A DNA stretch of 64,000 nt from Polaromonas sp. SP1 (lineage in GTDB: Bacteria; Pseudomonadota; Gammaproteobacteria; Burkholderiales; Burkholderiaceae_C): contig NZ_CP031013.1 in NCBI RefSeq assembly GCF_003711205.1, positions 3,948,501-4,012,500 of the forward strand, written 5' to 3'. The notes under the pieces were generated by a model. The model saw only the letters and a program-made list of their open reading frames with translations. It was not told where the DNA came from and did not search any database. Shown here in pieces: positions 1-64,000 of this stretch; position 1 is the stretch's first letter; each line of letters starts with the position of its first letter. The translations under genes were made by a program, and so were the position numbers.

Positions 1-1
1 G

Positions 2-2521
2 CAGTTTTATGCGCGCGCCAACGACTACGCGCAGCTGGCCATACGCGCCGCGGTCGAAGACGTCGCCGACAACGCGCAGTTTCAAAAGCTGGGCGAAATG
101 GCCGTGGTGCGCGGCGCTGAAGACCCGCTGGCCAAATTCAAGGGCCATGTGCGCAACACCGCCCACCGCGTGCTGGTGCTGGCTGAAAGCGACGGCCGGC
201 GCGAAAGCCTGCTCGACTTCCTGCGCGCCAGCAGCGTCAGCCCGCCAGCCTTTGACTCGCTCGAAGACTTCCAGGTCAGCGACGAAAAGCTCGGCATCGC
301 CACCGCGGCGCTGAACACCGGTTTCAGCTGGCTGGAAGAAGGCATCGACTTCATCACCGAGACCGAGCTGTTTGCCGCCGGCGCCACCGTGCGCCGCCGC
401 AACAAAAAGCAGGAACAGGTCAGCGACGTTGAAGCGCTGATCAAGGATCTTTCCGAGCTCAACGTCGGCGACCCGGTGGTGCACAGCGCCCACGGCATAG
501 GCCGCTACCGCGGCCTGATCAACATGGACCTGGGCCAGGGCACGAATGCCGACGGCACGCCACTGCTGCAGGAGTTTTTGCACCTTGAGTATGCCGACGG
601 CGCCACGCTGTATGTGCCCGTCAGCCAGCTGCACCTGATCAGCCGCTACACCGGCGTCAGCGCCGAAGAAGCCCCATTGCACCGCCTGGGCAGCGGCCAG
701 TGGGAAAAGGCCAAGCGCAAGGCCGCCGAGCAGATTCGCGATTCGGCCGCCGAGCTGCTCAACATCTACGCCCGCCGCGCCGCGCGCGAAGGCCATGCCT
801 TCCGCTACTCGCCCGGCGACTACGAAACCTTTGCCAACGACTTCGGCTTTGACGAAACCGCCGACCAGCGCGCCGCCATCCATGCGGTGATCCAGGACAT
901 GATCAGCCCGCGCCCCATGGACAGGCTGGTTTGCGGCGACGTGGGCTTCGGCAAGACGGAAGTCGCCCTGCGCGCAGCCTTTATCGCCGTGACCGGCGGC
1001 AAGCAAGTGGCCCTGCTGGCGCCGACCACGTTGCTGGCCGAGCAGCACTACCAGACGCTGGTGGACCGCTTCGCCAAATGGCCGGTCAAAATCGCCGAGA
1101 TGAGCCGCTTCCGCTCGGGCAAGGAGATCACCGCAGCCATCAAGGGCCTGGCCGACGGCACCGTCGACATCGTGGTCGGCACGCACAAGCTGCTGAGCCA
1201 GGACGTGAAGTTCGAACGCCTGGGCCTGCTCATCATCGATGAAGAGCACCGCTTCGGCGTGCGCCACAAAGAGGCGATGAAGGCGATGCGCGCCGAAGTC
1301 GATGTGCTGACGCTCACCGCCACGCCGATCCCGCGTACGCTGGGCATGGCGCTCGAAGGCCTGCGCGACCTGAGCGTGATCGCCACCGCGCCGCAGCGCC
1401 GCCTGGCCATCAAGACCTTTGTGCGCAGCGAAAACAACGGCGTGATCCGCGAAGCCGTGCTGCGCGAATTGAAGCGCGGCGGCCAGGTCTACTTCCTGCA
1501 CAACGAAGTCGAGACCATCCAGAACCGGCGCGAAAAACTCGAAGAAATATTGCCCGAAGCCCGCATCGCCGTAGCCCACGGCCAGATGCCCGAGCGCGAG
1601 CTGGAGCGCGTGATGAAGGACTTCATCGCCCAGCGCTACAACCTGCTGCTGTGCTCGACCATCATCGAGACCGGCATCGACGTGCCGACCGCCAACACCA
1701 TCGTGATGAGCCGCGCCGACAAGTTCGGCCTGGCGCAGCTGCACCAGCTGCGCGGCCGCGTGGGCCGCAGCCACCACCAGGCCTATGCCTATTTGATGGT
1801 GCCCGACATCGAAGGCCTGACCAAGCAGGCCAGCCAGCGGCTCGAAGCCATCCAGCAGATGGAGGAACTCGGCTCGGGCTTTTACCTGGCCATGCACGAC
1901 CTGGAAATCCGCGGCACCGGCGAGGTACTGGGCGAGAACCAGAGCGGCAACATGCTCGAAGTCGGCTTTCAGCTCTACAACGAGATGCTCAGCGAAGCCG
2001 TGGCCTCGCTCAAAGCCGGGCGCGAACCCGACCTGCTGTCGCCGCTCAGCGTGACGACCGAAATCAACCTGCACGCCCCCGCCCTGCTGCCCAACGACTA
2101 CTGCGGCGACGTGCACCTGCGCCTGTCCTTCTACAAAAAGCTGGCCACTGCCAAAAACACCGACCAGATCGACGCGCTGCTCGAAGAAATCGTCGACCGC
2201 TTCGGCAAGCTGCCGGCGCAGGCGCAGACACTGATCGACGTGCACCGCCTGCGCGTGATCGCCCGACCCTACGGCGTGGTCAAGGTCGATGCCGCGCCCA
2301 GCGGCATCAACATCACCTTCAAGAAAGACCCGCCCATCGATTCGATGGCCATCATGCACCTCATCCAGAAGAACCGGCACATCCGCCTGGCCGGCAACGA
2401 CAAGCTGCGTATCGAGCGCGAGCTGCCGGAGCCCAAAGACCGCGCGCAAATGGTGCGCGACATCCTGCGCTCGCTCGGACAACCCAAAACCCCCTCCACC
2501 CCAGAAGCAACACCCGCATGA
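2..2521 (+). CDS. mfd: Transcription-repair coupling factor Mfd (5' end outside window)
   Basis: Mfd is an ATP-driven translocase that removes RNA polymerase stalled at DNA lesions and recruits UvrA for excision repair. The frame is open from base 2, so 839 C-terminal residues are present, against about 1150 in the family; the UvrB-like N-terminal part is missing. Visible in order are the CarD-like RNA-polymerase-interaction domain (LNVGDPVVHSAHGIGRY through LHLISRYTG), Walker A (GDVGFGKTE), the DEEH box (LLIIDEEHRFGV), helicase motif III (TLTATPIPRTL), motif VI (QLRGRVGRS) and the C-terminal TRCF domain that follows it. The stop codon overlaps the serB start in ATGA, so the two are probably translationally coupled. 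The identification is secure. Confidence 0.97.
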   Translation, partial: QFYARANDYAQLAIRAAVEDVADNAQFQKLGEMAVVRGAEDPLAKFKGHVRNTAHRVLVLAESDGRRESLLDFLRASSVSPPAFDSLEDFQVSDEKLGIATAALNTGFSWLEEGIDFITETELFAAGATVRRRNKKQEQVSDVEALIKDLSELNVGDPVVHSAHGIGRYRGLINMDLGQGTNADGTPLLQEFLHLEYADGATLYVPVSQLHLISRYTGVSAEEAPLHRLGSGQWEKAKRKAAEQIRDSAAELLNIYARRAAREGHAFRYSPGDYETFANDFGFDETADQRAAIHAVIQDMISPRPMDRLVCGDVGFGKTEVALRAAFIAVTGGKQVALLAPTTLLAEQHYQTLVDRFAKWPVKIAEMSRFRSGKEITAAIKGLADGTVDIVVGTHKLLSQDVKFERLGLLIIDEEHRFGVRHKEAMKAMRAEVDVLTLTATPIPRTLGMALEGLRDLSVIATAPQRRLAIKTFVRSENNGVIREAVLRELKRGGQVYFLHNEVETIQNRREKLEEILPEARIAVAHGQMPERELERVMKDFIAQRYNLLLCSTIIETGIDVPTANTIVMSRADKFGLAQLHQLRGRVGRSHHQAYAYLMVPDIEGLTKQASQRLEAIQQMEELGSGFYLAMHDLEIRGTGEVLGENQSGNMLEVGFQLYNEMLSEAVASLKAGREPDLLSPLSVTTEINLHAPALLPNDYCGDVHLRLSFYKKLATAKNTDQIDALLEEIVDRFGKLPAQAQTLIDVHRLRVIARPYGVVKVDAAPSGINITFKKDPPIDSMAIMHLIQKNRHIRLAGNDKLRIERELPEPKDRAQMVRDILRSLGQPKTPSTPEATPA

Positions 2522-3228
2522 CCCCCACGGAAATCTCCCCCGGCCTCGTCGTCAACGTCTCTACGCCCGACCTCAAGCTCAGCGACTTCAAGCTGATCGC
2601 CTTTGACATGGACTCCACGCTCATCAACATCGAGTGTGTGGACGAAATCGCAGACGCCGCCGGCCGCAAGGCCGAGGTGGCCGCCATCACCGAAGCCGCC
2701 ATGCGCGGCGAGATCACCGACTACAAGGACAGTCTGCGCCAGCGCGTGACGCTGCTCAAGGGTGTGAGTGTGGCCAGCATGGACGAGGTCTACCACCAGC
2801 GCCTCCAACTCAACCCCGGCGCCGCCGAGCTGGTGCACGCCTGCAAGGAGGCCGGCATGAAGGTGCTGCTGGTCAGCGGCGGTTTCACCTTCTTCACCGA
2901 CCGTGTGCGCGACGAGCTGGGCATCGACTACACGCGCTCCAATGTGCTGGAGGTGAAAGACGGCTACCTCACCGGCAAGATGGTCGACCAGCCTTGGGGC
3001 GACATCTGTGACGGTGAGGAAAAACGCAAGATGCTGCTGGAGACCTGCGGCAAGCTGGGCATCAACCCGCTGCAGGCGATTGCCATGGGCGACGGCGCCA
3101 ACGACCTGCCGATGATGGGCGTGGCCGGCCTCTCGGTGGCCTACCACGCCAAGCCGCGCGTGCGCGAGCAGGCCATGGTCGCCATCAACGAAGGCGGACT
3201 GGACCGCCTGCTGGAGCTGGTGAAGTAA
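2518..3228 (+). CDS. serB: Phosphoserine phosphatase SerB
   Basis: SerB catalyses the last step of serine synthesis, hydrolysing O-phosphoserine in the cytoplasm. The 236-residue protein has the HAD-family motifs: FDMDSTL, with nucleophile Asp30 and general acid Asp32, then LLVSGGFTFF (motif II), then GDGANDLPMM (motif III/IV). The N-terminal ACT-like half of the longer enterobacterial SerB is absent, which I believe is the usual beta-proteobacterial form. The frame stays open far upstream inside mfd, but the ATG overlapping the mfd stop is chosen because homologous sequence begins shortly after it and the overlap is a typical coupling arrangement. Confidence 0.95.
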   Translation: MTPTEISPGLVVNVSTPDLKLSDFKLIAFDMDSTLINIECVDEIADAAGRKAEVAAITEAAMRGEITDYKDSLRQRVTLLKGVSVASMDEVYHQRLQLNPGAAELVHACKEAGMKVLLVSGGFTFFTDRVRDELGIDYTRSNVLEVKDGYLTGKMVDQPWGDICDGEEKRKMLLETCGKLGINPLQAIAMGDGANDLPMMGVAGLSVAYHAKPRVREQAMVAINEGGLDRLLELVK

Positions 3229-3312
3229 ACAGATCACAAGACCAAAAAGGTCACAAAAAATCTCCGGACGAACCCACAAGGCGCACCCCGGAAGAAAGAA
3301 CATCCCGTACCC

Positions 3313-5166
<1,854 letters not shown>

Positions 5167-5190
5167 GCTAGCCGGCTGGGGCGGGTGCTC

Positions 5191-5240
5191 GTTTGCTATT
5201 GTTTTAATAGCTACCCGCCCATGCTGCCATTGGGCTAAGG
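5191..5240 (+). repeat. Dispersed intergenic repeat, TTTGCTAT family (copy 1)
   Basis: This copy has the TTTGCTAT..TTTTAATAGC inverted repeat followed about 20 bases later by TTGGGCTAAG. Flanking GGGCGGGT (from 5179) and ACCCGCCC (to 5220) form an enclosing stem, so the copy may fold as a hairpin between the exporter gene and the convergent membrane-protein gene. Six related copies occur elsewhere in the window, always between genes. Confidence 0.7.
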
Positions 5241-5281
5241 CGCGATTCTTCTTTCAAACAAGGACGCACTCGTTCGCATAT

Positions 5282-5635
5282 TCAATCGCTGAATATGACC
5301 AATCTTGCTCCCACCATGAGCACAAGAAGTCCAACAGTGACCACGTTGACCCACATGGATGCCGAGAGCATTCGCGTGCTGCGATACGCCTCTTTGAACA
5401 TCAACTTCTTTAGCCAAAAGGTGACGGTGATCAAGCCTAAAAGCGCCCCACAGAACAGGGTGAATGTTGATGGGATCAAGTAGATCGGCGCTGGCCAGGC
5501 GAAGTGGAACTTGTACAGGTTGGCAACTGCAGCGAAGAACCGTTCCAGAGCGAACAAAAAAAACAGCGCCGAGGCAACCATCACGCCGAGCGCAAAAATC
5601 CTGAACATGACAAATTTCTTGTTTTGAATTAACAA
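5282..5635 (-). CDS. Small membrane protein of unknown function
   Basis: A 117-residue protein with three likely transmembrane segments: IFALGVMVASALFFLFAL, then a hydrophobic stretch around YLIPSTFTLFCGALLGLITV, then WVNVVTVGLLVLMVGARLVI near the C-terminus. I recognise no family. The start used is a TTG preceded by GAGAGG at good spacing. An in-frame ATG at 5608, giving 108 residues, is the alternative. It stands alone between two convergent or independent genes, and nothing indicates its job. Hydrophobic pattern and in-frame length make it probably real. Confidence 0.6.
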   Translation of the reverse strand: MLIQNKKFVMFRIFALGVMVASALFFLFALERFFAAVANLYKFHFAWPAPIYLIPSTFTLFCGALLGLITVTFWLKKLMFKEAYRSTRMLSASMWVNVVTVGLLVLMVGARLVIFSD

Positions 5636-5703
5636 CTGGGCCTCTCTTTTTTATAGTGCGCGGTTAGTGCATCTTGCCAGTTGTGTTGTGCTTCAACGAA
5701 CAT

Positions 5704-7296
5704 CTAGATCTTCTCAACCACCGGCCGCCCCGCCTGTACCGCAAACTGCGCCAGCGTTTGCACCCCGCTGTCCGCACGCGTCACGTCGTCCACCACACGC
5801 AAGGTGGTGGTCAGCTTGCGCGGCGTCAGCTCCACCACGCCGTAGCCCCGGCGCTCTGAATCCGCAAAGATGAAGTGCGGGTTCTCGGCCAGGTGGTCCG
5901 GGATTTTTGCGTTGCCGGCCGAGCGGGACGTGATGCTGGTGCCGCAAAACTCGGCGCCTATCGCCGCGCTGGCCGCATCGGCGTAGTCGGCTTTGACATG
6001 GCCGACCCAGTTCTCATGCACGTCCCCGCCCAGGATGACCGGGTTGGCGACGGCGTGCTTTTGCAGGGCGTTGGTGAAGCGGGTACGCGCTGCCGCATAA
6101 CCGTCCCAACCGTCGTTCCACAAGGTCTGGCCGGGGCCGCGGTGAAAGTCACGCTGGCCCAGCAGCGACTGCTGGCCCACCACGTTCCATGCGCTTTCCC
6201 TGCTGGCGGCTTTGCCCCATTCGGCGTCCAGCCAGCTTTCCTGTTGCCGGCCCAGCATGCTGCGGGCCGGGTCGTTCCAGGCTGCGCAATGCACCGGGTT
6301 CAGCGTGCTGGAGCCGGCTTTGCCGTCCCGTGAGCAGACCTGCGCATCCTTGTATTGCCGCGCGTCGAGCATGTAGAGCGAGGCCAGGCGGCCATAAGGC
6401 ACGCGCTGGTAGATGCGCATCTCGGCGCCGCTCGCCAAGCCTGCCAAGGCCTGGGTGAGTACTGATGCGCGCACCGGCATGTGCTCATAAAAGGCCTGGT
6501 AGGCGGCGGCGCGGCGGGCGGCAAAGTCAGGCACCGGCGGCCCGCTGTTGCCGGGTGCAGCGCCCGCATAGTCGTTTTGCACCTCGTGGTCGTCCCAGGT
6601 GACCATCCACGGGCAGGCGGCGTGCATGGCCTGCAAGTCGGCGTCGCTTTTGTGCAGGGCATAGCGCTGGCGGTAGTCGTCGAGCGTGAGCACCCAGCCG
6701 CCTGTGGGCACGCGCACGGCCTGGCCGGCGTGGGGGTATTCGTAGATGTAGTCGCCCAGGAAGAGCACGAGGTCCAGGTTCTCCTCACGCATGTGGCGCA
6801 AGGCGCTGTAGTAACCGTGCTCCCAGCGCTGGCAGGAGGCATAGGCCAGGCGAAGCCGCGCCACAACGGCATCGGGCGCCGGAAAGGTGCGGGTGCGGCC
6901 TGTCGCGCTCACCGCGTCACCCGCCACAAAGCGGTAGAAGTACCAGCGGTCGGGCTCAAGGCCCTGCACTTCCACGTGCACCGAATGGGCCAGGCCGGGC
7001 ACGGCCTGGGCCTGCCCTGTTTGCACCATGCGCGAGAACCTGTCGTCATGCGCAAGCTCCCATCGCACGGCGACGGGGCCTTGCTGCAGGCGCAGGGCAT
7101 CGCCGTTTGGCAGGGCCAGTCGCGTCCAGAGCACGACCGAGTCATGCGTGGGCGAACCGCTGGCCACACCGAGTGTGAAAGGGTTGCCGCCGATGCGCGC
7201 CTGGGACCATGCGCTGCGCGGCAAATACAGGCCTGCCCCCGCCGCCGCCAGTGATTGCAGCAGCCGGCGTCGCTGAATCAAGGCGGGCGTGCTCAT
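5704..7296 (-). CDS. phoD: PhoD-type alkaline phosphatase, Tat-exported
   Basis: The 530-residue protein begins with a twin-arginine signal (RRRLLQSLAAAGAGLYLPRSAWS), so it should be folded in the cytoplasm and exported to the periplasm. The PhoD N-terminal domain follows (FTLGVASGSPTHDSVVLWTRL), then the metallophosphatase core with LVLFLGDYIYEY, WDDHEVQNDYAG and LGGDVHENWVGH, which supply metal ligands in this family. PhoD enzymes hydrolyse phosphomono- and diesters and usually carry Fe and Ca. It lies 11 bp downstream of the histidine kinase on the same strand and is probably co-transcribed with it. Whether the kinase senses phosphate is inference. The family call is firm. Confidence 0.92.
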   Translation of the reverse strand: MSTPALIQRRRLLQSLAAAGAGLYLPRSAWSQARIGGNPFTLGVASGSPTHDSVVLWTRLALPNGDALRLQQGPVAVRWELAHDDRFSRMVQTGQAQAVPGLAHSVHVEVQGLEPDRWYFYRFVAGDAVSATGRTRTFPAPDAVVARLRLAYASCQRWEHGYYSALRHMREENLDLVLFLGDYIYEYPHAGQAVRVPTGGWVLTLDDYRQRYALHKSDADLQAMHAACPWMVTWDDHEVQNDYAGAAPGNSGPPVPDFAARRAAAYQAFYEHMPVRASVLTQALAGLASGAEMRIYQRVPYGRLASLYMLDARQYKDAQVCSRDGKAGSSTLNPVHCAAWNDPARSMLGRQQESWLDAEWGKAASRESAWNVVGQQSLLGQRDFHRGPGQTLWNDGWDGYAAARTRFTNALQKHAVANPVILGGDVHENWVGHVKADYADAASAAIGAEFCGTSITSRSAGNAKIPDHLAENPHFIFADSERRGYGVVELTPRKLTTTLRVVDDVTRADSGVQTLAQFAVQAGRPVVEKI

Positions 7297-7307
7297 GGCA
7301 AGGCCTT

Positions 7308-10106
7308 CTAGCGCCGCGCAGGCAGGCGCACCGTAAAGCAGGTGCCGGCGCCGGCGCCACTTTGGACGGCGATGGTGCCGCCGTGGATGTCCACCGCATT
7401 GCGCACAATCGCCAGACCGAGCCCGGTGCCCTGGATGGTGCCGACATTGCTGGCGCGGTGGAAGGACTCGAACAGGTGCGGCAATTCTTCTTCGGGGATG
7501 CCGATGCCCTCATCGGCGACTTCCATGACTGTCATGCCTTCGTCCTCGCGCACCTTGAAGAGCACCAGGCCGCCCAGCGGCGAATACTTGACGGCGTTGG
7601 ACAGCAGGTTGCCGAAGATGTGCCGCAGGAGCTTTTCGTCGTACAGGCCCAGGCCGGGCGCGGCGGAGTACTCCAGGCGCAGCTCGCACAGGCTGTCGGG
7701 CTGCTGCATGCGCGCTTCTTCGAGCAACTGCTCGCACAGCTTTTGCAGGTCCAGCAGATGCGGCTCGAACTCCAGCATCTGCGCATCGGCCTTGCCCAGC
7801 AGCAGCACGCGGTCCAGCATGCCGGTCATGCGTTTGACGCCGGCGGCAATGCTGTCGAGGATCTCCAGCTTTTCTTGCTCGGGCAGCCGGCTGCCATAGT
7901 GCCTGAGCAGCTCTTCGGCCGACAAAATGCCCGACAGCGGCGTGCGGAACTCGTGGCTGGTCATGGCCACAAAGCGGGTGCGCAGCTCGTTGAGCGCTTT
8001 TTGCTGCTCCAGCGCCTCCTGCGTGTCTGCTTCGGATTTTTTGCGCTCGGTGATGTCGAGGAAGGCCCAGATCACGCCGGAGTCGGGGTCTTTGGGCTGG
8101 ATGCAGCTTCCGGCCATTTCGGCCCAGAACAGTGTTCCGTCGCGGCGCCGGAGCTGGCGTTCGGCGATGTAGCTGCCGGTGTCGATCAGCGTCTGGCGTG
8201 CTTCCCTGCCGAATTGCTCCCAGGTGGCGAGGTCAGGATGGATATAACTGGAGGGCTGGCCGATCAGTTGCTCGCGCGGGCAGCCCATCATCTGGGCGAA
8301 CTTCTCGTTCACCCATTCGTGGCGCCGGTTGACCGACAGCACGATGCCCACCAGCGCACTGTTCAGGATGGCTTCTCGCTCGGACGACGTACGCACCAGT
8401 TGCGCCTCCAGCTCCTTGCGCCGGGTGATGTTGATGATCACCCAGACCGTGCCCTGGCTGAGGTCGCGCTCGCTGACGGACTTGCCCGACAGCGACACCC
8501 AGATCCGCGTGCCGTCGAACTGCTGCACCTGGATTTCGGCTTCATAGTTTTCGCCCCGGGCCACACAGGCGGCCACCTCGCCGCCGACGCGGATGTATTC
8601 CTCGCGCGAGAGGTAAAACGGCTCCATCGAGGTGAGCTCGTTGCTGCCGGCGCCGAAGACTTTGAGCATGGCCTGGTTGGCCCAGCGAAAGCGCCCGTCA
8701 GGCGTGAGGAAGGCGATGCCCACGATGGAGTTCTCGAGGATCATCTCGCGCTCTTTGAGCTGTGTGCGGAAGTTTTCCTGCGAGACGCTGAGGGCCTCCA
8801 CCATGGCGTGCTCGGCCAGGGTGCGCGCCTGGGCCTGCTCCTTTTCACGCCGGGTGACGTTGATGCGGTCGGCCAGCGCAAACGACAGCACCACCATTTC
8901 GAGCGCGGAGCCGATCAGCAACGAATTGGCCGTCAGCGAGTTGGACGGCAGCAGGCCGGTGTTGTGCAGGGCCAGCGTGACCACCCCCACCAGCAGCAAG
9001 GCCCAGGCGGCCAAAAAATATTTCGCGCCCGGATGGCCCGAGCGCAGGCTCAGCACACCCACAACCACCAGCGTGATCACACTGAAGACGGCCAGCACCG
9101 TCACCATCAGGGACGACACCACATAAGGCATGGTGAGCGCCGCCAGCAGCGTCAGCAGCCAGCCGGCCACCAGCACTTGGATGAGGCGGTCGAGGCGCGG
9201 CATTTTGAGCGCGCTGGACAAAAAGCTGCGTGCAAACAGCAGGCCGAACACCGCCGTGGCGGCCATGCCCGTGGGCGGCGAGACGCTGTTCCACCAGAGC
9301 TGCCCCGGCCAGAGGAATTGCGCGCCGAAACCCGTCAGGGCCGCTTGCGCCATCGCCATGCAGGCGACGAAGGCGACATAAATCAGGTAGGCCCGGTCGC
9401 GCACCGAGAAAAACAGCAGCAGGTTGTACAGCAGCAGGCCTATCAGCAGGCCGAAGTAGAGGCTGATCGTGGCGTACTCGGCCTGGTCGTGCCGCCACAA
9501 GGCCGCAGGCTGCCACAGCTTCACCGGCGCCGACACCGTGCCGCCCGACGTCACCCGCAGGTAGAGCGTGCTGGCGGCGCCGGGCTTGAGGCGCACCGGC
9601 ATGACGTGGTTGCGGTGCACCACGGCCCGGTCGGCAAAAGGCGACAGGTCACCGCCCACCTGGCGGCTGAAGCCGCCCTTGCCGTCGGGTGTGTAGAGCT
9701 CCAGCCGGTCCAGTGGCGGGTAGGCCAGCTCCAGCATCCAGTCGGCGGGGGCGCCCGGCGCGGTGCGCAGCGTCACACGCAGCCAGATGGCCGCGCTGGT
9801 CAGGCCGAAGTTGGTGGCCGAGCCGCTTTGCGCCACCGGCTGGAAGCGCGCCTGGGCATCGGGCTTCAACAGGTCGGCCAGTGCCAGCTCGCCACCGGGG
9901 TCTTCAAGGTAAGTGAAAGCGCGCGACAGGGCGTAGCTGCCTTCGTTGCCGATGGCGGTCTCGCTGCCGGTGTTGGCGCCTGGCGTGGGAGCTGCTGCTT
10001 GCGCCCTGGCTGGCGGCGGCTTTTGTGCGGCGGCCGGCAAAGCCAGGCAAGCCAGGCTTGCCAGCAATACCGCCGTCCACGCGCCATACCACCGGCCCAT
10101 CTTCAT
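7308..10106 (-). CDS. 7TMR-DISM sensor histidine kinase with two PAS domains
   Basis: This 932-residue membrane sensor has a signal peptide (about 1-27), a periplasmic 7TMR-DISM extracellular domain (about 55-205), seven hydrophobic helices (about 215-420), then two PAS/PAC units (about 450-700; note ITRRKELEAQL and FLDITERKKSEA). HisKA follows, with phosphoacceptor His718 in MTSHEFRTPLSG, and then a HATPase_c domain (NLLSNAVKYSP, VADEGIGIPEEE, GTGLGLAIVR). No receiver domain is fused and no response regulator gene is next to it, so its partner is elsewhere. Its start overlaps the HNH gene stop by four bases, and phoD follows after 11 bp. The signal sensed is unknown; carbohydrate-type ligands have been proposed for DISM domains. 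Confidence 0.93.
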   Translation of the reverse strand: MKMGRWYGAWTAVLLASLACLALPAAAQKPPPARAQAAAPTPGANTGSETAIGNEGSYALSRAFTYLEDPGGELALADLLKPDAQARFQPVAQSGSATNFGLTSAAIWLRVTLRTAPGAPADWMLELAYPPLDRLELYTPDGKGGFSRQVGGDLSPFADRAVVHRNHVMPVRLKPGAASTLYLRVTSGGTVSAPVKLWQPAALWRHDQAEYATISLYFGLLIGLLLYNLLLFFSVRDRAYLIYVAFVACMAMAQAALTGFGAQFLWPGQLWWNSVSPPTGMAATAVFGLLFARSFLSSALKMPRLDRLIQVLVAGWLLTLLAALTMPYVVSSLMVTVLAVFSVITLVVVGVLSLRSGHPGAKYFLAAWALLLVGVVTLALHNTGLLPSNSLTANSLLIGSALEMVVLSFALADRINVTRREKEQAQARTLAEHAMVEALSVSQENFRTQLKEREMILENSIVGIAFLTPDGRFRWANQAMLKVFGAGSNELTSMEPFYLSREEYIRVGGEVAACVARGENYEAEIQVQQFDGTRIWVSLSGKSVSERDLSQGTVWVIINITRRKELEAQLVRTSSEREAILNSALVGIVLSVNRRHEWVNEKFAQMMGCPREQLIGQPSSYIHPDLATWEQFGREARQTLIDTGSYIAERQLRRRDGTLFWAEMAGSCIQPKDPDSGVIWAFLDITERKKSEADTQEALEQQKALNELRTRFVAMTSHEFRTPLSGILSAEELLRHYGSRLPEQEKLEILDSIAAGVKRMTGMLDRVLLLGKADAQMLEFEPHLLDLQKLCEQLLEEARMQQPDSLCELRLEYSAAPGLGLYDEKLLRHIFGNLLSNAVKYSPLGGLVLFKVREDEGMTVMEVADEGIGIPEEELPHLFESFHRASNVGTIQGTGLGLAIVRNAVDIHGGTIAVQSGAGAGTCFTVRLPARR

Positions 10107-10390
10107 GCGGCGGCGCCGGAGTTGGCCGCCGCACGCCGCTGCACCCGCCCGGGTGCGGCGGCCGATGCCGGCACCGTGCCGGCGGCATGCCGCTGGCCGT
10201 TGCAGACTTCGTGGCTGATGGCAAGGTTTTCCGCGTGGCTGTTGCCGCCTTCGCTCAGGGGCCGGATGTGCTCCAGCGTGGCGGCCTCCTGCGTGACGTG
10301 CTCACCGCAAACCCAGCACGGCACCACCCCATGGAGCTGCCGCGCCACGGTTTTGTAGATCTTGTCCCGGGTATGCCCCAGCCGGCTCAC
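10103..10390 (-). CDS. Small HNH-motif protein
   Basis: A protein of about 95 residues carries an HNH nuclease core. A CWVCG zinc knuckle is followed by LEHIRPLSEGGNSHAENL and SHEVCNGQR, giving the H, N and H positions plus a further Cys. Such proteins bind and usually cut DNA, but HNH folds also occur in non-nuclease roles. I chose a GTG start because AGGAAG precedes it at normal spacing and because the upstream ATG at 10459 would overlap the preceding gene by 55 bp. The stop overlaps the kinase ATG (ATGA), which implies coupling. The protein has no signal peptide. A nuclease gene inside a sensor/phosphatase operon is unexpected. Confidence 0.72.
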   Translation of the reverse strand: MSRLGHTRDKIYKTVARQLHGVVPCWVCGEHVTQEAATLEHIRPLSEGGNSHAENLAISHEVCNGQRHAAGTVPASAAAPGRVQRRAAANSGAAA

Positions 10391-10404
10391 GAATCGGCCG
10401 CTTC

Positions 10405-11214
10405 CTACTCGAGCCTGGCCGGCCGCGTATCCGCAGGCTGAATGAAGGAGTCTTCCCATTGCACGGCAAAACGGTCGCTGTTGTCGCTGCCGCGCAGGCC
10501 ACTGCCGCCGTCGGACGTAAAGCCGATGTCGCGCGTGGCGGCGGCCTGGGCAGCCTCCTGCTGGGTTTCCTTGTTGAGCTCCTTGAGCGCGGCGTCCTTG
10601 GCGGCCTTGACGCGCTGCTTGGTAAAGGATTCCAGGTCGGCGTGAAAACTGCTGTCGCCGCCGCGCGTTTCTTCGGCTTCCTGCGCGAGTTCTTCAGGGA
10701 TCTCACCCAGAAACGCGGCGCGCATGGCGCTGGCCGTGGGCGGGCGGCTGGCCTTGACCGTGGTGTAGGCAATGCCGCAGTCGGACAGCAGGGTTTCCTT
10801 GAGCTGGCGGCTGGCCCGGCTGACGTCACGCTTGCCGCGCAGATCGACGCAGCCCACGACCTTGCCGTCCAGGGTGCAGATGGTGAAGGTGGTGTAGACG
10901 CCGTTGAGCAGCTCAAGCAGGCGTGCGTTCTTCTCCTTGTTCTTTTCCTTGTCTTTGTCCTTTTCGACCGGGATCGTGAAGCGAAGCACCGGCAGCTTCA
11001 CCATCACCGCGTGGTCGTGAAAGGTGTTGCGCAGCCATTTCCAGACCTCATGCTCGTCGTTGGTCACCATGCCGCGCACGGCCAGCGGCCATTTATGGGG
11101 GATGCGCAGCTTTTCGCTGTCTTTTTGGCGCAACCAGCGGGCGTACAGCAAGACTCCGCCTATGGCGCCCACGGCAATGCCCAGCAATGCCATCAGCCAT
11201 GAAATCAGGTTCAA
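10405..11214 (-). CDS. Membrane-anchored DUF2726-like protein
   Basis: A protein of about 269 residues has one N-terminal transmembrane anchor (LISWLMALLGIAVGAIGGVLLYA). A cytoplasmic domain resembling DUF2726 follows, with the pattern NDEHEVWKWLRNTF, VYTTFTICTLDGKVVGCVDLRG and a conserved-looking alternation of strands and helices reminiscent of restriction-endonuclease-like folds. A charged insertion (KDKDKEKNKEKN) and an Ala/Glu-rich helical tail are visible. I place the start at a TTG because GAGGAG lies nine bases before it; an ATG at 11295 would add 27 residues containing CTAC, with no ribosome-binding site. It heads a minus-strand run with the HNH, kinase and phoD genes. Function is unknown. 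Confidence 0.7.
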   Translation of the reverse strand: MNLISWLMALLGIAVGAIGGVLLYARWLRQKDSEKLRIPHKWPLAVRGMVTNDEHEVWKWLRNTFHDHAVMVKLPVLRFTIPVEKDKDKEKNKEKNARLLELLNGVYTTFTICTLDGKVVGCVDLRGKRDVSRASRQLKETLLSDCGIAYTTVKASRPPTASAMRAAFLGEIPEELAQEAEETRGGDSSFHADLESFTKQRVKAAKDAALKELNKETQQEAAQAAATRDIGFTSDGGSGLRGSDNSDRFAVQWEDSFIQPADTRPARLE

Positions 11215-11416
11215 GATAGGGTTCTCCTCAGTTTTGGGGGCCGCGGCGCCACAAGCGGTGCAGTGGGGCCATCCCCGCTGAACCCAGTGAGTCACAGAAC
11301 GCCAGCCGTGTCAATCTGGCGGCTCGAGGCCCAAGCCCTTATTAAAACAGGTTTTTTCCGGTTGCTTGCCGGTTTACAAGCCAAATCAGCCCCCAGCCCA
11401 TACTGCACATGCACAA

Positions 11417-11475
11417 GCAGCTATGTTTTTTATAGCACGCCGGTTCCCCGGCTTGCATCCGGTCAACCCCCTTTG
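11417..11475 (+). repeat. Degenerate copy of the TTTGCTAT-family intergenic repeat
   Basis: The element AGCTATGTTTTTTATAGC forms the characteristic inverted repeat, but the 3' GGGCT block is diverged. It lies in the divergent promoter region between the DUF2726-like gene and the dienelactone hydrolase gene. The rest of this roughly 300-bp gap (11215-11522) shows no coding or obvious operator sequence. Confidence 0.45.
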
Positions 11476-11522
11476 CCAGCCGGCGCCTGAATCGCTATGC
11501 TGGATTTTTTGCAGGAGCCGCC

Positions 11523-12416
11523 ATGGAACGCAAGACCGCCCAGGACTTTGACCAGGAACTGCTGATTCTGTTTGATGCCTATGTGCACGGCACCCTGGAC
11601 CGGCGCGGGTTCCTGGAGCGCGCCCAGAAGTTTGCGACCGCCGGCATGACCGCCACGGCATTGCTGGCCGCCCTGAGCCCCAACTTTGCGCTGGGGCAGC
11701 AAATCGCCAAAGACGACAAACGGCTCAAAACCGAAATGGTGAGCTACCCCTCGTCCGCCGGCACCGGCACGGTCAAGGGTTACCTGGCCAAACCCGCTAA
11801 CGCCAGCGGCAAGCTGCCCGGCGTGCTGGTGATCCATGAAAACCGGGGCCTGAACCCCCATATAGAAGACATCACCCGCCGCCTGGCGCTGGAGAACTTT
11901 GTGGCTTTCGCCCCGGACGCCCTCACCCCGCTGGGCGGCTACCCGGGCGACGAGGACAAGGCCCGCGAGCTTTTTGCCAAACTGGACCAGCGAAAGTGCG
12001 TGGAAGATTTTGTGGCCGCCACGACTTACCTCAAGGGCCGGGACGACTGCACCGGCAAGCTGGGCGTGGTCGGCTTTTGCTACGGCGGCGGCATGGCGCA
12101 CATCCTCACCACGCGCCTGCCCGAGCTCAACGCCGCCGTGCCCTTTTACGGCAACCAGCCCGCGCCCGAAGACGCCGCCAGGGTCAAAACCCCGCTGCTG
12201 ATCCATTTTGCGGCGGTGGACGAACGCATCAACGCCGCCTGGCCGGCGTATGAGGCCGCCCTGAAAGCCGCCGGGGCCAGCTACACCGCCTACCAGTACC
12301 CCGGCACGCAGCACGGCTTCAACAACGACACCACCCCGCGTTATGACGCCACGGCCGCCAAATTGGCCTGGGAGCGGACGCTGGCGTTTTTCAACCGGCA
12401 GCTCAGGACCGGCTGA
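11523..12416 (+). CDS. Dienelactone hydrolase family protein with Tat-like signal
   Basis: This 297-residue alpha/beta hydrolase resembles the YghX branch of the dienelactone hydrolase family. The nucleophile is Cys186 in GFCYGGG; the other expected parts are HENRGLNPHIED (oxyanion and Glu region), FAAVDERIN (acid) and YPGTQHGFNND (catalytic His). The N-terminus has a 26-residue lead, then DRRGFLERAQKFATAGMTATALLAALSPNFALGQ, a twin-arginine-like signal, which suggests a periplasmic location rather than a role in cytoplasmic chlorocatechol degradation. No degradation-pathway genes adjoin it. The substrate is unknown; the fold and the catalytic residues are clear. Confidence 0.88.
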   Translation: MERKTAQDFDQELLILFDAYVHGTLDRRGFLERAQKFATAGMTATALLAALSPNFALGQQIAKDDKRLKTEMVSYPSSAGTGTVKGYLAKPANASGKLPGVLVIHENRGLNPHIEDITRRLALENFVAFAPDALTPLGGYPGDEDKARELFAKLDQRKCVEDFVAATTYLKGRDDCTGKLGVVGFCYGGGMAHILTTRLPELNAAVPFYGNQPAPEDAARVKTPLLIHFAAVDERINAAWPAYEAALKAAGASYTAYQYPGTQHGFNNDTTPRYDATAAKLAWERTLAFFNRQLRTG

Positions 12417-12474
12417 TCCCGGTGCCCCGCCGGGCCCCTTTTATCCGCCCGTCCCGCCCTCTTGGCGAAAACCC

Positions 12475-12503
12475 TGCCCGGAACCCTCCGGGCACGGCTT
12501 TTG
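12475..12503 (+). terminator. Possible intrinsic terminator after the dienelactone hydrolase gene
   Basis: A seven-pair GC-rich hairpin (TGCCCGG / CCGGGCA with a six-base loop) is followed after three bases by CTTTT. It separates the hydrolase gene from the amino acid importer operon. The T-run is short, so efficiency is uncertain. Confidence 0.45.
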
Positions 12504-12591
12504 CAGGCGTTACCATTGACGACTTGCGCTTTATCGGCCCCTTGTGTAAGCGGGCCGACCAGCACCTTTATCTTTCCTTCTGGACATCACC

Positions 12592-13359
12592 ATGAACCTC
12601 CTTCACAAAATCGCCGCCACCGCCGGCCTGCTCACGCTTGCCTTCGGTACCGTCCATGCCCAAAACAAGGAGCTGGTCGTCGGCTCCAGCGCGACCTACC
12701 GCCCGTTTGCCTACGAAAGCCCGACCAAGGAAATCGTCGGCTACGACGTCGACATGATCAAGGCCATCGCCCAGAAGGCCGGCCTGCAGATCAAGATCGT
12801 CAACACCCCCTGGACCGGCATCTTCGCGGCGCTCAACAACGGCGACGTGGACCTGGTTATCTCGGGCGTCACCATCAACGACAAGCGCAAGCAGTCCTAC
12901 GACTTCACCACCCCTTACTTTGAAGCGCGCCAGCTGATCGCCGTGCACAGCAACAGCACCGCCAAGGGCCTGAAAGACCTGGCCGGCAAAAAAATCGGCG
13001 TGGTCACCGGCAGCACCGGCGACGACATGGCCTCGCGCGAATTCGGCAAGACCAACCCCGACATCCGCCGCTTTGAAAGCACCCCCGTGGTGATCTCCGA
13101 GCTGGCCAACAACGGCCTGGACGCCGCCATCGGCGACAACGGCGTGATCGCCTTCCGCACGCAGGAGCACAAGCAGCTCAAGACCGTGAGCGACGCCAGC
13201 TTTCCCAAGGAATACTTCGGCATCGTCGTGAAGCAGGGCAACAAGGACCTGCTGGCCAAGCTCAATGCCGGCCTGGCCGCCGTGAAGGCCGACGGCAGCT
13301 ACGCCACCATCTACAAGAAGTGGTTCCAGGCCGACGCCCCTGCGTTGCCCGCGCAATAA
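12592..13359 (+). CDS. Polar amino acid ABC importer, periplasmic binding protein
   Basis: The 255-residue protein begins with a Sec signal peptide (cleavage after VHA, about residue 23). The mature part is a type-II periplasmic binding protein of family 3: VGSSATYRPFAYE, IVGYDVDMIKAIA, NTPWTGIFAALNNGDVDLVISGVTI and KKIGVVTGSTGDD. It captures an amino acid and delivers it to the downstream permease. The Tyr/Phe pocket, the Arg in NDKRKQSYDF and the absence of strong acidic ligands would fit a polar or basic amino acid, but the exact ligand cannot be assigned. It is first in a three-gene operon, with 20 bp to the permease gene. Confidence 0.93.
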   Translation: MNLLHKIAATAGLLTLAFGTVHAQNKELVVGSSATYRPFAYESPTKEIVGYDVDMIKAIAQKAGLQIKIVNTPWTGIFAALNNGDVDLVISGVTINDKRKQSYDFTTPYFEARQLIAVHSNSTAKGLKDLAGKKIGVVTGSTGDDMASREFGKTNPDIRRFESTPVVISELANNGLDAAIGDNGVIAFRTQEHKQLKTVSDASFPKEYFGIVVKQGNKDLLAKLNAGLAAVKADGSYATIYKKWFQADAPALPAQ

Positions 13360-13379
13360 GCGCTTAAGACTTCTTCGTC

Positions 13380-14124
13380 ATGGAGCAAGTTCTCTGGTTC
13401 GGCTGGTTCCGGGCCGACATCATTGCAGAGTACGGCGTGCTGTTCTGGCGCGGCCTGCAGATGACCATCATGGTGACGCTGATCTGCATCGCGCAGGGCA
13501 CGTTGCTGGGCCTGGCCATCGGCATGGCGCGCGTGGCGGAATCGCGCCACTCGCCCGCACGCGAAATCTGCAAATACGCCCTGCGCTGGCCGTCCACCGT
13601 GTACGTCAGCTTTTTCCGCGGCACGCCGCTGTTCGTGCAGATCCTGCTGATCCACTTCGCCGTGCTGCCGCTGTTCATCAACCCGACCGACGGGCTGATC
13701 ATCTCGGGTGAAACGGCGCGCAACATCAAGCAAAACTACGGCGCCTTCCTCTCCGGCATCGTGGCGCTGACGCTGAACGCCGGCGCCTACATCTCCGAGA
13801 TCTTCCGCGCCGGCATCCAGTCCATCGACAAGGGCCAGGTGGAAGCCTCGCGCTCCCTGGGCATGTCGTTTCCGCGCACCATGTACCACGTCGTGCTGCC
13901 GCAGGCGTTTCGCCGCATGCTGCCGCCGCTGGGAAACAACGCGATTTCGCTGCTGAAAGACTCGTCGCTGATCTCGGCGATCGGCCTGGCCGAACTGGCC
14001 TACGCCGCGCGCACCGTGGCCGGCGCCTATTCGCGCTACTGGGAGCCCTACCTCACCATCTCCGTCATGTACTGGGTGCTGACGCTGGGACTGGCTTACC
14101 TTGTCAAGAAACTGGAGGCTCGTT

Positions 14125-14147
<23 letters not shown>
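13380..14147 (+). CDS. Polar amino acid ABC importer, permease subunit
   Basis: A 255-residue inner-membrane permease of the HisM/GlnP family. The conserved coupling-helix (EAA-type) region reads [35 protein letters not shown], and it contacts the ATPase. The [16 protein letters not shown] motif is typical of the family. An insertion around [21 protein letters not shown] between the early helices occurs in some members. Only one permease gene is present, so it presumably forms a homodimer. Its 3' end overlaps the ATPase gene by 23 bp, which supports one operon. Confidence 0.93.
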
Positions 14148-14856
<709 letters not shown>

Positions 14857-14861
14857 GCCAG

Positions 14862-14889
14862 GGGCCCGCATGACCTGCGGGCCTTTTTC
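14862..14889 (+). terminator. Intrinsic terminator of the amino acid importer operon
   Basis: GCCCGCA and TGCGGGC form a stem around the five-base loop TGACC, immediately followed by CTTTTTCT. It begins six bases after the ATPase stop codon. Stem, loop and T-run all fit Rho-independent termination. Confidence 0.85.
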
Positions 14890-14914
14890 TTTGGCTTGCC
14901 CGCAGGAATGACCT

Positions 14915-15331
14915 ATGCCGCAACTGCCCGGCCTTGTCCCTTCGGTGTTCACGATCGTTGCCTATGTCGTCTGCATCAAGCTGGCGGCAAGGCTCTTTCG
15001 CCAGACGCCGCTGAGCTGGAAGCACGCTGCTGTTTTTGGTGCCACGCTGTTCCTGGTGCTGCTGGCCGTCGGCACCTGTGTGAGGGCGCTGAACCTTGCC
15101 TCAGGCCCCGTGTCCGCCTCACTGCTGGATATCGCCACAGGCTTGCTGGCGCAGCCGGCTGTGGGCGCCTGGATCCTGGGGCGGTGCACCAGGACACCCG
15201 CCGGCGCGCCTATCGGATTTAAAGGGGGCGCTTTGCTGGCCCTCGTCGCCTATGCGCTGGTTTTTTTGCTCAGCATTGCAGCGACCTTCCTTCTGCCCCT
15301 GTTGGCACGCATGGCCGGCATCCCCGCGTAA
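14915..15331 (+). CDS. Small membrane protein of unknown function
   Basis: A 138-residue protein with about four hydrophobic helices: VFTIVAYVVCIKLAARLF, WKHAAVFGATLFLVLLAVGTCV, SLLDIATGLLAQPAVGAWILG and ALLALVAYALVFLLSIAATFLL. I do not recognise a family. GCAGGAATG lies just upstream of the ATG and can serve as a ribosome-binding site. The gene follows the importer's terminator by 25 bp and is convergent with the TVP38-like gene, so it is probably expressed on its own. It is likely a real inner-membrane protein. Confidence 0.62.
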   Translation: MPQLPGLVPSVFTIVAYVVCIKLAARLFRQTPLSWKHAAVFGATLFLVLLAVGTCVRALNLASGPVSASLLDIATGLLAQPAVGAWILGRCTRTPAGAPIGFKGGALLALVAYALVFLLSIAATFLLPLLARMAGIPA

Positions 15332-15340
15332 CCCCGTAAT

Positions 15341-15907
15341 CTAATACCCCGGCACCTTCAGCAGCCGCGCCAGGTAGTCAAAAAACACGCAGTACAGCGC
15401 GATCGGCAGCGGCAGTCCCAGCAGCGTGCCCGCCAGGTAGTCGCGAAACTTCACGCCCGACATCGCCAGCGCATAGTTCAGCACCGGCACGGTCTGCAGC
15501 AGCAGGCGCAACACCACAACGCTGGCCACCGGCCGGGCATCGAGTTGCGCGAAGGCGCGCTGCGCCCAGCCGCCTTTGACCTGCCGCAGGGCGTCGCCGC
15601 CCAGCAGGCGTATCAGCCAGAAGGTAAAGACGCATGAGACCACCGCCGCGAGGTAGGTCGCCACGCCGCCCCACACCTCGCCCAGCGCCAGCACCGCGGC
15701 CGCCAGGAATACCCAGCCCGGGATGTGTATCAGGTTGCCCAGTGCAAACAGCGCGATAAAGATCAGCAGCCCTGTGGCCTCGTTGTCCAGGAACTTCTGG
15801 TGCAAAAAAGCCAGGCTGAAGTTGTCCCGCAAGCCGGAGAGCTGAAACACCGCCAGCAACAAACCCAGAAAGGCCAGGACGGCGAACAGTCGTTTAAAGC
15901 GGTGCAT
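15341..15907 (-). CDS. TVP38/TMEM64 (VTT-domain, DedA-like) membrane protein
   Basis: A 188-residue inner-membrane protein. The characteristic segment GNLIHIPGWVFLAAAVLALGEVWGG and the later QTVPVLNYALAMSGVKFRDYLAGTLLGLPLP match the VTT (SNARE-associated) domain, whose members include lipid-scrambling and DedA-type proteins. The frame is open further upstream to 16183, but that part is low-complexity and unlike the family, so I take the ATG before HRFKRLFAVLAFLG. It is divergent from the cytochrome b gene across a 175-bp gap. Its specific role is unknown. Confidence 0.85.
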   Translation of the reverse strand: MHRFKRLFAVLAFLGLLLAVFQLSGLRDNFSLAFLHQKFLDNEATGLLIFIALFALGNLIHIPGWVFLAAAVLALGEVWGGVATYLAAVVSCVFTFWLIRLLGGDALRQVKGGWAQRAFAQLDARPVASVVVLRLLLQTVPVLNYALAMSGVKFRDYLAGTLLGLPLPIALYCVFFDYLARLLKVPGY

Positions 15908-16082
15908 CGGGTGGTGTTGCGCAGGGGGTGGCGGGAAGCCTTTGCGATTTTGCCTGCAAATAAACAGGGCCGGCCTGTAAGAAAGGCGCACCTCGCCCGA
16001 CCAAATCCCAACACGCAGCACAACTGCGGCGGAAATTCCGGCGAAAGCGCCGGGCATCGCGGGCAACCCTGAGGAGCGTTTG

Positions 16083-16679
16083 ATGATTACAGGCAAAGAG
16101 ACCGTACATCCCGGCTGGCTGCGCGCCATGCATTGGCTCAATGCGCTCGCCGTGGTGGTGCTGATGATGAGCGGATGGCGCATCTACAACGCCACCGCCT
16201 TCCTCGGCTTTGCCATTCCCAAAGAACTCACACTGGGCGGCTGGCTGGGCGGCGCGCTGCAATGGCACTTCGCGGCCATGTGGCTGCTGTTCTTCAACGG
16301 CCTGCTCTACCTGGCCTTCAACCTCTTTACGCGGCGGCTGTTTCACAAGTTCTTTCCATTGTCGGTCAAGGGTGTTTTTGCAGACCTGCTGGCCGCGCTG
16401 AAGGGCAAGCTGGCCCATGCCGACCCGCGCCACTACAACATGGTGCAGCGCCTGGCCTACCTTTTTGTCATGGCCGACAGCGTGCTCATCGTCCTGTCCG
16501 GGCTGGTGCTCTGGAAGTCGGTGCAGTTTCCCCTGCTGCGCGAACTGATGGGCGGCTATGAAGGCGCGCGCCTGGTTCACTTCCTCGCCATGGCGGCACT
16601 GGCCGGTTTTGTCGTGGTGCACCTGGTGATGGTGGCGCTGGTGCCCAAAACGCTGGTGTACATGCTGCGCGGCCGCTGA
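16083..16679 (+). CDS. Cytochrome b561-like membrane subunit (YedZ-type partner)
   Basis: A 198-residue membrane protein with four main helices and the heme-b histidines expected of the cytochrome b/b6 (Ni-hydrogenase b-type) fold: RAMHWLNALAVVVLMMSGW, LQWHFAAMWLLFFNG, RLAYLFVMADSVLIVLSGLVLW, and RLVHFLAMAALAGFVVVHLVM. GAGGAG six bases before the ATG decides the start over a TTG one codon earlier. It sits 37 bp ahead of the molybdoenzyme gene and most likely feeds electrons from the quinone pool to it, as MsrQ/YedZ does for MsrP/YedY, although it belongs to a different cytochrome family. Confidence 0.88.
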   Translation: MITGKETVHPGWLRAMHWLNALAVVVLMMSGWRIYNATAFLGFAIPKELTLGGWLGGALQWHFAAMWLLFFNGLLYLAFNLFTRRLFHKFFPLSVKGVFADLLAALKGKLAHADPRHYNMVQRLAYLFVMADSVLIVLSGLVLWKSVQFPLLRELMGGYEGARLVHFLAMAALAGFVVVHLVMVALVPKTLVYMLRGR

Positions 16680-16716
16680 GCGGTGCCTCACAAGCCTCAA
16701 GCCTCAAGGAGCCTCA

Positions 16717-17508
16717 ATGAAAATCCAACGCCCCCGGCGCCTGAATATCGACGGCGACGCCGTCCTCCGGGAAGCCGCCGACCGCATCGCCTCGGCCCGC
16801 AATCTCTCCCCGGCCCGCCGCAGTTTCCTGCGCGGCTCGCTCACCCTGGGCGGCCTGGCCATGCTGAGCGGCTGCGTGCTGGACGACAGCGAGGCCGTCA
16901 ACACCGCACTCACCCGCATCTCGCGCCTCAACGACGGCGTGCAGGGCCTGCTGTTTGACCCCAACCGCCTGGCGCCCACCTATCCCGACTCCATGATCAC
17001 CCGACCCTTCCCGTTCAACGCCTACTACGGCGAGGACGAAGTGCGCGAGGTCGAGGAAGAAAGCTACCGCCTGGAAGTCGCCGGCCTGGTGGCCGACAGG
17101 CGCAAATGGTCGCTGCCCGAGTTGCGCGCCATGCCGCAGGTTGACCAGGTGACACGCCACATCTGCGTGGAAGGCTGGAGCGCCATCGGTAAATGGGGTG
17201 GCGTGCCCTTCTTCCATTTTTTGCGCAAGGTGGGCGCGGACACCACCGCCAAATACGTGGGCTTCAAGTGCGCGGACGACTACTTCACCAGCATCGACAT
17301 GGCGACCGCACTGCACCCGCAAACGCTGCTGGCGCTGACCTACGACGGCCAGGTGCTGCCACCCAAATACGGCTTTCCGATGAAGCTGCGCATGCCCACC
17401 AAGCTGGGCTACAAAAACCCCAAACACATCCAGGCGATCTTTGTGACCAACACCTACCCTGGCGGCTACTGGGAAGACCAGGGCTACAACTGGTTCGGAG
17501 GCAGCTGA
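16717..17508 (+). CDS. YedY/sulfite-oxidase-fold molybdopterin oxidoreductase, Tat substrate
   Basis: A 263-residue periplasmic molybdoenzyme. A twin-arginine motif (RRSFLRG, Arg34-Arg35) precedes a hydrophobic stretch ending in MLSGC, so Cys53 could be lipidated, making this a Tat lipoprotein. The sulfite-oxidase-fold core follows: YRLEVAGLVADRRKWSLPEL, then HICVEGWSAIGKWGG with Cys150 as the molybdenum ligand, then PMKLRMPTKLGYKNPKHI. The carboxy-terminal dimer domain of true sulfite oxidases is absent, as in YedY/MsrP. Neighbours (cytochrome b before, methionine-rich MxKDx protein after) argue for a methionine-sulfoxide-reductase-type role. The actual substrate is inferred. Confidence 0.9.
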   Translation: MKIQRPRRLNIDGDAVLREAADRIASARNLSPARRSFLRGSLTLGGLAMLSGCVLDDSEAVNTALTRISRLNDGVQGLLFDPNRLAPTYPDSMITRPFPFNAYYGEDEVREVEEESYRLEVAGLVADRRKWSLPELRAMPQVDQVTRHICVEGWSAIGKWGGVPFFHFLRKVGADTTAKYVGFKCADDYFTSIDMATALHPQTLLALTYDGQVLPPKYGFPMKLRMPTKLGYKNPKHIQAIFVTNTYPGGYWEDQGYNWFGGS

Positions 17509-17532
17509 GCACGCTCAGGGGCCCCGCAACGC

Positions 17533-17562
17533 CGGCAAAGGCAGCCACCCTTGCCGTTTTTT
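17533..17562 (+). terminator. Intrinsic terminator between molybdoenzyme and MxKDx genes
   Basis: CGGCAAAGG and CCTTGCCG form a near-perfect stem followed by TTTTTTC. It lies 25 bp after the molybdoenzyme stop and only 34 bp before the MxKDx start codon. It may lower, or make conditional, expression of the downstream gene from the upstream promoter. Confidence 0.75.
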
Positions 17563-17596
17563 CAATGACTTCCAACACTCTTTCAAGGACAACATC

Positions 17597-17899
17597 ATGA
17601 ACAAGACACTGACCGCCTCCCTCCTCTCGGCTTGCCTGCTTTTCGCCGGCGGCAGCGCCATGGCGCAGGACGCCATGAAAAAAGACGCCATGGGCAAAGA
17701 CGCGATGAGCAAGGATGCCATGGCCAAAGACGGCATGAAGAAGGATGCGATGGGTAAGGACGCCATGGGCAAGGACGCCATGGCCAAGAAGGACAAGATG
17801 AAGAAAGATCACATGGCCAAGGACGCCATGGGCAAAGATGCGATGAGCAAAGATGCGATGGCAAAAGACGCCATGGGCAAGGATGGCATGAAGAAGTAA
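17597..17899 (+). CDS. Pentapeptide MxKDx-repeat, methionine-rich periplasmic protein (MrpX-like)
   Basis: The 100-residue product has a Sec signal peptide (MNKTLTASLLSACLLFAGGSAMA, about 23 residues) and a mature part built almost only from five-residue units such as AMGKD, AMSKD and AMAKD. About 15 of the 77 mature residues are Met, with no Cys or aromatic residue. Proteins of this type in Azospira suillum (MrpX) soak up hypochlorous acid through their methionines and are regenerated by the YedY1 molybdoenzyme. The same pair stands here, immediately after a YedY-type gene. AAGGA upstream is a plausible ribosome-binding site. The family call is clear; the physiological role is inferred. Confidence 0.88.
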   Translation: MNKTLTASLLSACLLFAGGSAMAQDAMKKDAMGKDAMSKDAMAKDGMKKDAMGKDAMGKDAMAKKDKMKKDHMAKDAMGKDAMSKDAMAKDAMGKDGMKK

Positions 17900-17970
17900 G
17901 GCCTGCGCCCGGTGACCGGGCTGCATGCCCGGCGCCCTGGCGCATTGCCCCGGTTCTGCGCGCCTGCCGG

Positions 17971-19098
17971 CTAGCGTTCGCCCGCAGCTTCCTGAAAATA
18001 ACGGATCCGCTCGGCATCCGCAGGATGGGACGCAAAGGCGATTCCCAAACCCGACTCCTGCTCCGGGCCCCGGTCGCCGGGAGGGCTTGCGTCAACCGGC
18101 TCGCCAGGCTTTGCGCCCTTGCCTGAGCCGGCGGCTTCATTTCTCTGTGCGGCGATCTTCTCAAACAGGGTCACCATCACCGCAGGTGAAATGCCGGCGG
18201 CTTTCAGGATGCGCACCGCTTCGTGGTCGGCTTCGCGCTCGGCATCGCGCGAATAGCTGGCCTGCCCCAGCAACACCGGCACACCCGCCAGCACGGTGCT
18301 GAAGTCGCCCACCACCATGGCGGCCAGCCCGCTCAGCGCGGTGGCCTGTATCAGCATGCGCAGGCCGTGGCGGTGCCGCACATGGCCCAGTTCGTGCGCG
18401 AGCACGGCGGTAATCACCTTGTCGTCACGCCCCACCAGCTCGACCAGCTCGTCGGTCATCACCATGGTGCCGCCCGGCAAGGCAAAGGCATTGGGGCCGA
18501 TACGGCTGCGGCGGAACACCAGTTGCCACGCCGGCACACTGCCCGGCGGCATGGCGCTCACGGCTTTGGCAAACGCATCGCGCAGCCGTGCCTGCTCGGC
18601 CAGCGGCAGCTTGCTGGGGCGCATCAGGTGCTCGTCGATCACGGTCAGCGAGGTCTCGCCCAGGGAGCTGTCGACGCTCAGCGGGGTGACGGCCACTACG
18701 GCGCGCGCGGCCACCGGCAATCCCCATTGCTGGATCACCACCAGCAGCAGGACCAGCGCGGCTGCGCTGGCGATCACCCAGCGCCAGCTTTGCTGCATCG
18801 TCACCACGAGCGAATCGCGGCGGCCGCTGGCGCGGCTCCAATCGTCCCAGGCCCCAGCATCGGCGCACTGCACCGAGCCGCCTTCCGTGAAGTGGGCCAC
18901 CCGTGTGCCGTGGCGGGTGCGCTCCGGCCACTGCACCTTGCGCAGCGCGACGCGGCGATGGAGGCCCTCGCCGGTGATCAGCAACTCATCGCCCTCGATC
19001 TGCAGCGTGACGGGCCGCGCGCGGGCGCTGGCGCCGTCAAAGTAGCTGGCCGCGAGCGTGGGCGCCTGGCTGGCCGGCGGGTGTGTCGCAGCTGTCAA
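17971..19098 (-). CDS. M48-family membrane metallopeptidase
   Basis: A 375-residue protease with the zinc motif HELGH (His235 to His239), a downstream EADHEAVRIL segment providing the third ligand, and GTMVMTDELVELV upstream, all typical of M48 (HtpX/Oma1/BepA-like) peptidases. One transmembrane helix (WVIASAAALVLLLVVIQQWG, about 110-130) separates an N-terminal domain (about 15-95, beta-rich) from the catalytic part. It is transcribed right after the DUF898 gene, with a two-base gap, a pairing I recall from other proteobacteria. It probably handles membrane-protein quality control. Confidence 0.92.
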   Translation of the reverse strand: MTAATHPPASQAPTLAASYFDGASARARPVTLQIEGDELLITGEGLHRRVALRKVQWPERTRHGTRVAHFTEGGSVQCADAGAWDDWSRASGRRDSLVVTMQQSWRWVIASAAALVLLLVVIQQWGLPVAARAVVAVTPLSVDSSLGETSLTVIDEHLMRPSKLPLAEQARLRDAFAKAVSAMPPGSVPAWQLVFRRSRIGPNAFALPGGTMVMTDELVELVGRDDKVITAVLAHELGHVRHRHGLRMLIQATALSGLAAMVVGDFSTVLAGVPVLLGQASYSRDAEREADHEAVRILKAAGISPAVMVTLFEKIAAQRNEAAGSGKGAKPGEPVDASPPGDRGPEQESGLGIAFASHPADAERIRYFQEAAGER

Positions 19099-19100
19099 GG

Positions 19101-20285
19101 TCAGAACCCGATGTCCAGGCCGAACAGGTCGCCGCCGGCCTCACCGGCCGCATCGCCCTCAACGGCGCCGGCCATGGCGATCAGGGTGTCCGGGCTCACC
19201 CGCGTCTTCACCGTCACGGCCTCCAGCCGGATGCGGGCCAGCGCCACCGCCGCGAAGGGCCAGTAAAGCCCGAGCGTGATCACGATCAGGAACCAGTTTT
19301 TCAGCGTGACCCACAGCAGCGACCTGAAACCCAGGCGGCTGATAAAGCGCAGGGACACATTGCCGGTGCGCGTCCACACCAGGTCCTGGAAGCGGGCCGT
19401 GGCATAGGGTTTGACCAGCACCAGCAAGACCATCATGACGGCCAGCGGCACCAGGGCCGCGAGCATGAAGAGACCGACGGAGGGACGGCCCTGCGCCCCC
19501 CCGGTTTTCACCGCATAAATAATGGCGCCGGCAATGCCTCCCGACACCAGCAGCGGCAGCACGGCGAGGCCCAGGATTTTGAAAAACAGTTTGTAGAACG
19601 AACCCAGGGTGGCCTTGAAGGTCGTCTGCAGCGACGCCAGCGCATAGCTGTTGTGCTGGTACTGCTTGAGATTCCACAGCAGCCAGGGCGCCACCACCAG
19701 CGAAACCAGCAGGATCACCCCCAGCACCTGGAGATACCAGAGCGGCGGTTTTTCAGGGTCGGCCACCTGCGTCGCCGCGGCCAGTATCACGACGCCGGGC
19801 ACGAACAGCGGCAGCACCGCGCGGTAAGCGCCTTCCAGCGAGCCCTTGAACCCGAAGCGCAGGCCGCGCCAGCTGGTGTTGGCCATGCGGAACTGCATGG
19901 AGGACTTGAGCAACGCGGGCCACAGGGCCGCAACGATGAGAAAGGCAATAAAACCGGCGATGGCGGAGAACTTGCCCGCGGCCGAATACAGCATGAACAG
20001 CAGGCCGACCAGCAGGTAACCTTTGAGCAGCTTGGTAGGGTCGGCATGAAACCCCAGCGGCTCGCCGCCCACCACGGTGTTGCCGTAAAAGTAGCGCAGG
20101 CGCCGCACCTTGGCCCATGGGTAATAGATGCCGGCCGTCACCATCAGCAGCAACAGGTTGACGATCCAGATCCGGAAGTATTCGCTTCCCGAGCCGGTGA
20201 ATTCAATGCTGAGTTTGTGCGTTTCGTCGGCGTGGGGCGCTTGCGGCTGCGCCAGTGGCATGCCTGGGTCCAGTACGGGCTCCAT
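19101..20285 (-). CDS. DUF898 (YjgN-like) multi-pass membrane protein
   Basis: A 394-residue inner-membrane protein of the DUF898/YjgN family. The signature EFTGSGSEYFRIWIVNLLLLMVTAGIYYPWAKVRRLRYFYGNT is at the N-terminus, and its counterpart LKNWFLIVITLGLYWPFAAVALARIR is near the C-terminus, with six or more helices between. GGGAGGAAATC precedes a GTG-ATG pair; I take the ATG. Function is unknown. The tight coupling to the M48 protease gene suggests that the two products act together at the membrane. Confidence 0.9.
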   Translation of the reverse strand: MEPVLDPGMPLAQPQAPHADETHKLSIEFTGSGSEYFRIWIVNLLLLMVTAGIYYPWAKVRRLRYFYGNTVVGGEPLGFHADPTKLLKGYLLVGLLFMLYSAAGKFSAIAGFIAFLIVAALWPALLKSSMQFRMANTSWRGLRFGFKGSLEGAYRAVLPLFVPGVVILAAATQVADPEKPPLWYLQVLGVILLVSLVVAPWLLWNLKQYQHNSYALASLQTTFKATLGSFYKLFFKILGLAVLPLLVSGGIAGAIIYAVKTGGAQGRPSVGLFMLAALVPLAVMMVLLVLVKPYATARFQDLVWTRTGNVSLRFISRLGFRSLLWVTLKNWFLIVITLGLYWPFAAVALARIRLEAVTVKTRVSPDTLIAMAGAVEGDAAGEAGGDLFGLDIGF

Positions 20286-20417
20286 CACGATTTCCTCCCG
20301 GTGTCATTGGTATTGGTTATTGCTTGTGCGGGCTTGCATGCGCTTGCGTCGGCGCCGGCCTCCCGTCAAATAATGTAACGCCCTTCAACGGGCGGCAATT
20401 CGGTGCGGGCCTGCGGG

Positions 20418-20546
20418 TTACGCAGAAGGCTGGGCAGGCGCCACCGGGGCAAGCCACAGCGCGGCGGCATCGGCGGGCTCCATGCTGCGCAGGCGGGTGT
20501 CCTGCCAGATCATCCCGTTGGGGAGCTCGGCCGGCATTGTTTCCAT
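20418..20546 (-). CDS. Small ORF behind a LexA-type box
   Basis: A 42-codon ORF (METMPAELPNGMIWQDTRLRS..., ending PAQPSA). I recognise no family, and it has no signal peptide or membrane helix. The reason to list it is position: a perfect CTGT-N8-ACAG box ends 21 bp before its ATG, exactly where an SOS operator would sit. A second in-frame ATG (MPAELP) three codons in is possible. It could be a real SOS-induced small protein, the remnant of a longer gene, or chance. Confidence 0.35.
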   Translation of the reverse strand: METMPAELPNGMIWQDTRLRSMEPADAAALWLAPVAPAQPSA

Positions 20547-20566
20547 GGGTAAATCATAGTTGAAGA

Positions 20567-20582
20567 CTGTATGTATGTACAG
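20567..20582. promoter_or_regulatory. LexA-type (SOS) operator
   Basis: CTGTATGTATGTACAG matches the CTGT-N8-ACAG LexA consensus exactly, with an AT-rich alternating centre. It lies between two divergent short ORFs and could control either. Confidence 0.7.
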
Positions 20583-20652
20583 TAATATTGTTCTTCAACA
20601 CAAACAACTCCCACCCAGCAAATCCCAAAAACATTGCCCGGAAAAGACTGAA

Positions 20653-20877
20653 ATGCAGCTGTCACGCCATCCCCCTCCCCCCACCAGGACGCCCGTCACG
20701 CCCTTCCTGCCGCAGCAGCAAAGCCGCGCCGCTGCCTCCTGGCCGTTTTATGTGCAGGCGCCGCGCCCGCTTTCACGTGACATCAAGGCCAACGCGGCGC
20801 GCGTCCTCGAAACCTCGGCGCGCTACTTTTTCACTGCGCCCGCGGCGGACAGCAGCCTCAAAAACGGATCACGCTGA
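20653..20877 (+). CDS. Small ORF divergent from the LexA box
   Basis: A 74-residue ORF with GGAAAAG as a possible ribosome-binding site seven bases before the ATG. The product is Pro-rich at the N-terminus (RHPPPPTRTPVTPF), then has a segment with helical character (SRDIKANAARVLETSARYFF). I do not recognise it. Its 3' end overlaps the convergent membrane-protein gene by 20 bp. It starts about 70 bp after the LexA-type box, so it may belong to the SOS regulon, but the coding evidence is modest. Confidence 0.4.
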   Translation: MQLSRHPPPPTRTPVTPFLPQQQSRAAASWPFYVQAPRPLSRDIKANAARVLETSARYFFTAPAADSSLKNGSR

Positions 20878-21121
20878 ACACCACCAGCCCGATGGCCATG
20901 CCAAAGCTCAGCGCGTGCACATTGGCGGCCATGGCGAAGCGCCGCAGCAGCCTCAGGCCGTAGGCGTCCCCCGCGCCGAGCAGGAAAAGAATGCACAGCT
21001 CGCGCCTGGCCTGGGGGTCAACGGCGCTGCGCTCCTTGAGCGCCTTGTGCATGGAAACCGAAAGATAGATAGCGAGCAGTGAGGCCGCGCCGACCACCGG
21101 CAGGAACCAGCTGTGCAGCAT
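20858..21121 (-). CDS. Small membrane protein of unknown function
   Basis: An 87-residue protein with helices LPVVGAASLLAIYLSVSM and, near the C-terminus, ALSFGMAIGLVVFSVIRF, separated by a basic amphipathic segment (DPQARRELCILFLLGAG...LRLLRRFAM). No family is recognised. I start at the ATG before LHSWFLPV, because AGGA lies nine bases upstream. An upstream ATG at 21163 would add 14 residues. It is separated from the TPS locus only by a dispersed repeat and carries no sign of belonging to it. Confidence 0.55.
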   Translation of the reverse strand: MLHSWFLPVVGAASLLAIYLSVSMHKALKERSAVDPQARRELCILFLLGAGDAYGLRLLRRFAMAANVHALSFGMAIGLVVFSVIRF

Positions 21122-21175
21122 GGGTGGCGTCCTGGATGCGGCGAGAGGCCCGGCCCGGCTCATGGGGCACTGTCA

Positions 21176-21243
21176 GTTTGCTATCTTTTTAATAGCTACA
21201 AGCCCATGCCACGCCTGGGCTGGATGCCAATTTGGCTTAAATT
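21176..21243 (+). repeat. Dispersed intergenic repeat, TTTGCTAT family (copy 2)
   Basis: A complete copy: TTTGCTATCTTTTTAATAGC inverted repeat, then GCCTGGGCTGGATGCCAATTTGGCTTAAA. It lies between the small membrane-protein gene and the 3' end of the TpsB gene and marks the left edge of the TPS locus. Confidence 0.75.
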
Positions 21244-21302
21244 CCTGGCTGGCGGCAAAGCACCCCCGAATAGCACCCCGGAGAGCACCCCACAAGAGCG
21301 CT

Positions 21303-22997
21303 TCAGAAGGGCATCGAGGCCTGCAGCCACAGCGTAGGCCGTTTGGCCGCCGAGGCGGGGATGGAGGTCGGCAGCCCGCCGTCCGTGCGCCAGGCCAGCG
21401 ACGAACGCAGCTGCACCGGGCCCAGGCTGGCATTGACGCCGACGCCCACACCCGCGAGGTTGCGGCTGTTGGAGGCCGGCGCGCCGAAGGGGTTGCGGTT
21501 GATGGTGATCTTGCCCCAGTCGTAAAACACCGTGGCCTGCACGTTGGGCATCACGTTGTGGCGCAGCTCTACCGTGGCGCGGTAACCCTCGTCTCCGCTG
21601 GCTTCACCCTGCGGATAGGCGCGCACGGCGTTGATGCCGCCCAGCGAGAACTTCTCGGACGAATCCAGGTTCTTGCTGGCGGTCTGGCCGCTCACTGAAG
21701 CGGCCAGGAAGGTGCTGTCGGTAAAACGCTGCAGGCGGTTGGCGCCGTAGGTCATGCGGGTGTAGCTGCCGTTGGAGCGGGCCGAGGCGTTGTCGATGGC
21801 CAGCGCCGTGGGCGAGTTAATGCTCAGGTTGCCGAGGATCAGCGAAAGGTCCAGCCCGGTGATGCCGCCGCCGCCCAGGGCGTCCTGCAGGCTGCCCGAC
21901 AGGCCGAAGCTGGTGACCGTGACCTTCTTGGGGGTGAAGGTGCCGGTGCCGTCGACATAATCCTTCAGGCGCTTGTCTTCCAGCGCGATGGTGCCGTTCA
22001 GGTTCTTGAACTGGCTGCGGATGAAGGGGTAGGCGGCAAACACGCTGGCGCTGGTGGCCGTGCCGTGGGCCTGCAGGGCTTCAAACTCCTGGCCCAGCTT
22101 GTAGTGGATGTCGGAGTAAGCGGCGCCCACCTTCAGGCCGTCGCTGCCCACGGGCAACTGGTAGGCCACGCGGCCAAAGCTGAGCCTGGAGCCGGAGGTC
22201 AAGCCGTTGAACATGAGCTGGTCGCCGATCTTCAGCGGGCTGGCCAGGGTGAAGGTGCCTGCCACGCGGTACTCGCCGGTGTAGCGGCTGCCGTAGTTAT
22301 CCAGCGTCACGTTGCCGCTGTAGGGCCTGGAAGGGTTGACCTCGATCAGCAGCTCGGAGGTGCCCACGCTGGCGCCGGGCTGCAGCGTGGCGCGCGAGTT
22401 GCTGACGCCGGGTGTGTCCTGCAGCAGCAGCAGGCCGCGGTCGATCTGGTCGCTCTTGATGACGTCGCCGTCCTTGACCTGTCCGAGGTAGGCTTGCGCA
22501 CGTTCGTCGGACAGCAGCGACTGGTTGTTGATCTTGTGGCTGGAAATACGCCCTTCGATGATGCTGATGGTGACGGCGCCGTCGGTGATGTCTTGTGCGG
22601 GCAGATAGGCGCGGGCCACGGCAAAGCCCTGGCTGCGGTAATAGGCCGTGATGCGGCGGGCGGCGGCGTTGAGCTGGGTCAGCGAGCGCTCGGCGCCCAC
22701 CAGGCCGGCCACCAGCGGCTGCAGCTGCTCCGTCGGGATTTCCTTGTTGCCGGTGATGGCGATGGACTTGACCATGACTTTCGCTTCGCCTGCCTGGCTC
22801 AGGTCGGCGGTTTCATCGATGCGCTGCAAAGGGGCGGACTGCTGCGGCGGCGACGGCCGGGCCTGCTGCAGGTCGCGCAGCACCTGGCCGGCATCGGGCA
22901 CCGGCGGCGTCTGGGCCCAGGCGCTTCCGTACAAAGCCAGCATCAGGGCTGAGGTCAGTGTCGACAGGGGCAAGGAATTGAATGTCATTTTTTTCAT
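21303..22997 (-). CDS. TpsB outer-membrane transporter (ShlB/FhaC/HecB family)
   Basis: A 564-residue Omp85-type pore that carries TpsA exoproteins across the outer membrane. After a Sec signal (cleaved near AWA, residue 28) come a Pro/Gln-rich plug-helix linker (about 30-70), a POTRA_2 domain (VMVKSIAITGNKEIPTEQL, about 74-150), a second POTRA-like region (about 150-225) and the beta-barrel to the C-terminal Phe. The conserved barrel region LGGINAVRAYPQGEASGDEG and the strand QATVFYDWG are both present. I start at MKKMTF because the 40 codons above it are unlike the family. It is the only TpsB gene in the window, next to five TpsA genes. Confidence 0.94.
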   Translation of the reverse strand: MKKMTFNSLPLSTLTSALMLALYGSAWAQTPPVPDAGQVLRDLQQARPSPPQQSAPLQRIDETADLSQAGEAKVMVKSIAITGNKEIPTEQLQPLVAGLVGAERSLTQLNAAARRITAYYRSQGFAVARAYLPAQDITDGAVTISIIEGRISSHKINNQSLLSDERAQAYLGQVKDGDVIKSDQIDRGLLLLQDTPGVSNSRATLQPGASVGTSELLIEVNPSRPYSGNVTLDNYGSRYTGEYRVAGTFTLASPLKIGDQLMFNGLTSGSRLSFGRVAYQLPVGSDGLKVGAAYSDIHYKLGQEFEALQAHGTATSASVFAAYPFIRSQFKNLNGTIALEDKRLKDYVDGTGTFTPKKVTVTSFGLSGSLQDALGGGGITGLDLSLILGNLSINSPTALAIDNASARSNGSYTRMTYGANRLQRFTDSTFLAASVSGQTASKNLDSSEKFSLGGINAVRAYPQGEASGDEGYRATVELRHNVMPNVQATVFYDWGKITINRNPFGAPASNSRNLAGVGVGVNASLGPVQLRSSLAWRTDGGLPTSIPASAAKRPTLWLQASMPF

Positions 22998-23109
22998 TTC
23001 GATTTTTCTGTTCAGGCGCGGCGGGCTTGCAAAACAGTCCAGCGAAGGTCCGGCAAGGACGCAGTCCCCGCGGCCGCTTGATTCTGTGTATCGATCGGTA
23101 ACGGCACCA

Positions 23110-23125
23110 TACTGCAAATGTAGTA
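23110..23125. promoter_or_regulatory. Inverted-repeat site before the TpsB gene
   Basis: TACTGCAAATGTAGTA is an imperfect 7-2-7 dyad, the arrangement known for NarL-type regulators. Its centre is about 120 bp from the TpsB start codon. Its core CAAATG recurs in the sites at 23271 and 36591. Confidence 0.4.
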
Positions 23126-23182
23126 AGGGGCTGGTCCCATCGCGACGATTTCAGCAATGTCGCAGAGACCACCGGGCCTGTA

Positions 23183-23202
23183 TGTCCCTATTTTTGGGGA
23201 CA
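23183..23202. promoter_or_regulatory. TGTCCC-type dyad before response regulator 1
   Basis: TGTCCC and GGGACA flank an eight-base centre. The preceding CCTGTA is shared with the site at 48783. The centre is about 135 bp from the RR1 start and about 195 bp from the TpsB start, so it could serve either divergent gene. Confidence 0.6.
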
Positions 23203-23270
23203 CACCCTGTAACACGGCCATTCGCAGAGTTGTGCCGGAAACAATGGTAGCCAGGCACGCGGGTTTTACC

Positions 23271-23290
23271 TGTAGCACAAATGCGCTACG
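23271..23290. promoter_or_regulatory. TGTAGC-type dyad before response regulator 1
   Basis: TGTAGC and GCTACG flank ACAAATGC. It is nearly the same sequence as the site before TpsA-D (56336). The centre lies 47 bp before the RR1 start codon, closer than the other sites, which would suit repression or autoregulation. Confidence 0.55.
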
Positions 23291-23327
23291 AGGCCCGTCC
23301 CCCAATCCGTTGGACAATATTCCCCAG

Positions 23328-24053
23328 ATGCAAGCGCTCAACCCCCAGACCCAAGAACAGCCGGCGCCCCTGGACGGAACCGGGCCGCGCATCCACGTCG
23401 CCATCGTTGAGGACGACCTCGGCTTTCGCGGTGCGCTGGCCCGCGCCTTGCTGGCCGCGCCCGACATGACGCTGGCCGGCACGGCCGGCACCCAGGCCGA
23501 AGGCCTCGCCCTGCTGCAGGGCCCGCCGGTGGACGTGCTGCTGGTGGACCTGGGCCTGCCCGACGGCTCGGGCATCGAGGTGATACGCGCCGCTGCGCGG
23601 CAGTGGCCCAGCTGCAGCATCATGGTCAGCACCAATTTCGGCGATGAAACGCATGTCATGCGCTCCATCGAAGCGGGCGCCGCCGGCTACCTGCTCAAGG
23701 ACAGCTCCCAGGCCAAGATCGTCGACGAAATCCGCAGCCTGGCCAGCGGCGGCAGCCCCATCAGCCCCATCATCGCGCGCCAGGTGCTGGCGCGTTTCCG
23801 GCAAGACGCCACCGCCGGCGCCGCGCCAGGGACGGAGCCCCCGGGCGATGCGCCGCAGTTGCTGTCGGCGCGCGAAAAGGAAGTCCTCGACTTCATCACC
23901 AAAGGGTTCACCGCGGTGGAGATCGCCAAGCTCATGGGCCTGTCGCATTTCACGGTGCGCACCTTTGTGCGGCGCATCTACAGCAAGCTCAAGGTCACCT
24001 CCAAGGCCGAAGCCATCTACGAGGCCCGCAGCCAGGGACTGCTGGCGCAATAG
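23328..24053 (+). CDS. NarL/LuxR-type response regulator (RR1)
   Basis: A 241-residue regulator. The receiver domain (about 22-140) has the acidic pair EDD near residues 28-30, phosphoacceptor Asp74 in VDVLLVDLGLPDGSG and the switch Lys in GYLLKD. After a linker comes a GerE/LuxR helix-turn-helix (LLSAREKEVLDFITKGFTAVEIAKLM, FTVRTFVRRIYSKL, about 170-240). An open frame extends upstream to 23157, but the domain begins only after the chosen ATG. HK1 follows after 48 bp and is its obvious partner. It is divergent from TpsB and is proposed to bind the dyads found before the TPS genes. Confidence 0.93.
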   Translation: MQALNPQTQEQPAPLDGTGPRIHVAIVEDDLGFRGALARALLAAPDMTLAGTAGTQAEGLALLQGPPVDVLLVDLGLPDGSGIEVIRAAARQWPSCSIMVSTNFGDETHVMRSIEAGAAGYLLKDSSQAKIVDEIRSLASGGSPISPIIARQVLARFRQDATAGAAPGTEPPGDAPQLLSAREKEVLDFITKGFTAVEIAKLMGLSHFTVRTFVRRIYSKLKVTSKAEAIYEARSQGLLAQ

Positions 24054-24101
24054 CGCCCTGCCCTGCCCGGCTGTTTCCGTAGCTCAAGGCAAAATCCCGC
24101 C

Positions 24102-26063
24102 GTGACACCTGCGCAAGAACCTTCATCGAGCCACCCCCAACGCCGCGCCGCCCGCTTGGTTGCGGTCATCGCCGGCGCCCTGCTGGTGACCGTGGCGGCC
24201 CTGGCGGCGCTGGACATACGGCCCGCAGGCGCGGATACGCAGGAAAGCCTGCACATTACCGGGGCGCAGTGGCAGGTGGTCGATGAGCCCGGCTTCAGCA
24301 CTGCGGCGCCCACGCAGGACAGCGCCTCGCTGCCCGCCGCCTGGCAAGCCGCCACGCTGCCCCATGCCTTGCCGGTATCGCTGGTTCGCCAGGCAGCGGC
24401 CTCAACCCCGGGCACCACACGCACCACCTGGTTCAGGATTTCACCGCAGCGCCTGCCTGGCATGCGGGCGCCGCTGGCCTTGTACGGCGCCCGTGTGCGC
24501 ACCGACGGCACCGTGGCGGTCTATGCAGACGGCCAGCTCGTGCACACCGCCCAGCAGCAGGGGCCGCTCTGGAACAGCCCGCGCGTGCCCCTGTGGGTGC
24601 CGCTGGATAAAACCGCCGACGGCAACCCGCCGCGCGAAATCCTGATCCGCCTGGAGCACACGCGCGCCAGCCAGGTGGCACTGTCGTCACTGTGGCTCGG
24701 CGCGGCCGACGCCTTGAGCTGGCGCCACAGCTGGCGGCACTGGCTGCAGCTTGAGCTGCCGTCCATGTTCAGCACGGCCTTCCTCGCCGTGGGCATCTTT
24801 GCGCTTTTTGTGTGGTTCAAGCGGAGGCACCGCACCGATTACCTGCTGTTCTTCGCGTTGGCCGCAACGTCCTTCCTGCGCGGGCTGCACTTTTATGTGG
24901 GCTTCCCGATCGCCAACGACTGGTTTGCCTGGCTGACGGTGAATTCGCTGTTCTGGCTGGTCGTGATGGTGCATTTTTCCATCGTCCTGCTGCACCAGCG
25001 CCGGCAGCCCTGGGTCACCGGCTCGCTGGTCGCCGTCACGGTGTTGATGGGCCTTCTGACCTTGCCGGCCAGCGCCCCGCTGCCCAACACACCCCAGGTC
25101 ACGCCGCTGATCTACGGGGTGGTGGCGCTCATGGGTGTGACTGTTTCGCTGGCCGGCGCCATCAGCGCCTGGCGCAGCGCTTCCGGCGAAGCCATGCTGG
25201 TGGCCATGGGCACGGCCCTGTGCACCGTGTTTGGTGCAGGCGACTGGCTGCAGCAAAGCAACTTCACCAGCCCCGAAGGCTGGTACCTGGGCGCATGGAC
25301 CAACGCGATCAGCTTCAGCATCTTCGGCGCACTGCTGTACCGGCGTTATGTCGGCGCGATTGTCGAAGTCGAACAGCTCAACGCCAGCCTGGCCGAACGG
25401 CTCAGGGCACGTGAGGTCGAGCTTGAAATGAGCCACCAGCGGCTGCGCGCCGTCGAGCAGCGGCAGATGCTGAGCGACGAGCGCCAGCGCATGATGCAGG
25501 ACATGCACGACGGGCTCGGTTCGTCACTGATCAGCGCGATCCGCTCCGTGGAGCACGGCGGCATGAGCGATGCCAAGGTCTCGCAAATCCTCAAGGACTG
25601 CATGGACGACCTGAAGCTGGCCATCGATTCGATGGAGCCGGTGGAGGCCGACCTGCTGTTGCTGCTGGCCACACTGCGCTTCAGGCTGGAGCCCCGGCTG
25701 GAGGGCTCTGGCGTCACCCTGTTCTGGGAAGTGCAGGAACTGCCCACGCTGCAATGGCTGGACCCGTCAAGCGCGCTGCACATCCTGCGCATCGTGCAGG
25801 AAAGCGTGGCCAACATCCTGCGCCACACGCGGGCCACAGAGATCCGCGTCGCCACCGCCACCGCAGACGGCGGCGTGCAGGTCACCATCGAAGACAACGG
25901 CCAGGGTTTTGATGTGCAAGCCGCGCTGGCCGAAGCCAGCGGCAAGGGCCTGCATAACCAGCAGCGTCGCGCGCAGACGCTGAACGGCAAAGTGGCGTGG
26001 AAGTCGGGGCCGGGTGGTACGCGGTTTACGCTGTGGATGCCGCTGGCGCGTACGCTGGCGTAA
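24102..26063 (+). CDS. 7TMR-DISM / HisKA_3 sensor kinase (HK1)
   Basis: A 653-residue membrane kinase starting at a GTG. It has an N-terminal hydrophobic signal segment (LVAVIAGALLVTVAALAAL), a periplasmic jelly-roll-like sensor domain (about 45-215, with TVAVYADGQLVHTA), a multi-helix membrane domain (about 220-415), a coiled coil (EQLNASLAERLRAREVELEMSHQRL) and a NarX/DesK-type HisKA_3 module with phosphoacceptor His469 in MQDMHDGLGSSL. The HATPase has NILRHTRATEIRV, EDNGQGFD and GKGLHNQQRRAQ. It phosphorylates NarL-type regulators, most likely RR1, encoded just upstream. HK2 and HK3 are paralogues, and HK1 is the most divergent of the three. Confidence 0.93.
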   Translation: MTPAQEPSSSHPQRRAARLVAVIAGALLVTVAALAALDIRPAGADTQESLHITGAQWQVVDEPGFSTAAPTQDSASLPAAWQAATLPHALPVSLVRQAAASTPGTTRTTWFRISPQRLPGMRAPLALYGARVRTDGTVAVYADGQLVHTAQQQGPLWNSPRVPLWVPLDKTADGNPPREILIRLEHTRASQVALSSLWLGAADALSWRHSWRHWLQLELPSMFSTAFLAVGIFALFVWFKRRHRTDYLLFFALAATSFLRGLHFYVGFPIANDWFAWLTVNSLFWLVVMVHFSIVLLHQRRQPWVTGSLVAVTVLMGLLTLPASAPLPNTPQVTPLIYGVVALMGVTVSLAGAISAWRSASGEAMLVAMGTALCTVFGAGDWLQQSNFTSPEGWYLGAWTNAISFSIFGALLYRRYVGAIVEVEQLNASLAERLRAREVELEMSHQRLRAVEQRQMLSDERQRMMQDMHDGLGSSLISAIRSVEHGGMSDAKVSQILKDCMDDLKLAIDSMEPVEADLLLLLATLRFRLEPRLEGSGVTLFWEVQELPTLQWLDPSSALHILRIVQESVANILRHTRATEIRVATATADGGVQVTIEDNGQGFDVQAALAEASGKGLHNQQRRAQTLNGKVAWKSGPGGTRFTLWMPLARTLA

Positions 26064-26125
26064 AAGGCCCCCACGCTCCCCCACTTCATGTGGGTCGCTG
26101 CCCCCGGGGGGGGCCGCCGTCAATA

Positions 26126-26179
26126 GGCATACCCCTATCGGGCTCACTGCGTGTAGCCCTTTTCCCCTTGCAGGGGACT
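26126..26179 (-). repeat. GGCTACACG-type intergenic repeat, inverted copy
   Basis: Read on the minus strand this gives CCCCTGCAAGGGG, then GGGCTACACGCAGTGAGCCC, then GATAGGGGTATGCC. The same block recurs at 36771 in the other orientation. The 290-bp gap between HK1 and TpsA-A (26064-26353) consists mostly of this copy, the copy at 26289 and GC-rich filler; no gene is seen there. Confidence 0.65.
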
Positions 26180-26288
26180 GAGCTTGCGGCCCGGCAAAGC
26201 CGGTTCCGCGGCTCATGCTGGGTTGAAGATTCAGGGCGTATGCAGAGTCGGTATTTCACCAGCGGGGGCCGCGGGTCCGGCTTTGCCG

Positions 26289-26352
26289 GCCCCAGGCGCC
26301 GCCCCCTCGAGGGGGGAACAGGCTACACGCAGTGAGCCTGGACGGGGGTGGG
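26289..26352 (+). repeat. GGCTACACG-type intergenic repeat, copy at the TpsA-A 3' end
   Basis: GCCCCCTCGAGGGGGG forms a tight hairpin, followed by GGCTACACGCAGTGAGCC (itself an inverted repeat) and GGACGGGGGTG. It abuts the TpsA-A stop codon and may block transcription between the convergent HK1 and TpsA-A genes, although no T-run follows. Confidence 0.6.
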
Positions 26353-26353
26353 T

Positions 26354-29300
26354 CTATTCTTCACCGGTGTTGCCGGCTTCGGCGGCTGCAGCCCGCAGCG
26401 CGTCGCTGGGATCTGCACCACCGCCTGAACCACCACCGCCGCCGCCGCCCGAGTTCGCCACGTTGTACAGCGCGCTGAGGTAAGCATCGCTCACTGGCGC
26501 GCCGCTGCCCTGCCCCGCCGGCGCCACCGGAACCGGGTTGATGGTCAACACACCGTCGACGTAATTAAGCGCGTAGTTGCCCGCGGTGTATCCGCCGGCC
26601 GTGATGGCGTAGTTGCCTGCGGCGGTCGCGCCTTGTGCGCTGCCGCCGTAGGCCAGGGCGCCACCCAGTACGGCCGCCGTTTCGCCGTTCACAAAGCCGC
26701 TGAAGCTCACGCCGTTGCCGCCGGTGTAGGCCGCACCGCCGGCAGTCCGGCTGTCGTTGTTGGCGGTGATGCTCAGGTTGGCTTTGTCGATATTGGCCGT
26801 GGTGGTGACGGGCGCTGCTGCCAGCTGGTAGTTGCTGGCCAGGCCCGTGCCGTCGGCCACGCTGTAGCTGGCGGTCACGGTCTTGCCGTTGGCGGCGCTC
26901 GCGTCAGAGAAGCTGGCGCCGGTGGCGCTCAAGGCCAGCAACTCGCCGTAGGCCAGGCCCGTCAGCGTGCCGATATTGCCCAGGGTCGCCGTGGCGTTGC
27001 CGTCGTAAGTCTTGTTGTTCGCGGCCACGCCCGTCACGCTCACCGTGGCTTTGTCTACCGTCAGCGTGCCGTTGGTGTAGGAGACGCCGTAACCCAGCGC
27101 CGCCGCCAGCGCGCCCTGCGTGATGGCGTGCGTGCCGGCCGACGCGGCAGCGCCTGTCGGCGCGGCCAGCAGGCCGGACAGCACGGTGCCTGCCGTATCG
27201 CCCGCCACGAGGCCCGAGCCCACGGTGTAGGTCAGCGTAGGGTCGGCCGCGCCATACACCTTGGTCTGGTTGTCGCCGGTGATGTTGATCACCGGTGTGA
27301 CGCTGTAGACCATGCGGTTGCCGGTGATCGAGGTCATCGATGCATCGGTGGGCGCATTGGCGGCGTAGGTGCGGCTGAAGGCATTGCCGGTGGAGGCAAA
27401 GCCGCCGAAGGTATTGGCCGTCGGGTCGGTTGAATACACCAGGAAGCGGCCCGCACCGGGGTTCAGCGGCGTGGCGCCGGCGTTGTTGATGAAGTTGCGC
27501 CCGGCGGCCAGCACCAGCGAATCGCTGGCGGCGCTGCCCGAGGTCACGGTGTTGTTCAGCGTGATGTCGCCTGCGGCGCCCGTGGCGCGCACCAGCACCT
27601 TGCCGCTGGCGGTGAGGCCTGCAGTGTTGACGGTGCCAATGGTGAGCGCGCCGGCCTGCGAGTACTCGGCATTGCCGGTGTTGCCTGCCAGCGTTGTCAC
27701 GGCATTGCCTGCGTTGTTGAGCGTGTGCGTGCCGGTACCCAGCAACTCCAGGCCAGTGGCGGTGATGGCCGCTGTTTGTGTGCTGGTGCCGGCAGTGTTC
27801 AGCGTGAGTTCACTAGCCATCAGCGCGCCGTTGATGGCGATGTTGCCGGCGGTCGTGCTCAGTTTGAGCTTGTCCTGCGTATTGCCGAAGGCGCTGCCCA
27901 CCGTGATGCCGGCGGCTGATGACAGGCTGACCGTCTGCGCCGCCCCGGCATTGGTGGTGATGCTGAAATTGCCGGTGTTGATGGCATTGGCAGCGGCGAT
28001 GCTGATGTCGCCGGTGGCACCTGTCGTGGTCAGTGTTTGCAGGCCGGACACGTTGGTGCCCAGCGTGATGCCGTTGGCGGCGGTCGCGTTGAGCGTGGCA
28101 GCGGTGATGTTGTTGGCCGCACCATTGGCGTCAAGGATGGCGCCGGCCGCGGCACCAAGGGTGACCGCGCTGCCGGCCACCGTCTTGACCGACAGGTTGC
28201 CGGCCGCGGCCGTGACGCTGACCGCACCCGGGGCGCTGATGTTTTCGACGCTGGCGCCGCCGGCCAGGGCCAGATTGACTTGCGAGGCGCCGCCACTTGC
28301 CACCGCGGTGACCGAGCCCGACGTGGAGAGGGTCACCGCATCGCCAGGGGTGGTGCCTATGTTGCCGTTGCCTGCCTCCAGGTAGACCGAACCTCCGGCA
28401 GCGTTGGTGATTTTCGAACCTGCGACGGTGCTGATTCCGCCCGTGGCCACCACGCTGACGGCTGCCGTGGCCGCGGCACCGCCGCCGGAGGCATTCGCGC
28501 TGCTGAAGTCGGCCGTGGCGCCCAGCGTGATGGCGCCGGTATTGCCGATGTCGATACGCCCGCTACCGGCACCATTGTTTGCGATGCTGCCGATGAAGGT
28601 GGCATCAACGCTATTGCGAATGACGATGTCGCCTGATGTGCCATTGTTGAAGTTGGCGAAAGTCTGGATCTGGTTGCCTGCATGGTCCAGCGTCATGCCC
28701 CCGAAGGTGGCGGCCTGGAAGACATTCGCGACGATGGCCTGGGTTTGCGACAGCGCGCCACCGGTGGTGGTGAGCACGACGGCGCCGGCGCCATGGATGC
28801 CGGCCGTTCCGTCCACCGTCCCCACGGACAGTGCGGAGTTGGAGCGGAGCGAGAAATTGCCCCCGTAGGCACGCCCGCTGACCTGGCTGAACTGGTTGTT
28901 TGGGTTGGACAGGGTGACGGTCCGCGCCTCGGCGTTGAGGTTGGCGACCTTGAATCCCGCGGTTTGCAGGATGTTGCCAATGGAGGCGCTGTTGAGCAGG
29001 CTCAAGCTTTGCGTGCTGGTCATATTGACCGCACCGCCGGTGTTGCCGATCTCAATGCCACCGTTAGCGGCGCTGCTGCCCAGGCGCAAGACCGAGGCCG
29101 TGATGTTGTTGAGCTCGCTGTTCGACAGGTTGAGCCCGACTTGCTCACTGTTGCTCAAGCCGCCGGCCAGGGTGATCTTCCAGTTGTCGTCGTTGGCCGT
29201 GATCGCCGTCACGCCGGCGCCGGAGTTGACGGTGCCGTCAATTTGCATCCGGTTGCCGGTCAGGTTGACCTGGCCGCCGGCCGTGCTGACCGCTGTGCCG

Positions 29301-32300
29301 GTGATGAGGCTGAGGTCATAAGAAGAAGGCAAAGAGCCCGCCAGGTTGGCAACGCCGGAGCCTTTGAGCGTGACGGTGGCCGCGCCCGTTGCAGCCAGGC
29401 TGCCGCCGCCCAGCAAGAGCGCTGTCGCCCCGGTGGCGGCGGGGGCGGCCACCGTCCCTGTGGCCGTCACATTGCCGGCCGACGTGGCACTGCCGTTGAG
29501 CGAAGCACCGGCCAGGCTGGTGGAAGCGTACGACGAGTTCACCGTGCCCGTGATGTCCAGGCCGCCTGACCCGGCGATGATTTGGGATGAAGCACCGGTC
29601 AACAAGCCGGTGCCGGCGCTGCCGGCGGGCGCGCCGCCCGTGGTGGCGGTGCCGGTGAGCGTGACCTTGCCGGCCGCGCCGGTTTCCACACGGCCGTCCA
29701 CCGACAGGCCGGTGCCGCCGTAATGCTGGGCGTTGTTCATGGTGCCCGAGAGCGCCACGTTGCCGCCCGTGCTGAACACGGTGGCGCCATTGGCGAGCTC
29801 TCCGCCCATGCTGGCGGGGCCGGTATACGGGTCGGGCGTCATGATCTGGTCGCCGGTGACGGTGCCCGTCAGCGTGACGCTGCCGGCGCCCGTGATGGTG
29901 GATCCCGTGCCCACACGGAAGCCGCGCTCCACCTGGCCGCCCCTGCCCGTCCCGCCGGCGCTGCCCGTGATGGTGATGGCACCTGTGCCGCCGGTGATGT
30001 TGGAATTGGTGATGGCCACGCCGGCGGCCGAACCGCCCGTGGCACTGGCGCCGCCGCTGGTCAGGCTGCCGCTGAGGCTGATGGTGCCTGCGCCGGTGGT
30101 GCTGACGGTCGATTGCGTGGCGCCGTTGTTCACGATCTCCAGCGAATGCGCGTCGCTGGCACCTGCCGCGCTCAGCGTGAGACTGCCTCCCGCCGCGCTG
30201 ACCTTGCTGCCCAGCACCTGGATGGCGCCGTTGGACGCCGTCAGGCTGACATCGGCGCCGGCTGCCTGGTTCTGGATGCCGTCACCCATGCCCAGGTTGG
30301 TGACCACCACCTTGCCCGTGCCGGTGTGCGCCAGCAAAAGATGGCCGGTACTGGTATTGATGGCGCTCAGGCGCGCCGCATCGACCGACGCCGCGCCGCC
30401 AAGGTCGTTGCCTATGCCCGATGCGGCGGAGAGTTTCACATCGCCCGCGCGCAGCGTGGCGCCGTTTTGCACCGTGATGGCGCCGCCCGCCGTGACGCTC
30501 AGGCTGGTCAGCGCAGTGGTGCCGCCCACCGCGCCGGCGAAGGTGGTGTTGCCGAAGCTGTTGGTGCTCAGCGTGTTCGCGCCGTTGACCGTGCTTTCAA
30601 ATCTGATGGTGCCGCCGGTGCTGACCAGGTTGGCGGGGCCGATGACGTTCACCGCGCTGTTGAAGGTCTGCGCCCCTCCCGTCTGCAGCGTGCCGCCCAG
30701 CCTGTTGATGCCGCCGCCCGCCGTCAGCGAGAGGCCGCCGCTGAAGTTTTGCAGGCCCACCAGGTCTATGGCTCCGACATCCCTGATCAGCGTGAGCGTT
30801 CCCATATAGCTGGGCGCCGTGGGAAAAGCGAAACCTGTGCCGTAACGGAAGGCCATGTCTTTCACGTTGCCGCTGCCATTGACCGTGACGCCGCCGAGAA
30901 AGGTGTTGGCCGACGTGCCCATCAAGACGTCTTTATTGAAGCCGTTGATCGTGAAGGTGGAGGCGCCCGTTACGTTCAACGTGTCGGACTGCGAGATCGA
31001 GCCCGAGCTGGAGATGGCTGTCAGACTGCCGCCCACGGTGGACGCGCCAAGCTTCAGGTCGTCGACGTCCCGGATGGTCACGGCGTTGTTGCCCGTATTG
31101 CTGAGCGCGACCGCGCCGGTGAAGTTGTTGCCGGTGTTGCTCAGGTTGATGGCGCTGGCGCCGCCGTTGATGGTGACCGCACCCGCGCCGGCCGCCTGCG
31201 TGATCGCACCGGTCTGGGTGATGTTGTTGCCGGTGATATTGAGCGTGCCGCTGCCCAGCGACAACGTGCCCAGGGTCAGGGGGTTGCCAACGGCGTTAAG
31301 GGTGACGTTGTTCAAACCGAGATTGGTGACGCTGACCGCGCCGGTGAAGTTGTTGCCGCCGCCGCCCAGATTCACGACGCCCGCGCCCGCATTGACGCTG
31401 GTGGCACCGCCCACCGTCAATGCGCCGCCCGTTTGCTGGATGCCCATATTGGAGGAGAGTGTCAGGTTGCCGGTCGCTGTGAGGTCTGAGTTGATGCTCA
31501 TGCCGTTTGTCGCGGTCAGGCTGAGGTTGTTGGCATTCAAGGCACCGCCAAGCGAGAGCGCGCTGCCCGACAAAGTCAGGTTTCCGGCGCCGGTGTTCAC
31601 CGCACCATTGAGCATCAGCACACCGCTGCCGGCCCCCAGGCTGACGTTCTGGTTGACGCCCACCAGGTTCAGGGAATTGATGTTGAAGAGGCCGCCGTTC
31701 GAGGAGGAGACATTCACGTCCCTGGCGGCTGTGATGAAGGCATTGCTGACCGCCCTGTCGCTCGTGAAGTCGATCTGGCCGCCGCCGCCCGTTCCCAGGG
31801 CGGTCAGGTTGAGCGTGCCGATGGCGTTGCTGCTGCTGTTCAGGCGCATGCTGCCGTTGCCTGTGTTGCCCGAGGAAGCGGTGAAGCTGCCACCGGGCGA
31901 GGTCATGACGGCGATCAGGGCGGAGCCGGGGTCGCTTCCCCGGATGTTCGTGCCCGCAAACAGGTCGAAGGAGCCGGCGTTCCAGGTAATGCCGCTGTTC
32001 GTGACCAACTCACCGGCGGTCGCTTTCATCTTCAAACTGCCTGCGTGGATTTGCCCCAGGCCGTCGATGCTGCCGATACTGCCGCCGGCGGTCAGGTCCA
32101 TCGCGCCGCCGTTCAGGTTCAGGGTTCCCCCGCCGGTAATGTCGCCGCCGGCGTTGGCCGTCATCGCCAGAGCGCCCGAAGTGCTGGTGATATTGCCGGT
32201 GAACACCATGTTGCGCCCGGCGTTGAGCGTCAAACCTGCCGCGCCCCCGCCGTTTTTACCCATGCTCGCGTTGACGTTGATGTCGCGCTCGGCGGTCAGC

Positions 32301-33625
32301 GTCAGGGTGTTGCTGTCCGTCCGGTTGATGGCCTGGTCGACGTGGATATCGCCATTCCCGCCCGCCGTCCCCTGGGTGACGGTGGAGATTTCCACGTCGG
32401 TCCCCAGCAGCTGGGTGGCGAGGGTCGTGGCAGATATGTTGCCCGCAGCGGAGATGGTGAAGTCGTTGGGGTCGATCAGCCATTTGCCGGTGCGGCCACC
32501 GCCGCCTGCCGCAGCCAGCGTGGTGATCCTGGCGTCACTGCCGACCTTGACATGCCCAGCGCTGGTTTCGATAAAGCCGCCGTTGCCGCCCATGCCGTCG
32601 GTGTTAGGTGCTGAGGCATCCAGCGTGCCGCCCACATTGACGGTGCCCGTTTCCATGTCGCCCATCAGCATGATGCGGCCGGCCCTGTTCTGTATCGTCT
32701 TCGCCTCAATCACACCGGTGTTGTTGACCGTGGCGGTGGTCAGGCTGTCCATGGCCTTGGCCGAGAGCAGCACCTGCCCGCCGTTGGCCTGGATGAGTTG
32801 CCTGTTCTCGGCCAGCGCGTTGATGGCGCCCTGGTCGATGCTGTAGCCCAGCAGGCTGCCGTTGTCGATGTTCAGCGTGACCTTGTTGCCGGCGGCGAGG
32901 AGTGCCGTGCCCAGGCTGGCCGTCATCACGCCTTCGTTGCGCACTTCAGGCGCCAGCAGCGCCAGGTAGCCGCCAGGCGCGGCATTGAGCGTGCCCTGGT
33001 TGACCACCGAGCCACCCGAGCCGGTGAACACATGGTTGCCGGCCATGAAGTCGGCATTGCTCATGCTGAGCGTTGAGGCCACCAGGCCGCCGACATTGAC
33101 CTGCGAGCCCGCGCCAAACAGCACGCCATTCGGGTTGAGGATGAAGACCTGCCCATTGGCTGTCAGGCTGCCCAGCAGTTCACTCGGGCTGCTGCCGGTG
33201 ATGCGGTTCAACGCGATGGCCGCAGCATTGGGCTGGTTGAAGATCAGCGCCTCCTGCGCTGCCGTCGACAAGCTGGTCCAGTCGATCGCCACGCGCTGGC
33301 TGCCCTGGGTAATGGTGGTGGTGTTGCCCACCGTCGCAATGCCTGCGGCGCCAGCGGTCACGGACGCGTTAGCCGCATCGGCGGCTCGTGCTTCGTGGGT
33401 GAGCACGGCCAGCGATGTGAGAAGCACCAGCACCGCCCGGCACGCGGTGTTGAGCGTAAAGCCTGTTGCGCCTCCCTGCGCCTGCACGGCATCCCGCTGC
33501 ACGCTACTGCGCGAAGAGCCGCCCTTGCCGCACCCTTTGGCGTTTTCGGCCACTGCCACCCACACACTGAGTGCTGCGTTCCAGACAAGACGGTAAATGC
33601 GGTTCATGCTGGCGTGGCTCTTCAT
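26354..33625 (-). CDS. TpsA exoprotein A: FHA-type haemagglutinin-like adhesin
   Basis: A 2423-residue secreted protein. An ESPR-type extended signal (NRIYRLVWNAALSVWVAVAENAKG) and a hydrophobic segment end near residue 82 (EARA|ADA). The TPS secretion domain follows to about 350, with NPNGVLFG at 164-171. The very long middle is beta-helix-like, Gly/Ala/Thr/Asn-rich and has no Cys. Near the C-terminus are an MBG-type domain (TKVYGAADPTLTYTV) and a YDG-type domain (NKTYDGNATATLGN), then a polyglycine tract (SGGGGGGGSGGG) and an Ala/Glu tail. Upstream in-frame codons from 33790 are rejected because the ESPR begins at the chosen ATG. It is presumably exported by the TpsB and probably acts as an adhesin; TpsA-D is a close paralogue. 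Confidence 0.92.
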   Translation of the reverse strand: MKSHASMNRIYRLVWNAALSVWVAVAENAKGCGKGGSSRSSVQRDAVQAQGGATGFTLNTACRAVLVLLTSLAVLTHEARAADAANASVTAGAAGIATVGNTTTITQGSQRVAIDWTSLSTAAQEALIFNQPNAAAIALNRITGSSPSELLGSLTANGQVFILNPNGVLFGAGSQVNVGGLVASTLSMSNADFMAGNHVFTGSGGSVVNQGTLNAAPGGYLALLAPEVRNEGVMTASLGTALLAAGNKVTLNIDNGSLLGYSIDQGAINALAENRQLIQANGGQVLLSAKAMDSLTTATVNNTGVIEAKTIQNRAGRIMLMGDMETGTVNVGGTLDASAPNTDGMGGNGGFIETSAGHVKVGSDARITTLAAAGGGGRTGKWLIDPNDFTISAAGNISATTLATQLLGTDVEISTVTQGTAGGNGDIHVDQAINRTDSNTLTLTAERDINVNASMGKNGGGAAGLTLNAGRNMVFTGNITSTSGALAMTANAGGDITGGGTLNLNGGAMDLTAGGSIGSIDGLGQIHAGSLKMKATAGELVTNSGITWNAGSFDLFAGTNIRGSDPGSALIAVMTSPGGSFTASSGNTGNGSMRLNSSSNAIGTLNLTALGTGGGGQIDFTSDRAVSNAFITAARDVNVSSSNGGLFNINSLNLVGVNQNVSLGAGSGVLMLNGAVNTGAGNLTLSGSALSLGGALNANNLSLTATNGMSINSDLTATGNLTLSSNMGIQQTGGALTVGGATSVNAGAGVVNLGGGGNNFTGAVSVTNLGLNNVTLNAVGNPLTLGTLSLGSGTLNITGNNITQTGAITQAAGAGAVTINGGASAINLSNTGNNFTGAVALSNTGNNAVTIRDVDDLKLGASTVGGSLTAISSSGSISQSDTLNVTGASTFTINGFNKDVLMGTSANTFLGGVTVNGSGNVKDMAFRYGTGFAFPTAPSYMGTLTLIRDVGAIDLVGLQNFSGGLSLTAGGGINRLGGTLQTGGAQTFNSAVNVIGPANLVSTGGTIRFESTVNGANTLSTNSFGNTTFAGAVGGTTALTSLSVTAGGAITVQNGATLRAGDVKLSAASGIGNDLGGAASVDAARLSAINTSTGHLLLAHTGTGKVVVTNLGMGDGIQNQAAGADVSLTASNGAIQVLGSKVSAAGGSLTLSAAGASDAHSLEIVNNGATQSTVSTTGAGTISLSGSLTSGGASATGGSAAGVAITNSNITGGTGAITITGSAGGTGRGGQVERGFRVGTGSTITGAGSVTLTGTVTGDQIMTPDPYTGPASMGGELANGATVFSTGGNVALSGTMNNAQHYGGTGLSVDGRVETGAAGKVTLTGTATTGGAPAGSAGTGLLTGASSQIIAGSGGLDITGTVNSSYASTSLAGASLNGSATSAGNVTATGTVAAPAATGATALLLGGGSLAATGAATVTLKGSGVANLAGSLPSSYDLSLITGTAVSTAGGQVNLTGNRMQIDGTVNSGAGVTAITANDDNWKITLAGGLSNSEQVGLNLSNSELNNITASVLRLGSSAANGGIEIGNTGGAVNMTSTQSLSLLNSASIGNILQTAGFKVANLNAEARTVTLSNPNNQFSQVSGRAYGGNFSLRSNSALSVGTVDGTAGIHGAGAVVLTTTGGALSQTQAIVANVFQAATFGGMTLDHAGNQIQTFANFNNGTSGDIVIRNSVDATFIGSIANNGAGSGRIDIGNTGAITLGATADFSSANASGGGAAATAAVSVVATGGISTVAGSKITNAAGGSVYLEAGNGNIGTTPGDAVTLSTSGSVTAVASGGASQVNLALAGGASVENISAPGAVSVTAAAGNLSVKTVAGSAVTLGAAAGAILDANGAANNITAATLNATAANGITLGTNVSGLQTLTTTGATGDISIAAANAINTGNFSITTNAGAAQTVSLSSAAGITVGSAFGNTQDKLKLSTTAGNIAINGALMASELTLNTAGTSTQTAAITATGLELLGTGTHTLNNAGNAVTTLAGNTGNAEYSQAGALTIGTVNTAGLTASGKVLVRATGAAGDITLNNTVTSGSAASDSLVLAAGRNFINNAGATPLNPGAGRFLVYSTDPTANTFGGFASTGNAFSRTYAANAPTDASMTSITGNRMVYSVTPVINITGDNQTKVYGAADPTLTYTVGSGLVAGDTAGTVLSGLLAAPTGAAASAGTHAITQGALAAALGYGVSYTNGTLTVDKATVSVTGVAANNKTYDGNATATLGNIGTLTGLAYGELLALSATGASFSDASAANGKTVTASYSVADGTGLASNYQLAAAPVTTTANIDKANLSITANNDSRTAGGAAYTGGNGVSFSGFVNGETAAVLGGALAYGGSAQGATAAGNYAITAGGYTAGNYALNYVDGVLTINPVPVAPAGQGSGAPVSDAYLSALYNVANSGGGGGGGSGGGADPSDALRAAAAEAGNTGEE
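32758..33286 (-). repeat. 529-bp tract nearly identical to 59905-60433
   Basis: Within the secretion-domain coding region, this tract matches the same region of TpsA-E with a single difference in the lines I compared (T at 33161 versus C at 60308). Identity falls off sharply on both sides. Such a sharply bounded tract is typical of gene conversion. Confidence 0.85.
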
Positions 33626-33726
33626 GGCGGACTTTCTCGAAAGGCCGGCAGGTGACGCGAAGGTCTTGAGGTGCGCCGGCAGACAGGGAAAACGCGCGGC
33701 GGCGCTCAACGGCGTTGCGGCGCAGA

Positions 33727-33745
33727 GAAGCCACGTATTGGCTTC
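33727..33745. promoter_or_regulatory. GAAGCCA-type dyad before TpsA-A
   Basis: GAAGCCA and TGGCTTC form perfect seven-base arms around CGTAT. The centre is 111 bp from the TpsA-A start. The inner CCA...TGG matches the next site upstream, suggesting a tandem operator. Confidence 0.5.
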
Positions 33746-33795
33746 CAGGTTGCCAATAGTATGGACGGACTGAGGCGCTGCCGATGTCAACCACG

Positions 33796-33815
33796 TGTAG
33801 CCACTATTGGCTACA
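33796..33815. promoter_or_regulatory. TGTAGC-type dyad before TpsA-A
   Basis: TGTAGCCA and TGGCTACA flank CTAT, a perfect eight-base-arm inverted repeat. The centre is 180 bp from the TpsA-A start. It shares TGTAGC-N8-GCTACA with 56336. The remaining 33626-33885 gap contains no gene. Confidence 0.6.
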
Positions 33816-33885
33816 CAATCCTCAAGATTTCGCTGGACAAAGGCGTGGACCTCGGCTAAATCAACTCTGCCGGCACCAAAAATTC

Positions 33886-36480
33886 CTAGCGGCCGCCTTC
33901 GTCCGCAGCCTCTGCCGCCGCGGCGGACAAGGCGCCTGCCAGGGCGTCCGCGCCAGGGCGGGCTTGTGCATTCGCCGCACGGGCCACGCCGGCCAGGTAC
34001 ACCATGGCGCTGCGGTAGGCCTCGTCGGCCAGGAAATCGCTGCCGGAACCGGTGGGCCTGATCGTCAGCGTGCCGCCCGTGATGTCATACCCCTCCTGGG
34101 TTGACCAGGCGTTGTAGATGCCCGGGTTGGCGCCACTGGCCGCCGTGACGCCGGCCGCACCGGCGCCCGACTGCTGCGCGCCGTTGAACACCACGCTGGT
34201 GTCGGGCAATGTGACCGGCAGGAGGAAGCTGCGCAACAGCGGGCCGGTCTGCCCCTCGTAAATGCGCCAGACCACCGTGGTGCCGCCTTGCGTGGCCATG
34301 TCCCAGCCGGCGAAGGTGGCCGCCTGCATCATCTGGGCGCTGGTTCTGCCGGTGCCGCCGGCGCTGGTCGCCTGGCCCGAAGTGGTGATGTTCCAGTAGC
34401 TGTTGCTGGTGGATGCCGTTCCGATCTGTTCGCCCACAAGGCCACCCGCCGCGCCCGTGGCCGTGACAAGGCCCGTGCTGTAAGCACGCGTGATGGTGCC
34501 GTCAATCGAGGTGCCGACGAGCCCGCCCACCTTGTCCGCCCCCGTCACGGCGCCGGTGGCGTACGAGTCGGTGATGCCGCCATCGCTGAGTTCACCCACC
34601 AGGCCGCCCACTTCGTCGTTGCCGGTGACGGATGCCGTGCTGTAGATATTGGTGAAGGTGGTGCAGCAACCCTGCCCTGCAATGGCGCCCACAAAGTCGG
34701 CGCCGGTGATGCTGCCGCCCACCAGACCGAGGTTGCGGATACTGGTGCTTTGCGTCAGGCCGAAGAGGCCGACGAAGTTGTCGCCCGGCCGGTTGATAAA
34801 GAGGTTGGTGATCTTGTGGTTGAGGCCGTCGAAGCGGCCCTCAAAAATACCCGGCGCGCCTACGCCGCCCAGGGTGTCAAAGCCCGCGCCTGCGTTCCAG
34901 TTCACCGTGTCGCTGGCGTCGATGTCGGCGCCCAGCACGTAGTTCAGCGCCGGGGCGCCGTTGATGCCTTGCAGGTCGGTGCCGGTGGTGCTGCCCGCCG
35001 CGCCCAGGCTGGTGATGACCTTGTAGGGGTCGGTCGCGCCGTCACTGCCCAGCCGGGTGCTGAAGTTGTCGCCGGCCCGCAGGTTGACGGGGGCGCGCAC
35101 GTTGTAGGTCGCCGTGTTGCCCGCGTTGACGGCGCCCAGCCCGTACTCCAGCGCCAGCTTGCCGTTGGCGTGCTGCGAGGTGATGGACGCGTTGATGTTG
35201 ATATTGCGCCAGGCGCTCAGGGTCAGCGTGGTGCCGGCGTTCCAGGTCACAGCCGAGTTGACGTGAATGTCGCCGTTCTCGGTGCCGGCCCCATTGTTGG
35301 TAGCCAGCGCGACATTGCCCAGGTTGAGGTTGGTGGCCAGTGTGGTGGCGCCTATGCCGCTGCCGGTCAAGCCGCCGCTGCCTGCGGCGATGGTGAAGTC
35401 GGTCGGGTCGATCAGCCAGGTGCCGTGCTTGCCACTATTGGCCAATGTGGTGACTTTGGCGCCATCGGCCACCTTCACATGGGCCGCGCTGGTCTCCATA
35501 AAACCGCCGTCGCCACCATCCGGTGCGGACGCATCCAGCGTGCCCGCCACATTGATAGTGCCCGTCTCCATATCGCCCATCAGCAGGATGCGGCCGGCCT
35601 TGTTCTGGATCGTCTTCGCTTCAATCACGCCGCTGTTGTTGACCGTGGCGGTGGTCAGCTTGTCCATGGCCTTGGCCGAAAGCAGCACTTGCCCGCCGTT
35701 GGCCTGGATCAGGAGCTTGTTTTCGGCCAGTGCGTTGATGGCACCCTGGTCGATGCTGTAGCCCAGCAGGCTGCCGTTGTCGAGGTTCAGCGTGACCTTG
35801 TTGCCGGCGGCGAGGAGTGCAGTCCCCAGGCTGGCGGTCATCACGCCCTCGTTGCGCACCTCCGGCGCCAGCAGCGCGAGGTAACCGCCGGGGCTTGCGT
35901 TCAGCGCACCCTGGTTGACCACCGGGCCCGAACCGCCCGAACCGGTGAACACATGGTTGCCGGCCATGAAGTCGGCATTGCTCATGCTGAGCGTTGAGGC
36001 CACCAGTCCGCCGACATTGACCTGCGAGCCCCCGCCAAAGAGCACACCGTTCGGGTTGAGGATAAATACTTGCCCATTGGCTGTCAGGCTGCCCAGCAGT
36101 TCACTCGGGCTGCTGCCGGTGATGCGGTTCAGCGCAATGGCCTGGGCATTCGGCTGGGTAAAGATCAGCGCCTCGTTGGCCGCGGTGGACAAACTCGTCC
36201 AGTCAATCGCCACGCGCTGGCTGCTTTGATTGATCGTGGTGGTATTGCCCGCCGTTGCAATACTGGCTGCGCCCGCAGAGACGGAGGCATTGGCGGCATC
36301 CGCAGCCCAGGCTTGCGGGGCGCCCACCATCAGCAAGGCGGCATTGAGTATGAAAGCGCCTGCTACGCCGGCGCCGGCGCGCCCCCCGCCCCTGGCGTTT
36401 TCAGCCACGGCCACCCAAAGGCTTGCTGCGGCGTTCCAGACGAGGCGGTAAATGCGGTTGATGCTGGCGTGGCTGTTCAT
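33886..36480 (-). CDS. TpsA exoprotein B: short FHA-type protein with GLUG repeats
   Basis: The smallest exoprotein of the locus, 864 residues. It starts MNSHASINRIYRLVWN. Because residue 7 is Ile here, translation cannot start at that position, which supports the six-residue extension in all five paralogues. The signal ends near AWA (59). The TPS domain shows NPNGVLFGGG; a shorter beta-helix follows, then GLUG-type repeats (GLFGLTQSTSIRNLGLVGGSI, VGGLVGELSDGGITDSYATG, VGGLVGTSIDGTITRAYSTG), and an alanine-rich tail. A Cys-Cys pair (GQGCCTTF) lies in the GLUG part. It is a likely TpsB substrate; the function of the passenger is unknown. Confidence 0.9.
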   Translation of the reverse strand: MNSHASINRIYRLVWNAAASLWVAVAENARGGGRAGAGVAGAFILNAALLMVGAPQAWAADAANASVSAGAASIATAGNTTTINQSSQRVAIDWTSLSTAANEALIFTQPNAQAIALNRITGSSPSELLGSLTANGQVFILNPNGVLFGGGSQVNVGGLVASTLSMSNADFMAGNHVFTGSGGSGPVVNQGALNASPGGYLALLAPEVRNEGVMTASLGTALLAAGNKVTLNLDNGSLLGYSIDQGAINALAENKLLIQANGGQVLLSAKAMDKLTTATVNNSGVIEAKTIQNKAGRILLMGDMETGTINVAGTLDASAPDGGDGGFMETSAAHVKVADGAKVTTLANSGKHGTWLIDPTDFTIAAGSGGLTGSGIGATTLATNLNLGNVALATNNGAGTENGDIHVNSAVTWNAGTTLTLSAWRNININASITSQHANGKLALEYGLGAVNAGNTATYNVRAPVNLRAGDNFSTRLGSDGATDPYKVITSLGAAGSTTGTDLQGINGAPALNYVLGADIDASDTVNWNAGAGFDTLGGVGAPGIFEGRFDGLNHKITNLFINRPGDNFVGLFGLTQSTSIRNLGLVGGSITGADFVGAIAGQGCCTTFTNIYSTASVTGNDEVGGLVGELSDGGITDSYATGAVTGADKVGGLVGTSIDGTITRAYSTGLVTATGAAGGLVGEQIGTASTSNSYWNITTSGQATSAGGTGRTSAQMMQAATFAGWDMATQGGTTVVWRIYEGQTGPLLRSFLLPVTLPDTSVVFNGAQQSGAGAAGVTAASGANPGIYNAWSTQEGYDITGGTLTIRPTGSGSDFLADEAYRSAMVYLAGVARAANAQARPGADALAGALSAAAAEAADEGGR

Positions 36481-36590
36481 GATGCGCCTTTTGGGACAGA
36501 CAGGACGATTGCAAGATCCCAAAAGATCTCCTTTCTCCTGCCGGCGATGGTATGCCAGTTAAAGCGCCACGCCCATGCCCATGCCCCGCA

Positions 36591-36606
36591 CATTACAAAT
36601 GCAATG
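36591..36606. promoter_or_regulatory. Inverted-repeat site before TpsA-B
   Basis: CATT and AATG flank ACAAATGC, with the inner C and G also pairing. The centre is about 118 bp from the TpsA-B start, and the core ACAAATGC is the same as in the site at 23271. The outer arms differ from the other sites. Confidence 0.4.
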
Positions 36607-36651
36607 CAGCCCCGCCTGATCGCCCTGCCGTGCAGACGGGAATTGGCGTGA

Positions 36652-36705
36652 TTTTGCTATTTTTTTTATAGCTAACTGTCCATACAAGTATTGGGCTACA
36701 GCCTC
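36652..36705 (+). repeat. Dispersed intergenic repeat, TTTGCTAT family (copy 3)
   Basis: TTTTGCTATTTTTTTTATAGC followed by TATTGGGCTACAGCCTC. It lies in the 443-bp gap between TpsA-B and TpsA-C, which also holds two tandem GGCTACACG-type repeats and no gene. Confidence 0.7.
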
Positions 36706-36770
36706 TTTCTACTAAAACCAGGCGATGGCGGCGTCCGTCAAGCAAGCAGGGCGCCGTGGAACCGGTTTCG

Positions 36771-36840
36771 CCGGGCCACAGGCACCGTCCCCTGCAAGGG
36801 GAAAAGGGCTACACGAAGTGAGCCCGATAGGGGTGTGCCG
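36771..36840 (+). repeat. GGCTACACG-type intergenic repeat, tandem copy 1
   Basis: CCGTCCCCTGCAAGGGG, then GGGCTACACGAAGTGAGCCC, then GATAGGGGTGTGCCG. It closely matches the inverted copy at 26126. Confidence 0.65.
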
Positions 36841-36845
36841 ATTTT

Positions 36846-36923
36846 TCGGCTTCGCCAGACCGCAGGCACCGCCCCCTTGAGGGGGGAACGGGCTACACGA
36901 AGTGAGCCCGGACGGGGGGGAGC
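36846..36923 (+). repeat. GGCTACACG-type intergenic repeat, tandem copy 2
   Basis: CCGCCCCCTTGAGGGGGG hairpin, then CGGGCTACACGAAGTGAGCCCG and GGACGGGGG. It ends at the TpsA-C stop codon, just as the copy at 26289 ends at the TpsA-A stop codon. Confidence 0.65.
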
Positions 36924-39900
36924 CTATTTCTCGTCTGTGTTGCCCGCTTCCGCAGCCGCAGCAGCCAACGCATCGGCTGCGGCGCTGCCGCCGAAACCAC
37001 CGCCACCGCCGCCACCGGACAGGGAAGCTCCCAGGCCGGCGATGGCCTGCAGGGCGCTGTCGTAGGAGTTCACCAATCCGGCATTGCCCACAGCCGCCGT
37101 GCTGGCGTTGGAGGTTTGAATGCTCAGTGCGCCATCCACAAAGCCCAGGGTGTAGTTGCCCGAGATCGAGCTCAGGCCGCCCGCAGTAATCACATAGTTG
37201 CCCACGGCGACCGCCCCTTGCGAAGAGCCGCCGTACGCCAGCGAACCGCCGATGTCGGAGGCCGAGTCGCCCGCCACAAAGCCGTTGTAGCTCACCCCAT
37301 TGCCACCGCTGTAGGCCGAGCCGTCATACAGCCGGGTGTCGCCGTTGGCCGTGACCGTCAACGCCTTGGGTGTGATGCTGGCCGTGGTGGTGGCCGTGGT
37401 GTTCAGCAGGTTGTAGTTACCGGCATCCGTGCCGCCCACGGCAATGCTGTTCACGCCCACCGATTTACCGGTGCCGGCATTCTTGTCGGCAAACGATGCA
37501 ACGCCCATGATGCTCAGCACATCGCTGCCCAGCCGGTTGTCACCGTAGCCCACCGTGGCGGCAGTCGTGCCGTCATAGACCTTGTCCACGCCGCTGGCCG
37601 TCACCGTCAGGTCGGCCTTGTTGATGGTGCTGGTCGTGTTGTTGGTGTAAGTCACGGCGTAGTTGCCGTTGTTCACGCCGTCACCCACCGTCACACCGCT
37701 GGCCGTTACCGTCTTGTTGCCGGTGCCGGCGTTCTTGTCGGTGAAGGCAAAGGTGCCGCCCGTCAGGCTGTCGCCGGCAAACAGCGTGCCGCCGGTCACC
37801 GTGGCCGTCCCCACCGCCGTGGTGGTGGCGTCATAGGTTTTGGTGACATTGGCGCTGCCCACCGTCAGGCTGGCCTGGGTGACGCTGGCCTGCTGCGTGC
37901 CACCGGTGAAGGTGTAGTTGCTGGCCAGGCCGGTGCCGTCGGTGAGGCTCAGGCCGCCGACCGTCAGCGTTTTGTTGGCGCCCACGTTCTTGTCGGCCAT
38001 TGTGGCCAGGCCGGAGAGGCCCAGCGTTTCACTGCCCACCAGCGGGCCGATGTTCAGCACACCGGCGGCCACGTCGACCGTGCCGTCATACGTGCGGGTG
38101 CCCGACACACTCACGGCAAACGGGTTGATGGTGCTGGTGGTGTTGTCGGCGTAGGTGACTGCGTAGTTGCCGTTGTTCACGCCGTCGCCCACCGTGACGC
38201 CGCTGGTTTGCACCGTCTTGTTGCTGTTGCCGGCGTTCTTGTCGGTGAAGGCAAAGCTGCCGCCGGTCAGGCTGTCGCCGCTGAACAGCGTGCCACCGGT
38301 CACCGTCACGCTGCCTGCGGCCGTCGTGTTGCCGTCGTAGGTTTTGGTGACGTTGCTGGTGGACAGCGTCAGGCCGGCCTGGTTGATGGTGCTGGTGGTG
38401 TTGTCCACGTAGCTGACGTTGTAGTTGGCGTTGTTGACACCATCGCCCACCGTCACGCCGGTGGTCGTCACCGTCTTGTTGCCCGTGCCGGCGTTCTTGT
38501 CGGTGAAGGCGAAGCTGCCACCGGTGGTGTTGTCGCCGGCGAACACCGTGCCGGCTGTTACTACCACCGCACCGGTTGCGCCTGTCGTGCCGTCGTAAGT
38601 CTTGGTGACATCGGAAGTCGACAAGGTCACATTGGCCTTGTTGATGGTGCTGGTCGTGTTGTCGACGTAATTGATGTTGTAGTTGCCCGTCACGTCGGCG
38701 TTGCCGCTGTCCTTGATGGTCAGGCCGCTGGCCTGGACCGTCTTGTTGCCGATGCCGAAGTTCTTGTCGGTAAAGGTCTGCGTCGCGGCCGTGTTGACCA
38801 CTTCGCCCGCACCGGCGCCGGCCAGCGCGCCCACGGTGCCCGAGCCCGCAGCGGCCAGCGTGCCGTCGTAGGTCTTGGTGACCGCATCGGCCGTCACCGT
38901 CAGGTTGGCCTTGTTGATGGTGCTGGTGGTGTTGTCAGCGTACGTGACGTTGTAGTTGCCGTTGTTGAAACCGTCACCCACCGTCACGCCGGATGTCGTC
39001 ACCGTCTTGTTGCCGTTGCCCGCATTTTTGTCGGTAAAGGCAAAGCTGCCGCCTGTCAGGCTGTCGCCCGCAAAGAGCGTTCCGGACGACACTGTGGCTG
39101 TGCCCGAGGCGGCCACCGTGCCGTCGTAGGTCTTGGTGACATTGTTGCTGGTGAGCGTCAGGTTGGCCTGGTTGATGGTGCTGGTGGTGTTGTTCACATA
39201 GCTGACGTTGTAATTGCCGTTGTTCACGCCGTCACCCACCGTCACGCCGAAGGTCACCACCGTCTTGTTGCCCGTGCCCACATTCTTGTCGATGAAGGAG
39301 AACGCGCCGCCCGAGGTGCTGTCACCCGCAAACACTGTGCCCGATACCACGACCACCGTGCCGCTCGCAAAGAAGTCGCCGTCGTAGGTCTTGGTGACGT
39401 CGGAAGTCGACAGGCTCAGGTTGGCCTTGTTGATGGTGCTGGTCGTGTTGTCGACGTAATTGATGTTGTAGTTGCCCGTCACGTCGGCGTTGCCGCTGTC
39501 CTTGATGGTCACCCCGCTGGCGACCACCCTCTTGTTGCCGATACCGAAGTTCTTGTCGGCAAAGGCCTGGCTGCCGGCGGCATCTACCACTTCACCCGCT
39601 GCCGCACCGGCCAGCGCGGCCACGGTGCCCGTGCCGCTGGCAGAGATCGTGCCGTCGTAGGTCTTGGTCACGCCGGTGGCCGTCACCGTCAGGTCGGCCT
39701 TGTTGATCGTGCTGGTGGTGTTGTCCACATAGCTGATGTTGTAGTTGCCGGTCACATCCACGTTGCCGCTGTCCTTGATGGTCAGGCCGCTGGCTTGCAC
39801 TGTCTTGTTGCCAATGCCGAAGTTCTTGTCGGTAAACACCTGCGTGGCGGCGGTATTGACCGACTCACCCGCACCGGCACCTGCCAGCGTGCCGACCGAG

Positions 39901-42900
39901 CCTGTGCCCGTCGCGCTGGTCGTGCCGTCATAGGTTTTGGTCACACCCGTGGCCGTCACCGTCAGGTTGGCCTGGTTGATGGTGCTGCTGGTGTTGTCGG
40001 CATACGTGACGTTGTAGTTGGCGTTGTTGACGCCGTCGCCCACTGTCACGCCGGATGTCGTCACCGTCTTGTTGCCGTTGCCGACATTCTTGTCGGTAAA
40101 GGTGAAGGTGCCGCCGGTGGTGCTGTCACCCAGGAACACGGTACCGGCTGACACTGTGACCGTGCCTGCCGCACCTGTCGTGCCATCGTAAGTTTTGGTG
40201 ACGTCGGAAGTCGACAAGGTCACGTTGGCCTTGTTGATGGTGCTCGTCGTGTCGTCCACATACGCAATGTTGTAGTTGCCCGTCACGTCGGCGTTGCCGC
40301 TGTCCTTGATGGTCACGCCGCTGGCGCGCACGGACTTGTTGCCGATACCGAAGTTCTTGTCGGTAAAGGCCTGGCTGCCGGCGGCGTCCACGACCTCGCC
40401 GGCGGCCGCGCCGGCCAGCGCGGCCACGGTGCCCGTGCCGGTGGCGGCGGTTGTTCCGTCGTAGGTCTTGGTCACGCCGGTGGCCGTGACCGTCAGGTCG
40501 GCCTTGTTGATGGTGCTGTTGGTGTTGTCGACGTAGGCAATGTTGTAGTTGCCGGTCACGTCGGCGTTCCCGCTGTCCTTGATGGTGACGCCGCTGGCGC
40601 GCACGGCCTTGTTGCCGATGCCGAAGTTCTTGTCGAGGAAGGCCTGGCTGCCGGCGGCATCCACTACTTCACCCGCAGCCGCTCCGGCCAGCGCAGCCAC
40701 GGAGCCCGTGCCCGTGGCGCTGGTCGTGCCGTCATAAGTTTTGGTCACACCTGTGGCCGTGACTGTCAGGCTGGCCTTGTTGATGGTGCTGGTGGTGTTG
40801 TCGACGTAGCTGACGTTGTAGTTGTTGCCGCTATTGCCGTCATGGATTGTCACGCCGGCCGCCGTCACCGTCTTGTTGCCGGTGCCGGCGTTCTTGTCGG
40901 TAAAGGCGAAGCTGCCGCCCGAAACGATGTCACCGCCCAGCAAGGCCGTGCCGCCCGTGGCCACGGCAGTGCCGGCGGCCGAGGTGGTCCCGTCATAGGT
41001 CTTGGTGACATCACTGGTGGTCAGCACCAGGTTGGCCTGGTTGATGGTGCTGCTCATGTTTTCGGCATAGCTGACGTTGTAGTTGCTGTTGTTCACGCCG
41101 TCACCCACCGTTACGCCGCTGGTCGTCACGGTCCTGATGCCATTGCCCACATTCCTGTTGGTAAAGGCAAAGGTTCCGCCTGTGGCGCTGTCACCCGCGA
41201 AGATCGTGCCGCTCGTCACGACCACGGTGCCGTTGGCGGAGTAAGTGCCGTCGTAGGTCTTGGTGACGTCGGAGGTCGACAGGGTCACATCGGCCTTGTT
41301 GATGGTGCTGGCCGTGTTGTCGACGTAGGCAATGTTGTAGTTGCCTGTCACGTCGGCGTTGCCGCTGTCCTTGATGGTCACGCCGCTGGCGACTACTGTC
41401 TTGTTGCCAATACCGAAGTTCTTGTCGGCAAAGGCCTGGCTGCCGGTGGCATCCACCACTTCACCCGCGCCGGCGCCGGCCAGCGCGGCAACAGTGCCCG
41501 TACCGGTCGCCATGGTCGTACCGTCGTAGGTCTTGGTCACTGCATTGGCCGTCACCGTCAGGTCGGCCTTGTTGATGGTGCTCGTCGTGTTGTCAACGTA
41601 GGCGATGTTGTAGTTGCCCGTGACATCCAAATTGCCGCTGTCCTTGATGGTCACACCGCTGGCGCGCACCGACTTGCTGGCTATACCGAAGTTCTTGTCG
41701 AGGAAGGCCTGGCTGCCGGCGGCATCCACCACTTCGCCCGCACCGGCGCCCGCCAGAGCAGCCACGGTGCCCGTGCCTGTGGCGGCGGTCGTACCATCGT
41801 AGGTTTTGGTCACCGCATTGGCCGTCACCGTCAGGTCGGCCTTGTTGATGGTGCTGGTGGTGTTGTCGACGTAGCTGATGTTGTAATTGCCGGTCACATC
41901 GACGTTTCCGCTGTCCTTGATGGTCAGGCCGCTGGCCTGGACCGTCTTGTTGCCGGCGCCGAAGTTCTTGTCGGTAAACACCTGCGTCGCGGCCGTGTTG
42001 ACCACTTCACCCGCACCGGCGCCTGCCAGCGTGCCGACCGAGCCCGTGCCCGTGGCGCTGGTCGTACCGTCATAGGTTTTGGTCACGCCCGTGGCCGTCA
42101 CCGTCAGGTTGGCCTTGTCGATTGTGCTGGTGGTGTTGTCTACATAGCTGACGTTGTAGTTGTTGCCGCCATTGCCGTCATTCACCGTCACGCCAGCCGC
42201 CGTCACAGTCTTGTTGCCGGTGCCCACATTCTTGTTGGTGAAAGCAAAGCTGCCGCCGCTGGCGGTGTCACCGCCCAGCAGCGCCGTGCCGGCCGTGGCC
42301 ACCGCCGTGCCGGCAGCCGAGAGCGTGCCGTCATAGGTTTTGGTCACGTCGCTGGTGCTCAGCGTCAGGTTGGCTTTGGCGATGTCGAGCCCGCCGCCGA
42401 TGATGTCGTAACCCTGCTGGTTCGAGTAATAACCCGTGAGGTAGCTGCCCGCGTTGCGCGCGCTGGCGTTGCTGCCCGACACCCCCACGACGCCGGTGGT
42501 GGCGCCTGCCTGCGTGCCGCCGTCATAGGTCACGTTGGTGTCGGCCAGGGTCAGCCCGGTCAGGAAGCCGCGCAGCAGCGGGCCGGTGTTGCCCTCGTAA
42601 ATGCGCCAGGTGGTGCCGTCTCCGCCTACATTGCTGGCGTTCCAGCCGGCGTCGGTGAAAGTCTGGGCCTTCATCATGTCAGCGGTGAGGATGCCTGTGC
42701 CCCCGCCTCCACTGCCGGCCTGGCCGCTAGTCTGGGTGTCCCAGAAACTGGCGGTCACCGTGCCAATGTTGTCCCAACCCACCAGGCCGCCCGTCTCCGA
42801 GGAGCCCTGCACCAGGCCGTTGGCATAGCTGCTGGTGATGGTGCCGCTGTTGATGCCCGCCAGGCCGCCCGTCGTATGGTCGCTGGCAGTGCCCACGGCA

Positions 42901-45900
42901 CCGCTGGCATAGCTGTTGGAGATGGCGTTGCTGTTGACCCCCACCAGTCCGCCGGCGTTGCTGCCGAGGACGGTTCCGGTGGCGTAGCTGCCGCTCACGG
43001 TTCCGCTGTTGGTCCCCGCCAATCCCCCCGTATAGATCGAGCCGGACACATCGCCGCTCGCGTAACTGTTGCTGATGGTTCCGGCATTGGTGCCGACCAG
43101 CCCGCCCACTCTCGAACTGCCGTTCACGGCCGCCGAGCTATGGCTGTTGATGATCGTTCCAATGGAGCGGCCGACCAGCGCGCCTACGGTGTCGTCGCCA
43201 GTGACACTGCCTCCCGTCAGCCCCAGGTTGGAGACTGTTCCGCCGTTCATCAAACTGATCAAACCTACATCGGTGCCAGGCCTGTTGATGACGAGTTGGT
43301 CAATCACATGGCCGCCGCCATCCAGGGTGCCAAAAAATTGCGCGCCTCTGGCGATGGGGTTGAAGCCCGCACCCGCATTCCAGTTCACGGTACCGCTGGC
43401 ATCGATGTTGTTGGCCAGTTTGAAGTTCTTGTTCAACATGTCGGCGGAGCCCGCGCCCTGCAGGCCATAGACATCGGCGATCTGGTAGACCGTGCCGGTG
43501 CTCAGGCCATCGCCGGCCAGCGCGCGCACAAAGGTGCCGCCGGTGATGCGGAAGTCACCCGCGGAGAAGGTGGGCAAAGTACCGACCTGGCTGAAGGTGC
43601 CGGCCTTGAGGTCAAACACGCCGCTGACGTTAATGGCCGCCGGGGCGCTGATACTGCCCTGGGCGCTGAGCGCCAGGCCTGCGGCGCCGATGGCACTGGT
43701 CAGGTTGATATCGCCTGCCGTGGCCGTGAGGTTGATGTTGTCATTGGTGGCAGCAAAGGCATTACCCACCGTGATGCCCGAGGCCGAGCTGGAGGTAAGG
43801 CTGACGTTTTGCGCCGAGCCGCTGTCGGTGCTGATGCTGTAGTTGGCGGTGTCTATCGCATTGGCGGTGCTGATGCTGATGTCACCCGTGGCGCCGGTGG
43901 TGGACAGCGTCTGCAGGCCGCTGACGTCGGTGCCCAGTGCAATCCCGTCCTGCGCCGAGGCGGTCAAGGTAGTGGCCGTGATGTTGTTGTCGGTGCCGTT
44001 GGCGTCGGTGATGGCGCCTACTGCGGCCGTGAGTGTGACGTTCGCTCCAGAAACGGTCTTCACGTCCAGGCCCGCGTAGGAGGTCAAAGAAATATCACCC
44101 GTAGTCGAAACGTTTTCAACGGTGCCCCCGGTCAGGTTGATGCGTATCGACCCGGAAGTGCTGGTGGCAGTCATGGAGGGTGAATCGACCAGGTCCATGT
44201 CTATGCCAGTTGCGGCATTCAGCGTCACCCCGCCAGCGGCGGATACGGTGTGCATGCCGGTGATGCTGCCGCTGCCGGCAGTGATGTGAACTGCGCCAAT
44301 AGCGCTGCTAACGGCGGCATTTACGGCGACATCGGTGGCACCGGCGAGGGTTAAAGCCCCATCGGCCACAAAAACAGGTGCTGCCACGGTCAGTGCGCCG
44401 GCTGTGGTGCTCACAGCCACATTGCCGGTGCCCGTGGTAGACACACCGTTGATAGCGCCGCCGGGAACGGCAGCGCCCCCAAAGGTCACCTGGTCAATCG
44501 CCAGCGCCTTGTTGTTGCTGATGCCGATGTTGCTACCAGCCACCGCCGAGACTGCGTTCACGCTGGTGTTCAGCGTGTTGTCGCCGCCCGCGCCGGCGCC
44601 GATGTAGCCGCCGGCCCGCACGGCCAGGTTGTTGCCGGTCAATGCCATCGTCACGGCGTCGGCCTGCTGTATGTTCGCTCCGGCAGAAACATAGAGGTCG
44701 CCCGTGTTCGTTGTGGCCTTCCCTACGCCCGAAAAGATGACATCGCGCCCCGCTTCAAGCCGGATATTGCCGTCGATGGCCGACAGCGTGCCTCCGTTGA
44801 TGGTCAGGTCGTTGCCGCCGCCCGCGCTCAGGCTGATGTTGCCGGCGCCGTTGCGGCCCAGGCCGTTCACCGTGAGCGCGCCGTTGCTGGTGGCGATGTC
44901 CAGGTCCCCCGTTGTGAACGTGTTCTGCACCTGCGCGCCGACCAGGGTCACAGCACCGCCGCCATAGATGACACGGACCGAGCCCGCGGCACCCGCGTTC
45001 TTGTTTTGCGCCGTGCCGGTGACGGGAATGATGCCCAGGCGCTGGCTCAAATCACCCGCCCCCGTACCCGCGCCTATGCCCTGGTTGGCCGTCACGGCAA
45101 CCGTCGCGCCATTGAACCAGCCGCCGGGCACCTGCTGCACATAGCCGGCCGCTGCGGTCACATTCACCGCCTTGCTGGCGCCCGCGGCGCCGCCGGCCAG
45201 CCCATTGCCGCCTGTCGCATCGATGGAGCCGATCGACACATTGTGGTTGGCGCCGCCAGCGCTCACCGTCACAAAGCCGCCCGCGCCGCCGTTGTTGGCC
45301 AGCAGGGTGCCGCCGCCCACGGCATTGCCGCCCTTGGCATTGGCGCTGCCGGCCAGGCTGACGCTGCCGTTGCTGGCGGTCATGGTGATATTGCCCGCGG
45401 CGCCTATGCTGCAAATACTGTTGTTGCTGCAACCGGCATTTTCGACAAAGCTCAGCACATTGCCGCTGCCGGTGATGTCGGCATTGGCGCCCGCCGTTTT
45501 GATATTGACCGTACCGCCTGTGCCCGACACGATGGTCGCGCCGCCGTTTTGGGAGTAGTTGGTGTTAACCCGGTTGAGCGAACCTGCGCCGCCGTGCGCG
45601 TCGAGGTTGCCGAACTGGATGGTGGCGCCTGCGCCTTTGGTGTCCAGCGTGACGTTGCCGGCATTGCCGCCGTTGTTGCCGGGATTGGAGTTGCCGACGT
45701 ACTTTCCGCCCCAGGTGCTGATCGCCCCCGTCGTGATGGAGGCCGCGCCTGTGGCCACCGTCGTGACGGAGACGTTGCCGCCGCTGCCGCCGTTGCCGAT
45801 GTAGCCCGCCTGCCCGCCCTGCGCGGAAAGGTTGCCCACGCTGATCGTGCCTGCACCACTGGTGGAGGTGGTTTTGATATCGATCGCGCCGCCATTGCCG

Positions 45901-48662
45901 CCGATGCCGAAATTCCAGGCAAAGTTGGTGCCGCCGCCGCTGCCGTTGCCGCCGTTGGCCAGCACATTGCCCGCTATCGCGATGCCGGCGCCGGCGGCCG
46001 CCGCAGTCACGTTCACGTTGCCGCCGCGGCCGCCTGCGTTGGCGGCGTTGCCCGTGGTGTTGTTGGCATTGGCGTTGCTGCCCTGCGCGGCGAGGTCGCC
46101 CGTGATGTTGATGGAGCCGCCATTGGCGGTGAGCGTGATGTCGCCGGCGTTCGAGCCGTTGGTGTCCATGCTGCTGGGTGCGCCGGAGGTCACGATGGCG
46201 CTGCTGCCGCTGCCGGATGCCGTCAGGGCCCCGCCGGCGGTGATGGCCACATTGGCGCCCACGGTGGATACCGTTACCGCGTTTTGCGCGTAGTCGTCAT
46301 TGGCGTTCAGCGTGATGGTGTTGGCGCTGCCGCCCGTGGTGCTGACGGCCTTGTTGAGCGTCAGGCTGTCTGTCGCACCGCCGCTATCGACGGTGGCCAG
46401 CGAAATCGCGCCACCCGTGCTGCTCACGCCGACAATCGAGCCGCCATGGGGAGGGGTCGTACCCTGGAAGGTGACCGTATCCACCGTCAGCGCGCCGGTG
46501 TTGCTCACCGAAATCGCACCCGGTGCCACCGCAGAGAGCGTATTCACCTGCGTGTTGAGCTTGTCGTCACCAGCCACCGCGGCGCCGCTGTTGCCGATAT
46601 AGCCAGTCGATCGTATGGAGAGTTTGTCAGCGGTGACCGCAATGCCGGTGCCGCCCTGCTGGATATTGCGCCCCCCCAGGTAGACATCACCCGCGGCGGT
46701 GATGGCGCCCGTGCCGTTGAAGATGATGTCCTGCTGGCCGTTGAGTTCCACGTAGCCGGCAACGATGCCAGAACCATTGCCGATGGTGATGTCCCGGGCA
46801 TTCAGTTTCACATTGCCGCCGTTGGTGTTGATGGCCGCGCCGTTGGCGAGGCTGATATCACCTACGAAGCCTCCGCCGGCAAAGGCATTCACATTCAGTG
46901 CGCCATTGGTGCTGGTGATCGACTGGTTGATGGCGATGTTGTTGTCCGCGACCAGGGCCAGCGTGCCGGCGCGTGAGCCGGTATAGGTCACGGCGTCAAC
47001 GACTGTGATGTTGCCCGCGCCCGCACCGTCCGGGTTATTAGTGCTGATAACCACGTCGTTGTTGGCCAGCGCCGCCGTGAGGGACGCCGTAGTCAGCAGC
47101 GAATCGTCCACCGCGCCGCTGGCGGCAAAGGGCTGGCCCGCGCCGCCGTCGGCGCTGCTGTCGCCCACGGCATAGCCCGCAGCGGCATCGGCGCTGGCGC
47201 TGTCGACGGCGATCCAGATATTGGTGGGGTCCAGCAGCAGCGTGCCCTTGTGGCCATTCGCCGCCGAGGTATCGACCTCGCCCTTGAAAGCCAGCAGGCC
47301 TTTGCCCGACACCTCAACAAAACCGCCGTCGCCGCTGTCCGCGCCGCCCCTGGCCGAGATGCTGCCGTTGTAGCGCGTGGTGCCGTCGGACCAGACAATG
47401 ACCTTGCCGCCGTCGCCCGAAGTGATGGCGTCGGCATTCACGTTGGCGTCCGCACTCACATAGGTGGCCGAGGCATTTTTGACCGCCGCGTTCTTGCCCT
47501 GGAAGTCGCCGCCAATCAGCGCCGTGCCGCCGCCGGCATCGCCCGAGACATCGACGTGGGCCGCATCAAACAGGCCCACCTTGTCGCCGGTAACCTGTAC
47601 CCGGCCGCCGCGTTCGCCCGTGCCTTTGCCGCTGGCGTCCAGCGTGCCGCTCACATGCACCACGCCGCTGTCACCGCCTTCGAGGCGGATCACGCCGCCC
47701 TGGTTGTTCAGGGTCCTGGCCTCAATGACGCCCGAGTTGTTGACCACCGTGCGCAGCAAGGCGTCTGTGGCGCTTGCCGTCAGGATCACCTGGCCGCCGT
47801 CGGCCTTGATCAGGTGCCGGTTGTCGGCCAGTGCATTAAGGGCCGCCTGGTCGATGCTGTAGCCCAGCAGGTTGCCATTGTCGATATGGAGGGTGACCTT
47901 GTTGCCCGCCGCCAGCAAGGCGGTGCCCAGCGTCGCGCCGATCACGCCTTCGTTGCGCACTTCAGGCGCCAGCAGGGCGATGTAGCCGCCGTTGGCCGCC
48001 GTGAGCGTGCCCTGGTTGACCACCGAGCCTGAACTGCTGGAGCCCGTGAACACATGGTTGCCGGCCATGAAGTCGGCATTGCTCATCGACAGCGTCGAAG
48101 CCACCAGGCCGCCCACGTTGACTTGCGAACCGGCGCCGAAGAGCACGCCGTTCGGGTTCAGGATAAACACCTGGCCGTTGGCCGTCAGGCTGCCCAGCAA
48201 CTCGCTGGGGCTGCTGCCGGTAATGCGGTTCAGCGCTATCGCCGCCGCGTTGGGCTGGTTGAACCGGAGCGCCTCGTTGGCCGCAGTCGACAGCGATGTC
48301 CAGTCGATGGCCACGCGCTGGGAGCTTTGGTTGATCGTGGTGGTGTTGCCGACGGTGGAAATCCCGGCGGCGCCTGCCGTCACGCTGGCATTGGCGGCAT
48401 CGGCGGCACGGGCCTGGTGGGTGATCACAGTGAGGGAGGTCAGCAGCACCAGCGCTGCCCGGCACGCGCTATTGAGCCTGAAGCCCGAACCTGCACCGCC
48501 CCCTTCAGCCGCACCGGCCGGCGCCGAGCCAAACAGCACGCTGCTGCGCGCCGAGCCGCCCTTGCCGCGCCCTTTGGCGTTTTCCGCCACCGCCACCCAC
48601 AGGCTGAGTGCGGCGTTCCAGACAAGGCGGTAAATGCGGTTCATGCTGGCGTGGCTCTTCAT
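36924..48662 (-). CDS. TpsA exoprotein C: giant FHA-type protein with YDG array
   Basis: The largest gene, 3912 codons. ESPR and signal end near ARA (residue 86). The TPS domain (NPNGVLFGAGSQVNVGG) leads into an FHA-like stretch (LIGGDFQGKNAAVKNA, DGGKVIVWSDGTTRYNG, GGFVEVSGKGLLAFKG, GTLLLDPTNIWIA). A Gly/Asn-rich beta-helix follows, then GLUG-type repeats around residue 1800-2000 (VGGLVGTNAGTISNSYASG). About 19 tandem YDG repeats make up much of the C-terminal 1700 residues, with a final MBG-like unit, a polyglycine tract and an AAAAEAGN tail. The only mature Cys residues seen are in NAGCSNNSICS. A start 115 codons upstream is possible in frame but lies before the ESPR. It probably forms a long fibre with a repetitive stalk. 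Confidence 0.92.
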   Translation of the reverse strand: MKSHASMNRIYRLVWNAALSLWVAVAENAKGRGKGGSARSSVLFGSAPAGAAEGGGAGSGFRLNSACRAALVLLTSLTVITHQARAADAANASVTAGAAGISTVGNTTTINQSSQRVAIDWTSLSTAANEALRFNQPNAAAIALNRITGSSPSELLGSLTANGQVFILNPNGVLFGAGSQVNVGGLVASTLSMSNADFMAGNHVFTGSSSSGSVVNQGTLTAANGGYIALLAPEVRNEGVIGATLGTALLAAGNKVTLHIDNGNLLGYSIDQAALNALADNRHLIKADGGQVILTASATDALLRTVVNNSGVIEARTLNNQGGVIRLEGGDSGVVHVSGTLDASGKGTGERGGRVQVTGDKVGLFDAAHVDVSGDAGGGTALIGGDFQGKNAAVKNASATYVSADANVNADAITSGDGGKVIVWSDGTTRYNGSISARGGADSGDGGFVEVSGKGLLAFKGEVDTSAANGHKGTLLLDPTNIWIAVDSASADAAAGYAVGDSSADGGAGQPFAASGAVDDSLLTTASLTAALANNDVVISTNNPDGAGAGNITVVDAVTYTGSRAGTLALVADNNIAINQSITSTNGALNVNAFAGGGFVGDISLANGAAINTNGGNVKLNARDITIGNGSGIVAGYVELNGQQDIIFNGTGAITAAGDVYLGGRNIQQGGTGIAVTADKLSIRSTGYIGNSGAAVAGDDKLNTQVNTLSAVAPGAISVSNTGALTVDTVTFQGTTPPHGGSIVGVSSTGGAISLATVDSGGATDSLTLNKAVSTTGGSANTITLNANDDYAQNAVTVSTVGANVAITAGGALTASGSGSSAIVTSGAPSSMDTNGSNAGDITLTANGGSINITGDLAAQGSNANANNTTGNAANAGGRGGNVNVTAAAAGAGIAIAGNVLANGGNGSGGGTNFAWNFGIGGNGGAIDIKTTSTSGAGTISVGNLSAQGGQAGYIGNGGSGGNVSVTTVATGAASITTGAISTWGGKYVGNSNPGNNGGNAGNVTLDTKGAGATIQFGNLDAHGGAGSLNRVNTNYSQNGGATIVSGTGGTVNIKTAGANADITGSGNVLSFVENAGCSNNSICSIGAAGNITMTASNGSVSLAGSANAKGGNAVGGGTLLANNGGAGGFVTVSAGGANHNVSIGSIDATGGNGLAGGAAGASKAVNVTAAAGYVQQVPGGWFNGATVAVTANQGIGAGTGAGDLSQRLGIIPVTGTAQNKNAGAAGSVRVIYGGGAVTLVGAQVQNTFTTGDLDIATSNGALTVNGLGRNGAGNISLSAGGGNDLTINGGTLSAIDGNIRLEAGRDVIFSGVGKATTNTGDLYVSAGANIQQADAVTMALTGNNLAVRAGGYIGAGAGGDNTLNTSVNAVSAVAGSNIGISNNKALAIDQVTFGGAAVPGGAINGVSTTGTGNVAVSTTAGALTVAAPVFVADGALTLAGATDVAVNAAVSSAIGAVHITAGSGSITGMHTVSAAGGVTLNAATGIDMDLVDSPSMTATSTSGSIRINLTGGTVENVSTTGDISLTSYAGLDVKTVSGANVTLTAAVGAITDANGTDNNITATTLTASAQDGIALGTDVSGLQTLSTTGATGDISISTANAIDTANYSISTDSGSAQNVSLTSSSASGITVGNAFAATNDNINLTATAGDINLTSAIGAAGLALSAQGSISAPAAINVSGVFDLKAGTFSQVGTLPTFSAGDFRITGGTFVRALAGDGLSTGTVYQIADVYGLQGAGSADMLNKNFKLANNIDASGTVNWNAGAGFNPIARGAQFFGTLDGGGHVIDQLVINRPGTDVGLISLMNGGTVSNLGLTGGSVTGDDTVGALVGRSIGTIINSHSSAAVNGSSRVGGLVGTNAGTISNSYASGDVSGSIYTGGLAGTNSGTVSGSYATGTVLGSNAGGLVGVNSNAISNSYASGAVGTASDHTTGGLAGINSGTITSSYANGLVQGSSETGGLVGWDNIGTVTASFWDTQTSGQAGSGGGGTGILTADMMKAQTFTDAGWNASNVGGDGTTWRIYEGNTGPLLRGFLTGLTLADTNVTYDGGTQAGATTGVVGVSGSNASARNAGSYLTGYYSNQQGYDIIGGGLDIAKANLTLSTSDVTKTYDGTLSAAGTAVATAGTALLGGDTASGGSFAFTNKNVGTGNKTVTAAGVTVNDGNGGNNYNVSYVDNTTSTIDKANLTVTATGVTKTYDGTTSATGTGSVGTLAGAGAGEVVNTAATQVFTDKNFGAGNKTVQASGLTIKDSGNVDVTGNYNISYVDNTTSTINKADLTVTANAVTKTYDGTTAATGTGTVAALAGAGAGEVVDAAGSQAFLDKNFGIASKSVRASGVTIKDSGNLDVTGNYNIAYVDNTTSTINKADLTVTANAVTKTYDGTTMATGTGTVAALAGAGAGEVVDATGSQAFADKNFGIGNKTVVASGVTIKDSGNADVTGNYNIAYVDNTASTINKADVTLSTSDVTKTYDGTYSANGTVVVTSGTIFAGDSATGGTFAFTNRNVGNGIRTVTTSGVTVGDGVNNSNYNVSYAENMSSTINQANLVLTTSDVTKTYDGTTSAAGTAVATGGTALLGGDIVSGGSFAFTDKNAGTGNKTVTAAGVTIHDGNSGNNYNVSYVDNTTSTINKASLTVTATGVTKTYDGTTSATGTGSVAALAGAAAGEVVDAAGSQAFLDKNFGIGNKAVRASGVTIKDSGNADVTGNYNIAYVDNTNSTINKADLTVTATGVTKTYDGTTAATGTGTVAALAGAAAGEVVDAAGSQAFTDKNFGIGNKSVRASGVTIKDSGNADVTGNYNIAYVDDTTSTINKANVTLSTSDVTKTYDGTTGAAGTVTVSAGTVFLGDSTTGGTFTFTDKNVGNGNKTVTTSGVTVGDGVNNANYNVTYADNTSSTINQANLTVTATGVTKTYDGTTSATGTGSVGTLAGAGAGESVNTAATQVFTDKNFGIGNKTVQASGLTIKDSGNVDVTGNYNISYVDNTTSTINKADLTVTATGVTKTYDGTISASGTGTVAALAGAAAGEVVDAAGSQAFADKNFGIGNKRVVASGVTIKDSGNADVTGNYNINYVDNTTSTINKANLSLSTSDVTKTYDGDFFASGTVVVVSGTVFAGDSTSGGAFSFIDKNVGTGNKTVVTFGVTVGDGVNNGNYNVSYVNNTTSTINQANLTLTSNNVTKTYDGTVAASGTATVSSGTLFAGDSLTGGSFAFTDKNAGNGNKTVTTSGVTVGDGFNNGNYNVTYADNTTSTINKANLTVTADAVTKTYDGTLAAAGSGTVGALAGAGAGEVVNTAATQTFTDKNFGIGNKTVQASGLTIKDSGNADVTGNYNINYVDNTTSTINKANVTLSTSDVTKTYDGTTGATGAVVVTAGTVFAGDNTTGGSFAFTDKNAGTGNKTVTTTGVTVGDGVNNANYNVSYVDNTTSTINQAGLTLSTSNVTKTYDGNTTAAGSVTVTGGTLFSGDSLTGGSFAFTDKNAGNSNKTVQTSGVTVGDGVNNGNYAVTYADNTTSTINPFAVSVSGTRTYDGTVDVAAGVLNIGPLVGSETLGLSGLATMADKNVGANKTLTVGGLSLTDGTGLASNYTFTGGTQQASVTQASLTVGSANVTKTYDATTTAVGTATVTGGTLFAGDSLTGGTFAFTDKNAGTGNKTVTASGVTVGDGVNNGNYAVTYTNNTTSTINKADLTVTASGVDKVYDGTTAATVGYGDNRLGSDVLSIMGVASFADKNAGTGKSVGVNSIAVGGTDAGNYNLLNTTATTTASITPKALTVTANGDTRLYDGSAYSGGNGVSYNGFVAGDSASDIGGSLAYGGSSQGAVAVGNYVITAGGLSSISGNYTLGFVDGALSIQTSNASTAAVGNAGLVNSYDSALQAIAGLGASLSGGGGGGGFGGSAAADALAAAAAEAGNTDEK
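37370..42380 (-). repeat. Tandem YDG-repeat array inside TpsA-C (approximate ends)
   Basis: About 19 copies of a repeat containing V.KTYDGT fall into two classes. Long units (91 codons, 273 bp, with IKDSGN.DVTGNYN) occur eight times; adjacent long units repeat at exactly 273 bp. Short units (about 83 codons, with VGDGVNN.NYNV.Y) alternate irregularly with them. The N-to-C order is S L L L S S L L S L L S S L S S, then three divergent units. Neighbouring long units are very similar in DNA sequence. Confidence 0.85.
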
Positions 48663-48782
48663 GGCGTAGGTCCTCCGGAAAATAGACAGGGGCGGCTCCC
48701 GGCTACAGGCACGCGCGACACGGGCGCACGCGGGTAACCGTGACAAAACGTACAAATCGTAAAAGTCCGCCCGCCGCCTGTA

Positions 48783-48802
48783 TGTCCCCACTTTTGGGGA
48801 CG
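48783..48802. promoter_or_regulatory. TGTCCC-type dyad before TpsA-C
   Basis: TGTCCCCA and TGGGGACG flank CTTT. The centre is 130 bp from the TpsA-C start. With the preceding CCTGTA it matches the RR1-proximal site at 23183 over about 25 positions with two differences. Confidence 0.65.
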
Positions 48803-48848
48803 CGGCGCTTGCGCCGCTGGTGAAAATTTCCCTTTTCGCCTGTGGGTT

Positions 48849-48937
48849 CCGGTGCCCGGAACAGCACGCCGCCGGAACAAAAGCCAGGGCCGCACCCGGC
48901 TTCCGGGCACCGGTTTTTTGTAACAAGCCCGGTGCCC
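48849..48937 (+). promoter_or_regulatory. Possible attenuator: two mutually exclusive hairpins
   Basis: Three segments can pair in alternative ways. CCGGTGCCCGGAA (48849-48861) pairs perfectly with TTCCGGGCACCGG (48901-48913), and six T residues follow at once, as in an intrinsic terminator. The second segment can instead pair over nine bases with CCGGTGCCC (48929-48937), which would destroy the first hairpin. It lies in the 458-bp gap between TpsA-C and HK2, reading toward HK2. No ORF resembling a leader peptide was identified. Confidence 0.4.
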
Positions 48938-48982
48938 AGACACGCTGCCGATGCCGGACGAGCGCCGGCAGGTTTGCGTGCG

Positions 48983-49002
48983 TGTCCCCAGTTTTGGGGA
49001 CA
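48983..49002. promoter_or_regulatory. TGTCCC-type dyad before HK2
   Basis: TGTCCCCA and TGGGGACA flank GTTT. The outer arms TGCGTGC and GCACGCA extend the symmetry. The centre is 128 bp before the HK2 start. Confidence 0.65.
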
Positions 49003-49065
49003 AGCACGCAAGCCGGGCAACCGCAAAATCCATCCCGGACGCGGGCGCACCCGCCAGGGCGGCCA

Positions 49066-49127
49066 TTTGCTATCGTTTTTATAGCTGCCTGCGCTTGCCA
49101 GCAAAGGGCTGGAGACCAATTTGCCTG
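49066..49127 (+). repeat. Dispersed intergenic repeat, TTTGCTAT family (copy 4)
   Basis: TTTGCTATCGTTTTTATAGC, then GCGCTTGCCAGCAAAGGGCTGGAGACCAATTTGCCT. Its last bases run into the proposed TTG start of HK2, so the repeat forms the HK2 leader. Confidence 0.75.
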
Positions 49128-51094
49128 CTATTTCGCTTCGCTGGAAGCTCTTGCGCAAATGGCGGGGCCGCTGCGCGGCGCTGCTGCTGGCCGCGCTGTT
49201 GCCGGCGCCGGCGAGCCTGCAGCCGCTCACTGCCGATGCCTTGCATATCACTGCCGCCGAGCTTTTAGCGGTAGACGGCCGCGCGTTTTCGCCGCCACCC
49301 TACGCGCTGCAAGCCGGCACGCCGCCGGGCGCCTGGCAGAAGGTAAGCCTGCCGCATGCCTTGCCGAGGCAACTGATTCCGGACCGCGACGACGCCGAGG
49401 CGCCGCAGACCGTGGTCACCTGGTACCGCGCGCAACTGCCGGCGCGCCCTGCTTCGCGCGAGCCTCAGTACCTCTACGTCCCGCGCTGGAAGAGCGACGG
49501 GCAGATCGCGGTGTATGGCGACGGCCGCCTGGTCTACCAATCGCATTCCAACCTGCTGTGGAACGGCTCCAACCATCCGCTGTGGATCGCGCTGGATGGG
49601 ACCGCCGATGCGGCGCCGGTGCAGACCATCGTGTTGCGCATTGAGCGGCTGCGCACCACCGGCGGCGCGATTTCCAGCCTGTGGGTGGGGGACGAGGCCG
49701 CCATCGGCTGGCGCTACCGTATCCGCGATGCGCTGCAGATACAGCTGCCGCTGATGAGCAGCGCAGCCTTCCTGGCCGTAGGCATGTTCGCGTTGTCGGT
49801 GTGGATGCGGCAACGGCGGGTGTCTGGGGGCGCCTCGCTCTATCTGCTGTTTTTCATCATCTCAGTCGCTTCCTATCTCCGCTGCCTGCACTACTACGTG
49901 GGCCAGCACCGGCTGCCGGTGTCTGACGAATGGTTTGGCTGGTTCACCATCAACTCGCTCTTCTGGCTGATTGCCGCGGCGCACTTCTTTTTGGTCCGGC
50001 TGCACCGTCAGCAACAGCCGTGGCTGAACCGTTCAGTTCTGCTGCTCACGGCGGCGGTCGGCGTGCTGACGCTGCCGGTGTTTGCCGGCAACTGGCCGGG
50101 CGCCACCGCGCTGGCGCCGCTGGCCTACCTTTTTGTGCTGGTCATGGGCATCACGGCTTTCGGCTACGGCCTGGCGAACGCCTGGCGTGCCCGCTCGCGC
50201 GACGGCATGGTGCTGGCCGGCTGGAGCCTCTTGAGCATGGGGATAGGTGTGTATGACTGGCTGCTGCAGAACAACCACGTCAGCGTGGAAGGCAGCTTCC
50301 TGGGCTCCTATGCCAACGTGGGCGCATTCTTCATCTTTGTGTACATCATGTTCCAGCGTTACACCCGCGCCATTGAAGAGGCCCGCCAGGTCAACGCCGG
50401 GCTGGAGCAGCGACTGCAGGCGCAGGAGGCCGAACTGAACCGAAGCCATGCACTGTTGCGCGAGGTCGAGCAGCGGCAGATGCTGAGCCAGGAACGCCAG
50501 CGCCTGATGCAGGACATGCACGACGGACTGGGCTCCTCGCTGGTCAGCGCGCTGCGCGTGGTCGAGCGCGGGCGGCTGGAAGACATCCAGGTGGCCGAAG
50601 TGCTCAAGAGCTGCATCGACGACCTCAAGCTGGCGATCGACTCGATGGAGCCGGTGGAGGCCGACCTGTTGCTGCTGCTGGCCACGCTGCGCTTTCGCCT
50701 GGGCAGCCGGCTGGAGAGCACCGGCATCGCACTGCGATGGGAGATCAGCGATGTGCCGACACTGGACTGGCTGGACCCGCGCAATGCGCTGCACATACTG
50801 CGCATCCTGCAGGAAGCCTTTGCCAACATCCTCAAGCACGCCCAAGCCAGCGAAATACGCGTGACCACCGCCGCGGGTGACGGCTGGGTGTACGTCGGCA
50901 TCACCGACAACGGGAAAGGCTTTGCCGTGGAAGCAGCGCTGGATAACGGCCGCAAAGGCGGCAAGGGCGGCAAGGGTTTGTCCAACCAGCGCCGCCGCGC
51001 GCAAGCCATAGGCGGCGACGTGGCGTTTGAATCCTCGGCAGCCGGCACGCGCCTGACCTTGCGCTTGCCGGTGCAGCGGCCCGTAACGGCCTGA
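49121..51094 (+). CDS. 7TMR-DISM / HisKA_3 sensor kinase without adjacent regulator (HK2)
   Basis: A 657-residue paralogue of HK1 and HK3 with the same layout: signal segment (CAALLLAALLPAPASLQPL), periplasmic sensor domain (about 40-205, with QIAVYGDGRLVYQS), membrane helices (about 210-410), coiled coil, HisKA_3 with His467 in MQDMHDGLGSSL, and HATPase (NILKHAQASEIRV, TDNGKGFA, GKGLSNQRRRAQ). The likely start is a TTG at the edge of an intergenic repeat; a second TTG ten codons later is possible. No response regulator gene is beside it. The kinase core resembles HK3 more than HK1, so it may feed RR2. It is convergent with TpsA-D, 27 bp away. Confidence 0.9.
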   Translation: MPAISLRWKLLRKWRGRCAALLLAALLPAPASLQPLTADALHITAAELLAVDGRAFSPPPYALQAGTPPGAWQKVSLPHALPRQLIPDRDDAEAPQTVVTWYRAQLPARPASREPQYLYVPRWKSDGQIAVYGDGRLVYQSHSNLLWNGSNHPLWIALDGTADAAPVQTIVLRIERLRTTGGAISSLWVGDEAAIGWRYRIRDALQIQLPLMSSAAFLAVGMFALSVWMRQRRVSGGASLYLLFFIISVASYLRCLHYYVGQHRLPVSDEWFGWFTINSLFWLIAAAHFFLVRLHRQQQPWLNRSVLLLTAAVGVLTLPVFAGNWPGATALAPLAYLFVLVMGITAFGYGLANAWRARSRDGMVLAGWSLLSMGIGVYDWLLQNNHVSVEGSFLGSYANVGAFFIFVYIMFQRYTRAIEEARQVNAGLEQRLQAQEAELNRSHALLREVEQRQMLSQERQRLMQDMHDGLGSSLVSALRVVERGRLEDIQVAEVLKSCIDDLKLAIDSMEPVEADLLLLLATLRFRLGSRLESTGIALRWEISDVPTLDWLDPRNALHILRILQEAFANILKHAQASEIRVTTAAGDGWVYVGITDNGKGFAVEAALDNGRKGGKGGKGLSNQRRRAQAIGGDVAFESSAAGTRLTLRLPVQRPVTA

Positions 51095-51121
51095 ATGGGC
51101 GGCCGCCGGAAGCTGAGACCC

Positions 51122-54100
51122 CTACTCCCCGCCAGCCAGCGCTGCATTCTCTGCAGCGGCATCGTTCAACGCTTTGATCAGCGCGGCGTCACTCGACACA
51201 GTCGATTCACCGTCGATATCGCTGCCCAGATCCTTGTCGGCGCTGGTAACGGTGTTGATCGCGGTCACATACGGCCCATCCAGCACCCCCGTCACGCCGA
51301 AAAGAGATGCAGGCAATGGCGGCGTACCGGTCATCGTCAGTGTGCCGTTGGTGTAGACAACGTTGTAACCCAGGGCCGATGCCAGCGTGCCCTGCGTGAT
51401 GGCGTGTGTCGGGCCCGTCGTGGCAGCGCCTGTGGGCGCCGACAGCGCGCCGCCCAGCGCGCTGGCCGCGGTGTCGCCCGCCACCAGGCCGCTGTTGACG
51501 GTGTAGGTCAGAGCCGGGTCGGCGCCGCCGTAGGCCTTGCTCACGTTATCGCCGCGCACATTGAGCGTCGGCACAACGCTGTAGACAAAGCGGTTGCCAG
51601 TCAGCGAGGTCATCGAGGCATCGGTGGGCGCATTGGCGGCGAAGGTGCGGCCAAACGCATTGCCGGTGGAGACCAGGCCGCCCAGGGTGTTTGCCGTCGG
51701 ATCGGTTGCGTAGACGAGGAAGCGGCCTGCGCCCGGATTGAGCGCACCCGCGCCCGCGTTGTTCACAAAGTTGCGCCCGGCGGCCAGCACCAGCGCATCG
51801 TTGGCGGCACTGCCGGAGGCCACGCTGTTGTTCAAGGTGAGGTCGCTGGCCGCGCCCGTTGTGCGTATCAGAACTTTGCCGGTGGCGGTCAGGCCTGCGG
51901 TGTTGACGGTGCCGACAGCCAGCGCGCCAGCCTGCGTGTAGCTGGCATCGCCGGTATTGCCCGCCAGCGTTGTCACCGCATTGCCCGCGTGGTCGAGCGT
52001 GTGCGAGCCGGTGCCCAACAGCTCCAGGCCGGTGGCGGTGATCGCCGCTGTCTGGGTACTGGTGCCAGCGGTGTTCAGCGTGAGTTCACTGGCCGTCAGC
52101 GCGCCATTGATGGCGATGTTGCCGGCGGTGGTGGTCAGCTTCAACTTGTCTTGCGCATTGCCGAAGGCGGCGTCTACCGTGATGCCGGCGCCGGACAACA
52201 GGCTGACCGTCTGTGCGGACCCGGCGTTGGTGGTGATGCCGAAGTTGCTGGTGTTGACGGCATTGGCGGCGGCGATGGTGATGTCGCCCGTCGCACCTGT
52301 GGTCGCCAGGGTTTGCAGGCCGGTCACATTGGTGCCCAGCATGATGCCGTCGCGCGCACTTGCATTGAGCGAGGTGGCGGTGATGTTGTTGGCCGCGCCA
52401 TTGGCGTCGGTAATTGAGCCGGCCGCTGCGCTGAGGGTGACCGAGCTGCCGGCCACCGTTTTGACCGCGAGGTTGCCGGCCGCGGCGGTGACGCTGACAG
52501 CGCCCGGTGCGCTGATGTTTTCGAGGGTGGCGCCATTGTTCAGTGAGAGATTGACTTGCGAGGCACCGCCATTCGCCACCGCGGTAACCGAGGTCGCGTC
52601 CCAGATATTCACCGGGGCAGCGGTGCTGGCGCCTATGCTGCCATTGCCCGCCTCCAGGTAAACCGAGCCACCCGAGGAGGTCCAGATGTTGGGCGAGATT
52701 GTTTGCGCACTGATGCCGCCCGTGGCCACCACGCTGAAGCCTGCGGTGCCCGCCGTCGTACCCGAGGCGGTGCTCGACGTGGCAAGGGCGCTGCCACCTA
52801 AAAAGATATTCCCCGTGTTGGCGATATCGACGCGACCCTGGCTGAAGATGAAGTTCAGGAAGCTGGCGGTGGCAGCGGTGTTGCGAAGGGTGAGGTTGCC
52901 TGATGTACTGTTGGTGAGGTTGCCGAAATTCTGAACCCGGTTACCTGCGTGGGTGAGCGTCATGCCCCCGAAGCTGGTGACCTGCAAGGTGTCCGCGACG
53001 ATGGCCTGGGTTTGCGACACGGCGCCGCTGCTGTGCAGCATCACCCTGCCGGTGCCGGAGTGGGTGATGCCGGCCGTTCCGTCAACCGTTCCCACCGACA
53101 GCGCAGAGGCCGAGCGGACCTGGAAATTGTTCGTTCCGTAGCCGCGGCCGCTGAGCTGGATGATCTGGTTGGCCGTGTTGCTCAAGGCGACGCTTCCTGC
53201 ATCGACGTTCAGATTGGCAGCTGTGAGTCCCGCCGTCTGCGTGATCGTGCCCGAGGTGCTGTCGTTAAGCAGGCTCAGAATGGGTGCGCTGGCCAGGTTG
53301 ATCGCGCCGCCGGTGTCGCCGATGGATATGCCGCCCGTATTCAACGTGCTGCCGATCTCGATCACCGACGCGGTGATCCGGTTGAGCTCGGCGTTGCTCA
53401 GGTTCATGGCGGTGGTTTCTGATGCGCCGCCAAGTGTGATCGACCGGCTGTTGTTGAGGAAGTCCGCGCTGACCACCACCTTGCCCGCGCCCGCGTTGAC
53501 GGCAGAGCCGATGTTGATGCGGTCGCCCATCAGCGTGATCGCACCGCCTCCGCTGGTGATGCTGGTGCCGTCGATGTTCAGGGCGTAGCTGCCGGCCGGC
53601 GCAATGGCAGCCGCTGGAAAATTCATTCCGCGCAGCGTCATGGCCGCCGTGTTGGAGTTAATGCTGCCGCCGGTCAGGCTCACGGCATGACCGCCGCCCA
53701 TGGAGCTTACCCCACCGAGGCTTCCGATCATGGTGACCGGGCCGGTCGAGTTGATACTGCCGCCAACCATGGAGATGCCGTTAATGGTCGGCGTCCCCCC
53801 GCCCGAAACACTGAAAATCCCCGTACTGCTAAAACCCTGCCTCCCTGCGATGATGTCTGCGCCGGCATCGATAAGGACGCCGGAGCCGCTGATCCCGGCA
53901 GCACCCAAGTTTGAGGAACCGTCGAGTGTGATGCCGCGCAAGGTGCCGGACTGCACTTTGCCTCTTGCCATCAGGCCATAGCTCTCTGTGACGACGCCGT
54001 TAGCGGAAGTCCCCCGGCCGGTAACCGTCACATTGCCGCCGGTGCTGGACACCTCCGAGCCGGTGCCGAGCTCGGCGCCCGCGCTGCCAGTCAGGATACC

Positions 54101-56203
54101 AAACACCACACGTCCGGTGATGTCGATGTTGCCGGCACCCGTAATCTTGGCCAAGGAATCCAGCCGTACCCCGCGGGACACCTGACCGGCGAGTATGGGC
54201 AGACTTACATCACCGTTCACCGTGACAGCGCCGCTGCCGCCCGTCACGTTCGAATCGCTGATGACCACGCCGCCCGCGGAGCCGCCGGTGGCGCTGCCGC
54301 CACCGCTCTTCAGGTTGCCGGTGATGTTGATCGTGCCGCCGCCGGTGACGCGGACGTTGGTTTGCGTGGCGCCGGAATTGACGAGCTCAACCGCGTGATG
54401 GCTCGAATTGGCATTGGACGCATCGATGCTGATGTTGCCGCTGCTGGTCAGGCTGCTGCCCATCAGCTTGATGGCTGAACTGGCGCTGTTGATGTTGGCA
54501 TTGCCGCTGGTGAGGGTGGCACGGTCCAGCAGCACGCCATACTGCGCCATGTCAGCCGTGATGCCATTGATGGTGAGGGCGCCGGTGCCGGCGTTCACCG
54601 TGCCCTGGGACACCAGAACACCCGAACTCCCCGTCTGGCCCGCCCCGGTCAATGAAATGGCGCCTCCGCTGCTTTGAACAATCGCATTGCTGATATCCAG
54701 CGCGCCGGCGGAGTTGACGGTGATCGTGCCTGCGCCGCTGGTCACGGCCAGCCCGGAGCTCTTGATGGCCTGGGTGGCCGAAGCCGTACTCAGCACAAGC
54801 GCGCCGCCGCCGGAGGTCTTGAATGTCAGGGCAGCTCCATCGCCGCTGCCCGTGAGGTCAATACCGGTGCCGGTGGGCCCGGTGGTCTTGATCGTGAGGC
54901 TCAGGCCAGTGGGCATGTCCACATCGGCATTGGTGAAGTTGCCCGTGACGTTGATCGAGTCCGTGGCCTCGATGGTCATGTCGGCGCCGACCGATTCAAG
55001 AAAGTCCTCGTAAATGGTGTTGGCCGCTCCACCATTACCGGCCGCAATGGTCATCGTGGCCGGGTCCAGCAGCCAGTTGCCGTTCTTGCCTTGCGGCGCC
55101 CGCGTGTTGACCCTGAAGCCTGGCAGTATCTTGAAGCTCGCGGCGCTGGTTTCGATAAAACCGCCGTCGCCGCCATCGGGGGCAGAGGCGTCCAGCGTGC
55201 CGCCGATATTGACCATGCCGTGTTCCATGTCGCCGATCAGCATGATGCGCCCGGCCTTGTTGGCAATCGTCTTTGCTTCAATCACGCCGGTGTTGTTGAC
55301 GGTCGCAGTTGTCAGGCTGTCGAGTGCCTTGGCACCGAGCAGCACCTGGCCGCCATCGGCCTGGATGAGTTGCTTGTTCTCGGCCAGCGCATTGATGGCG
55401 CCCTGGTCGATGCTGTAGCCCAGCAGGCTGCCGTTGTCCAGGTTGAGCGTGACCTTGTTGCCCGCTGCAAGCAAGGCGGTTCCCAGGCTGGCGGTCATCA
55501 CGCCCTCGTTGCGCACCTCGGGCGCCAGCAACGCCAGGTAGCCGCCCTGCCCTGCATTCAGGTTGCCTTGATTGACGACGGAACCGCTGGAGCGGTTGTT
55601 GCTGAACACGTGGTTGCCGGCCATGAAGTCCGCATTGCTCATGGACAGCGTCGAAGCCACCAGCCCGCCGACATTGACCTGCGAACCCGCGCCAAACAAC
55701 ACGCCGTTCGGATTCAGGATGAAGACCTGGCCGTTGGCGATCAAGCTGCCCAGCAACTCGCTGGGGTTGCTGCCGGTAATGCGGTTCAGCGCAATCGCCT
55801 GCGCATTGGGCTGGTTGAAGATCAGCGCTTCCTGCGCCGCTGTGGAAAGCGAAGTCCAGTCAATCGCTGCGCGCTGCGTGGTCTGGTGGATGGTGGTGGT
55901 GTTGCCCACCGTGGAGATCGCGGCAGAGCCGGCTGTCACGCTGGCGTCGGCCGCGTTGGCGGCATGAGCCTGGTTCGTCAGAACCGAGAGGGACGTGAAC
56001 AGCACCAGCGCCGCACGGCAAGCGGCCCTGAGCGTGAAGCCCGAGGCTGCATCGCCCATCGCAGCAGAACCGAACAACACGCTGCTGCGCACCGAGCCGC
56101 CCTTGCCACGCCCCCTGGCGTTTTCAGCGACAGCCACCCAAAGGTTCAGGCTTGCGTTCCACACCAGTCGATAGATGCGATTCATGCTGGCGTGGCTTTT
56201 CAT
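51122..56203 (-). CDS. TpsA exoprotein D: FHA-type adhesin, paralogue of A
   Basis: A 1693-residue exoprotein. ESPR (MNRIYRLVWNASLNLWVAVAENARG) and signal end near AHA (81). The TPS domain includes NPNGVLFGAG, although it has GSNPSELLGSLIANG where A and E have GSSPSELLGSLTANG. The beta-helix shows islands nearly identical to A (for example LTTTAGNIAINGAL and APTDASMTS). A single MBG-type unit (SKAYGGADPALTYTVNSG) lies near the C-terminus, but A's YDG unit and polyglycine tract are missing; the tail is acidic (DKDLGSDIDGESTVSSD). The mature protein appears to have no Cys. It most likely arose by duplication of A or a common parent and shares the TpsB. Confidence 0.92.
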   Translation of the reverse strand: MKSHASMNRIYRLVWNASLNLWVAVAENARGRGKGGSVRSSVLFGSAAMGDAASGFTLRAACRAALVLFTSLSVLTNQAHAANAADASVTAGSAAISTVGNTTTIHQTTQRAAIDWTSLSTAAQEALIFNQPNAQAIALNRITGSNPSELLGSLIANGQVFILNPNGVLFGAGSQVNVGGLVASTLSMSNADFMAGNHVFSNNRSSGSVVNQGNLNAGQGGYLALLAPEVRNEGVMTASLGTALLAAGNKVTLNLDNGSLLGYSIDQGAINALAENKQLIQADGGQVLLGAKALDSLTTATVNNTGVIEAKTIANKAGRIMLIGDMEHGMVNIGGTLDASAPDGGDGGFIETSAASFKILPGFRVNTRAPQGKNGNWLLDPATMTIAAGNGGAANTIYEDFLESVGADMTIEATDSINVTGNFTNADVDMPTGLSLTIKTTGPTGTGIDLTGSGDGAALTFKTSGGGALVLSTASATQAIKSSGLAVTSGAGTITVNSAGALDISNAIVQSSGGAISLTGAGQTGSSGVLVSQGTVNAGTGALTINGITADMAQYGVLLDRATLTSGNANINSASSAIKLMGSSLTSSGNISIDASNANSSHHAVELVNSGATQTNVRVTGGGTINITGNLKSGGGSATGGSAGGVVISDSNVTGGSGAVTVNGDVSLPILAGQVSRGVRLDSLAKITGAGNIDITGRVVFGILTGSAGAELGTGSEVSSTGGNVTVTGRGTSANGVVTESYGLMARGKVQSGTLRGITLDGSSNLGAAGISGSGVLIDAGADIIAGRQGFSSTGIFSVSGGGTPTINGISMVGGSINSTGPVTMIGSLGGVSSMGGGHAVSLTGGSINSNTAAMTLRGMNFPAAAIAPAGSYALNIDGTSITSGGGAITLMGDRINIGSAVNAGAGKVVVSADFLNNSRSITLGGASETTAMNLSNAELNRITASVIEIGSTLNTGGISIGDTGGAINLASAPILSLLNDSTSGTITQTAGLTAANLNVDAGSVALSNTANQIIQLSGRGYGTNNFQVRSASALSVGTVDGTAGITHSGTGRVMLHSSGAVSQTQAIVADTLQVTSFGGMTLTHAGNRVQNFGNLTNSTSGNLTLRNTAATASFLNFIFSQGRVDIANTGNIFLGGSALATSSTASGTTAGTAGFSVVATGGISAQTISPNIWTSSGGSVYLEAGNGSIGASTAAPVNIWDATSVTAVANGGASQVNLSLNNGATLENISAPGAVSVTAAAGNLAVKTVAGSSVTLSAAAGSITDANGAANNITATSLNASARDGIMLGTNVTGLQTLATTGATGDITIAAANAVNTSNFGITTNAGSAQTVSLLSGAGITVDAAFGNAQDKLKLTTTAGNIAINGALTASELTLNTAGTSTQTAAITATGLELLGTGSHTLDHAGNAVTTLAGNTGDASYTQAGALAVGTVNTAGLTATGKVLIRTTGAASDLTLNNSVASGSAANDALVLAAGRNFVNNAGAGALNPGAGRFLVYATDPTANTLGGLVSTGNAFGRTFAANAPTDASMTSLTGNRFVYSVVPTLNVRGDNVSKAYGGADPALTYTVNSGLVAGDTAASALGGALSAPTGAATTGPTHAITQGTLASALGYNVVYTNGTLTMTGTPPLPASLFGVTGVLDGPYVTAINTVTSADKDLGSDIDGESTVSSDAALIKALNDAAAENAALAGGE

Positions 56204-56335
56204 GGGCGGCTTTCGTAGGCGATAAAGGCAAAGGCGACCGGTTGATCCGCCAGGCTGTCAAGCCGGTGCACCGCACCCCGGAGCGGATCATCCGGATTGA
56301 CGGCCGTCATCGTACGAATGACAGGGCCGGCTGTC

Positions 56336-56355
56336 TGTAGCACGTATGCGCTACA
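56336..56355. promoter_or_regulatory. TGTAGC-type dyad before TpsA-D
   Basis: TGTAGC and GCTACA flank ACGTATGC. The centre is 142 bp from the TpsA-D start. Compared with the site at 23271, only three of the 20 positions differ. Confidence 0.65.
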
Positions 56356-56380
56356 GCAGGCTTCCTGGAATTTATGGAGT

Positions 56381-56437
56381 GAAATCAGGCTGAAGCCCAA
56401 TGCAGGCATAGGGATTTCGCTATCAAAAATGTAGCAA
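56381..56437 (-). repeat. Dispersed intergenic repeat, TTTGCTAT family (copy 5, minus strand)
   Basis: On the minus strand it reads TTGCTACATTTTTGATAGC, then GCATTGGGCTTCAGCCTGATTTC. It lies between TpsA-E and TpsA-D and is the only copy in this orientation. The 56204-56464 gap otherwise holds only the dyad. Confidence 0.65.
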
Positions 56438-56464
56438 CTACCCGACCTCAACTTTGCGTGCCGC

Positions 56465-59400
56465 CTAGCATTCATCGGCGTCAAAGCCCACCGGCATGCG
56501 CACACCGCAGCCCTCGACGCGTGTCGCAGTGCCTTCTGGTCTATCGCCCACGCTGCGTTGTTGCCGCGGGTTCAAAAGGTTTTCACCCTGCTCGGCCTGC
56601 ATGCCTTGCAACACGGCGCTGTACTGCGCCATCAGTTCACCGCCCGAAGTGCTTGTGGCGACGGGCAGCGGTGTCCCGCCCACCCACACGCCGTTGACCC
56701 GCAGCGTGACCACGCCTGTTCCGGCGTTGATGGCCGAGCCCGCGCCGAAGTTGATGCCGGCCGCGCCGGCCTGGCGGTCGGCTGGTAACGCGCCGGCATC
56801 CCCGGCGGATGCGGTGAAGGCGCCGTTGGCCGTATTGATCACGCTGTTGAGGTTGATGTTGCGCCCGGCTTGCAAGTTCAGTGCGCCGCCTGCGGTGCCT
56901 GCCACGTTGATGTTCGAGTTCACCGTGATGTCGTTGCTGGCCTGCAGCGTGACCGCCGTGCCGCCGGCCAGTGTGGCGCTGAGGGCGGAGGGGTTGAAGC
57001 TCATGGTCTGGCCTGTGCCGTTGGCATAGCTGATGCCGCGCGGTGTGCCCATCAGCACCTGGCCGTTGTTGCCGCCGGCATTCGGGCTGGCCACCAGGTA
57101 GTTGCCGTTGCCCAGCGGCGTCACGGCGCTGATGTCCAGTCCCGTGCTGCTGTCCACCGCCTTGAAGCCCACGCGGTCATTGGCCGCGGTTCCCACCAGA
57201 CTGTTGAGGCTGTTGACCGCGCCGCTGACGCCGCCCGCGCCGCTGCCCCAGGTCACGGCCCCGGCATCGGTCAGGGCGCCGTTGTCCCAGCGTGAGCTGC
57301 TCACCACATAGTCGCCGGTGGCCAGCGCCGTGACGCCGGTGGCGCCCACCTTGTCGTTGGTCTGGCTGCCCACCAGGCTGTTGGCGGCGCCGACAACGCC
57401 GGTCGTGCCGGTGCTGCCGTTGCCCCATGTCACGGCGCCTGCGTCCACCACACCGCCGTTGTCCCACTGCGAGCTGCGCACCACATAGTTGCCGTTGGCC
57501 AGCGCCGTGACACCGTCGGAGCCCAGAAAATCGCTGGCGCTGCTGCCCAGCAAGCTGTTGCCCGCGTTGATGGAGCCGACCAGCCCGGTGCTGCCATTGC
57601 CCCAGGTGATGGCGCCTACATTGACCAGTGCGCCGCTGTCCCACAACGGGCTGCGCACCACGTAGTTGCCATTGGTCAATGCCGTAATGCCGTAGTTGCC
57701 GACGGCATCATTGGCCTGCAGGCCGACAAAGCTGTTGGCGGCGCTGACGGGGCCGACCAGGCCCGTCGCGCCATTGACCCACGTGGCCGCGCCGGCATCG
57801 GCGATTGCGCCGTTATCCCAGACGGGCGAACTCACCACATAGTTGCCATTGCTCAGCACGGTGACTCCGGTGCCGTTGCCGGAGCCCACCTGGTCACTCG
57901 CCTGGGTGCCGTACAGGCTGTTGGCGGTACTGATGTCGCCGGTGATGCCGGTGGCGCCGTTGGCCCAGACCACGGCGCCCGCATTGGAGATGGCGCCGTT
58001 GTCCCAGAGACGGTTGCTCACCACGTAGTTGCCGTTGGGCAGCGCCGTCACGACGCTGCCGATGTAGTCGCCGTCATGGGTGCCGTGCAGGCTGTTGGCC
58101 AGGGTAATGTTGCCGGTAAGGCCGGTGCTGCCGTTGCCCCAGATGGTGGCGCCGACCCTGACGCCGCCGCTGGACCAGTTCGGGGCATTGACCACATAGT
58201 TGCCGTTGCTCAATGCGATCGCGGCCACGGTAAGGTCGTTGTTCGAGGTGCCCACCAGGCTGTTGGCCGCCGAGACCACACCGCTGGTGCCGGTCGCGCC
58301 ATTGCCCCACGTGATGGCGCCGGCATTGAGCAGGCCGCCGGTGTCCCACTGCGTGGAGGACACCACATAGTTGCCGTTGGTCAGCGCGGTGATGGTGCCG
58401 CCCACGTTGTCGTTCAAGGTGCTGCCCACCAGGCTGTTGGCCGCGGTGATGGCGCCGCTGACGCCGGTGGTGCCATTGCCCCAGGTGGCCGAGCCGGCAT
58501 TGACGACGGCGCCGTTGTCCCAGTTGGGGTTGCGCACCACATAGTTGCCGTTGGACAGCGGGGTCACGCCGAACAAGCCCACGTTGTCGCTGGCGGTGCT
58601 GCCCACCAGGCTGTTGGCCGCGCTGACGGCGCCGGCAGTGCCGGTCGCGCCGTTGCCCCAGGTGGCGGCGCCCGCGTCGGCAATGGCGCCGTTGTCCCAT
58701 ATCGAGCTTCGGACCACATAGTTGCCATTGGTCAGCGCGATGACCTCCCGGTTGCCCACGTTGTCATTGGCGGTGGTGCCGTAAAGACTGTTGGCGGTGC
58801 TGACCACACCATTAATGCCCGTCGCCGCGCTGCCCCAGGTCGCCGCGCCGGCGGCAGCCACAGCACCGTTACTCCAGAACTGGCTGCGCACCACATAGTT
58901 TCCGTTGGACAGCGCCGTCGCGCTGGTGCCCACGCGGTCGTTGGCCCGGCTGCCCGTCATGGTCGACACCAGGGCGCCCGTGGTGGTGTCGAACAGGTAG
59001 ACCGCACCTGCATTGGAGGCGGCCAGGCTGTCGGTAGTCACCGTGATCACGGCCTTGCCGTTTTCGGTGAACACGCCGTTGGTGGTGGTGCCCAGCAAGG
59101 TGGTGTTGGCGCCGAACTGGTTGCCGGGCGTGGCGTGCGGATCGACCAGCGCATAGGCGGCCGGGCCGGCGGTGTCGCTGATGATGATGTTGGCCGGATC
59201 CAGCAGCAGCGTGCCGCCCACGCCCGCATCGGCCTGGCCGCCGTAAGTCAGCTGGCCCTTGCCCGAGACTTCAATGCGGCCGGCGCCTGTGGCGCTGGCG
59301 CTGCCGTAGTAGTCGGTCTGCCCGTCGGACCAGACCACGATCTCGCCGTTCGCGCCGTTGGCCTTGAGTGTGGTCGCGCCGTTGACGAAAGTGGTTTGCG

Positions 59401-60760
59401 CATTCATCACGCCGGCGTCGCGGCCCTGGAAGCCGCCGCCTACGCGGATCAACCCGCCGCGTTCGCTGCCCGAGGCGTCCAGCCTGGCCGCCGCCAGCGA
59501 GACGCGGTTGCCCAGCGTGTCAATCGTGCCGCCGCGCTGGCCGGTGGCGCTCAGCGTGCCGGAGCTGAAAAAGCTCTCATCGCCCTGCAGCGAAATCGCG
59601 CCACCTTGCGTGGCGCCGTCGGCCTTCAGGTTGGCCGAAGCCGTCTGCACGATGGCCTGTGTAGCGCGGTAGGCGATGCTGCCGCCCTCGCCCGCCGCGC
59701 CGCTGGCGTTCGCCGTGCCGGCATCCAGGATAGCGCGGCCCTTCAGGTCGATACGGCCACCTTCGGCGCCTGACGCGTCCAGTGTTCCGGCCTGCACGAT
59801 GAAGTCGCCTTCCAGCGCGATCCGGCCCTTGCTGGCGTTCAGCGTTTTGGCCTCGACGATGCCGGCGTTGTTGACGACGCCCGAGCTCAGCGCATCAAAT
59901 GCCCTGGCCGAGAGCAGCACCTGCCCGCCGTTGGCCTGGATGAGTTGCCTGTTCTCGGCCAGCGCGTTGATGGCGCCCTGGTCGATGCTGTAGCCCAGCA
60001 GGCTGCCGTTGTCGATGTTCAGCGTGACCTTGTTGCCGGCGGCGAGGAGTGCCGTGCCCAGGCTGGCCGTCATCACGCCTTCGTTGCGCACTTCAGGCGC
60101 CAGCAGCGCCAGGTAGCCGCCAGGCGCGGCATTGAGCGTGCCCTGGTTGACCACCGAGCCACCCGAGCCGGTGAACACATGGTTGCCGGCCATGAAGTCG
60201 GCATTGCTCATGCTGAGCGTTGAGGCCACCAGGCCGCCGACATTGACCTGCGAGCCCGCGCCAAACAGCACGCCATTCGGGTTGAGGATGAAGACCTGCC
60301 CATTGGCCGTCAGGCTGCCCAGCAGTTCACTCGGGCTGCTGCCGGTGATGCGGTTCAACGCGATGGCCGCAGCATTGGGCTGGTTGAAGATCAGCGCCTC
60401 CTGCGCTGCCGTCGACAAGCTGGTCCAGTCGATGGCCATGCGCTGGCTGGCCTGGTGAATGGTGGTGGTGTTGCCCAGCGTGGAAACACTGCCGGCGCCG
60501 GCGGACACGCTGGCATCGGCCGCATTGGCCGCAAGCGCCTCATGGGCCGGCGCCGCCAGCGCAGCGACCAGCACCAGCGCCGCCCGGCACGCGGTGTTCA
60601 GGCGAAAGCCGCCGGCCTGCAAAGCTGCCGGCGCCAGGCCGCCGGGCACCGGGCTCCCCTTGCCGCGCCCTTTGGCGTTTTCAGCCACCGCCACCCAGAG
60701 GCTGAGTGCGGTGTTCCAGACCAATCGGTAAATGCGGTTCATGCTGGCATGTGATTTCAT
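56465..60760 (-). CDS. TpsA exoprotein E: FHA/HMW-type with propeller-like repeats
   Basis: A 1431-residue exoprotein. ESPR and signal end near ALA (77). The TPS domain is nearly identical at DNA level to that of A. An FHA-like stretch follows (LKGRAILDAGTANASG, NGEIVVWSDGQTDYYG, GRIEVSGKGQLTYGG, GTLLLDPANIIIS). Then come ten repeats of about 59 residues, each with LSNGNYVVRS..WDNGA...AGAATWGNG...G...AANSLVGS...D.VG, perhaps a beta-propeller or similar fold. The C-terminal region ends GCGVRMPVGFDADEC, with two Cys 13 residues apart in a protein otherwise without mature Cys. In Haemophilus HMW1 a C-terminal Cys pair tethers the protein to its transporter, so E may remain cell-bound. Confidence 0.92.
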   Translation of the reverse strand: MKSHASMNRIYRLVWNTALSLWVAVAENAKGRGKGSPVPGGLAPAALQAGGFRLNTACRAALVLVAALAAPAHEALAANAADASVSAGAGSVSTLGNTTTIHQASQRMAIDWTSLSTAAQEALIFNQPNAAAIALNRITGSSPSELLGSLTANGQVFILNPNGVLFGAGSQVNVGGLVASTLSMSNADFMAGNHVFTGSGGSVVNQGTLNAAPGGYLALLAPEVRNEGVMTASLGTALLAAGNKVTLNIDNGSLLGYSIDQGAINALAENRQLIQANGGQVLLSARAFDALSSGVVNNAGIVEAKTLNASKGRIALEGDFIVQAGTLDASGAEGGRIDLKGRAILDAGTANASGAAGEGGSIAYRATQAIVQTASANLKADGATQGGAISLQGDESFFSSGTLSATGQRGGTIDTLGNRVSLAAARLDASGSERGGLIRVGGGFQGRDAGVMNAQTTFVNGATTLKANGANGEIVVWSDGQTDYYGSASATGAGRIEVSGKGQLTYGGQADAGVGGTLLLDPANIIISDTAGPAAYALVDPHATPGNQFGANTTLLGTTTNGVFTENGKAVITVTTDSLAASNAGAVYLFDTTTGALVSTMTGSRANDRVGTSATALSNGNYVVRSQFWSNGAVAAAGAATWGSAATGINGVVSTANSLYGTTANDNVGNREVIALTNGNYVVRSSIWDNGAIADAGAATWGNGATGTAGAVSAANSLVGSTASDNVGLFGVTPLSNGNYVVRNPNWDNGAVVNAGSATWGNGTTGVSGAITAANSLVGSTLNDNVGGTITALTNGNYVVSSTQWDTGGLLNAGAITWGNGATGTSGVVSAANSLVGTSNNDLTVAAIALSNGNYVVNAPNWSSGGVRVGATIWGNGSTGLTGNITLANSLHGTHDGDYIGSVVTALPNGNYVVSNRLWDNGAISNAGAVVWANGATGITGDISTANSLYGTQASDQVGSGNGTGVTVLSNGNYVVSSPVWDNGAIADAGAATWVNGATGLVGPVSAANSFVGLQANDAVGNYGITALTNGNYVVRSPLWDSGALVNVGAITWGNGSTGLVGSINAGNSLLGSSASDFLGSDGVTALANGNYVVRSSQWDNGGVVDAGAVTWGNGSTGTTGVVGAANSLVGSQTNDKVGATGVTALATGDYVVSSSRWDNGALTDAGAVTWGSGAGGVSGAVNSLNSLVGTAANDRVGFKAVDSSTGLDISAVTPLGNGNYLVASPNAGGNNGQVLMGTPRGISYANGTGQTMSFNPSALSATLAGGTAVTLQASNDITVNSNINVAGTAGGALNLQAGRNINLNSVINTANGAFTASAGDAGALPADRQAGAAGINFGAGSAINAGTGVVTLRVNGVWVGGTPLPVATSTSGGELMAQYSAVLQGMQAEQGENLLNPRQQRSVGDRPEGTATRVEGCGVRMPVGFDADEC
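57075..58930 (-). repeat. Ten ~59-codon tandem repeats inside TpsA-E (approximate ends)
   Basis: Ten units centred on NGNYVV and WDNG, about 177 bp each, plus a partial eleventh (LGNGNYLVASPN). Unit lengths vary by a few residues, and the units are more diverged from each other than the YDG repeats of TpsA-C. I half-recognise this unit as a domain-of-unknown-function repeat in databases but cannot confirm its name. Confidence 0.8.
59905..60433 (-). repeat. 529-bp tract nearly identical to 32758-33286
   Basis: This is the partner of the tract in TpsA-A, at a constant offset of 27147 bp. It covers most of the secretion domain, including the NPNG region, while the signal peptide and passenger on either side differ between the two genes. 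Confidence 0.85.
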
Positions 60761-60846
60761 GGAGGGCTTTCAGGGTACGCGTGGCGCACTCCGCACGCGC
60801 GGACTGCAACAAAATCGTTAATGTCGCCATCTGTTGCCGCGCTGTC

Positions 60847-60866
60847 TGTCCCTTGTTCTGGGGACA
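60847..60866. promoter_or_regulatory. TGTCCC-type dyad before TpsA-E
   Basis: TGTCCC and GGGACA flank TTGTTCTG. The centre is 96 bp from the TpsA-E start, the closest of the TpsA sites. Confidence 0.6.
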
Positions 60867-60910
60867 GGGTCCCGTCTTTTGCAGTCGCGCTGCAGTCGTG
60901 CGGGCAGCCG

Positions 60911-60930
60911 TGTCCCCAGATATAGGGACA
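60911..60930. promoter_or_regulatory. TGTCCC-type dyad before response regulator 2
   Basis: TGTCCC and GGGACA flank CAGATATA. The centre is 133 bp from the RR2 start. Together with the site at 60847 it forms a pair within the divergent TpsA-E/RR2 promoter region. Confidence 0.65.
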
Positions 60931-61053
60931 TGCCCCCACCCGCTGTTGACGCACAATGCGTGTATTTCGGCCGTCCTCTTTTTCTCCCCTTTTCTTTTCA
61001 CCCTGTAGGGGCGGCCATGCATGCGCAGCGCATGCGACAACGCAGGAACCGAC

Positions 61054-61767
61054 ATGCAGTCCAGCCCCACCCCACCGCTGATCCATGTGGCGCTTGTCGA
61101 AGACGACGTTCACTTCCAGAACGCCATCGTGACCGCCATCGCAGCCTCGCCCGACATCCGGCTGATGAGCCTGGCCAGCACGCGTGCGCAGGGCTTGCAG
61201 TCGCTGCAAAGCGCACCGGCCGACGTGCTGCTGGTGGACCTGGGATTGCCCGACGGCTCTGGCATCGACGTGATCCACGCCGCGCATGAGCGGTGGCCCA
61301 CCTGCGCCGTCATGGTGTGCACGGCCTTTGGCGATGAGGCGCATGTGCTGCAGTCCATCGAGGCGGGTGCCTCGGGCTACCTGCTCAAGGACAGCGAACC
61401 CGAGAACATGCTGGACGAAATCCGCAGCCTGCACGGCGGCGGCAGCCCCATCAGCCCGCTGATCGCGCGGCAGATCCTGATGCGCTTTCGCGCATCGCCC
61501 GCCGCGACTGCGCCCTTATCCCTGTCGACATCCGCCGCACCGGCCGCGGTGCCCGCCACGGGCGAAAACGCCGTGCTGTCCGCCCGCGAAAAGGAAGTGC
61601 TGGAGCTGATCACCAAAGGTTTTACCGCCGACGAAATCGCCCGGCTGATGCAGGTGTCGCAGCACACGGTGCAAACCTATGTGCGGCGCATCTACAGCAA
61701 GCTCAATGTGAATTCCCGGGCCGAAGCGATCTATGAAGCCAGGCACCAGGGCATTTTGGCGGCCTGA
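61054..61767 (+). CDS. NarL/LuxR-type response regulator (RR2)
   Basis: A 237-residue paralogue of RR1. The receiver has EDD near residues 17-19, phosphoacceptor Asp62 in ADVLLVDLGLPDGSG and the Lys in GYLLKD. A Thr/Ala/Pro-rich linker leads to the LuxR helix-turn-helix (VLSAREKEVLELITKGFTADEIARLM, HTVQTYVRRIYSKLNV). Compared with RR1 the recognition helix differs (SQHTVQTYVRR against SHFTVRTFVRR), so the two may prefer different half-sites. AGGAA precedes the chosen ATG. The gene overlaps the start of HK3, its likely partner, and is divergent from TpsA-E. Confidence 0.93.
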   Translation: MQSSPTPPLIHVALVEDDVHFQNAIVTAIAASPDIRLMSLASTRAQGLQSLQSAPADVLLVDLGLPDGSGIDVIHAAHERWPTCAVMVCTAFGDEAHVLQSIEAGASGYLLKDSEPENMLDEIRSLHGGGSPISPLIARQILMRFRASPAATAPLSLSTSAAPAAVPATGENAVLSAREKEVLELITKGFTADEIARLMQVSQHTVQTYVRRIYSKLNVNSRAEAIYEARHQGILAA

Positions 61768-63685
61768 CGTGCTGGCGCGCTTTGTTCGCCTGCTGCTCGT
61801 ATGCGGCGGCCTGCTCGCAGCAGGCCCCTGGGCATGGGCCGCGGACGCGGTGGTGCACTACACCCGCGCCGAGATGCTCCGCGAAGAGGGGCCCCGCTTC
61901 AAGCCGCTGGCGGCGCAAGTCGACGAAGCCGCCCTGCCGGGCAACTGGACGACGGTGGAGCTGCCGCTGGTCATTCCCAAATCTGCGGCCCTCCCTGCAG
62001 CATCACCTGCGGCGTCAGGCACCGCAAAACCGCCCCTCGTCACCACCTGGCTGCGCGTGCGGCTCGATGAGCTGCAGGGCATGCGCACGCCCACCCATTT
62101 CTACCTGATCCGCTGGCTCGCGGCCGGCCAGATCGCGGTCTATGCCGACGGCAAACTGCGCTACCGCTCCACGGGCAGCCCGGTGTGGAATTTGTTCAAC
62201 CACCCGGCGCTGCTGCTGCCGCTGAACCTGACCGCCGACAGCGCGCCGCCCCGGACCCTGCTGATCCGCATGGACAGCCTGCCCTCGCCCGAGGCGGCGA
62301 TTTCGTCCTTCTACGCGGGCGACTCCAACAGCCTGATCGAGATGGCCGCCAAACGCGACTGGCTGGCCTACCAGTTGCCCTTCATGAGCAGTGCCGCGTT
62401 TTTGGCGGTCGGGATTTTTTCGCTGGCGGTGTGGGTGATCCGCCGCCACCCGGCCAGCCTGCTGCTGTTCGTGATTGCCCTGATGGGCGCGATACGGCGC
62501 TGGCATTTTCAGCTGGGCCCTGAAAAACTCATCGTCAGCGACGCGTGGTTCATCTGGCTCACCCTCAATGCCCTGATGTGGCAGCTGCTGGCGCTGCACC
62601 ACTTCATGCAACTGCTGCACGGTCGCGTCATGCGCCGGCTCGGCTGGCTGATGCTGGGCATCGCCGTGGTTTTTTCCGTCATCACGCTGCCCTTCGCCTC
62701 GCTCGTGCCCAGCCTGCTGGTGATCAGGCCCTACGCCCACCTGCTGCTGATCAGCATGGGCACGGTGGTCACCGCCATCGGCCTCTGGCACTCCTGGCGC
62801 AGCCCCTCGCCGGACGCGAAGATGCTGTCGTTCGCGCTGCTGATCAGCTATGTCTTCGGCTTTTACGACTGGGCGCGGCTCAAGTACGTGCTGGACCTGG
62901 AAAGCTACTACCTGACGCCTTACGCGGCCATGATTCTTTTTGCGGTGTTCGTCGTGATCATGTTCCGCCAGTATGTGGGCGCGCTGGCCACGGTGGAGCA
63001 GCTCAACAGCGGGCTGGAAGAACGCCTCAAGAACCGGGAAACCGAACTGGCGGCAAGCTACGAAAAACTGCGCGAAGCCGAGCAGCGGCAAACCCTGAGC
63101 CAGGAGCGCCAGCGCCTCACGCAGGACATGCACGACGGCCTGGGCTCCTCGCTGGTCAGCGCCCTGCGCGTGGTCGAGGGCGGGCGGCTCAGCGAGGCCG
63201 ACGTGGCCGAAGTCTTGAGGGGCTGCATCGACGACCTCAAGCTGACCATCGACTCCATGGAGCCGGTGGAGGCTGACCTGCTGCTCTTGCTGGCCACCCT
63301 GCGCTTTCGCCTGGGGCCGCGGCTGGCAGGCGCGGGGGTGTCGCTGCAATGGGAGATCTCCGATGTGCCGCCGCTGCCCTGGCTTGACCCGCGCAACGCG
63401 CTGCACATCCTGCGCATCCTGCAGGAGGCTTTCACCAACACCCTCAAGCACACCCGCGCCACACAGATGCGCGTGACGACCGGCGCGCAAGACGGCTATG
63501 TCACCGTGACCATCACCGACAACGGCGGCGGCTTTCCGGTCGACCAGGCACTGGCCGGCGGCGGCAAAGGCCTGGCCAACCAGCAGCGCCGGGCCCAGGC
63601 CATAGGCGCCGAGATTGTGCTCACCACCAATGACGCGGGCACCACGCTGGTCCTGAAGCTGCCGGAAAAGCGCCTCCCGGGCTGA
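61733..63685 (+). CDS. 7TMR-DISM / HisKA_3 sensor kinase (HK3)
   Basis: A 650-residue kinase with a signal segment (FVRLLLVCGGLLAAGPWAWA), a periplasmic sensor domain (about 45-210, with QIAVYADGKLRYRS), membrane helices (about 215-410), a coiled coil, HisKA_3 with His467 in TQDMHDGLGSSL, and a HATPase (NTLKHTRATQMRV, TDNGGGFP, GKGLANQQRRAQ). The ATG used overlaps RR2 by 35 bp and gives the same spacing to the active His as in HK2. A GTG at 61769, just after the RR2 stop, would leave a more compact signal peptide and is the alternative. Overlap with RR2 makes the pair a clear two-component system. Confidence 0.92.
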   Translation: MKPGTRAFWRPDVLARFVRLLLVCGGLLAAGPWAWAADAVVHYTRAEMLREEGPRFKPLAAQVDEAALPGNWTTVELPLVIPKSAALPAASPAASGTAKPPLVTTWLRVRLDELQGMRTPTHFYLIRWLAAGQIAVYADGKLRYRSTGSPVWNLFNHPALLLPLNLTADSAPPRTLLIRMDSLPSPEAAISSFYAGDSNSLIEMAAKRDWLAYQLPFMSSAAFLAVGIFSLAVWVIRRHPASLLLFVIALMGAIRRWHFQLGPEKLIVSDAWFIWLTLNALMWQLLALHHFMQLLHGRVMRRLGWLMLGIAVVFSVITLPFASLVPSLLVIRPYAHLLLISMGTVVTAIGLWHSWRSPSPDAKMLSFALLISYVFGFYDWARLKYVLDLESYYLTPYAAMILFAVFVVIMFRQYVGALATVEQLNSGLEERLKNRETELAASYEKLREAEQRQTLSQERQRLTQDMHDGLGSSLVSALRVVEGGRLSEADVAEVLRGCIDDLKLTIDSMEPVEADLLLLLATLRFRLGPRLAGAGVSLQWEISDVPPLPWLDPRNALHILRILQEAFTNTLKHTRATQMRVTTGAQDGYVTVTITDNGGGFPVDQALAGGGKGLANQQRRAQAIGAEIVLTTNDAGTTLVLKLPEKRLPG

Positions 63686-63691
63686 GCGCCT

Positions 63692-63757
63692 GTTTGCTAC
63701 TCTTTTGATAGCGACTTGCCCAGGCGGCGATTGGGCTGGAGGCTGATTTTGCTTAAA
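63692..63757 (+). repeat. Dispersed intergenic repeat, TTTGCTAT family (copy 6)
   Basis: TTTGCTACTCTTTTGATAGC, then GGCGATTGGGCTGGAGGCTGATTTTGCTTAAA. It starts six bases after the HK3 stop and marks the right edge of the TPS locus, mirroring copy 2 at the left edge. Confidence 0.75.
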
Positions 63758-63840
63758 AGACTGCGGCGCCGCACTGCCCCGCCGCGCAAGCCGCCACCCG
63801 GCCTGGGGCATGGCCATTCATCCCTCTTCATAATCACCCC

Positions 63841-64000
63841 ATGAAGATTTCACGCCACCCCTTTCGCGCGCTGACCGGCGTTGTTCTTGCGGCCCTGTTC
63901 AGCGGCCTTGCCGGCGCACAGGCGCTCAAACCCTCCAGCGCCATCGCTGCGCCCGCATCAGCCCCCGCCGCAACGTCACCCCACCCCCTGACAGGCACCT
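63841..64000 (+). CDS. Exported protein, 5' part only
   Basis: An ATG opens a frame that runs to the end of the window (53 codons). The N-terminus is a typical Sec signal peptide (MKISRHPFRALTGVVLAAL, cleavage likely after LAGA or GAQA), followed by an Ala/Pro/Ser-rich stretch. Too little is present to name a family. It follows HK3 by 155 bp and a dispersed repeat, so it is probably not part of the TPS locus. Confidence 0.6.
   Translation, partial: MKISRHPFRALTGVVLAALFSGLAGAQALKPSSAIAAPASAPAATSPHPLTGT

Follow-up and report, generated by a model that had tools for sequence, protein, structure and literature searches.

Two types of inverted repeat as putative operators of two paralogous NarL-type response regulators in a two-partner secretion cluster of Polaromonas sp. 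SP1

Response regulators of the NarL/FixJ type, such as NarL, UvrY/GacA, VraR and DevR, use palindromic operators. The GacA box, TGTAAG-N6-CTTACA, also starts with TGTA, as does one of the two dyads treated here. In the beta-proteobacterium Bordetella the NarL-type two-component system BvgAS controls an exoprotein of two-partner secretion (TPS); its sensor BvgS is a hybrid phosphorelay kinase and the BvgA sites are heptad repeats. The cluster described below differs in that its kinases are plain, two of them matching 7TMR-DISM_7TM (the match of HK2 falls just under the Pfam cut-off), and in that it combines two paralogous pairs and an orphan kinase. PprAB of Pseudomonas aeruginosa is reported to govern Flp pili, CupE fimbriae and the large adhesin BapA through a NarL/LuxR-type regulator (PMC3510237, PMC6821963), with GGCTAATAC as the published PprB site and repression of PprB by itself (PMC6821963). 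NarL-type control of surface structures, as predicted for the present cluster, would be common to both; the published site and the self-repression of PprB differ. No description of 20-bp dyads of the two spellings was found in open-licence PMC texts.

The window, a stretch of 64,000 nucleotides of Polaromonas sp. SP1, contains a two-partner secretion (type Vb) cluster (Table 1), identified as such by Pfam through the POTRA and ShlB-type barrel domains of TpsB and the TPS domain of gene B; genes A, C, D and E are called TpsA by their shared N-terminus only. RR1 and RR2 both show Response_reg followed by a GerE helix-turn-helix above the Pfam cut-off, which makes them NarL/FixJ-type, and their nearest solved structures are VraR, DesR, DevR and NarL. 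No NCBIfam equivalog reaches its cut-off for either regulator: RR1 and RR2 score 77.2 and 78 bits for UvrY/SirA/GacA (NF007018, cut-off 280), 85.6 and 105.6 for NarL (NF007935, cut-off 250) and 104 and 108 for MadR (NF047785, cut-off 300), the best match. Their recognition helices are LSHFTVRTFVRR (RR1) and VSQHTVQTYVRR (RR2).

Table 1. Genes, dyads and predicted -10 elements of the cluster, in window positions; counterparts refer to Polaromonas sp. YR568 (1 mm, one mismatch)
Feature	Positions	Strand	Predicted -10	Remark
TpsB transporter	21303..22996	-		Pfam ShlB, POTRA_2; start by reading
TGTCCC-type dyad	23183..23202		GACATT 23156-23161, minus (candidate)	most probably TpsB; RR2 code (predicted)
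TGTAGC-type dyad (1 mm)	23271..23290		GACAAT 23313-23318, plus (RR1 side); TACCAT 23244-23249, minus (TpsB side)	two-sided, RR1 and TpsB
RR1, NarL-type response regulator	23328..24053	+		Pfam Response_reg, GerE; start by reading
HK1, sensor kinase with 7TMR-DISM_7TM	24102..26063	+		Pfam
TpsA gene A	26354..33625	-		N-terminus common to B-E
Intermediate dyad TGTAGCCA-N4-TGGCTACA	33796..33815			upstream of gene A
TpsA gene B	33886..36480	-		Pfam TPS, ESPR
TpsA gene C	36924..48662	-		shared N-terminus
TGTCCC-type dyad (1 mm)	48783..48802		TACGAT 48756-48761, minus	facing gene C
TGTCCC-type dyad	48983..49002		CAAAAT 49024-49029, plus	facing HK2; dyad also before HK2 of YR568 (L165:10177)
HK2, orphan sensor kinase	49121..51094	+		Pfam HATPase_c
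TpsA gene D	51122..56203	-		shared N-terminus
TGTAGC-type dyad	56336..56355		TACGAT 56309-56314, minus	facing gene D; kept in YR568 (L165:17560)
TpsA gene E	56465..60760	-		shared N-terminus
TGTCCC-type dyad	60847..60866		GACATT 60820-60825, minus	facing gene E; kept in YR568 (L166:2197)
TGTCCC-type dyad	60911..60930		CACAAT 60952-60957, plus	facing RR2; kept in YR568 (L166:2353)
RR2, NarL-type response regulator	61021..61767	+		Pfam Response_reg, GerE
HK3, sensor kinase	61733..63685	+		overlaps RR2; Pfam HATPase_c

A preliminary description of the window listed eleven dyads and placed an inverted repeat before every TPS gene. All eleven occur in the sequence as written, and eight of them form a real family: five match TGTCCC-N8-GGGACA and three TGTAGC-N8-GCTACA with at most one mismatch, where 100 first-order Markov simulations gave means of 0.22 (maximum 2) and 0.02 (maximum 1), respectively. 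When two mismatches were allowed the window counts were not significant, being reached by 26 (TGTCCC) and 13 (TGTAGC) of 100 shuffles, so only the stringent form carries signal. A matrix built without the window sites scored the same eight above the shuffled maximum and nothing else in the window. The remaining three listed dyads (23110, 33727 and 36591) went undetected by this matrix from relatives and are not members; weak matches inside gene C (37829, 38591 and 40730) stayed below the shuffled maximum and were likewise dismissed. The family dyads all lie upstream of coding regions, given the start codons chosen: if the open frames are extended mechanically, RR1 begins at 23157 and gene C at 49007, and three dyads are covered; starts at 23328 and 48662 were adopted instead. 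Gene B departs from the proposed rule, as the matrix scan found no operator for it nor for its YR568 orthologue.

Many copies in unrelated intergenic regions would have spoken against the proposal, and the stringent dyads proved nearly confined to the locus. Among the 4,507,493 bases of the genome there are five exact TGTCCC dyads, four of them here and one at C1:1945500, and six TGTAGC dyads with at most one mismatch, of which three, including the only two exact ones, are here; the latter pattern read backwards gave five matches genome-wide at the same stringency. The C1:1945500 dyad departs from the family pattern at its inner positions (two mismatches) and was left out of the regulon. The gene it precedes has an HTH_17 match and partial matches to receiver domains.

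This distribution bears on whether the dyads could be terminators, RNA hairpins or a dispersed DNA repeat. The dyads can fold, and one perfect TGTAGC-type dyad, in a genome (G105) with no such regulator at E 1e-30, is flanked by a plus-strand ORF on one side and by the 3' end of a minus-strand gene on the other; but the dyads precede genes, keep a fixed distance to a -10 element, are nearly confined to the locus, and an Rfam search of the window returned no match, which renders such an origin extremely unlikely.

The fixed distance is the second regularity of the family. Of 106 sites, 99 have a -10-like element at 21-22 bp from the edge of the dyad, where 200 shuffled runs averaged 17.5 and never exceeded 28; with similar flanks removed the figure is 74 of 81. 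An operator lying over the -35 region at a fixed distance to the -10 is the arrangement of a class II activated promoter, and activation is what this layout suggests. A dyad centred near -43.5 could also suit a repressor, and it may be asked whether the regulators instead repress, or negatively autoregulate, through these sites: PprB is reported to repress its own gene (PMC6821963), and a dyad beside the -10 could block polymerase. Repressor sites would presumably need no fixed spacing, whereas here the dyad occupies the -35 region and the 21-22 bp recur on one flank or on both, as class II activation would have it, and we regard repression as improbable.

Two sites fit the operator model less well. 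Site 33796 is an exact TGTAGC dyad, yet scores only 9.5 with the matrix (shuffled maximum 7.9) and lacks a -10 at the usual 21/22 bp; a related dyad of YR568 stands at the same place (L013:20331) with a score of 17.7. Site 23183 is ambiguous by score, its -10 scoring alike on both flanks (4.0 toward TpsB, 3.9 toward RR1). It had been listed for RR1, but in YR568, where TpsB and RR1 stand apart with a tpsA gene between them, the TGTCCC dyad stays beside TpsB, for which reason we assign it most probably to TpsB. Site 23271 occupies the position that auto-sites have before RR1-like genes of relatives. The dyads of YR568 are conserved site for site, but the intervening tpsA genes differ.

The genes of regulators related to RR1 and RR2 are preceded by the same dyads, whose type follows the regulator clade over many genera. 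The recognition helix xSx(F/Y)TV(R/K), to whose group RR1 belongs, was found in 48 of 84 regulators, 43 of which have a TGTAGC-type dyad; the other 36, the group of RR2, have TGTCCC-type dyads in 23 cases, hybrids in six and a TGTAGC-type in one, and 11 of the 84 have no recognisable dyad before their own gene. The earlier suggestion of one half-site type per regulator is thereby supported at the level of auto-sites, with TGTAGC as the predicted code of RR1 and TGTCCC as that of RR2. The code is not strict, as the six hybrids (TGTCCC left, GCTACA right) belong to regulators with an H helix. The position after TV (R/Q/L) was discarded as the specificity residue, since L067 has R there and yet a TGTCAC/GCGACA dyad.

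Were both regulators to bind both types, the spellings being drift within one common regulon, one would understand why the types share the outer TGT...ACA and the geometry, why hybrids occur in relatives and why the gene A site is intermediate; the DNA-binding parts of RR1 and RR2 are moreover 75% identical. Against this, the split between the types runs along regulator clades in many genera, and L056, the lone TGTAGC-type exception in the second group, carries an aromatic residue at this same position of the helix, so we hold a single common regulon to be unlikely. Binding by RR1 and RR2 is predicted, and some other transcription factor might use the dyads instead. We judge this very unlikely, as a change in the recognition helix of the neighbouring regulator goes with a change of dyad type, and a dyad lies upstream of the regulator in 0/6 genomes with only more distant regulators against 7/7. 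Co-occurrence within genomes differs between the types: the exact TGTCCC-type pattern is present in 5 of 13 regulator-positive genomes and 0 of 68 others, and the TGTAGC-type pattern in 3 of 13 and 3 of 68, a co-occurrence that says little. In one of the three regulator-positive genomes (G060) the palindrome is imperfect and away from its regulator.

The dyads before these giant secreted-protein genes are very probably the sites of two sister activators with a code each, and we consider it likely that they serve two paralogous two-component systems of the NarL type as operators for class II activation. The 20-bp palindrome bound by phosphorylated RR1 would be TGTAGC-N8-GCTACA, that bound by phosphorylated RR2 TGTC(C/A)C-N8-G(G/T)GACA; each dimer would sit at about -53 to -34 of the predicted transcription start (centre about -43.5) in place of a -35 element, and recruit RNA polymerase to a TAnnAT-like -10 located 21-22 bp from the dyad edge. 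RR2 would activate its own gene, HK2 (whose product may act on RR2), the TpsA genes C and E, and TpsB; activation by RR1 would extend to its own gene, gene D, probably gene A and, via the second, two-sided site, TpsB as well. Since TpsB would answer to both regulators, the single shared transporter would be made when either branch is active.

In relatives the dyads adjoin TPS, T6SS, autotransporter and giant Ig/RCC1 genes, among others. These target ORFs were picked mechanically and some may be wrong: no Pfam match was found for L023, L026, L062, L078, L059, L079, L145, L155, L152 and L153, nor in the first 1000 aa of L156, and matches were weak for L017, weak or odd for L148 and L151, and below cut-off for L159. 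A Pfam tally of 36 ORFs neighbouring the regulators gave mostly unrelated chromosomal genes (e.g. DNA polymerase II in four, against a TPS domain in three), so adjacency to surface genes is not general.

With some reserve, we favour the view that these regulators constitute an undescribed two-component family of Burkholderiales and some Gammaproteobacteria that works as a portable regulator-plus-promoter cassette, in which the geometry of operator and -10 is fixed and the machine driven is swapped (TPS exoproteins, T6SS, autotransporters, Flp-like pilins, giant Ig or RCC1 proteins). The residue just before TV, aromatic or His (F in RR1, H in RR2), would set the two codes, and two paralogues would thus split one TPS cluster whose shared transporter obeys both. 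The regulator-operator code is testable, with a -10 predicted for nearly every site and one candidate specificity residue, and the cluster would offer a natural case of duplicated regulators dividing a regulon while sharing one transporter. The composite of dyad, 21/22 bp and -10 provides a search handle for possibly co-switched surface and secretion machines in little-studied environmental bacteria, and could help to find the conditions under which giant TPS exoproteins are produced.

The window covers 3948501-4012500 of a single 4.5-Mb contig. Its locus comprises one transporter gene, TpsB (ShlB, POTRA_2), and five TpsA-type genes, A-E, that share an N-terminus; TpsB and gene B were identified with Pfam, and A, C, D and E by the likeness of their starts. 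RR1 and RR2, both NarL/FixJ-type response regulators by domain, are 62% identical overall and 75% in their DNA-binding parts. Of three related sensor kinases, HK1 follows RR1, HK3 overlaps RR2 and HK2 is an orphan. Judged by its regulators, Polaromonas sp. YR568 is the closest relative (RR1 91%, RR2 94%, 232 columns). The NCBIfam equivalog cut-off was reached by none among the best 25 of 59 matches for RR1 and the best 25 of 76 for RR2. The nearest functional parallel found in print is PprB of P. aeruginosa (PMC3510237, PMC6821963), the published site of which is unlike the dyads found here. These dyad sites are undescribed in the open-access literature searched (PMC); they may be described elsewhere.

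All dyads listed in the preliminary description exist in the window sequence. Five TGTCCC-N8-GGGACA and three TGTAGC-N8-GCTACA dyads were found with at most one mismatch, against means of 0.22 and 0.02 in 100 Markov simulations; once two mismatches are allowed, the counts in the window are unexceptional. Enrichment in the locus, proposed as a check, was supported by four of the five exact TGTCCC and both exact TGTAGC dyads of the genome. With up to two mismatches, the family-wide TGTCCC-type pattern gave 11 genomic matches versus 10 for a read-backwards control, all five with zero or one mismatch falling in the locus and the other six having two; the TGTAGC-type pattern gave its two best matches in the locus and three others with two mismatches (control, one). 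A matrix made without the window sites recovers just the eight window sites at scores exceeding the shuffled maximum (7.9). Its sole marginal match is site 33796 (score 9.5), which neither family pattern fits closely. By matrix scan gene B has no site, in this genome or in YR568, contrary to the claim of a site before every TPS gene. Weaker operator-like matches recur inside gene C (37829, 38591, 40730), below the shuffled maximum, and are probably coding repeats. Two copies of a repeat containing GGGCTACACGAAGTGAGCCCG occupy 36790-36915 in the gap between C and B, and TGCTAT...TATAGC inverted repeats alike in form, possibly a dispersed repeat, lie upstream of B (36652-36676) and of HK2 (49068-49090).

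Scanning the genome collection with an alignment of RR1 and RR2 yielded 175 matching stretches, of which 116 are relatives; 79 loci came from the top 80. Including second copies, 84 regulators from these loci and the window were searched for dyads in the sequence ahead of each, with TGTCG accepted on the left arm in the TGTAGC-type class and C, A or G allowed as the fifth base in the TGTCCC-type class. The helix xSx(F/Y)TV(R/K) occurs in 48 of the 84, 43 with a TGTAGC-type dyad and five with none; other helices (36) accompany 23 TGTCCC-type, six hybrid and one TGTAGC-type dyad, six regulators lacking any. In a maximum likelihood tree the 43 TGTAGC-type and five dyad-less regulators form a clade of 48 that includes RR1; RR2 falls outside it, amid TGTCCC-type rows. 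In the exception, L056, the helix position that is H in most of its neighbours and F or Y in the clade is a Y. The four dyad labels require 13 changes on the tree against a shuffled mean of 35.5, a test of the kind that near-copies inflate. This split by helix and clade is the best support for the earlier proposal of one half-site type per regulator. No recognisable dyad precedes L052 or L053, two regulators that adjoin TPS genes. Hybrid dyads (left TGTCCC, right GCTACA) stand before the Pseudomonas-type regulators L059, L060, L063 and L072, and may be an evolutionary intermediate between the two codes.

Matches to the patterns are rare in the relatives' whole genomes: a scan of 20 gave 34 forward matches with at most one mismatch (read-backwards control 4; two of the 20 without any), and a scan of 15 gave 25 exact matches (control 1; two of the 15 without any). 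Co-occurrence was assessed in 81 genomes, the organism's own, 48 of its genus and 32 others of its order; 13 of the 81 have a regulator with an E-value no higher than 1e-60. The exact TGTCCC-type pattern occurs in five genomes, 5/13 with the regulator versus 0/68 others, and the TGTAGC-type pattern in six, 3/13 and 3/68. Two of the latter three have imperfect palindromes and weaker regulators (1e-38, 1e-45); the third, regulator-free at 1e-30, has a perfect dyad (L173:4015) that could be a terminator-like hairpin, with a plus-strand ORF on one side and, on the other, a minus-strand gene whose 3' end faces it. A dyad precedes the regulator in all seven genomes whose regulator reaches 1e-100 or better and in none of the six at 1e-62 to 1e-70, where the five readable helices read HTVQTHIK or HTVTT(Y/H)VK.

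Aligning 106 distinct sites (212 flanks) on the dyad revealed a second conserved element, nAnnnT. Measured from the dyad edge, it occurs at offset 21 in 94 flanks and at 22 in 35, versus 3 to 21 at each other offset between 5 and 53. At 21 or 22 it is present on at least one side in 99/106 sites (both sides in 28; shuffled flanks mean 17.5, maximum 28), and in 74/81 after removal of sites with similar flanks. If nAnnnT is a -10 element, the dyad would span about -53 to -34, centred near -43.5, a layout that suggests class II activation. Such elements point from 48783 to C, 48983 to HK2, 56336 to D, 60847 to E and 60911 to RR2, and flank 23271 on both its RR1 and TpsB sides. Site 23183 scores alike on its two flanks (4.0 and 3.9); in YR568 a tpsA gene separates TpsB from RR1 and a TGTCCC dyad (L013:4325) remains beside TpsB, scoring on that side only, and 23183 was therefore assigned to TpsB. 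Site 33796 has no -10 at 21 or 22 bp; a related dyad at the equivalent place in YR568 (L013:20331) has one.

Genes beside dyad sites in relatives, by Pfam match
Gene product	Loci
TPS/ESPR	L018, L030, L069
TpsB-like ShlB/POTRA_2	L040, L029, L054
T6SS VipA	L067; L174 (Polaromonas JS666), then VipB
Autotransporter domain	L146, L147
Ig-type giant proteins	L149, L160, L065, L076, L154
RCC1 repeats	L158, L157
fn3	L084
Outer membrane efflux protein	L074
Kelch	L081
LRR	L083
Non-surface: AraC-type regulators	L014, L037
Non-surface: YcaO peptide cluster	L150
Non-surface: APS kinase	L144

About a dozen site-adjacent genes gave no informative Pfam match. The ORF faced by the dyads of L059, L060, L063 and L072 looks like a Flp pilin; that of L059 has no Pfam match, and L159 matches Flp_Fap below the cut-off. 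In JS666 a TGTCGC/GCTACA dyad (L174:3737) lies about 210 bp before the T6SS sheath genes, far from the regulators, and in Acidovorax soli a TGTCCC-type dyad (L157:4538) lies between an orphan kinase of HK1-3 type and the giant RCC1-repeat protein gene. Trinickia dinghuensis (L044) has two perfect TGTAGC-type dyads (L150:4624 and L150:15750), one with a ThcOx/nitroreductase gene close by and the other with a nitrile-hydratase-leader peptide and YcaO gene in its vicinity, possibly a peptide-product regulon. Given the non-surface neighbours and the TPS-adjacent regulators without a dyad, the association of sites with exported machinery appears to be a tendency, not a rule.

The dyads are, by sequence, a real and conserved family of predicted operators with two codes. 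The main inference of the preliminary description stands as to two codes, one per regulator, and is corrected in detail, as at gene B. The RR2 code would act at C, E, HK2 and RR2 and the RR1 code at D and RR1, A being intermediate. The kinase core of HK2 is closer to HK3 (70%) than to HK1 (65%), as is its H-box region (81% vs 73%); because its predicted promoter also carries the RR2 code, HK2 could plausibly feed RR2 as a second input. With a candidate site of each type, the shared exporter TpsB could be supplied by either regulator branch.
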